Part shown: positions 1-22,874 of the stretch, piece after piece | Layout: each line of letters starts with the position of its first letter | How positions within the stretch are numbered: position 1 is the stretch's first letter | IMG/VR virus record: IMGVR_UViG_3300024057_000013 | Coordinates: 1-22,874 of that record | Source: a virus | Direction: 5' to 3' (one strand) | DNA length: 22,874 nt | Notes under the pieces: generated by a model | The model's database searches: none | Told to the model about the DNA's origin: nothing | What the model saw: only the letters and a program-made list of their open reading frames with translations | Made by a program: the position numbers and the translations under genes

Positions 1-1
1 G

Positions 2-385
2 CGCCGCGTTCACGCCACCCTCCTTGAGCGATATCCAGACAAATATATTGAGGCACCATGGATTGCGTACCGTCATCACCGTACCGGCCACCGGGTACGC
101 TTTTGTCAGCCCGATGGTCTCTACATAGACATCGAAAAAGGGCTCCTCGTGATTATCGAAGCGAAATTGAAGCATGGCTCGAAAGCATGGGAACAGCTCA
201 ATGACCTATACTACCCTTGCATTGCAAAGATTATGGAGGGGGGGAAGTTATTTGAAATCCGCCTAATTGAGGTTGTCAAGTGGTTTGATCCCTTGACATT
301 TCGAGAAAGGCCCACCGCTCTGTGCTCACATATTCACGAATGTGCCCCGATGCGTGGCGGCCTCTACAATGTTCACCTGTTATGA
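2..385 (+). CDS. PD-(D/E)XK nuclease-like protein, 5'-truncated
   Basis: The frame is open from the left edge, so the N-terminus is missing; 127 residues remain. The readable part has a PD pair at fragment residues 37-38, followed 15 residues later by an EAK triplet (53-55) in a predicted beta strand, with a helix after it (KAWEQLNDLYYPCI). This spacing and the hydrophobic strand before E-x-K fit the PD-(D/E)XK nuclease core seen in Holliday-junction resolvases, TnsA-like and repair nucleases. Family assignment is inference from this motif only. The stop overlaps the next start as ATGA at 382-385, so the protein is probably made together with the terminase and may act in genome processing during packaging or in resolving replication branches. 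The 7-G tract of a repeated motif lies inside it at 238-244. Confidence 0.6.
   Translation, partial: RRVHATLLERYPDKYIEAPWIAYRHHRTGHRVRFCQPDGLYIDIEKGLLVIIEAKLKHGSKAWEQLNDLYYPCIAKIMEGGKLFEIRLIEVVKWFDPLTFRERPTALCSHIHECAPMRGGLYNVHLL
236..247 (-). repeat. C7 motif, exact copy 1
   Basis: On the minus strand it reads CTTCCCCCCCTC, with C as the next base. It lies in the nuclease-like gene, where the plus strand codes E-G-G-K. Confidence 0.8.
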
Positions 386-1866
386 ACAAGATTACACCGC
401 TTGAAGCCGTACAGCTCGGAGCGGCCGACCCTCTCTTTTTCGCCCGGTACTTTTTCCCGAAGGCGATCAAACAGCAGCCTCCGCCGTTCCACCGGGAAAT
501 ATGGACGGCGCTGGTCAATCCGGCCAACCGCTATGTCGCCATTGAAGTTTTTCGTGGTGGCGCGAAAACTACAACCTTACGTGTCTTCACGGCTATGCGA
601 ATCGCCTATGGGTTGTCGCGCACTATCCTTTTTGTTTCAGCGTCGCAAAATCACGCGATCAAGACCGTCGAATGGCTTAAGAAGGCAGTTGAGTATAACC
701 GGCCTTTTGCACAAACTTTCGGCCTTAAGCGCGGAGCGAAGTGGTCATCTGAAGATATTGAAATACTGCACACGACAGAGGGCCATACGACGCGAGTTAT
801 CGCGCTCGGTATCACTGGTCAGACGCGCGGAATTAATATCGATGATCACCGGCCCGACCTGATTGTTGTCGACGATCCCTGCGACGAAGAAAACACGGCT
901 ACGCCCGAACAGCGGTACAAAATATCCAATTTATTTTTCGGCGCGCTTGAGAAGTCATTAGTCCCGGCGACCGAAAACCCACACGCCAAGATGGTTCTGC
1001 TTCAAACGCCACTTCACGGGGAAGACCTTGTTGAGTCGGCGTTGCGTGATGCGCAATGGACTTCGCTAGAATTCGGCTGCTTTCTTGGCAACGAGGAAGA
1101 CCCCCTTAGCATCTGGGAAGAGCGTTTCCCTAAAGTTGAGCTGATGGAGCAAAAAGCAGCGCATGTCGCGCGTAATCAACTGTCATTATGGATGCGTGAA
1201 ATGGAGTGTAGAATCACGGCGACCGAAACTTCCCTGTTCAAGGCGGAGTGGCTCAACTACTGGGATATGCTGCCCGACACCGGTATGCGCGTATTTATGG
1301 CTATAGACCCTTCCCCCCCTCTGAGCGAGGAGGCCCGGCATAAGGGTCGTAATACGGACCCGCAGGTGCTCGCGGTTATCGGCTTCTACCAAGGTAATAC
1401 GTACCTGATCGAGTATTCTATGGGGCGCGATCAGGAGCCCGAGGATACCGCGGCCGAGTTTTTTCGGTTGGCAGCGAAGTGGAAGCCGCGTATGGTGGGT
1501 GTAGAGTCGATCGCGTATCAACGGACACTTGCGTATTTTCTTCGTGAGAAAATGCGCCAAACAGGTCGTCACTATTATGTTCATGAGATCGATGACAGAC
1601 GTAAAAAACGGGATCGAATTACACAGGCGCTGGTGGGGCGAGCGTCTAATGGAACTCTGTATGTTCATAAGAGTCATGTTGATTTTATTCAACAGTATAC
1701 GGATTACCCTGACGTTTCGCATGATGACGTCTTGGATGCGGTGTCGATGGCGATTAGATTGGCTGGGGCTTCTGCCGACAGCAATATAATTGAAGGCGAA
1801 TTTGAAAGACTGGCCGACGACGAAAAAATGATACCTGACTTGCCTGAGTGGAGGGCTTCCCCATGA
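382..1866 (+). CDS. terL: Terminase large subunit
   Basis: Motor ATPase and nuclease that cuts concatemeric DNA and pumps it through the portal into the prohead. With the start at ATG 382 it has 494 residues, a normal length. A Walker-A-like FRGGAKTT lies at about residues 57-64 and a Walker B strand ending in VVDDP at about 157-166. The C-terminal RNase-H-fold nuclease shows its three acidic strands: MAIDPS (about 305-310), GVES (about 373-376) and HDDVLDA (about 447-453). In-frame GTG 322 and ATG 340 lie upstream, but ATG 382 makes an ATGA overlap with the preceding gene, like its neighbours, so I chose it. The portal gene follows with another ATGA overlap. No small terminase is visible in the window. 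It contains one copy of the C7 motif at 1310-1321. Confidence 0.95.
   Translation: MNKITPLEAVQLGAADPLFFARYFFPKAIKQQPPPFHREIWTALVNPANRYVAIEVFRGGAKTTTLRVFTAMRIAYGLSRTILFVSASQNHAIKTVEWLKKAVEYNRPFAQTFGLKRGAKWSSEDIEILHTTEGHTTRVIALGITGQTRGINIDDHRPDLIVVDDPCDEENTATPEQRYKISNLFFGALEKSLVPATENPHAKMVLLQTPLHGEDLVESALRDAQWTSLEFGCFLGNEEDPLSIWEERFPKVELMEQKAAHVARNQLSLWMREMECRITATETSLFKAEWLNYWDMLPDTGMRVFMAIDPSPPLSEEARHKGRNTDPQVLAVIGFYQGNTYLIEYSMGRDQEPEDTAAEFFRLAAKWKPRMVGVESIAYQRTLAYFLREKMRQTGRHYYVHEIDDRRKKRDRITQALVGRASNGTLYVHKSHVDFIQQYTDYPDVSHDDVLDAVSMAIRLAGASADSNIIEGEFERLADDEKMIPDLPEWRASP
1310..1321 (+). repeat. C7 motif, exact copy 2
   Basis: CTTCCCCCCCTC, then T; inside terL just after the first nuclease acidic strand, read as S-P-P codons TCC CCC CCT. 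Confidence 0.8.
1850..1855 (+). promoter_or_regulatory. Shine-Dalgarno site that sets the portal start
   Basis: GGAGGG lies 7 nt before ATG 1863. It favours this ATG over the in-frame GTG at 1848, which would overlap the site itself. Confidence 0.7.
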
Positions 1867-3785
1867 GTCATAAAGAAGTTAAATTCGGTACCCCCGAGCA
1901 TCGAACATTATTAGACGCTTTACTCGATCGCCTATCGCTCTCCCGGGAAAAAATGTCACAGCGATATGCGACGTGGAAAGACGCTGAAGAGCGTTTTCTC
2001 GCATACATTCCGGATACGAAACCGAACAAGGATCGTAAGGATTTAAAAAAGTCAGGAATATTCTCTTTTGGCACGATCGAAATTCCCTACAGCTATGCGG
2101 TCGCCCTTACAGCACATACCTACTGGACTTCAGTCTTTCTCTCCCGTAATCCCGTGTTCCAATATCAAGCCCGGCATGGCGAACCACAAATGAACGTGCA
2201 AGCTGTAGAATCCCTGATGGACTATCAATACACCGTGGGGGGCATGGCTACCCCTTTATATACATGGTTGCTTGATCCGGCCAAGTATGGCTTCGGTGTT
2301 ATCGGCTCGTATTGGGAGGAGGAGGAAATTGTCGTCTCTGAGATAGTCGAACAGCCGGAGACATATTTAGGGATTCCTCTGCCGGGCTCCACTAAAAAAG
2401 TTCGCGAAACGAAGCGCATGCCCGGGTATGTAGGCAATAGACTGTATAACGTCCGTCCACAGGACTTCTTTCCGGACCCCCGGGTACCTATCTCCCGATT
2501 CCAAGATGGTGAGTTCGTCGCTCGCTATACTGAAGTGGGCTGGAATACTATCGTTCGTAGGCACCAAAAAGGCCTGTATTTCAACTTTGAAGAGCTCGAA
2601 CGCCTGCGGGCCCAAGTTTTTGACCGCGAGAAGGGCTCTGAACAGATCACGTTACCCGAGGCCGCAACCGAATATCCACTCGGTCCTCCGCGCGATGACA
2701 AGGCCAAACGCCGGGATCGCCCTTTTGTGGGTCTATATGAGATATTCGTCGAGATTATCCCGAAGGAGTGGAAGCTAGGTACAACCGAATGGCCCGTTAA
2801 GTGGGTTTTCACGCTCGCAGAGAAAGATATCATTATAGGGGCCCAGCCTTTAGGGCTGTACCACAATAAATTCCCGTTTTCGGTTCAGGAGTACGAACCA
2901 GACGGATATTCGCTATTTAGCCGCTCATTAATGGAAGTCATGGGGCCTTTGCAAGATACGCTCTCGTGGCTCATCAATTCGCACCTGCATAACGTCAGAA
3001 AGGCTATTAACGACCAATTTGTCGTCGATCCTTCCCGAATCGTCATGAAAGACATGACAGACCCCAATGCGGGCCGATTAATCCGTGTGAAGCCCGAATA
3101 TTACGGAATGCCGACAAAAGACGCCGTAACACAGCTTCAAGTGGTCGATATCACTCAAGGACACCTAAAAGACGCGACTGTCATCACTGATCTCATCGAG
3201 CGTGTGACAGGCGTCAACGACAACCTGATGGGGGCTGTCAATGAGGGTGGTCGGAAGACCGCCACGGAGATTCGCTCAACGACCTCGTTCGGAATTAACC
3301 GTTTAAAGACCAATGCAGAGTATATGAGTGCTATGGGTTGGACTCCTCTATCGCAGATGCTGTTGCAGAATACGCAACAGTTCTATGATCTGGAGCGTCA
3401 ATTCAAGATAGCAGGCGATCTCAATGGCCCTCAGGGCGCGTTTGCCGAAGTAACGCCCGAATTAATACAAGGGTTCTTTGATTACACGCCTGTAGACGGT
3501 ACACTGCCGGTCGATCGCTTTGCTCAGGCTAATCTGTGGCGAGAATTCATCCGAGATATTGCTGCGAACGAGACTTTAGCGGGCGCATATGATATCAAGG
3601 CCATTATTGCCCATATGATGCAACTCTCAGGGGCAAAGAACATCAAACAATTCGAGATTAAAGTGACCCCAGACGAGCAGGTAGCAGAGCAGACGCGGGC
3701 TGGGAATTTAGTGCCTATTACCGGGCAAAACAGCGCCGGGGAGCCGCAAGCTCCTCAAGTAGGTGGAGTCGGACCTACAGGATAA
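1863..3785 (+). CDS. Portal protein (head-tail connector)
   Basis: The portal forms the dodecameric ring at one capsid vertex through which DNA enters and leaves, and it nucleates head assembly. The evidence is position directly after the large terminase, 640-residue length, and composition typical of podovirus-type portals: an N-terminal helical segment (SREKMSQRYATWKDAEERFLAYIP), a wing-like region with IPYSYAVALTAHTYW, a central stretch GPLQDTLSWLINSHLHNVRKAIN (about residues 360-382) that looks like the long stem helices, then VTGVNDNLMGAVNEGGRKTATEIRS, a motif common near the C-terminal crown of such portals. The start at ATG 1863 is chosen by its ribosome-binding site and the ATGA overlap with terL. 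The C-terminus is a Gly/Pro/Gln-rich tail. Family identity is inferred from these features, not from a search. Confidence 0.9.
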   Translation: MSHKEVKFGTPEHRTLLDALLDRLSLSREKMSQRYATWKDAEERFLAYIPDTKPNKDRKDLKKSGIFSFGTIEIPYSYAVALTAHTYWTSVFLSRNPVFQYQARHGEPQMNVQAVESLMDYQYTVGGMATPLYTWLLDPAKYGFGVIGSYWEEEEIVVSEIVEQPETYLGIPLPGSTKKVRETKRMPGYVGNRLYNVRPQDFFPDPRVPISRFQDGEFVARYTEVGWNTIVRRHQKGLYFNFEELERLRAQVFDREKGSEQITLPEAATEYPLGPPRDDKAKRRDRPFVGLYEIFVEIIPKEWKLGTTEWPVKWVFTLAEKDIIIGAQPLGLYHNKFPFSVQEYEPDGYSLFSRSLMEVMGPLQDTLSWLINSHLHNVRKAINDQFVVDPSRIVMKDMTDPNAGRLIRVKPEYYGMPTKDAVTQLQVVDITQGHLKDATVITDLIERVTGVNDNLMGAVNEGGRKTATEIRSTTSFGINRLKTNAEYMSAMGWTPLSQMLLQNTQQFYDLERQFKIAGDLNGPQGAFAEVTPELIQGFFDYTPVDGTLPVDRFAQANLWREFIRDIAANETLAGAYDIKAIIAHMMQLSGAKNIKQFEIKVTPDEQVAEQTRAGNLVPITGQNSAGEPQAPQVGGVGPTG

Positions 3786-3791
3786 TCAAAG

Positions 3792-4106
3792 ATGGATGGG
3801 GAAGATAGACCAGTTGAAGTGGAAGATGAAGACGTCAAGGCGGCGCGTATCATCGTAGACAATTTAGACCCCCTGTTAAAACAGGAGGGCTGGAATTATT
3901 TTATGGCAATGCTCGAAAAGCAGATTAATGTCCGTAAGGGGCGGATGCCAGTCGCTTCCGATGGCTTCGGGGCCGTATTTAAGAGCGAATTTGAAAAAGG
4001 GGAGATTGCGGGTCTCATGTTAGCTCGAACGCTTGCGCCCGGCGCTCTTGGGGCTGCTGTTGAGTTGCTTACCGAGATGAAAAAGGAGGAAGAAAATGTC
4101 GAATAA
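3792..4106 (+). CDS. Small acidic helical protein between portal and scaffold
   Basis: A 104-residue protein with an acidic N-terminus (about residues 1-16), a middle region with VRKGRMPVASDGFGAVFKSEFEKGEIAG and a C-terminal amphipathic helix rich in Glu/Lys. It has no signal peptide or membrane segment. I do not recognise a named family. Its position between portal and scaffold, and its 11-nt overlap with the scaffold gene, suggest a head-assembly accessory protein, but that is inference. Translation starts at ATG 3792, 6 nt after the portal stop, with an AGGA upstream. Confidence 0.75.
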   Translation: MDGEDRPVEVEDEDVKAARIIVDNLDPLLKQEGWNYFMAMLEKQINVRKGRMPVASDGFGAVFKSEFEKGEIAGLMLARTLAPGALGAAVELLTEMKKEEENVE

Positions 4107-5016
4107 CGCAGAAACTGTTGCAAATGCGCTCAAATCGGAAGATAATCCCGCTGTGCCCACTCCTGAGCTTGATCCGGATACAGCACAGTTACTAGAACTC
4201 TTCGAGGATATTGAAGAGACTCCCCCAGAGGAACCGGCTCCGGCCGAGACCCCTGTTATAGAGGACGGTCCAGACGACCCTCCGGTAGACACAGCTAGTC
4301 CGCCCGAGCCGTCACCCGAATCAGGTAGCACGCCTGCACCTGTAGCCTCTCCGTTAGAACTGGAAGCACCGGCCGTTGTGCCCGCTCCCCCAACTGACGA
4401 ACAGCCTACCGCGACTGCCGAAGAGCAAGTGAAACAACGGCAGGAGTGGCGGACTGATGCCCTCTCAAAGATTGAGCAGCATTATGCGACTCAACTTGAG
4501 GGGGATGAGATGCGAGATATGCTTTTGGCTGAGCCTGAAAAGGCCCTACCTAAGATTTTCGCCAACGCTTATATGGATATGTACGACTCCCTGATGGGAG
4601 GGGTCACTCAGGCCATGCCGCAGCAAGTTCGGTCGGTTATGAGTCAACAGGAGAAGACAGCGAAAGATCAGGCTGATTTCTTCGCGAGATGGCCTAAACT
4701 CGAAGCGGCGTATGGTGAAAACGCAGAGCAGCAGGAAACGATTAATCGTACGATTAAGTCTTATCGTGCTATGAATCCGAATGCTACGATGCCACAAGCT
4801 ATCGAGGAAGCAGGCGCAATGGCGATGGTTGCATTGCGAATCCCTGTCGAGGTCGGTGCGAAGGATACAGCTTCCCCCCCTCCTACGGCAGACAAGGGAT
4901 TCACACCAGCCGCGCCCGGTGGAGGAGCTCAGATTTCTAGCCCAGCCCCCGCGCCCAAGAAGTTAAACGAATTCGAGACATTAGCGCAAGAATTCATTGA
5001 TGATGGTGAGGACTAA
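4096..5016 (+). CDS. Probable scaffolding protein
   Basis: A 306-residue protein, strongly acidic and Pro/Glu/Ala-rich over about residues 15-110 and therefore probably disordered. It is followed by a helical region (about 115-250) with stretches such as QRQEWRTDALSKIEQ and QEKTAKDQADFFARWPKLEA. The C-terminus is another Pro/Ala linker plus a short acidic helix. An acidic, disordered-plus-helical protein immediately upstream of the major capsid gene is the usual form and position of a phage scaffold, which templates the prohead and then leaves. No protease motif is visible. A very strong ribosome-binding site (AAGGAGG, 6 nt from ATG 4096) fits high expression. The start overlaps the preceding gene by 11 nt. 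A C7 motif copy sits at 4871-4882. Confidence 0.75.
   Translation: MSNNAETVANALKSEDNPAVPTPELDPDTAQLLELFEDIEETPPEEPAPAETPVIEDGPDDPPVDTASPPEPSPESGSTPAPVASPLELEAPAVVPAPPTDEQPTATAEEQVKQRQEWRTDALSKIEQHYATQLEGDEMRDMLLAEPEKALPKIFANAYMDMYDSLMGGVTQAMPQQVRSVMSQQEKTAKDQADFFARWPKLEAAYGENAEQQETINRTIKSYRAMNPNATMPQAIEEAGAMAMVALRIPVEVGAKDTASPPPTADKGFTPAAPGGGAQISSPAPAPKKLNEFETLAQEFIDDGED
4871..4882 (+). repeat. C7 motif, exact copy 3
   Basis: CTTCCCCCCCTC, then C; near the 3' end of the scaffold gene in the same codon phase as copy 2. Confidence 0.8.
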
Positions 5017-5019
5017 GTT

Positions 5020-6201
5020 ATGCCTTCAATAGCAGGCCTTCGTGGTACAGGTGATTGGGCCACCGATGAACGCCCCAAAAATTTCCGGGAGATGATCCTT
5101 TGGCGTAATCCAAACGGCTCAGCTCCTCTCACGGCAATGCTGTCGAAAATGAAGTCCGAGTCGGTGGACGATCCGGAATTCGCGTGGTGGGAAGAAGAGC
5201 TGAACTCTGTTCGGCTAACAATGAATTCGACGGGCGCGTCGGCAACTTCTACCGCTTTCGGTCTGACCTTGGGTGGCTTGGATGTAGTTCCGGGCGATAT
5301 CCTCATGGTCGAGAAGACGGAACTCGCCGCATACGACAACGAGCTGGTTGAGGTTTCCTCTGTCACTTCCGACACCGCAATCGTGGTGAAGCGCGGAGCG
5401 GCAGGATCAACGGGTGCCAACACAGGCGCGAGCGCCTTGCTGTTGAAGATCGGGAATACCTACGAGGAAGGTAGCGTGTCTCCGAACACCTCAACTCGGA
5501 ACCCAACCAAGTTAATCAACTTCGCCCAGATTTTCAAGACTGCTTACCAGATCACCAACACCGCACGTATCACGCATACACGTACGGGCGATCCGGTCAA
5601 AAACGACAAGAGGCGGAAAATGTTCGACCATTCCGTTGCTCTGGAGTGGGCTTGGATGTTCGGTCAGGCTTTCGAGGACACTTCGGGCGTTAAGCCGAAG
5701 CGGTTCACCGGGGGCCTTCGTGAGTTCATTACCACGAACTCGAAGATTTACACCACAAGCCCGACTGAGGACACGTTCCTCAACGACGTCTTTCAGGTGT
5801 TCGATTACGATGCAGGCTCCGCAGGCAACGAGCGTATCGTACTCGCCGGTAACGGATTCTTAAACGAGCTGAACAAGCTGGCGCGGAATTCCAGTAGCAC
5901 TCGCATCAACTTCGACGGTACGGTGAAAACCTACGGTATGCAGTTGCAGCGTTGGGTCTTCCCGCAAGGAACACTGTTCGTGCGGACGCATCCGCTTATG
6001 AACACGCATGGTAAGTTTACCAATAGTGCGTTTATCATCGATCCGTCGGCATTAATTTACCGGCATATGCGAGATACGCGCATGGAAGACAATATCCAAG
6101 CGAACGATGCTGACTCCCTGAAAGGGCAGTGGTTGACCGAGGCGGGCCTAGAAATCCGGCACGAGAAGACCATGGCCTATCTGGGCAACTTCATCATCTA
6201 G
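5020..6201 (+). CDS. Major capsid protein, SU10 type
   Basis: Main shell subunit with the HK97 fold; 393 residues. The N-terminal region (RNPNGSAPLTAMLSKMKSES, then VDDPEFAWWEEEL) is characteristic of the SU10 major capsid protein group (DUF5309-like), which I recognise by sequence. A small beta-rich insertion (about residues 85-145: GDILMVEKTELAAYDNELVEV and following) is also usual in this group. Further matches are the EEGS segment, the ITHTRTGDPVKNDK segment and the C-terminal MAYLGNFII strand. It follows the scaffold by 3 nt and is followed by a strong intrinsic terminator, which would cap the abundant head mRNA. It ends in TAG. The GAGGA site 7 nt before the ATG supports this start. Confidence 0.95.
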   Translation: MPSIAGLRGTGDWATDERPKNFREMILWRNPNGSAPLTAMLSKMKSESVDDPEFAWWEEELNSVRLTMNSTGASATSTAFGLTLGGLDVVPGDILMVEKTELAAYDNELVEVSSVTSDTAIVVKRGAAGSTGANTGASALLLKIGNTYEEGSVSPNTSTRNPTKLINFAQIFKTAYQITNTARITHTRTGDPVKNDKRRKMFDHSVALEWAWMFGQAFEDTSGVKPKRFTGGLREFITTNSKIYTTSPTEDTFLNDVFQVFDYDAGSAGNERIVLAGNGFLNELNKLARNSSSTRINFDGTVKTYGMQLQRWVFPQGTLFVRTHPLMNTHGKFTNSAFIIDPSALIYRHMRDTRMEDNIQANDADSLKGQWLTEAGLEIRHEKTMAYLGNFII

Positions 6202-6226
6202 CGGGTATTCCTGCTACTTTAATCAA

Positions 6227-6253
6227 GGGGGGGCTTTTGGCTCCCCCGTTTTT
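6227..6253 (+). terminator. Intrinsic terminator after the capsid gene
   Basis: The stem is GGGGGGGC (6227-6234) with GCTCCCCC (6240-6247): 8 pairs including one G-U, with a 5-nt loop TTTTG. A G and then TTTTT follow. It lies 25 nt after the capsid stop and just before the AAGGAGA ribosome-binding site of the next gene. No clear promoter is seen between it and ATG 6266, so partial read-through into downstream genes is likely. Confidence 0.85.
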
Positions 6254-6260
6254 AAGGAGA
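6254..6260 (+). promoter_or_regulatory. Shine-Dalgarno site AAGGAGA
   Basis: It lies directly against the T-tract of the terminator, 5 nt before ATG 6266, in the only sizeable gap of the first half of the window. Confidence 0.6.
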
Positions 6261-6265
6261 TCGCT

Positions 6266-6607
6266 ATGCGCCTCATTAACACAGTCGTTGCGACTATCGT
6301 AAACGCGACGGCCTCAGGCGAGGAAGTTGCTGTCGATACAGTGGGCACTCGCGACTTACAGACGGGTGACGCCCGTTTTCATCTTAACGTAACCGCATTA
6401 ACTGGTACTGCGCCGACGATGGACCTCGACATTACGGCAACTATCGATTCCGTAGACTATGTCGTTGGCTCCTTTGTTCAATCGGTGGCTGGGGCTTCTG
6501 TCCAGTCTATTGTCATAAATCAGTGCCCTTCTGTAGTCAAGATTGAGTATACAGCGGGGGGCACGGTTACAGATTTTGATGCTACCGTAACCTGTTCGAG
6601 GCTGTAG
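6266..6607 (+). CDS. Small beta-rich head protein, possible capsid decoration protein
   Basis: A 113-residue protein built of alternating hydrophobic and polar residues (FHLNVTALTGTAPTMDLDIT, SVDYVVGSFVQSVAG, VVKIEYTAGGTVTDFDATVTC), which predicts an all-beta sandwich. It has no signal peptide, no TM segment and two Cys. Its place directly after the major capsid gene, with its own good ribosome-binding site, is where decoration or minor head proteins usually lie. That role is inference from position and fold prediction. It ends in TAG, 2 nt before the next start. Confidence 0.7.
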   Translation: MRLINTVVATIVNATASGEEVAVDTVGTRDLQTGDARFHLNVTALTGTAPTMDLDITATIDSVDYVVGSFVQSVAGASVQSIVINQCPSVVKIEYTAGGTVTDFDATVTCSRL

Positions 6608-6609
6608 TC

Positions 6610-6882
6610 ATGCCTCATTACGAGATACCGGCTGCGCCGCCCTCATCAGAAGCGCCGACTACTAATCCGACCTTTGCGATCTTCCTGCCTATCAATAAAG
6701 AGATCGCAGATGCGATCGACGTTGATGCAAAGATTGAGGTCCTGTTCAAAGGCATCGTTCGTGAGATATCGAACGACGAGAATCCCGACCGCCCTGAAGC
6801 CTACTCCATGCGGGTAGCGATTAGCTCTATTGACGTTTACGACGAGAATGAGTTCGAGAAGTTGTCCCGGGATGATGAATGA
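6610..6882 (+). CDS. Small acidic head-region protein
   Basis: A 90-residue protein with a Pro/Ser-rich start and an acidic end. The middle (DVDAKIEVLFKGIVREISND, then MRVAISSIDVYDENEFEKL) looks like a small beta barrel with a terminal helix. I do not recognise a named family. A weak GAGG lies 8 nt upstream of the ATG. It overlaps the glycosyltransferase start by ATGA at 6879-6882, so the two are probably translated together. A virion or head-completion role is possible from context only. Confidence 0.7.
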   Translation: MPHYEIPAAPPSSEAPTTNPTFAIFLPINKEIADAIDVDAKIEVLFKGIVREISNDENPDRPEAYSMRVAISSIDVYDENEFEKLSRDDE

Positions 6883-7547
6883 AAGAGCTCCGTCTTGTTA
6901 TCTGTATACCATCGACCTCGACATGGCTAGCGGAGTTCGGGATGTCCCTTGTCTTCCTGACAAGCCATTTATCAGCGACTTCGACTATCAACGAAAGAAC
7001 GGTGCAGTACACCGTCCACAACAAGCGGGGCAGTATTCTTGCCAATATGCGGCAGGATATGGTCGCCGCCGCCATCAAGAATCATGCTACCCACCTTCTA
7101 TTTATCGATAGTGATCAGACTTTCCCCGCGGATATAGCCGAAAGGCTGCTCGCTCACAAGAAGCAGGTTGTAGCCTGCAATATCGCCACTAAAATGATCC
7201 CGTCCTCCCCGACGGCCCGGCAGAAAAGCGCGGCTGCGGAGGGTTCGCCTGTTTATACCTCGACATCTTCCCCCCCTCTCGAACGCGTTTGGCGAGTCGG
7301 TACGGGAATCATGATGATCGATCTTAATATTTTCAAGCGTGCCGCCCTAGAGAAAGGGCCATGGTTTACGCAGCACTGGAACCCTAAACTCGCTAGCTAT
7401 GTGGGTGAGGATTGGGCTTTTTGCGAGGACCTTGAGCGCGCTGGGGTGAAAATCTACGTGGATCACCGCGTTTCTCTGGAAATTGGGCATCTTGGTGTCC
7501 TGAATTACGGGCACGATTTGATTCCCGTGCTGTCGGAGACTGCATAA
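6879..7547 (+). CDS. GT-A-fold (family 2-like) glycosyltransferase
   Basis: A probable nucleotide-sugar transferase of 222 residues. It starts with a beta strand ending in IPS, has an RGSILANMRQDMVAAAI segment like the conserved Arg/Asn helix of phage GT2-like enzymes, and a DSD (DxD metal/nucleotide-sugar) motif at residues 77-79 after the strand HLLFI. Further on come GTGIMMID (141-148), a GEDWAFCEDLERAG acceptor/base region (176-189), and a late His in EIGHLG (204). The family pattern is clear, but substrate and acceptor cannot be read. Lying between head genes and tail structural genes, it may glycosylate a virion protein or modify a host or phage surface sugar (inference). It is coupled at both ends: ATGA before, TAATG after. 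It contains a C7 motif at 7267-7278. Confidence 0.85.
   Translation: MKELRLVICIPSTSTWLAEFGMSLVFLTSHLSATSTINERTVQYTVHNKRGSILANMRQDMVAAAIKNHATHLLFIDSDQTFPADIAERLLAHKKQVVACNIATKMIPSSPTARQKSAAAEGSPVYTSTSSPPLERVWRVGTGIMMIDLNIFKRAALEKGPWFTQHWNPKLASYVGEDWAFCEDLERAGVKIYVDHRVSLEIGHLGVLNYGHDLIPVLSETA
7267..7278 (+). repeat. C7 motif, exact copy 4
   Basis: CTTCCCCCCCTC, then T; inside the glycosyltransferase gene, again read as TCC CCC CCT. Confidence 0.8.
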
Positions 7548-7750
7548 TGGCTTTATATGCGGTTGTGAAACGAAACCCTTTTATAGCGTTGAGTGCTTAT
7601 TACGAGAAGTTCGACGATGGCTGGCAACAAGCAGTCGTTGAGCAGGTCGGAAGCCGCATCAAGGTGATTAGAAATACCGGCTTTATCTTACCCGATAAGA
7701 TGGTTAAACCCTTTGTAATGCGTGTTCTGACCCGGGGATTAGACAAATGA
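7547..7750 (+). CDS. Small protein of unknown function
   Basis: A 67-residue basic protein whose pattern (YAVVKRNPFIALSAYYEKF, VVEQVGSRIKVIRNTGFILP) suggests a short beta-rich domain. It has no TM segment and no family I recognise. Start and stop are both shared with neighbours (TAATG at 7545-7549, ATGA at 7747-7750), so it is a true member of the coupled operon. It might act with the glycosyltransferase just upstream, but nothing in the sequence shows this. Confidence 0.7.
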   Translation: MALYAVVKRNPFIALSAYYEKFDDGWQQAVVEQVGSRIKVIRNTGFILPDKMVKPFVMRVLTRGLDK

Positions 7751-8058
7751 ACAAGTTCTTATTGAAGAATTGGCCCCTAGTCGCGTTTGTCCTCACTATG
7801 GGGGGCTCTGCCCTTACCTATTATGTAAGCATGCAAGCTGTAGCTGCGGAGGTCCAGACTATTCAAAAGAAGATACCTACGCTTGCCCCTACCAGCATCA
7901 TGAATTTACGCTTTACTATCACCGAGAATAACGCAAAAGCCTTACAGCGTGAGGTCGATGATAATGAACAACGGGCAAACGATCTGCACGAGAAAGTCGA
8001 GAAAAAGCTTGATAAGGTTATCGATCTCCTTTTAAAGCAGGCTCAGGACGGTGATTAA
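7747..8058 (+). CDS. Single-TM protein with C-terminal coiled coil, spanin-like topology
   Basis: A 103-residue protein: a short basic N-terminus (MNKFLLKN), one membrane helix (about residues 9-30, WPLVAFVLTMGGSALTYYVSM), then a long charged heptad-like region (about 60-100, NNAKALQREVDDNEQRANDL and onward). This is the topology of inner-membrane spanins (Rz) and of some phage accessory membrane proteins. No overlapping or adjacent lipobox gene (Rz1) was seen, and the lysis genes lie 7 kb downstream, so the spanin call is only a possibility. The start overlaps the previous stop as ATGA. Confidence 0.7.
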   Translation: MNKFLLKNWPLVAFVLTMGGSALTYYVSMQAVAAEVQTIQKKIPTLAPTSIMNLRFTITENNAKALQREVDDNEQRANDLHEKVEKKLDKVIDLLLKQAQDGD

Positions 8059-8367
8059 ATGGCTCAGACTGACCTCCTTATTGCGGGCAAGGATGCAGCG
8101 CACCAGCTTGCAGGACAGGGGAGTGCTTGGGTGCAGGATATGGGGGTCTACGCCCGGCGCATTGAAATTCGTACCGTGGGGGCTATTACTACGATTTACA
8201 AGGGGTGGGCCCCGTATGGTAGTGCGGAAGCGGCGGCTGTTTGGATGATCGCTAGGCTCATTTTAGACGCTACGACAGAGCTGGATGTTACCGACGGTAT
8301 TGCCGGTGGTGTCTCGAATACGTTCTCTTTTACTTGGACTGGGAGGGCTGGTCATGCATACTCCTGA
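8059..8367 (+). CDS. Small conserved phage structural-region protein
   Basis: A 102-residue protein of a type I have seen in structural clusters of tailed phages. It has an IEIRTVGAITTIYKGWAPYG strand region, then GSAEAAAVWMIARLILDAT, and ends in a beta-rich segment closing with WTGRAGHAYS. Related proteins end similarly in an N/T-W-x-x-R-x-x-x-x-Y-S pattern. A virion role is inferred from context. It starts immediately after the previous stop and overlaps the next gene by 14 nt. Confidence 0.75.
   Translation: MAQTDLLIAGKDAAHQLAGQGSAWVQDMGVYARRIEIRTVGAITTIYKGWAPYGSAEAAAVWMIARLILDATTELDVTDGIAGGVSNTFSFTWTGRAGHAYS
8341..8347 (+). promoter_or_regulatory. Shine-Dalgarno site that sets the start at 8354
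   Basis: GGGAGGG lies 6 nt before ATG 8354. It supports that ATG over the later in-frame ATG 8369 and over further-upstream starts. Confidence 0.6.
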
Positions 8368-8524
8368 TATGAAAACTTGGGTGTTCAAATTCAAGCAGGA
8401 TGGTAAGGTAGTTACGAAACAGTTTATGGCCTCGTCGAAAAGCGAGGCTAAGCGCATGGTGGGGGCTTTTAATATTACAAGTGGGCCAGAGCTTTTGAAG
8501 CCCAAAACCAAAAAGGTGAAGTAA
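8354..8524 (+). CDS. Very small basic protein
   Basis: A 56-residue, Lys-rich protein (TWVFKFKQDGKVVTKQF, then MASSKSEAKRMVGAF) ending in KPKTKKVK. The predicted beta-beta-helix order with a K-S-E-A start to the helix resembles small AP2- or integrase-arm-like nucleic-acid-binding folds, but the match is only in secondary-structure pattern. Many small phage proteins have the same shape without a known role. It overlaps the upstream gene by 14 nt and ends 1 nt before the next start. Confidence 0.65.
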   Translation: MHTPDMKTWVFKFKQDGKVVTKQFMASSKSEAKRMVGAFNITSGPELLKPKTKKVK

Positions 8525-8525
8525 A

Positions 8526-11018
8526 ATGGCAGCTATAGCAACAGCCGATATCTCGATTGACGCCGCTGGCGCAATCCGCTGGACGGGGGCCGCGACCACA
8601 AATAGACACTCTGTTCTTGAATTCATTCAATTCCTGATGGACAAGCAGGATGATGGTCAGGCGGTTGGTAACGATCTGCTTGATATCACGGTTGATACTG
8701 CTTTCGATAGGTCTACCGATCAGATTTTAAATTTGAACGCTCCTTTCAATGTAGATGACACCTTCATAAATCATCTATACAACGGCTCGATCTCCCAAAC
8801 AGAGCCCGGAGTAGGCGGTGAAACGCTCTATTCCGGCTTGAATATCATTGGCCCGGTCGAGGCCGGGACCGAATTCATGGTAATTCAGGATGGTAAGGTT
8901 CTTCCTTCCTTCTGGGGGACAGGCATTAATCCAGAAGCAGCACCGTCATTAGTATTCTCCAGACAGTTGATTAAAACCAAGTTCGCAGGAGCACAAATTG
9001 ACGGTCAACGAGTTACAGTTCTCGCTAGAGAACTGGGCGATCAATACCGACGCTTTCCTGCAACGCTCGGTACCGGTAACTCTGTTGCTGCGATCGGTAA
9101 CGGTGCGGATATCTTCAATGCTACGGTTGATGCGACCATTGCGGGCTGGACTACGATCAGTAATGTCGAAGGCTTTCAGGAGATCAATATCGACGGCACA
9201 GGGGCTACCGGGCAGGAGTTTTATTCTCAGTGGAATATCGGTATTCAAAGCGTTAATCAGACCTACGAGAGATCAAAGTGGATTTCTCAGCGCGCACATA
9301 TCGCAGACGCTACCGCTGGTACACCAACAGGGGCGGACTTTGTTATCGATAATGCGACTATTGTCGGACAATCTCAGTCGTTCATACCTCTAACGGGTAG
9401 TGAAAAGCTAGTCGAAGTCAGAGCCAATATTAAAATTTTAGCAGGGACTCCAACCGGTACGGTTTACTGTGAGCTCTGGGATTCAGACGATGCTGCCGCG
9501 CAGCTTGCCGAGCCGATCGGTGGTGTGTTAGCAAGATCAGAGCCTATACTTGCTAGCGCGTTTACAACGACCTATGAGGAAGCGATTTTTCGCTTTAATA
9601 AGCGTAACCCTTCAACAGGCGCGGATCAGCTTGCGGGCCTAACGCTTGCCAACGCTGAGTATTTTGCAGTTTTTCGCCACTTGGAAGGTACAGCGGGCGC
9701 GAACTTCTCCTTACAAGGGGCATCGACAGATCAGGATGCGACTATGAATACCGCTTCTGATACCGCGGCCGTATGGACTGCGGTCGCAACCGCAGATATC
9801 GATATCACGGTCAAGAGCTGCCCTGTTATCCACGACATTCCCGGGGAGCTATTTCAGGGTATCAATGTCGAGGTAGGCTTTGATGGTGAGATTGGTGCAA
9901 CAGGCCTTAGCGAGAATGATATTGTAACGTGGGGAACCAAGCTTACTTATGATGCTTTGTCTGCTGGCCCCTTTGTTCCGGGTGAGTATATCCAGATTTT
10001 CGTGCAGGCGACCGCTGTGATCAGGTCCGGAGCCAAGGTTCTGTATGATGATGGTGTGGACGAACTGGTTGTCGTTTTAGATACCCTGAGCGTCGTTATT
10101 GATAACGATACATTCACTTCCGTTAGGGGCGCTGCCGAAACCACGGCAACGGTCAATGTCACGATTGTCGACAATGACAAGTCCGGCGGTGAAGGAATCC
10201 TGCTTGCCAAGGACGATAATGGTACTACGGGTGAGCTTTACCTACAGGTTCTCTCCGGTGTAAATCCTGTTGATAACAATGTTATACGAGCTGATGATGT
10301 TACGGCAGACCCCTTACTGGATTTGGCTCTTGCTACAGCAGTCTTGAACACTAAAACTGTAAACCCCGAATTCCTAGGAACTTCCACGGGCTCCAATATC
10401 ATTGGTACTTATGGTGTAGGTTTTGAAGCTGCGGATGTTGGCTCCTCAGATCGTTTCACCGACCTTGCAGACGCTTCTCGCGTACCTCCGAACAACGTCA
10501 CGTTTACAGTCTCTGGACTGGTCAGTGGTGAGGATCGGGTCCTCGTTGGGCCTCGAACTGGTACTACGCTTAACAAAGCTCAAATGGCTACCGATGTTAC
10601 CTTAAGTGGCGTAACTGAGACTTTAGTCCAGACAAGTGCCGCGGTTCCTGCGGGTACTCCGACAAGTGGTACTGGCGGTGATACGACACGCCTGCGCGTT
10701 GAGCTTGATACCGGGATTTATCGTAGAATTCAATACGACTCGTTCGCAGTCAATGATTTCACGATCACGGTCGGCCCTGACGATGATTGGACAGGTATTA
10801 ATGTGGCGACAGCGCCCAAGGATGTTTTCGTGGCTTACATCGATAAGCTGGCAGGTGCTACGAGTGAGTCCTATACGGCGATTCATACAATCGATGTTGA
10901 TGTCCTCGTACGCGTACGTGATGGGGGAGCAACGCCAATTAAGACTTTTGAAGCGCAGGCAGCCCAGTTCCTTGCAACGCCTGTAACTGTAGCGGCAGTA
11001 CGAACTAGTGATGCCTAA
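8526..11018 (+). CDS. Large beta-rich virion structural protein
   Basis: An 830-residue protein without signal peptide or TM segments. The N-terminal part (about residues 1-240: ATADISIDAAGAIRWTGAAT, DDLLDIT-like and SERSTD-like segments, then FWGTGINPEAAPSLVFSRQL and VTVLARELGDQYRRFPATLG) belongs to a structural family that I recognise from environmental and marine phages. The middle holds small beta modules (ILLAKDDNGTTGELYLQVLSG, about 558-578). The C-terminus has YIDKLAGATSESYTAIHTID and VDVLVRVRDGGATPIKTFEA, also typical of that family. Likely a virion surface or tail-associated protein; exact location unknown. Its stop overlaps the next start as TAATG. AAGGTGA upstream of ATG 8526 serves as ribosome-binding site. 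Confidence 0.85.
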   Translation: MAAIATADISIDAAGAIRWTGAATTNRHSVLEFIQFLMDKQDDGQAVGNDLLDITVDTAFDRSTDQILNLNAPFNVDDTFINHLYNGSISQTEPGVGGETLYSGLNIIGPVEAGTEFMVIQDGKVLPSFWGTGINPEAAPSLVFSRQLIKTKFAGAQIDGQRVTVLARELGDQYRRFPATLGTGNSVAAIGNGADIFNATVDATIAGWTTISNVEGFQEINIDGTGATGQEFYSQWNIGIQSVNQTYERSKWISQRAHIADATAGTPTGADFVIDNATIVGQSQSFIPLTGSEKLVEVRANIKILAGTPTGTVYCELWDSDDAAAQLAEPIGGVLARSEPILASAFTTTYEEAIFRFNKRNPSTGADQLAGLTLANAEYFAVFRHLEGTAGANFSLQGASTDQDATMNTASDTAAVWTAVATADIDITVKSCPVIHDIPGELFQGINVEVGFDGEIGATGLSENDIVTWGTKLTYDALSAGPFVPGEYIQIFVQATAVIRSGAKVLYDDGVDELVVVLDTLSVVIDNDTFTSVRGAAETTATVNVTIVDNDKSGGEGILLAKDDNGTTGELYLQVLSGVNPVDNNVIRADDVTADPLLDLALATAVLNTKTVNPEFLGTSTGSNIIGTYGVGFEAADVGSSDRFTDLADASRVPPNNVTFTVSGLVSGEDRVLVGPRTGTTLNKAQMATDVTLSGVTETLVQTSAAVPAGTPTSGTGGDTTRLRVELDTGIYRRIQYDSFAVNDFTITVGPDDDWTGINVATAPKDVFVAYIDKLAGATSESYTAIHTIDVDVLVRVRDGGATPIKTFEAQAAQFLATPVTVAAVRTSDA

Positions 11019-11506
11019 TGTCTGTATGGCGAATAACGCTGAGCCTGACGTTTGATATAACCTCAGAGGACTTAAACTCGATCATCGAGTTTCCTGTTAT
11101 ACGAAATGGCCCAAATGGTAATCTGCTCTCAGAGCGGATTGCCCTCGATACGGTAATGGGCCGTGATCGCTTAGATCACTTAATCGCATGGAAAGCCGCA
11201 AATCCCCCGGGCTCCCGGTGGTCCGTTAATGGGGCCACTGCCAAGAGCGGCGTTGATGGGGAATTCGTACTACCTAGTACTTTCAGGAGCGATGCTGTTG
11301 CCCTGACAAATGCTGATGTTGGTAGCGTTATCCGGATTCCTCCCGGCCAGATGCCACCAGCCACCCGGGGTCATTACAAGATTCAAAGTCGGGAAGGGCC
11401 AAATGAAGTCACTGTCGAAGGTATCTTACCTGTCGCCGCGACCGACTTAACCTTCGATATTGATGCGCAGGCCGAGTTTCTAGCCACGCTTATCAGTACA
11501 GTATAA
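11018..11506 (+). CDS. Partner protein between the two large structural genes
   Basis: A 162-residue protein with a beta-rich N-terminus (WRITLSLTFDIT), a helix around DRLDHLIAWKAANPPG, and two short beta segments near the end (VGSVIRIPPG, HYKIQSREGPNEVTVEGILP). I do not recognise a family. It is tied by TAATG junctions to both 830-residue-class genes, so I infer a structural or assembly partner for one of them. Confidence 0.75.
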   Translation: MSVWRITLSLTFDITSEDLNSIIEFPVIRNGPNGNLLSERIALDTVMGRDRLDHLIAWKAANPPGSRWSVNGATAKSGVDGEFVLPSTFRSDAVALTNADVGSVIRIPPGQMPPATRGHYKIQSREGPNEVTVEGILPVAATDLTFDIDAQAEFLATLISTV

Positions 11507-13995
11507 TGGCTACCACTGTTGCAGATGACCAGAACAACATTACAACCCGAGATACGCTAGTAGGTTTCGGGCTTGGCAATGTTGGCGGCCCTAATGCGGC
11601 TATTCCTAATCCCCGAGTAGAAGGCACAAACGCTAACGATGCCCGTATGAATGGTACGGGCTTGGGGGGAGGCGGGTTTAACGCTGGCTCTACTGATGTC
11701 AGTGTCAAACACGCCTTTCAATGGGTACAGACCCTCGATGATGTCAATACGCAGGCGCTTGATGGCTGGCGTTTCCGCTTGAGTTCCAACACCAATGGCA
11801 CGACCAACTACGATGAAATTACGGTAGGTGGTGGCGACACCGCTAACCTGCGGAGAAAAGGCTATAGCTCTTTTTGCTGCAACGGTTTACGGGATGGAGA
11901 AAACGTCAACGGTACACCTCCCGCCGCGACCGCCGTAATCTCGTTTTCCATGCTGGCAGATCACCTATCGAACAGCACTCGTTTCACATGGTTCATTGAC
12001 CAGACAAAACGAATGAGCAGTATGACGCTTACCGCCGGGACCGTCAGTGTTCCCGGTACGTCTGCCGATGTTGCCGCCAATGACGTTACCAATGGCCGCG
12101 GCTCATGGATGACCGCCGAGGGAATAAATTTCTTACTCGGCAAGGTTATTATCGGTGATGTAACAGCCGCTACCGACAGCCATTTCGCGGACACCCTTGA
12201 AACATGGGTATTCAGGGGCCAGCCTGTCAAAAACGATTTCCACGGCATAGAAACCGTGGGCGGGACTGGCACCAACGCAGTCACGTTTGGCACTGAGGTT
12301 GGTAGTGGTATAACCGCCGTAGGTGTCGCAGGTAATTTATTCAAGGCAGAAACTCCGACAAGCGCATGTTTTAGCGTCACCAACACCGATGCTGATATTA
12401 CGGCCAAATACTTTGGTTGCCAGTTTATTAACAGCCTGTTTGAAGATCATTCCTTCGCAGCCTGGGAAGATAATGGTACTGTTTTTACAGACAACCGCCG
12501 CAACTTCAATATTGCTGGTGGTTCGACTCCACTCTGGCCTGTTGCCGAGGTAGCAGGTGACGCATGGTATATCGGGGATAGGGATAGGGGCTTTTTTGGT
12601 CTTGAAGTTGATCTTACGACTCTGGGTGTCGGTTCTCCTGTACTGGCCTACGAGTATTGGGATGGATCAGCGTGGGTGGCACTGCCCTCTTTAGTTGATG
12701 GCACAAGCGGGCAGACTGCTGACGGTAGGATTACATGGGCCAAACCGGCTGATTGGGCCTCAACTGCCGTGAACGCAATCACAGCCTTTTATGTTCGGTG
12801 CAGGTTAGTCTCAGGTTCGTTTAGCACAAACCCGACCGCAGCAACTGTGCGTCCTTTACACGCGGGCTTAATGAAGTGGGAACAGGCCAACGCCGATGCA
12901 ATATCCTGTCTGTTTTCAGGCTGTGGCCCGATTAGTGTTCGTAACGGGGCGCTGTTTCGTAAAAACATCATTACCGATAGCAACGCTGGTGATGTGGGGG
13001 CTTTAGATTTAGGAGAGGCTGATCCCACCGTCGACTCAGTACGGGACTTGCAGATACAGAACAACCCCGCCGCTATCTTGCTTAGGTCTGTTACACGATT
13101 CTTTAACGTAGGGCCCGCGGTAGATAAGGGCGCGGGACAGGTCGGTATCCCCGATACGGCCCACGGCTTTGTTACCGGGCAGGAAATCCTGATTGCGGGC
13201 ACAACAAACTATAATGGGGTGCAGACGGTCCATTCCAGCACGACCGTAAATGAAATTGTAATTACAGATACGTTCGTAGCTGAGACCTTTGCTGCCACGG
13301 ATTCGGCAGTTCTCAACTCTACGTTTAACTTTCGCAATATCGTCTTTGCAGGTAATACAAAGGAGGTTCGTGTTGACTTTCCAGCGACTTCCACAGTTAC
13401 AATCAACGTAGTGGATGGGGGTTCGTCGCTGGTAATAGGCGATATCGTCAACGTAAACACCTCGACGATCGTTATTAACAATGCGACAGTGACAACTCTC
13501 GTCAATGTCAAGGACAACAACGCCGCGAACCTGATCAATGCCCGGGTAATCCTTGAAGCGGCTGACGGTGCTGGCGACCTGACATTTGAAGACGTCGTTA
13601 CTATTACTCGGGTCTCCTCTACCGCAAGCGTGGCCCATACGGCTCATGGTATGGCTAACGGTAACAAGGTCGTGATACGCGGTGCGGATCAGCAGGAATA
13701 TAATGGGGTCTTCGCCATTACCAATGTTACTGCCAATGCCTACGACTATACTGTCAGTGGCACACCAGCCACTCCTGCGACAGGTACTATCACGGAATCC
13801 GGGGTTATACTGGAAGGCCTAACAGATGCCAGCGGTAATATTTCAGATACCCGTACCATTGTGGTCGATACCGCATTAAAGGGCTTTGTCAGGAAGGCCT
13901 CGGCTTCTCCCCGATTTAAATCGTTCACCTTAGCCGGGACAACTGATAACCTTGTAGGCTTGACTATCAACGTGAGGATGATTCTAGATGAGTAA
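11506..13995 (+). CDS. Large multi-domain beta-rich virion protein
   Basis: An 829-residue protein with no signal peptide. About residues 362-450 form a beta-sandwich pattern (YEYWDGSAWVALPSLVDGTS, then WAKPADW and FYVRCRLVSGSF) that I know from phage baseplate and tail surface proteins, possibly carbohydrate-binding-like. Two copies of a module of about 70 residues follow, near 528-605 and 699-770. Each has AHG(F/M)-x-(T/N)G, then a strand ending in I-x-G, then YNG, and a T(D/V)-x(2)-F/T closing strand. The second ends in the common SGTPATPATGTIT. The N-terminal 350 residues are unassigned, Gly/Asn/Thr-rich and beta-like. Inferred role: surface appendage or receptor-proximal structure. It is coupled by TAATG upstream and an 8-nt overlap downstream. 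Confidence 0.85.
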   Translation: MATTVADDQNNITTRDTLVGFGLGNVGGPNAAIPNPRVEGTNANDARMNGTGLGGGGFNAGSTDVSVKHAFQWVQTLDDVNTQALDGWRFRLSSNTNGTTNYDEITVGGGDTANLRRKGYSSFCCNGLRDGENVNGTPPAATAVISFSMLADHLSNSTRFTWFIDQTKRMSSMTLTAGTVSVPGTSADVAANDVTNGRGSWMTAEGINFLLGKVIIGDVTAATDSHFADTLETWVFRGQPVKNDFHGIETVGGTGTNAVTFGTEVGSGITAVGVAGNLFKAETPTSACFSVTNTDADITAKYFGCQFINSLFEDHSFAAWEDNGTVFTDNRRNFNIAGGSTPLWPVAEVAGDAWYIGDRDRGFFGLEVDLTTLGVGSPVLAYEYWDGSAWVALPSLVDGTSGQTADGRITWAKPADWASTAVNAITAFYVRCRLVSGSFSTNPTAATVRPLHAGLMKWEQANADAISCLFSGCGPISVRNGALFRKNIITDSNAGDVGALDLGEADPTVDSVRDLQIQNNPAAILLRSVTRFFNVGPAVDKGAGQVGIPDTAHGFVTGQEILIAGTTNYNGVQTVHSSTTVNEIVITDTFVAETFAATDSAVLNSTFNFRNIVFAGNTKEVRVDFPATSTVTINVVDGGSSLVIGDIVNVNTSTIVINNATVTTLVNVKDNNAANLINARVILEAADGAGDLTFEDVVTITRVSSTASVAHTAHGMANGNKVVIRGADQQEYNGVFAITNVTANAYDYTVSGTPATPATGTITESGVILEGLTDASGNISDTRTIVVDTALKGFVRKASASPRFKSFTLAGTTDNLVGLTINVRMILDE

Positions 13996-14362
13996 AAGTA
14001 ACGGGGCCGAGCCCGATCTAATGGTCGATGGTTTTCATACATTAGACCTTGTTGAGCCGAATCCCCCGAAGATTACTTGGGGCAAAAAGTTTTTGCTGAT
14101 GGATGATGCCGCTAAGATTCTCTATTTACAGCGGCTTGCCTCCTCAATGAATCATGCGGCCTACTTGATTCAGAACGAGCGTAACCAATTGCTTGACCTA
14201 TGCCGAAAACAGGAGAAGCAGATTAAGCTGCAACAGGAGGCCGTGGAGAAAAACAATCTTATGCTGCAAACGCAGGTAACAGAGATGAACGAGAAAAGGC
14301 AAATATTCAATACCGAGATAGCTCGATTAAATAAGGTTATTCGAGATGGCGATAACAATTGA
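13988..14362 (+). CDS. Coiled-coil protein downstream of large structural gene
   Basis: A 124-residue protein. Residues 1-35 are extended (HTLDLVEPNPPKITWGKKFL). Residues about 40-118 are almost entirely helical with heptad spacing (RKQEKQIKLQQEAVEKNNLM and onward), so it is predicted to form an extended coiled coil. It has no TM segment. GAGGA lies 9 nt upstream of the ATG. It overlaps the previous gene by 8 nt and the next by 17 nt. It may be a chaperone or stalk for neighbouring structural proteins (inference). Confidence 0.8.
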   Translation: MSKSNGAEPDLMVDGFHTLDLVEPNPPKITWGKKFLLMDDAAKILYLQRLASSMNHAAYLIQNERNQLLDLCRKQEKQIKLQQEAVEKNNLMLQTQVTEMNEKRQIFNTEIARLNKVIRDGDNN

Positions 14363-14825
14363 TTTCCCAACCTTGGTAATCAGCGTTCCGCAAGCGGATA
14401 TGACGTTCGTAAGCGGGACCTTTTATCGCCTGCCGACCGAGACTAAATTCCGGGCCGACGTCAATGCCCTGATGGCTAATGTAGACGGCATCGTGTTCGA
14501 TGATTGCATTACGCACAACACCGAAGTTACCGTGGCCGGTGTAACCTACGCCCGATTCATCGAGCTGATTAATGGTTATAGTGTGCAGATGACCCCCGAT
14601 TCCCAGTTCACAGTCGAGCTGACCGAGTCGAATAACAACCTACACGATGTCGCAGCGGGGGCCCTAGTACAAAATCAGGTGCAGGTTATTACTACCAACG
14701 CAGCCGGGCTTATTTCTGTCTCTACCGGCTCTGGCGTTACACCTCAAGACATACTTGACATAGCCGCGGCGGTGTGGAACCACGTCAAGGCCCTAACCTT
14801 CAACCTGTGGTTTGGGAACCGATGA
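14346..14825 (+). CDS. Conserved minor structural protein
   Basis: A 159-residue protein. It starts with a beta strand (ITIDFPTLVISVPQADM). The central core HNTEVTVAGVTYARFIELIN, followed by GYSVQMTPDSQFTVEL, is a family signature I recognise from many phage structural clusters; biochemical function is not known to me. The C-terminal helix (PQDILDIAAAVWNHV) is also typical. The 17-nt overlap with the preceding gene and the ATGA overlap with the downstream micro-ORF at 14822 show tight coupling. Likely virion-associated. Confidence 0.85.
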   Translation: MAITIDFPTLVISVPQADMTFVSGTFYRLPTETKFRADVNALMANVDGIVFDDCITHNTEVTVAGVTYARFIELINGYSVQMTPDSQFTVELTESNNNLHDVAAGALVQNQVQVITTNAAGLISVSTGSGVTPQDILDIAAAVWNHVKALTFNLWFGNR

Positions 14826-14896
14826 CCACCACTTCCCCCCCTCCTTGGTTGATTGACCCTATCTTTTTTCTATACCCTATGGGTGCTATATGGTAG
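14822..14896 (+). CDS. Possible 24-residue leader peptide before the lysis genes
   Basis: ATG 14822 overlaps the preceding stop as ATGA, and 24 codons run to TAG at 14894-14896, 10 nt before the probable endolysin start. The peptide is hydrophobic and Pro/Trp-rich (SPPPWLIDPIFFLYPMGAIW). It would carry ribosomes across an otherwise untranslated gap and includes the C7 motif. It is too short to show homology and may not be a real protein. Confidence 0.3.
   Translation: MTTTSPPPWLIDPIFFLYPMGAIW
14832..14843 (+). repeat. C7 motif, exact copy 5
   Basis: CTTCCCCCCCTC, then C; in the gap between the structural block and the endolysin, 64 nt before GTG 14907. Confidence 0.8.
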
Positions 14897-14906
14897 AGTC
14901 CGTTTC

Positions 14907-15245
14907 GTGGCAACTCTAGGCCAAAGGCAGCGAAAGTTTACGTGGAAGCTCGCAGAGCTGATTATATGGGCTTTTGAGCATGGTTATGAGTTGACCTTCG
15001 GGGACGCATATCGTGATCCTCGTCTCCATGGCAAGGTGGGTGAAAATAAAGCCTACGGCCATCCCAAGTCTAAGCACAAGCAACGCTTGGCAGTCGACTT
15101 AAATCTATTTATACAGGGAAAGTATCAGAGAAGTACCGCAGCGCACGTACCTATAGGTGTCCATTGGGAGTCTATGGGTGGTACGTGGGGCGGCCGCTTC
15201 CCGGTTAGGGATGGCAACCATTATTCATGGGATGAGACTCGGTAA
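14907..15245 (+). CDS. M15-family peptidase endolysin
   Basis: A cell-wall endopeptidase or carboxypeptidase that cleaves peptidoglycan peptide links to release progeny. It has 112 residues from GTG 14907. Zinc-site pattern: SKHKQRLAVDL gives His57 and Asp64, and GNHYSW gives His105; Arg36 in GDAYRDPRLHG is the usual conserved Arg. There is no wall-binding domain and no signal peptide, so a holin is needed, as found downstream. Start choice: the family usually begins M-A-T-L-G-Q-R-Q, which matches GTG 14907; an in-frame TTG 14853 would add 18 hydrophobic residues. Only a weak ribosome-binding site (GGTAGAG) precedes the GTG. Confidence 0.9.
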   Translation: MATLGQRQRKFTWKLAELIIWAFEHGYELTFGDAYRDPRLHGKVGENKAYGHPKSKHKQRLAVDLNLFIQGKYQRSTAAHVPIGVHWESMGGTWGGRFPVRDGNHYSWDETR

Positions 15246-15249
15246 CCGT

Positions 15250-15591
15250 ATGATTGAATCTTATTTAGAGTGGCTGGCGTGGATTCCGGCGCACCCGATA
15301 CAAGCGCTTATTCTGCTGGTGATTGAATTTTTGGTAATGATGAAAATCTACCATAAGTTCAATGAGAACAAAATCTTAAAGATAGTCTTCGGGGCAATTT
15401 TCCAGCCCCAAAATATTGTCGGCAATGTGTTTGTTGTTAGTTGGATTGGCTGGGAACTGCCGCATGAGTACACTACTACATCCCGCATGAAACGCTGGAA
15501 GACGCTCAATCCAGATAGGCACTGGTGGCGATTCAAGTTCGCAACCACGATGTGTAATATTCTTAACTGGGCTGACAAGGAGCATTGTTAA
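15250..15591 (+). CDS. Small single-TM protein in the lysis cassette
   Basis: A 113-residue protein with an N-terminal membrane helix (about residues 14-32, HPIQALILLVIEFLVMMKIY) and possibly a second hydrophobic stretch (NIVGNVFVVSWIGWELP). The basic C-terminus runs RMKRWKTLNPDRHWWRFKFA and ends in ADKEHC. The Trp/Arg-rich end closing with a HC dipeptide is a pattern I recall in small proteins next to phage lysis genes, without a proven function. It may be a holin partner or antiholin. ATG 15250 starts 4 nt after the endolysin stop; upstream in-frame ATGs at 15211 and 15232 would overlap the endolysin and are less likely. Confidence 0.8.
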   Translation: MIESYLEWLAWIPAHPIQALILLVIEFLVMMKIYHKFNENKILKIVFGAIFQPQNIVGNVFVVSWIGWELPHEYTTTSRMKRWKTLNPDRHWWRFKFATTMCNILNWADKEHC

Positions 15592-15990
15592 ATGTGGAAT
15601 TTTGTAAAAGGTATATTTGGCGCTGGTCAAAGTGGATCAGATAATGTAATGAAAGTCGCTGCTGGTGTCGGCGGCTGGATTGATAATTTAAAGCTGACCG
15701 ATCAGGAGAAGCAGACGTTCAACGGCAAGATGGTTGAACACTATTCGGCCTTTATGGCATCAACGGTTAGCGAGAACACCGAGCGATCAAGAACGCGGCG
15801 AGACATAGCGTTATGGATTATCAAGCTCGAAGCCTTCTTCCTTGTATTCTCGCTAGTGATGTCTGGATGGAAGCCCGATTTGGCCGAGTACGCATATAAG
15901 ATTGCAACCGATTCACCGTGGGGATACCTAACACTGGGTGTCGGTGCGTTTTTCTTCGGTGCCCATTTAGTTCGCGCTACGAAGGGTTAA
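15592..15990 (+). CDS. Holin, GTA/three-TM-like
   Basis: A 132-residue protein. The N-terminal half is amphipathic and helical (GKMVEHYSAFMASTVSENTE). The motif RSRTRRDIALWIIK precedes the first clear TM helix (about 75-93), and a second follows at about 108-128 (WGYLTLGVGAFFFGAHLVRA). The R-R-x-I/P turn before the first TM and the overall order match the holins of proteobacterial phages and gene transfer agents (GTA_holin_3TM-like). The proposed role is to permeabilise the inner membrane and so release or activate the M15 endolysin encoded 350 nt upstream. AAGGAG lies 9 nt before the ATG. Confidence 0.8.
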   Translation: MWNFVKGIFGAGQSGSDNVMKVAAGVGGWIDNLKLTDQEKQTFNGKMVEHYSAFMASTVSENTERSRTRRDIALWIIKLEAFFLVFSLVMSGWKPDLAEYAYKIATDSPWGYLTLGVGAFFFGAHLVRATKG

Positions 15991-15993
15991 ATT

Positions 15994-16401
15994 ATGGCTA
16001 ACGCACTCTACGACACAGGCCGAAACGCCTTTCTACTAGGTAATATTGCGTGGGTTACGGATGATATCCGGGGCGTTCTGGTTGATACCGCTTTATATAC
16101 AGTTGATTTAGTCAACCACGATTTTCTCGATGACATAGCCGTAGGTGCCCGGGTTGGTCCTATTACGGCTCTGACAGGTAAGTCAGGTGCTACGGGTATA
16201 GCCGATGCAACCGACTTAATTTTTGCAAATGTAACGGGAGCGACGGTTGAAGCTCTCGTGCTATATAGGCATACAGGTGTGGAGTCGACCTCACAGTTAA
16301 TCGCCTATATCGATACGGCAACTGGCCTTCCAGCTACACCCGGAGGGGGGGATGTTGTTATCCTCTGGGATAATGGGGCCAACAAGATTTTTAAATTGTA
16401 A
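15994..16401 (+). CDS. Conserved small phage structural protein
   Basis: A 135-residue protein with a signature I recognise from several phage structural clusters: MANALYDTGRNAFLLGNIAW, VLVDTALYTVDLVNHDFLDD, VEALVLYRHTGVESTSQLIA, and the end GDVVILWDNGANKIFKL. The fold is predicted all-beta. Function is unknown; position next to the fibre gene suggests a tail-fibre or tail accessory protein. The ribosome-binding site AAGGG is 7 nt from the ATG. TAATG links it to the next gene. The antisense C7 motif variant lies at 16343-16354. Confidence 0.85.
   Translation: MANALYDTGRNAFLLGNIAWVTDDIRGVLVDTALYTVDLVNHDFLDDIAVGARVGPITALTGKSGATGIADATDLIFANVTGATVEALVLYRHTGVESTSQLIAYIDTATGLPATPGGGDVVILWDNGANKIFKL
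16343..16354 (-). repeat. C7 motif, one-mismatch copy 6
   Basis: On the minus strand it reads CATCCCCCCCTC, with C as the next base. It lies near the 3' end of the small structural gene before the AEAFG protein. Confidence 0.65.
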
Positions 16402-16901
16402 TGGCTTTTTCATTCGACGCATCAGTTGGTTTTACCTACGAACAAGATTTAGGTAGTACCTTTGATGGCCCAGAGCATCTTTTTGCCCAGCCTTTGGGGT
16501 TGGGTTCGCTTGAAGCCTTTGGTGTCGCGGAGTTTACCCTCCATATTAAAGCGCCCCCGAGTATCCTTAGTGCAGAGGCGTTTGGTGCTACTGAAGTTCA
16601 GGCGACCTCGATCGTTACTGATGTCGGGGCGATTGTGTCTGCGGAGGCTTTTGGCACACCCGAGTTCGCTTTTAATCTTGCGAGCGTTGGCATTGCGTCT
16701 GAGGAGGCCTTTGGAGTCTTAACTCTAATTGTGCAGTGGGAAGATGATATTGCTGCTAGTAGTCTCTGGACACCAGATGCTCCTCTGGGGGCTGCTAGTT
16801 GGGCCCCTGAATCTATAGGGGCCTCTAGTTGGTCGCCCGCGTCCCCCGGCACATCCAATTGGACCCCTCAAATACCCCAAGGAGATAGCCCATGGGCCTA
16901 G
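16401..16901 (+). CDS. Repeat protein with AEAFG and S-x-W-x-P repeats
   Basis: A 166-residue protein. Four copies of (S)-(A/L/E)-EAFG-x(2)-E/T-(F/V/L) lie about 23-32 residues apart (residues about 36, 58, 80 and 99). After a short linker (VQWEDD) there are about 4.5 copies of a 10-11-residue unit S-x-W-x-P-x(2)-(P/I)-x-G (residues about 119-165). Both repeat kinds occur in phage structural proteins; the second resembles Trp/Pro repeats that could bind partner proteins. It sits between a conserved small protein and the tail fibre and overlaps the fibre gene by 10 nt, so a fibre-attachment or assembly role is my inference. Confidence 0.8.
   Translation: MAFSFDASVGFTYEQDLGSTFDGPEHLFAQPLGLGSLEAFGVAEFTLHIKAPPSILSAEAFGATEVQATSIVTDVGAIVSAEAFGTPEFAFNLASVGIASEEAFGVLTLIVQWEDDIAASSLWTPDAPLGAASWAPESIGASSWSPASPGTSNWTPQIPQGDSPWA
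16758..16899 (+). repeat. Tandem 30-33-bp coding repeats (S-x-W-x-P units)
   Basis: Four and a half units, each carrying TGG followed one codon later by a CCN proline codon, and beginning AGT, AGT/AGC or TCC. The last unit runs into the start of the fibre gene. The DNA copies differ at many synonymous sites, so the repeats are old or selected at protein level. Confidence 0.7.
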
Positions 16902-18304
16902 AAATAGCGACATTTATTAGTCAACTGGTTGCGGCAAACCCGGTTGGTACCGACGATCGATCGACTGCTGATGATCATATGCGGCTCATCAAAACGGTGC
17001 TTCAAGCCACTTTTACGAATGCGACCGCTGCGATCAACCCGACGCCGACCGAGTTTAATATTCTTGATGGGGCTGTAGTTACAACAGCCGAGCTCAACAG
17101 GCTCCAATCTTTCGTAGGCACAATCAATCGGGCCGTTGTTACAGACGCCTCCGGCAACCTAGTCGTAAGCCCGGTAACGACTACCGAGCTCAACCTGCTC
17201 GATGGCCTCATTTCGTCTACTGCTGAACTTAATCGCCTTTCAGATTATGTCGGTACGGCTAGCAGAGCTTTAGTTTCCAACGGTACTGGTCAAATTGTTG
17301 TATCGCTGGTTACTACAACTGAGCTTAATTTACTCGATGGCTTATTAGCCTCAACTGCTGAGCTGAATACTATGAATGGTATTCTTTCGACAACGGCTGA
17401 GCTTAACCGGCTTCAATCCTTCGTAGGTACAGCGAATCGAGCAATAATTACGGATGCTTCCGGTAATCTTATTGTAGACCCTCTCGTTAGTAATGTTGAG
17501 CTGAGTCATCTTAATACCGTATCGAGTAATATTCAGACACAGCTCAATGGTAAAGCTGCAAGTGCGCACTCACACACAGGCGCTGAAATCTCAGCTCTCG
17601 ATGCCGGTGATACGACTACAGGTGTTTTTGCCGCGGCGCGGATTCCAACACATACGGGCGAAGTCACGGGCCAAACAAACTTACTGCTTGCTGACTCAGC
17701 TATTACCGGGCAAGCAGATATAGCAGCGGCTATTGTCGCTACGGATGAATTACTAATTAGTGATGCTGGCGTTCTTAAACGTACAGATATAAGTCGAATT
17801 ACTACATTTTTAAACCCTGTTATAGCACCTGAAGGTGGAGGGATTAACTTACAAACCGCGCAAGCAACAACTTCCGGTAGCGCCAAGACCTTTTCTGGTA
17901 TTCCTAGCTGGGTCACCAGAATAAAGATTCTTTTAAATGGGGTTTCGACCAGTGTCGCCCGGCAGATGCAAGTCAAAATTGGCGATGCTGGCGGCATTGA
18001 ATCCACAGGGTATAGTTCGGAAAACAAAAAATTCGCGTCAAGTAGCTTTACCACGAGTACCGCCACTACCTTATGGGAAATTGCTAACGCCGTAACTTCT
18101 TCAGGATCAATAAGTGGTATATGTGAAATATGTAAAGTTACTGGCAATACTTGGGAAGCAGCTTGGAATCTCACAGAGTCCGGCACTAATACCCATATTG
18201 GTGGAGGTTTAAAAACACTAACTGCTACTCTTGATAGAGTAGAATTTTCCCATAACGGAACCGGTAATTTTGACGCCGGTTCCGTTAATGTTTCATGGAG
18301 TTAA
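16892..18304 (+). CDS. Tail fibre protein with repeat shaft and beta tip
   Basis: A receptor-binding fibre, probably trimeric; 470 residues. The N-terminus (LVAANPVGTDDRSTADDHMR, then LIKTVLQATFT) is a common phage-tail attachment segment. Residues about 64-212 hold three repeats of about 45 residues (T-A-E-L-N-x-L, F/YVGT-x-xRA, a glycine turn, TTTELN-LLDG). AHSHTGAEIS and VFAAARIP (about 228-252) are typical shaft motifs. The C-terminus (about 325-470: SGSAKTFSGIPSWVTRIKIL, NGVSTS, QVKIGDAGGIESTGYSSE) is a widespread beta-sandwich fibre tip. A strong AAGGAGA precedes the ATG inside the upstream gene. The last 50 bases form a perfect inverted repeat. Confidence 0.9.
   Translation: MGLEIATFISQLVAANPVGTDDRSTADDHMRLIKTVLQATFTNATAAINPTPTEFNILDGAVVTTAELNRLQSFVGTINRAVVTDASGNLVVSPVTTTELNLLDGLISSTAELNRLSDYVGTASRALVSNGTGQIVVSLVTTTELNLLDGLLASTAELNTMNGILSTTAELNRLQSFVGTANRAIITDASGNLIVDPLVSNVELSHLNTVSSNIQTQLNGKAASAHSHTGAEISALDAGDTTTGVFAAARIPTHTGEVTGQTNLLLADSAITGQADIAAAIVATDELLISDAGVLKRTDISRITTFLNPVIAPEGGGINLQTAQATTSGSAKTFSGIPSWVTRIKILLNGVSTSVARQMQVKIGDAGGIESTGYSSENKKFASSSFTTSTATTLWEIANAVTSSGSISGICEICKVTGNTWEAAWNLTESGTNTHIGGGLKTLTATLDRVEFSHNGTGNFDAGSVNVSWS
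17081..17528 (+). repeat. Coding repeats of the fibre shaft
   Basis: Three units of about 135-170 bp begin at T-T-A-E-L-N codons (17081, about 17218 and about 17392). Units 1 and 3 are nearly identical in protein (ELNRLQSFVGT-x-NRA) but differ at many third positions, pointing to protein-level selection after duplication. Confidence 0.75.
18253..18287. repeat. Perfect 12-bp inverted repeat at the end of the fibre gene
   Basis: TAACGGAACCGG (18253-18264) and CCGGTTCCGTTA (18276-18287) are exact reverse complements around an 11-nt loop. The structure lies within the last codons of the fibre, 15 nt before its stop codon. No U-tract follows, so it does not look like a normal terminator. Confidence 0.85.
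18297..18300 (+). promoter_or_regulatory. Shine-Dalgarno site that sets the start at 18307
   Basis: GGAG lies 6 nt before ATG 18307. It is inside the stretch that would code for residues 1-2 of a product starting at the alternative ATG 18295, so 18307 is preferred. Confidence 0.6.
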
Positions 18305-18306
18305 TC

Positions 18307-18609
18307 ATGCCTTTTATATTACCTAGCGGTTTTTATTACGATGCTTCCCCCCACGTTGCTGCCGGTTCTATCGAGGTTGCTGTCAGACCTAGCGAGAAGC
18401 ATAAACTGTCTCCCAATTGGGAACTAGACCCGCTAAATGCTAACGCCGTGTGGATACCAAAAACCCCTGTTGAATTACAGGCGGAAGATGATGCGGCCTT
18501 TGACGACCGAATTGATAGTGATCCTCTGCTAAAAGCTATATTCGAGGAACTGAATATTCTAAGCCCGGGGTTCAGAGCAAGAACACAGGCTAAAGCTAGG
18601 CAGCCATGA
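18307..18609 (+). CDS. Small protein after the tail fibre, possible fibre helper
   Basis: A 100-residue acidic protein: an N-terminal beta part (FILPSGFYYDAS, GSIEVAVRPS), WELDPLNANAVWIPKTPVEL in the middle, and a helical C-terminus with DSDPLLKAIFEELN. It has no TM segment. Small proteins directly downstream of fibres are often fibre chaperones or attachment proteins, but I recognise no specific family. A C6 variant of the repeated C-tract motif lies at 18344-18354. Confidence 0.75.
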   Translation: MPFILPSGFYYDASPHVAAGSIEVAVRPSEKHKLSPNWELDPLNANAVWIPKTPVELQAEDDAAFDDRIDSDPLLKAIFEELNILSPGFRARTQAKARQP

Positions 18610-18622
18610 GTCGGAGTCTTAA

Positions 18623-19285
18623 ATGTTACGTGATGCCGCAGTAGACCTAATTATGAAGCGCTTGGGCAATCGCTCGGATGTGGCGCTGCGTGATGATATT
18701 ATTAATGAGATGGTCTACGTACAGGAGAATATCCTTGAGGGTGGGCCCTCTTTCCCGCTTTTCCTCATTACGGAGATATCAACTGCGCTCGCTACCGCTT
18801 TAGACGAGCGCTTGAAGCTGCCCGGTGATTTCCTCCGAGAGTGGGAAGATGGGGCCCTGTACTATTTCGATACAAACGATGCGGTGAACCCGTGGAAGCC
18901 TCTGATTCGAGATGACTGGGATGCAATTAAAGCCGCGCATACGACTGCTACACCGGCCTTGCCTACTCATTACGATATAGCAGGGGATTACTTTCTGCTC
19001 GCGCCCACACCCGATCAAGCGTATACCTACAAGTTTCGCTACTATGGGGCCGATGCTACCCTCGCAGGAGTCTACGGTACGAATAATATTGAGAACCTCT
19101 GGCTCGATAAAGCCTCCGACTGGCTCATTGGGGAGACTGGGGCGATCATTGCTACCCAATATCTAGTCAGTAATAAGCTGCACCAGATGTTCGTGGCACA
19201 GGCCACAAGAGGTAGTAAGCGGGTGAACGACCTTGATATTTCTATGCGGGAATCTAACAAGAGTCGGTCGATGGGTGATGACTAA
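18623..19285 (+). CDS. Head-tail adaptor protein (SU10/P22 gp4-like)
   Basis: A 220-residue protein that would form the ring below the portal. Helical N-terminus (AAVDLIMKRLGNRSDVALRD), then PSFPLFLITE, a beta-rich middle with LKLPGDFLREWEDGALYYFD, then AGDYFLLAPTPDQAYTYKFR and YYGADATL, then helices with WLIGETGAIIATQYL. This order (LPxDFL-like strand, PxP...YTYKFRYY, C-terminal helices) is typical of the short-tail adaptor family. It follows by 13 nt the previous stop, with CGGAG as ribosome-binding site, and shares TAATG with the nozzle-like gene. Confidence 0.85.
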   Translation: MLRDAAVDLIMKRLGNRSDVALRDDIINEMVYVQENILEGGPSFPLFLITEISTALATALDERLKLPGDFLREWEDGALYYFDTNDAVNPWKPLIRDDWDAIKAAHTTATPALPTHYDIAGDYFLLAPTPDQAYTYKFRYYGADATLAGVYGTNNIENLWLDKASDWLIGETGAIIATQYLVSNKLHQMFVAQATRGSKRVNDLDISMRESNKSRSMGDD

Positions 19286-20895
19286 TGCCAATCGTATCCA
19301 TTGAGAATGTAGGCCGCCTCGGGATTATATCCGACGTCGATTCTTACGAACTACCGCCTGAGGCTTGGTCCGACGGGCAGAATTTTCGCTTTATTAATGA
19401 TTCGGCCGAGAAGATAGAGGGGGAGATCGATGTCTTTACCGCGCCTTCTATACCCCCACATTGGCTCTTACCGTGGCAGTTCTCCACAGGTTTTCGCTGG
19501 ATTTATGCTGGAACAACCCGTGTTTTCTTCACAGATGGCACGACTAATACAGTTATAACTCGACATACAACAACCGATGGCGATGCTAATTATACAGCGG
19601 GTACCCGGCCCATTTGGACAGGAGGCAATCTACATGGTGTGCCGATCCTCAACCACAATAACGACACCGACGACCCCCAACAGTATGACGCTGCGCTCTC
19701 CCCCCCACGTCTTAAGGACCTTGATAATTGGCCTGCGTCAACTACCTGCAAGATCATGCGACCCTTCCGCAACTTCCTTGTGGCACTCGACATTACTAAA
19801 ACGACTACTCGGTTCCCGTATCTCGTAAAGTGGTCGCACCCGGCTGACCCCGGCGCTGTACCTGTCTCATGGGATGAGACAGATGCGACGAAGCTTGCCG
19901 GTGAGCAAACGATTGCTCAAACGGGTGGCTTCCTCGTTGATGCCAGCCCGTTAAATGACCTTCTTGCAATCTACAAGGAGGACGCTATCTGGACTATGCA
20001 GCCTATTCAAGGCATCTTCGTCTTCGCTTTCAAGCAGAATTCGCAGACCATAGGGGCGCTCGCGCCTCGTTGTATCGCTAATTTCTACCGGCGCGACTTC
20101 GTAGTAGGCACTAACGATATTATTATCTTTGATGGGCTCACACCTACATCGATTATTAACAAGAAGATGCGTGAGTTTTTCTTTCGGAACGTCTCAAGCG
20201 ATCATATTCGACATACCTTCGTGGTCCCGAATCATCCGTATCGGGAGATGTGGGTCTGTTACGTTGAACAAGGGAATACCTTCATCAATAAGGCTCTCAT
20301 TTGGAACTACGATGATAATACGTGGACTATTCGAGAGCTCCCCGACGTTAATTTTATCAGCTTCGGTGAAGTGCCTGAGGCGGCAACGGACACTTTCAAT
20401 GACTCCTCGGGGGTATCTTTCGATAACGAGACAACCCAGTTCGGTGAGTCTTCACAAAATGTCGCGGAGCTCAACCTCTTAATGGCTCGGGGCGATGGCG
20501 CTACAGATAAATTCTACAAGGGTAATAGGGGCCATGACTTTGATGGTACCGCTTTTATTTCCTATCTGGAGCGTACCGGGCTTGCCGTTGTAGGTAAAGA
20601 TCGCCAAGGCAATCCGAAGACGGACCCAGCTCAAGTGAAGTTTGTTAGAGCTCTATACCCCAAGATTACGAGTGCCCCCGGCGCAACTATTAATATCTTC
20701 GTCGGTTCTCATGATACACCTGACGGTCCTGTTACTTATCAAGGGCCTCTCGCGTTTAACCCCGACACCGACGTTCGAGTCGATTGTCGTGTCCAAGGCA
20801 AATTCATTGCGGTACGCTTTGAAGATGCTTCAACAACCGTCGCTTGGTCTATTAGTGGTTACGAGTTAGACCTCGATGTGGTGGCTGGCTTGTAA
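19285..20895 (+). CDS. Tail nozzle / tail stabilisation protein (P22 gp10-like or gpB-like)
   Basis: A 536-residue protein, largely beta with repeated blade-like segments (WIYAGTTRVFFTDGTTNTVI, LVKWSHPADPGAVPVSWDET, FLVDASPLNDLLAIYKEDAI with WTMQ, IVLWNYDD-like IWNYDDNTWTIREL). The start SIENVGRLGIISDVDSYELP with PPEAWSDGQNFRF is shared by nozzle proteins of short-tailed phages: G(G)-I/L-x-x-D-x(3)-E/LPP-x-A-W-x-x-G-N-x-R-F. It lies directly after the adaptor, as expected for the tail tube end. It ends with TAATG coupling to a small protein. It contains a C7 tract variant at 19700-19706. Confidence 0.85.
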   Translation: MPIVSIENVGRLGIISDVDSYELPPEAWSDGQNFRFINDSAEKIEGEIDVFTAPSIPPHWLLPWQFSTGFRWIYAGTTRVFFTDGTTNTVITRHTTTDGDANYTAGTRPIWTGGNLHGVPILNHNNDTDDPQQYDAALSPPRLKDLDNWPASTTCKIMRPFRNFLVALDITKTTTRFPYLVKWSHPADPGAVPVSWDETDATKLAGEQTIAQTGGFLVDASPLNDLLAIYKEDAIWTMQPIQGIFVFAFKQNSQTIGALAPRCIANFYRRDFVVGTNDIIIFDGLTPTSIINKKMREFFFRNVSSDHIRHTFVVPNHPYREMWVCYVEQGNTFINKALIWNYDDNTWTIRELPDVNFISFGEVPEAATDTFNDSSGVSFDNETTQFGESSQNVAELNLLMARGDGATDKFYKGNRGHDFDGTAFISYLERTGLAVVGKDRQGNPKTDPAQVKFVRALYPKITSAPGATINIFVGSHDTPDGPVTYQGPLAFNPDTDVRVDCRVQGKFIAVRFEDASTTVAWSISGYELDLDVVAGL

Positions 20896-21146
20896 TGGCA
20901 GAGCTCTACACAATAACGACGCCGCCTGATGAATATAGCGCCACTTGGCTTGCTGACGAGCTGCGGCGTATTGAGGCCTCGCTTAACTATATGGAGGCCG
21001 AGGCTATTCGCCTTACCCCAACTAACGTAGCGCCTTTCCGTGCGTTAGAGGGTGAAATACGAAACGCCGATGGAACCAACTGGAATCCGGGCGGGACGGG
21101 CGCAGGCCTTTATCAATGGCTATCGGGCGCATGGGTTAAATTATGA
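20895..21146 (+). CDS. Small conserved tail-region protein
   Basis: An 83-residue protein with a helical N-terminal part (ADELRRIEASLNYMEAEA) and a short beta end. The segment PFRALEGEIRNADGTNWNPG, with GLYQW and a closing W-x-KL, is a pattern I recognise from small proteins in environmental podovirus tail clusters. Function unknown; likely a virion or tail-tip accessory protein. It begins in a TAATG junction. Confidence 0.8.
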   Translation: MAELYTITTPPDEYSATWLADELRRIEASLNYMEAEAIRLTPTNVAPFRALEGEIRNADGTNWNPGGTGAGLYQWLSGAWVKL

Positions 21147-21149
21147 GGA
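21145..21149 (+). promoter_or_regulatory. Shine-Dalgarno site that sets the start at 21157
   Basis: GAGGA starts within the TGA stop of the previous gene (21144-21146) and lies 7 nt before ATG 21157. In-frame starts from 21052 on would lie inside the upstream gene. Confidence 0.55.
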
Positions 21150-21156
21150 TGCAGGC

Positions 21157-22503
21157 ATGGGTTTAAATTTAAAGAAAGCGTTGTCGGGTGCTGTTGGTGG
21201 CTTCCTTACAGGAGGACCTGCGGGCGCACTTGCTGGTGGTGTCACCGGGTCGCTAGCCGGGGATGGGAGTGTTAGTCCTTCGACTGCGCAATTAAATACG
21301 CAGACCAATACGACTGCGAATGAAAATGTAGTATCGAATCAGGATACTACTAACCAAATTGATACAACTTCCACGCTTGCAGGCTCCGGCACAACTGCGG
21401 GAGCCACTACGGGGGAGACCGCGGGAGCAGGCACGGCCGTTACTGGGCCCTCCGGGTTAGCTCTACCTTTCATTCAGGAACTCTTGGCGGGCGCTCAGGG
21501 TAATCTTAATGCCCCTGCGACTGCTGGCTTCAACCCTAATCAGGTTGCAGGGCAGAATCTCTTGTCTGGGGTAACCGCAGGGCAGATCGGTGATCTCGGT
21601 GCGCAAACGGCCGCGACGCAGTCCTTCCTGTCGAATCCTAATATACTCAGCCCCGAGACGAACCCTTTTCTGGCGGCATCGATACAGGGCTCCATCGACC
21701 CGCTCCTGCGTAACTTAACTGAGAGTATCCTCCCCAGTATTTCAGGGGGAGCGACAGCGGTTGGTGGTATCGGGGGTTCCCGTCAGGGCATCGCTGAAGG
21801 CCAAGCTATCGGCGATTTTCTACAAACCGCCGGGAATATCTCTGCCCAACAAGCGAGTGGTGCCTTCCAAAATGGCCTAGGTACACTACTGGCAAGCCAA
21901 GGAAACGCTAATCCTTTAGCAGCATTGCTACAAACCCCGGGCAACCTCCTTAATCAGGTAGGTGGGCAGCAACAGATTCAAGAACAAATTGCGCTCGATG
22001 AACGTAACAGAAAGCTGGCAGAGTTCGCAGCCCTCCTTAGTAGTCAGAATTTAGGCAGCCAAGGAGCTACAACCCAGACTGGGACAACCGCGGGCACCAC
22101 ATCAGGCGCTACCACGAATCAGCAAACAAGTACCGGGGCCAGCACTCAAGTGGGTAATGTCGCTGGTACAGTCGACACCACGAAAGCAGGCACGTCGACT
22201 ACTGAGGCTCTCACTTCAGCCACGCCCGGACAAGAACAGATAGGACCCCTTGCGGGCTTAGGCTCAGGCCTAGCCGTAGGTAACTTCCTGAATAATTTGC
22301 CGACTAACGCGGTAACGGCTCCAATTCCGGGCGCAGGTATCCCGGCTATTAATTCAGGGTCAGCAACAGACCCCGGAGGCGTCGGTTTCGGAGGCACAGT
22401 AGGACAGCAATCGTCGTCGCCTCTCCAGTTCCAGCAGCCTTTCGTGGTGCCGCCGCCACCGAGAGTGAATAATCCAACTTTTAACACTAGCCCGAGCTTT
22501 TAA
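21157..22503 (+). CDS. Gly/Ala/Thr-rich virion protein, probable DNA-ejection protein
   Basis: A 448-residue protein. The first about 40 residues are a Gly/Ala helix (KKALSGAVGGFLTGGPAGAL), able to insert in membranes. It is followed by a low-complexity Asn/Thr region, a helical core (about 105-305: FIQELLAGAQGNLNAPATAG, LSNPNILSPETNPFLAASIQ, LLRNLTESILPSIS, SRQGIAEGQAIGDFL), a Thr/Gln-rich linker and a Pro-rich C-terminus. The core wording is typical of internal ejection proteins of short-tailed phages, which leave the head with the DNA and help it cross the envelope. Role inferred from composition and place after the nozzle gene. Confidence 0.7.
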   Translation: MGLNLKKALSGAVGGFLTGGPAGALAGGVTGSLAGDGSVSPSTAQLNTQTNTTANENVVSNQDTTNQIDTTSTLAGSGTTAGATTGETAGAGTAVTGPSGLALPFIQELLAGAQGNLNAPATAGFNPNQVAGQNLLSGVTAGQIGDLGAQTAATQSFLSNPNILSPETNPFLAASIQGSIDPLLRNLTESILPSISGGATAVGGIGGSRQGIAEGQAIGDFLQTAGNISAQQASGAFQNGLGTLLASQGNANPLAALLQTPGNLLNQVGGQQQIQEQIALDERNRKLAEFAALLSSQNLGSQGATTQTGTTAGTTSGATTNQQTSTGASTQVGNVAGTVDTTKAGTSTTEALTSATPGQEQIGPLAGLGSGLAVGNFLNNLPTNAVTAPIPGAGIPAINSGSATDPGGVGFGGTVGQQSSSPLQFQQPFVVPPPPRVNNPTFNTSPSF

Positions 22504-22505
22504 TC

Positions 22506-22874
22506 ATGGCTACTGCATTCGATGATAATCTTAAGACGCTCCTCCAGACCTTCTCCTCTGGTAGCGCTGGTATTGATGAAGAGCAATTTCGACAGGACTT
22601 TTTGCCTACGGCCCCAACACCGCCGACGGCTACTGCGCAAGACCCGGATACAGTCCGGGGCAATGCCCTGTCTGTCTTCGGCGCGGGCCTTGCGAAGCCG
22701 ATAGGAGCTGATGAGTCTTTCCTAGGCAACACAGCCAACGCCGCGTTGGCCGGGCTCGATGTTATCGGCCAGCAGCGTACAGAGGCAAACACGGCTGCCC
22801 AGACACTTTTCGATAACAAGATTACAGCCGGGCAGCTCCAACGGGAGCAAGGGCAAGCCTTTACCAACGTCGCA
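22506..22874 (+). CDS. Internal virion-like protein, 3'-truncated
   Basis: It starts at ATG 22506, 2 nt after the previous stop, and stays open to the right edge (123 codons, no stop). The visible part is Ala/Thr/Gln-rich, with SVFGAGLAKPIGADESFLGN and a helical end (LAGLDVIGQQRTEANTAAQT, LQREQGQAFTNVA). It is likely part of the same ejection-protein group as its neighbour. No family can be named from the fragment. Confidence 0.7.
   Translation, partial: MATAFDDNLKTLLQTFSSGSAGIDEEQFRQDFLPTAPTPPTATAQDPDTVRGNALSVFGAGLAKPIGADESFLGNTANAALAGLDVIGQQRTEANTAAQTLFDNKITAGQLQREQGQAFTNVA

Follow-up and report, generated by a model that had tools for sequence, protein, structure and literature searches.

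Dispersed strict short words in the genomes of lytic phages, such as the Cluster O repeats and the nick motifs, have no agreed explanation. Cluster O mycobacteriophages (Corndog) carry strict 17-bp repeats in 34 copies, located both within and between genes and following no orientation rule (PMC4351075). This repeat is a palindrome found mostly at the same positions in five phages, and it is unexplained in a phage that is not evidently temperate (PMC4351075). The stoperators of Cluster A phages, with 24 sites in L5 and 34 in Bxb1, sit mostly between genes, follow the direction of transcription and have a known repressor as their binding protein (PMC3029335). In tf-like and phiKMV-like phages, nick motifs are confined to a single strand (PMC3517423, PMC11780129), and the over-representation of Chi in lambdoid phages is strongest in those without recombinases of their own (PMC3784561).

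Here we describe a word, CTTCCCCCCCTCC, whose closest parallel is the Cluster O repeat: both are strict words in many copies, genic and intergenic, without an orientation rule. In contrast to that repeat, the word is asymmetric, lies mostly in genes, and differs in sequence and position in a sister phage. It resembles the Cluster A stoperators in being an asymmetric word of about 13 bp, with dispersed copies whose number (22) falls in the stoperator range of 20–34 and a consensus that differs between related phages. However, its sites are mostly genic (7 of 22 are intergenic, although this is an enrichment) and unoriented, and on both counts it falls outside the stoperator class. Like the tf-like and phiKMV-like nick motifs, it is a strict, dispersed, largely genic word of enigmatic function for which density seems to count over place, but those motifs are one-stranded whereas this word occupies both strands, which separates it from one-strand nick sites. 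Chi is likewise an asymmetric dispersed word over-represented in some phage genomes, but it is 8 bp long and read by the host, whereas the word described here spans 10–13 bp in a phage with its own recombination genes.

Copies of the word in the phage genome

The window, by which we mean the whole stretch of DNA that was analysed, is a complete virus record of 22,874 bases (IMGVR_UViG_3300024057_000013). A longer contig, G002 (IMGVR_UViG_3300024518_003475; 49,495 bases), spans the entire window at 99.94% identity, a 12.5 kb contig (G001) overlaps the window, and a fourth contig of the phage, 4.3 kb long, carries the same DNA polymerase. We give G002 coordinates in window orientation, a window position being the G002 position minus 1173. 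None of the 13 differences between the window and G002 falls inside a copy of the word, which excludes an assembly error in a single record as the source of the copies. Head and tail genes run rightwards and replication genes leftwards, the latter encoding a DNA polymerase with a fused uracil-glycosylase domain, a primase-like DUF3987 protein, a Sak4-like annealase and a PD-(D/E)XK exonuclease. The DNA polymerase with the uracil-DNA-glycosylase domain at its N-terminus (L061:13923-16286) aligns over its whole length in many relatives. No integrase or repressor was recognised with Pfam and PHROGs among the proteins searched.

A sequence-only reading of the window had reported five exact copies of the 12-mer CTTCCCCCCCTC and a one-mismatch copy on the minus strand, and all six are present where it placed them (Table 1). 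Allowing up to two mismatches brings the number of matches in the window to 7, whereas 100 shuffles averaged 1.78 and never exceeded 6. That reading was also right that every copy has seven Cs and that no run of eight exists, on either strand, that serine-proline-proline is encoded at three of the sites, and that one copy lies in the gap before the lysis genes, where the endolysin-like ORF has a listed TTG start at 14853. Two C7 runs lie outside the motif (window 6227 minus and 19700 plus); thus seven Cs are found in all copies, but a C7 run does not by itself make a copy. One of these runs is explained by a terminator-like hairpin at window 6215-6260, 3' of the major head protein gene, in which runs of G7 and C5 are followed by Ts.

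Table 1. Copies of the word located in the window, with the corresponding G002 positions
Feature	Window position	Strand	G002 position	Encoded at site	Context
Exact copy CTTCCCCCCCTC	236..247	-	1409		Intergenic, upstream of the large terminase gene and opposite its direction
Exact copy CTTCCCCCCCTC	1310..1321	+	2483	PSPPL	Large terminase gene (TerL)
Exact copy CTTCCCCCCCTC	4871..4882	+	6044	ASPPP	ORF preceding the major head protein
Exact copy CTTCCCCCCCTC	7267..7278	+	8440	SSPPL	phrog_1574 gene
Exact copy CTTCCCCCCCTC	14832..14843	+			Gap separating an ORF that ends at 14825 from the endolysin-like ORF
Variant copy CATCCCCCCCTC	16343..16354	-	17516	GGGD	Strand opposite the phrog_644 gene

Across G002 there are 19 exact copies of CTTCCCCCCCTC and 22 sites that share the invariant 10-bp core TCCCCCCCTC, 15 of them reading exactly CTTCCCCCCCTCC and 7 differing at one outer position, while no 13-mer of G002 stands at exactly two mismatches from CTTCCCCCCCTCC. 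The core is all-or-none, with 22 exact occurrences against three one-mismatch neighbours, a number that does not exceed chance. Sites occur about once per 2.2 kb of phage genome, 13 on the plus strand and 9 on the minus strand, and their spacing overall is no more even than random. CTTCCCCCCCTCC has no dyad symmetry (it is not an inverted repeat), the copies have no consistent hairpin or fold, and Rfam gave no match in G002, in the related contig G007 or in the stretch of the sister contig G004 that was searched. The tail genes at window 8059-14825 (G002 9232-15998) hold no copy; they are up to 84% identical to those of G029, against about 46-64% for the head genes, as if they had been acquired recently.

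The excess of the word is real and non-random, and the sequence-only claim that it lies far above chance holds with greater force in the 49.5 kb of G002 than in the window. Dinucleotide shuffles of G002 gave means of 0.015 for CTTCCCCCCCTC (19 seen) and 0.13 for the core (22 seen). When synonymous codons were redrawn in 300 runs, the total averaged 6.1 copies with a maximum of 8, compared with the 19 observed. Because this procedure left intergenic DNA in place, and with it 6 exact intergenic copies, 6 of the mean of 6.1 are untouched copies, and the genic comparison is between about 13 copies observed and about 0.1 expected. The excess over a codon-preserving shuffle on which the sequence-only reading had staked its case is therefore present, the genic copies vanishing once the codons are redrawn. 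Under an order-3 Markov comparison the G002 core scores about 1e-38, and its excess tops that of every other word across 30 related genomes. In most other relatives even the best word does not go beyond about 1e-7; the exceptions are words of other kinds, at 1e-20 in G007, 1e-12 in a Desulfofustis phage and 1e-10 in G014.

Genic copies and the word of a sister phage

Six genic sites (G002 2483, 8440, 17516, 31282, 33324 and 42685, of which 33324 is in the DNA polymerase) align with homologues without gaps. At the TerL site, DPSPPLSEE in this phage corresponds to DPAPPMSEE in a homologue, and homologues read DP[A/V/T]PP there, ungapped; the phrog_1574 site is likewise ungapped, and at the phrog_644 site GGGD replaces the NGGD of a homologue, again ungapped. 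At the G002 sites 1007 and 6044 conservation is too poor to tell insertion from substitution, and several other genic sites have no homologue for comparison. Where homologues align clearly, these alignments indicate that the genic copies came by substitution and not by insertion, the word being written in where the protein tolerated the substitution.

The nearest relative, with 70% terminase identity, is a single phage represented by three contigs (G003, G004 and G083), two of which, G004 and G083, share a 3.7 kb overlap at 99.97% and combine to 47.6 kb. This sister phage has its own word, TTGCCCCCC[A/T], in 8 copies against 0.57 expected, 5 on the plus strand and 3 on the minus strand, and in its exonuclease and VWA genes the alignments at the sites are likewise ungapped. 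Sites in the two phages lie mostly in different genes, or at different places within shared genes. Counts for the class TT[C/G]CCCCCC[A/T] are 21 in G002, 8 in the sister phage and no more than 1 in any of 29 further relatives, some of which are incomplete, but these counts are descriptive since the pattern was picked after both words had been seen; the test proper is the count of each phage's own word. Exact CTTCCCCCCCTC is absent from 42 other related records. The comparison with relatives that the sequence-only reading called for thus cuts both ways, the nearest relative keeping a similar word in excess and most relatives lacking the word. Elsewhere in the viral collection, the 15-mer is found in 13 other contigs with one copy apiece, which is a chance pattern, and sharing of the word with other viruses was rejected on that ground. 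Among the matches listed for the 14-mer of the sister word, several copies occur only in its own phage.

Words of other kinds were seen in more distant phages. G007 (IMGVR_UViG_3300048591_000707; 48% TerL identity) carries 12 exact copies, on both strands, of an unrelated 18-bp word, GAGCCCCACCCGGACCCA (for example L085:1781-1798), that is absent from every other record of the viral collection. Where its copies fall in called ORFs, the encoded peptide is almost always [LMV]GPGGA[QHR]. The copy in the DNA polymerase appears in the alignment as an insertion and has inverted repeats in its flanks, so this word, at first taken for a parallel, was set apart; it is perhaps a short mobile, REP-like element. 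In the Desulfofustis phage (L257, OP947158), about ten dispersed long palindromes related to TGCTATGTCCCAAATTGGGACATAGCA (for example at 243-270) lie apparently mostly between genes and look like operators of a phage regulator. In G014 (L089-L090), words of the GTAGTGTTA type (for example at 22165 and 23784) lie nearly all on the plus strand and are over-represented at about 1e-10.

Readings of the word and a candidate reader

The sequence-only reading had left open whether selection acts on DNA or on RNA. The use of both strands and of several reading frames, the intergenic copies, the origin by substitution and the excess over codon shuffling argue for selection on DNA rather than on protein. 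The peptides encoded at the copies vary (SPP, LPPL, EGGK, GGE and RGG). Genic sites are balanced with respect to transcription (8 with, 7 against), which disfavours an RNA-level signal, and the Rho- or pause-related role that had been proposed for a C-rich transcript was rejected for this reason. The further suggestion of a packaging-related mark finds no support. With ORFs called by a simple script, from which eight dubious small ones were taken out by hand, 7 of the 22 sites are intergenic although intergenic DNA makes up 7.4% of the genome (P = 8e-4).

We consider it very probable that the word is a selected DNA recognition site of some kind. Our preferred reading, to which we give slightly less than even weight, is that CTTCCCCCCCTCC, with its core, is a dispersed, orientation-independent recognition site for a putative sequence-specific DNA-binding protein, probably encoded by the phage, and that it acts in DNA metabolism. 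Selection would keep the sites at about one per 2.2 kb and, we infer, the word would label the genome through its density, in the way of Chi or nick sites, instead of regulating particular genes; that the reader is phage-encoded is a weak inference. The intergenic enrichment could hint at a regulatory role, which would count against a function in DNA metabolism.

Such a role is the basis of the alternative that fares best, in which a phage protein bound to dispersed asymmetric 13-bp sites silences transcription as a repressor or roadblock, in the manner of stoperators. The length of 12-13 bp, the asymmetry, the number of sites (22) and the differing words in relatives match L5 and Bxb1, and the intergenic sites fit as well. 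However, two thirds of the sites are genic and show no orientation bias to transcription, which makes this explanation unlikely. The proteins searched also yielded neither integrase nor repressor, although one may have escaped recognition. We regard as quite unlikely that the word is read by the host, either as a Chi-like site of a recombination nuclease or as a decoy for a DNA-binding protein. Phages can over-represent the Chi of their host (PMC3784561), and different hosts would account for different words, but Chi excess is strongest in recombinase-free phages, and this one has both an exonuclease and a Sak4-like protein of its own. In addition, a scan of bacterial genomes for the 15-mer gave scattered single matches among the matches listed, and of the 25 genomes tested for enrichment none was clearly enriched: none went beyond its reversed control except one archaeal bin (27 vs 13). 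Geobacter-like genomes were rejected as word-enriched, being rich in poly-C with equal counts in the reversed controls.

Nicking or processing by a phage enzyme was among the roles first proposed. A strict word dispersed in mostly genic DNA agrees with it, and tf-like words also differ between relatives (PMC3517423), but nick sites of the T5, phiKMV or tf kind are disfavoured since those words lie on one strand only, compared with 13 plus and 9 minus sites here, and no nicking enzyme was identified in the phage. What survives is a variant that is cut on both strands, which we hold to be improbable. That the copies have no function and are left over from a short mobile insertion or from biased mutation has been largely refuted and is very unlikely. 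Their identity, and the word of G007 that aligns as an insertion, speak for it, but the alignable copies are free of gaps, which led us to reject a mobile insert for this word, there are no decayed intermediates, and a bias toward C runs would not fix both flanks. Least likely of all is a lagging-strand priming template on whose C run a phage primase begins G-rich primers: sites on both strands, a C6-C7 core in both phages and a primase-like gene would suit it, but at roughly one per 4.5 kb on each strand the sites are sparse for priming, the word is missing from all relatives that have this primase family, and the sites used by known primases are much shorter.

For the preferred reading of an orientation-free site in DNA metabolism, a candidate reader on weak evidence is a basic, HTH-like protein of 181 aa (G002 37634-38179, outside the window), encoded between the PD-(D/E)XK exonuclease and Sak4-like annealase genes. 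Its residues ~31-104 give weak, concordant winged-helix matches in Pfam, PDB and NCBIfam, and its predicted structure is too poor to use. The same slot in the sister phage encodes a 146-aa protein whose model has three helices at the N-terminus, then a basic linker, and a long helix at the C-terminus; Foldseek found nothing significant for it. The two proteins share no significant similarity, and neither has relatives beyond its own phage in the viral collection. Among relatives, only these two phages have an HTH-like protein in this slot; others hold different small proteins, and in ctLwi270 an HTH annotation adjoins the exonuclease and Sak4 genes without lying between them. Since the two phages make up a single clade, the correlation is just as good for other genes private to it, including a pair encoding a MoxR/GvpN-like AAA ATPase and a 592-aa protein with a VWA-like metal-binding motif (L061:4673-7268), which among the relatives compared is common only to the sister phage. 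The link between the slot protein and the word is a lead, not a result. If the 181-aa protein is the reader, the role of the site would lie in recombination or replication of the phage, with loading or pausing at the site as one possibility. It is rather unlikely, on present evidence, that the words are private Chi-like tags, read by the HTH protein together with the exonuclease and Sak4, with word and reader co-diverging between the sister phages.

In these two phages the word is asymmetric and orientation-free, came into unrelated genes by substitution and differs between close relatives. With it, a constraint at the DNA level is seen reshaping protein sequence at scattered places. The small candidate gene in the recombination operon opens the question of the reader to a direct binding test. 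If the words do prove to be private tags, the recombination or replication machinery of each phage would tell its own DNA from that of a rival.
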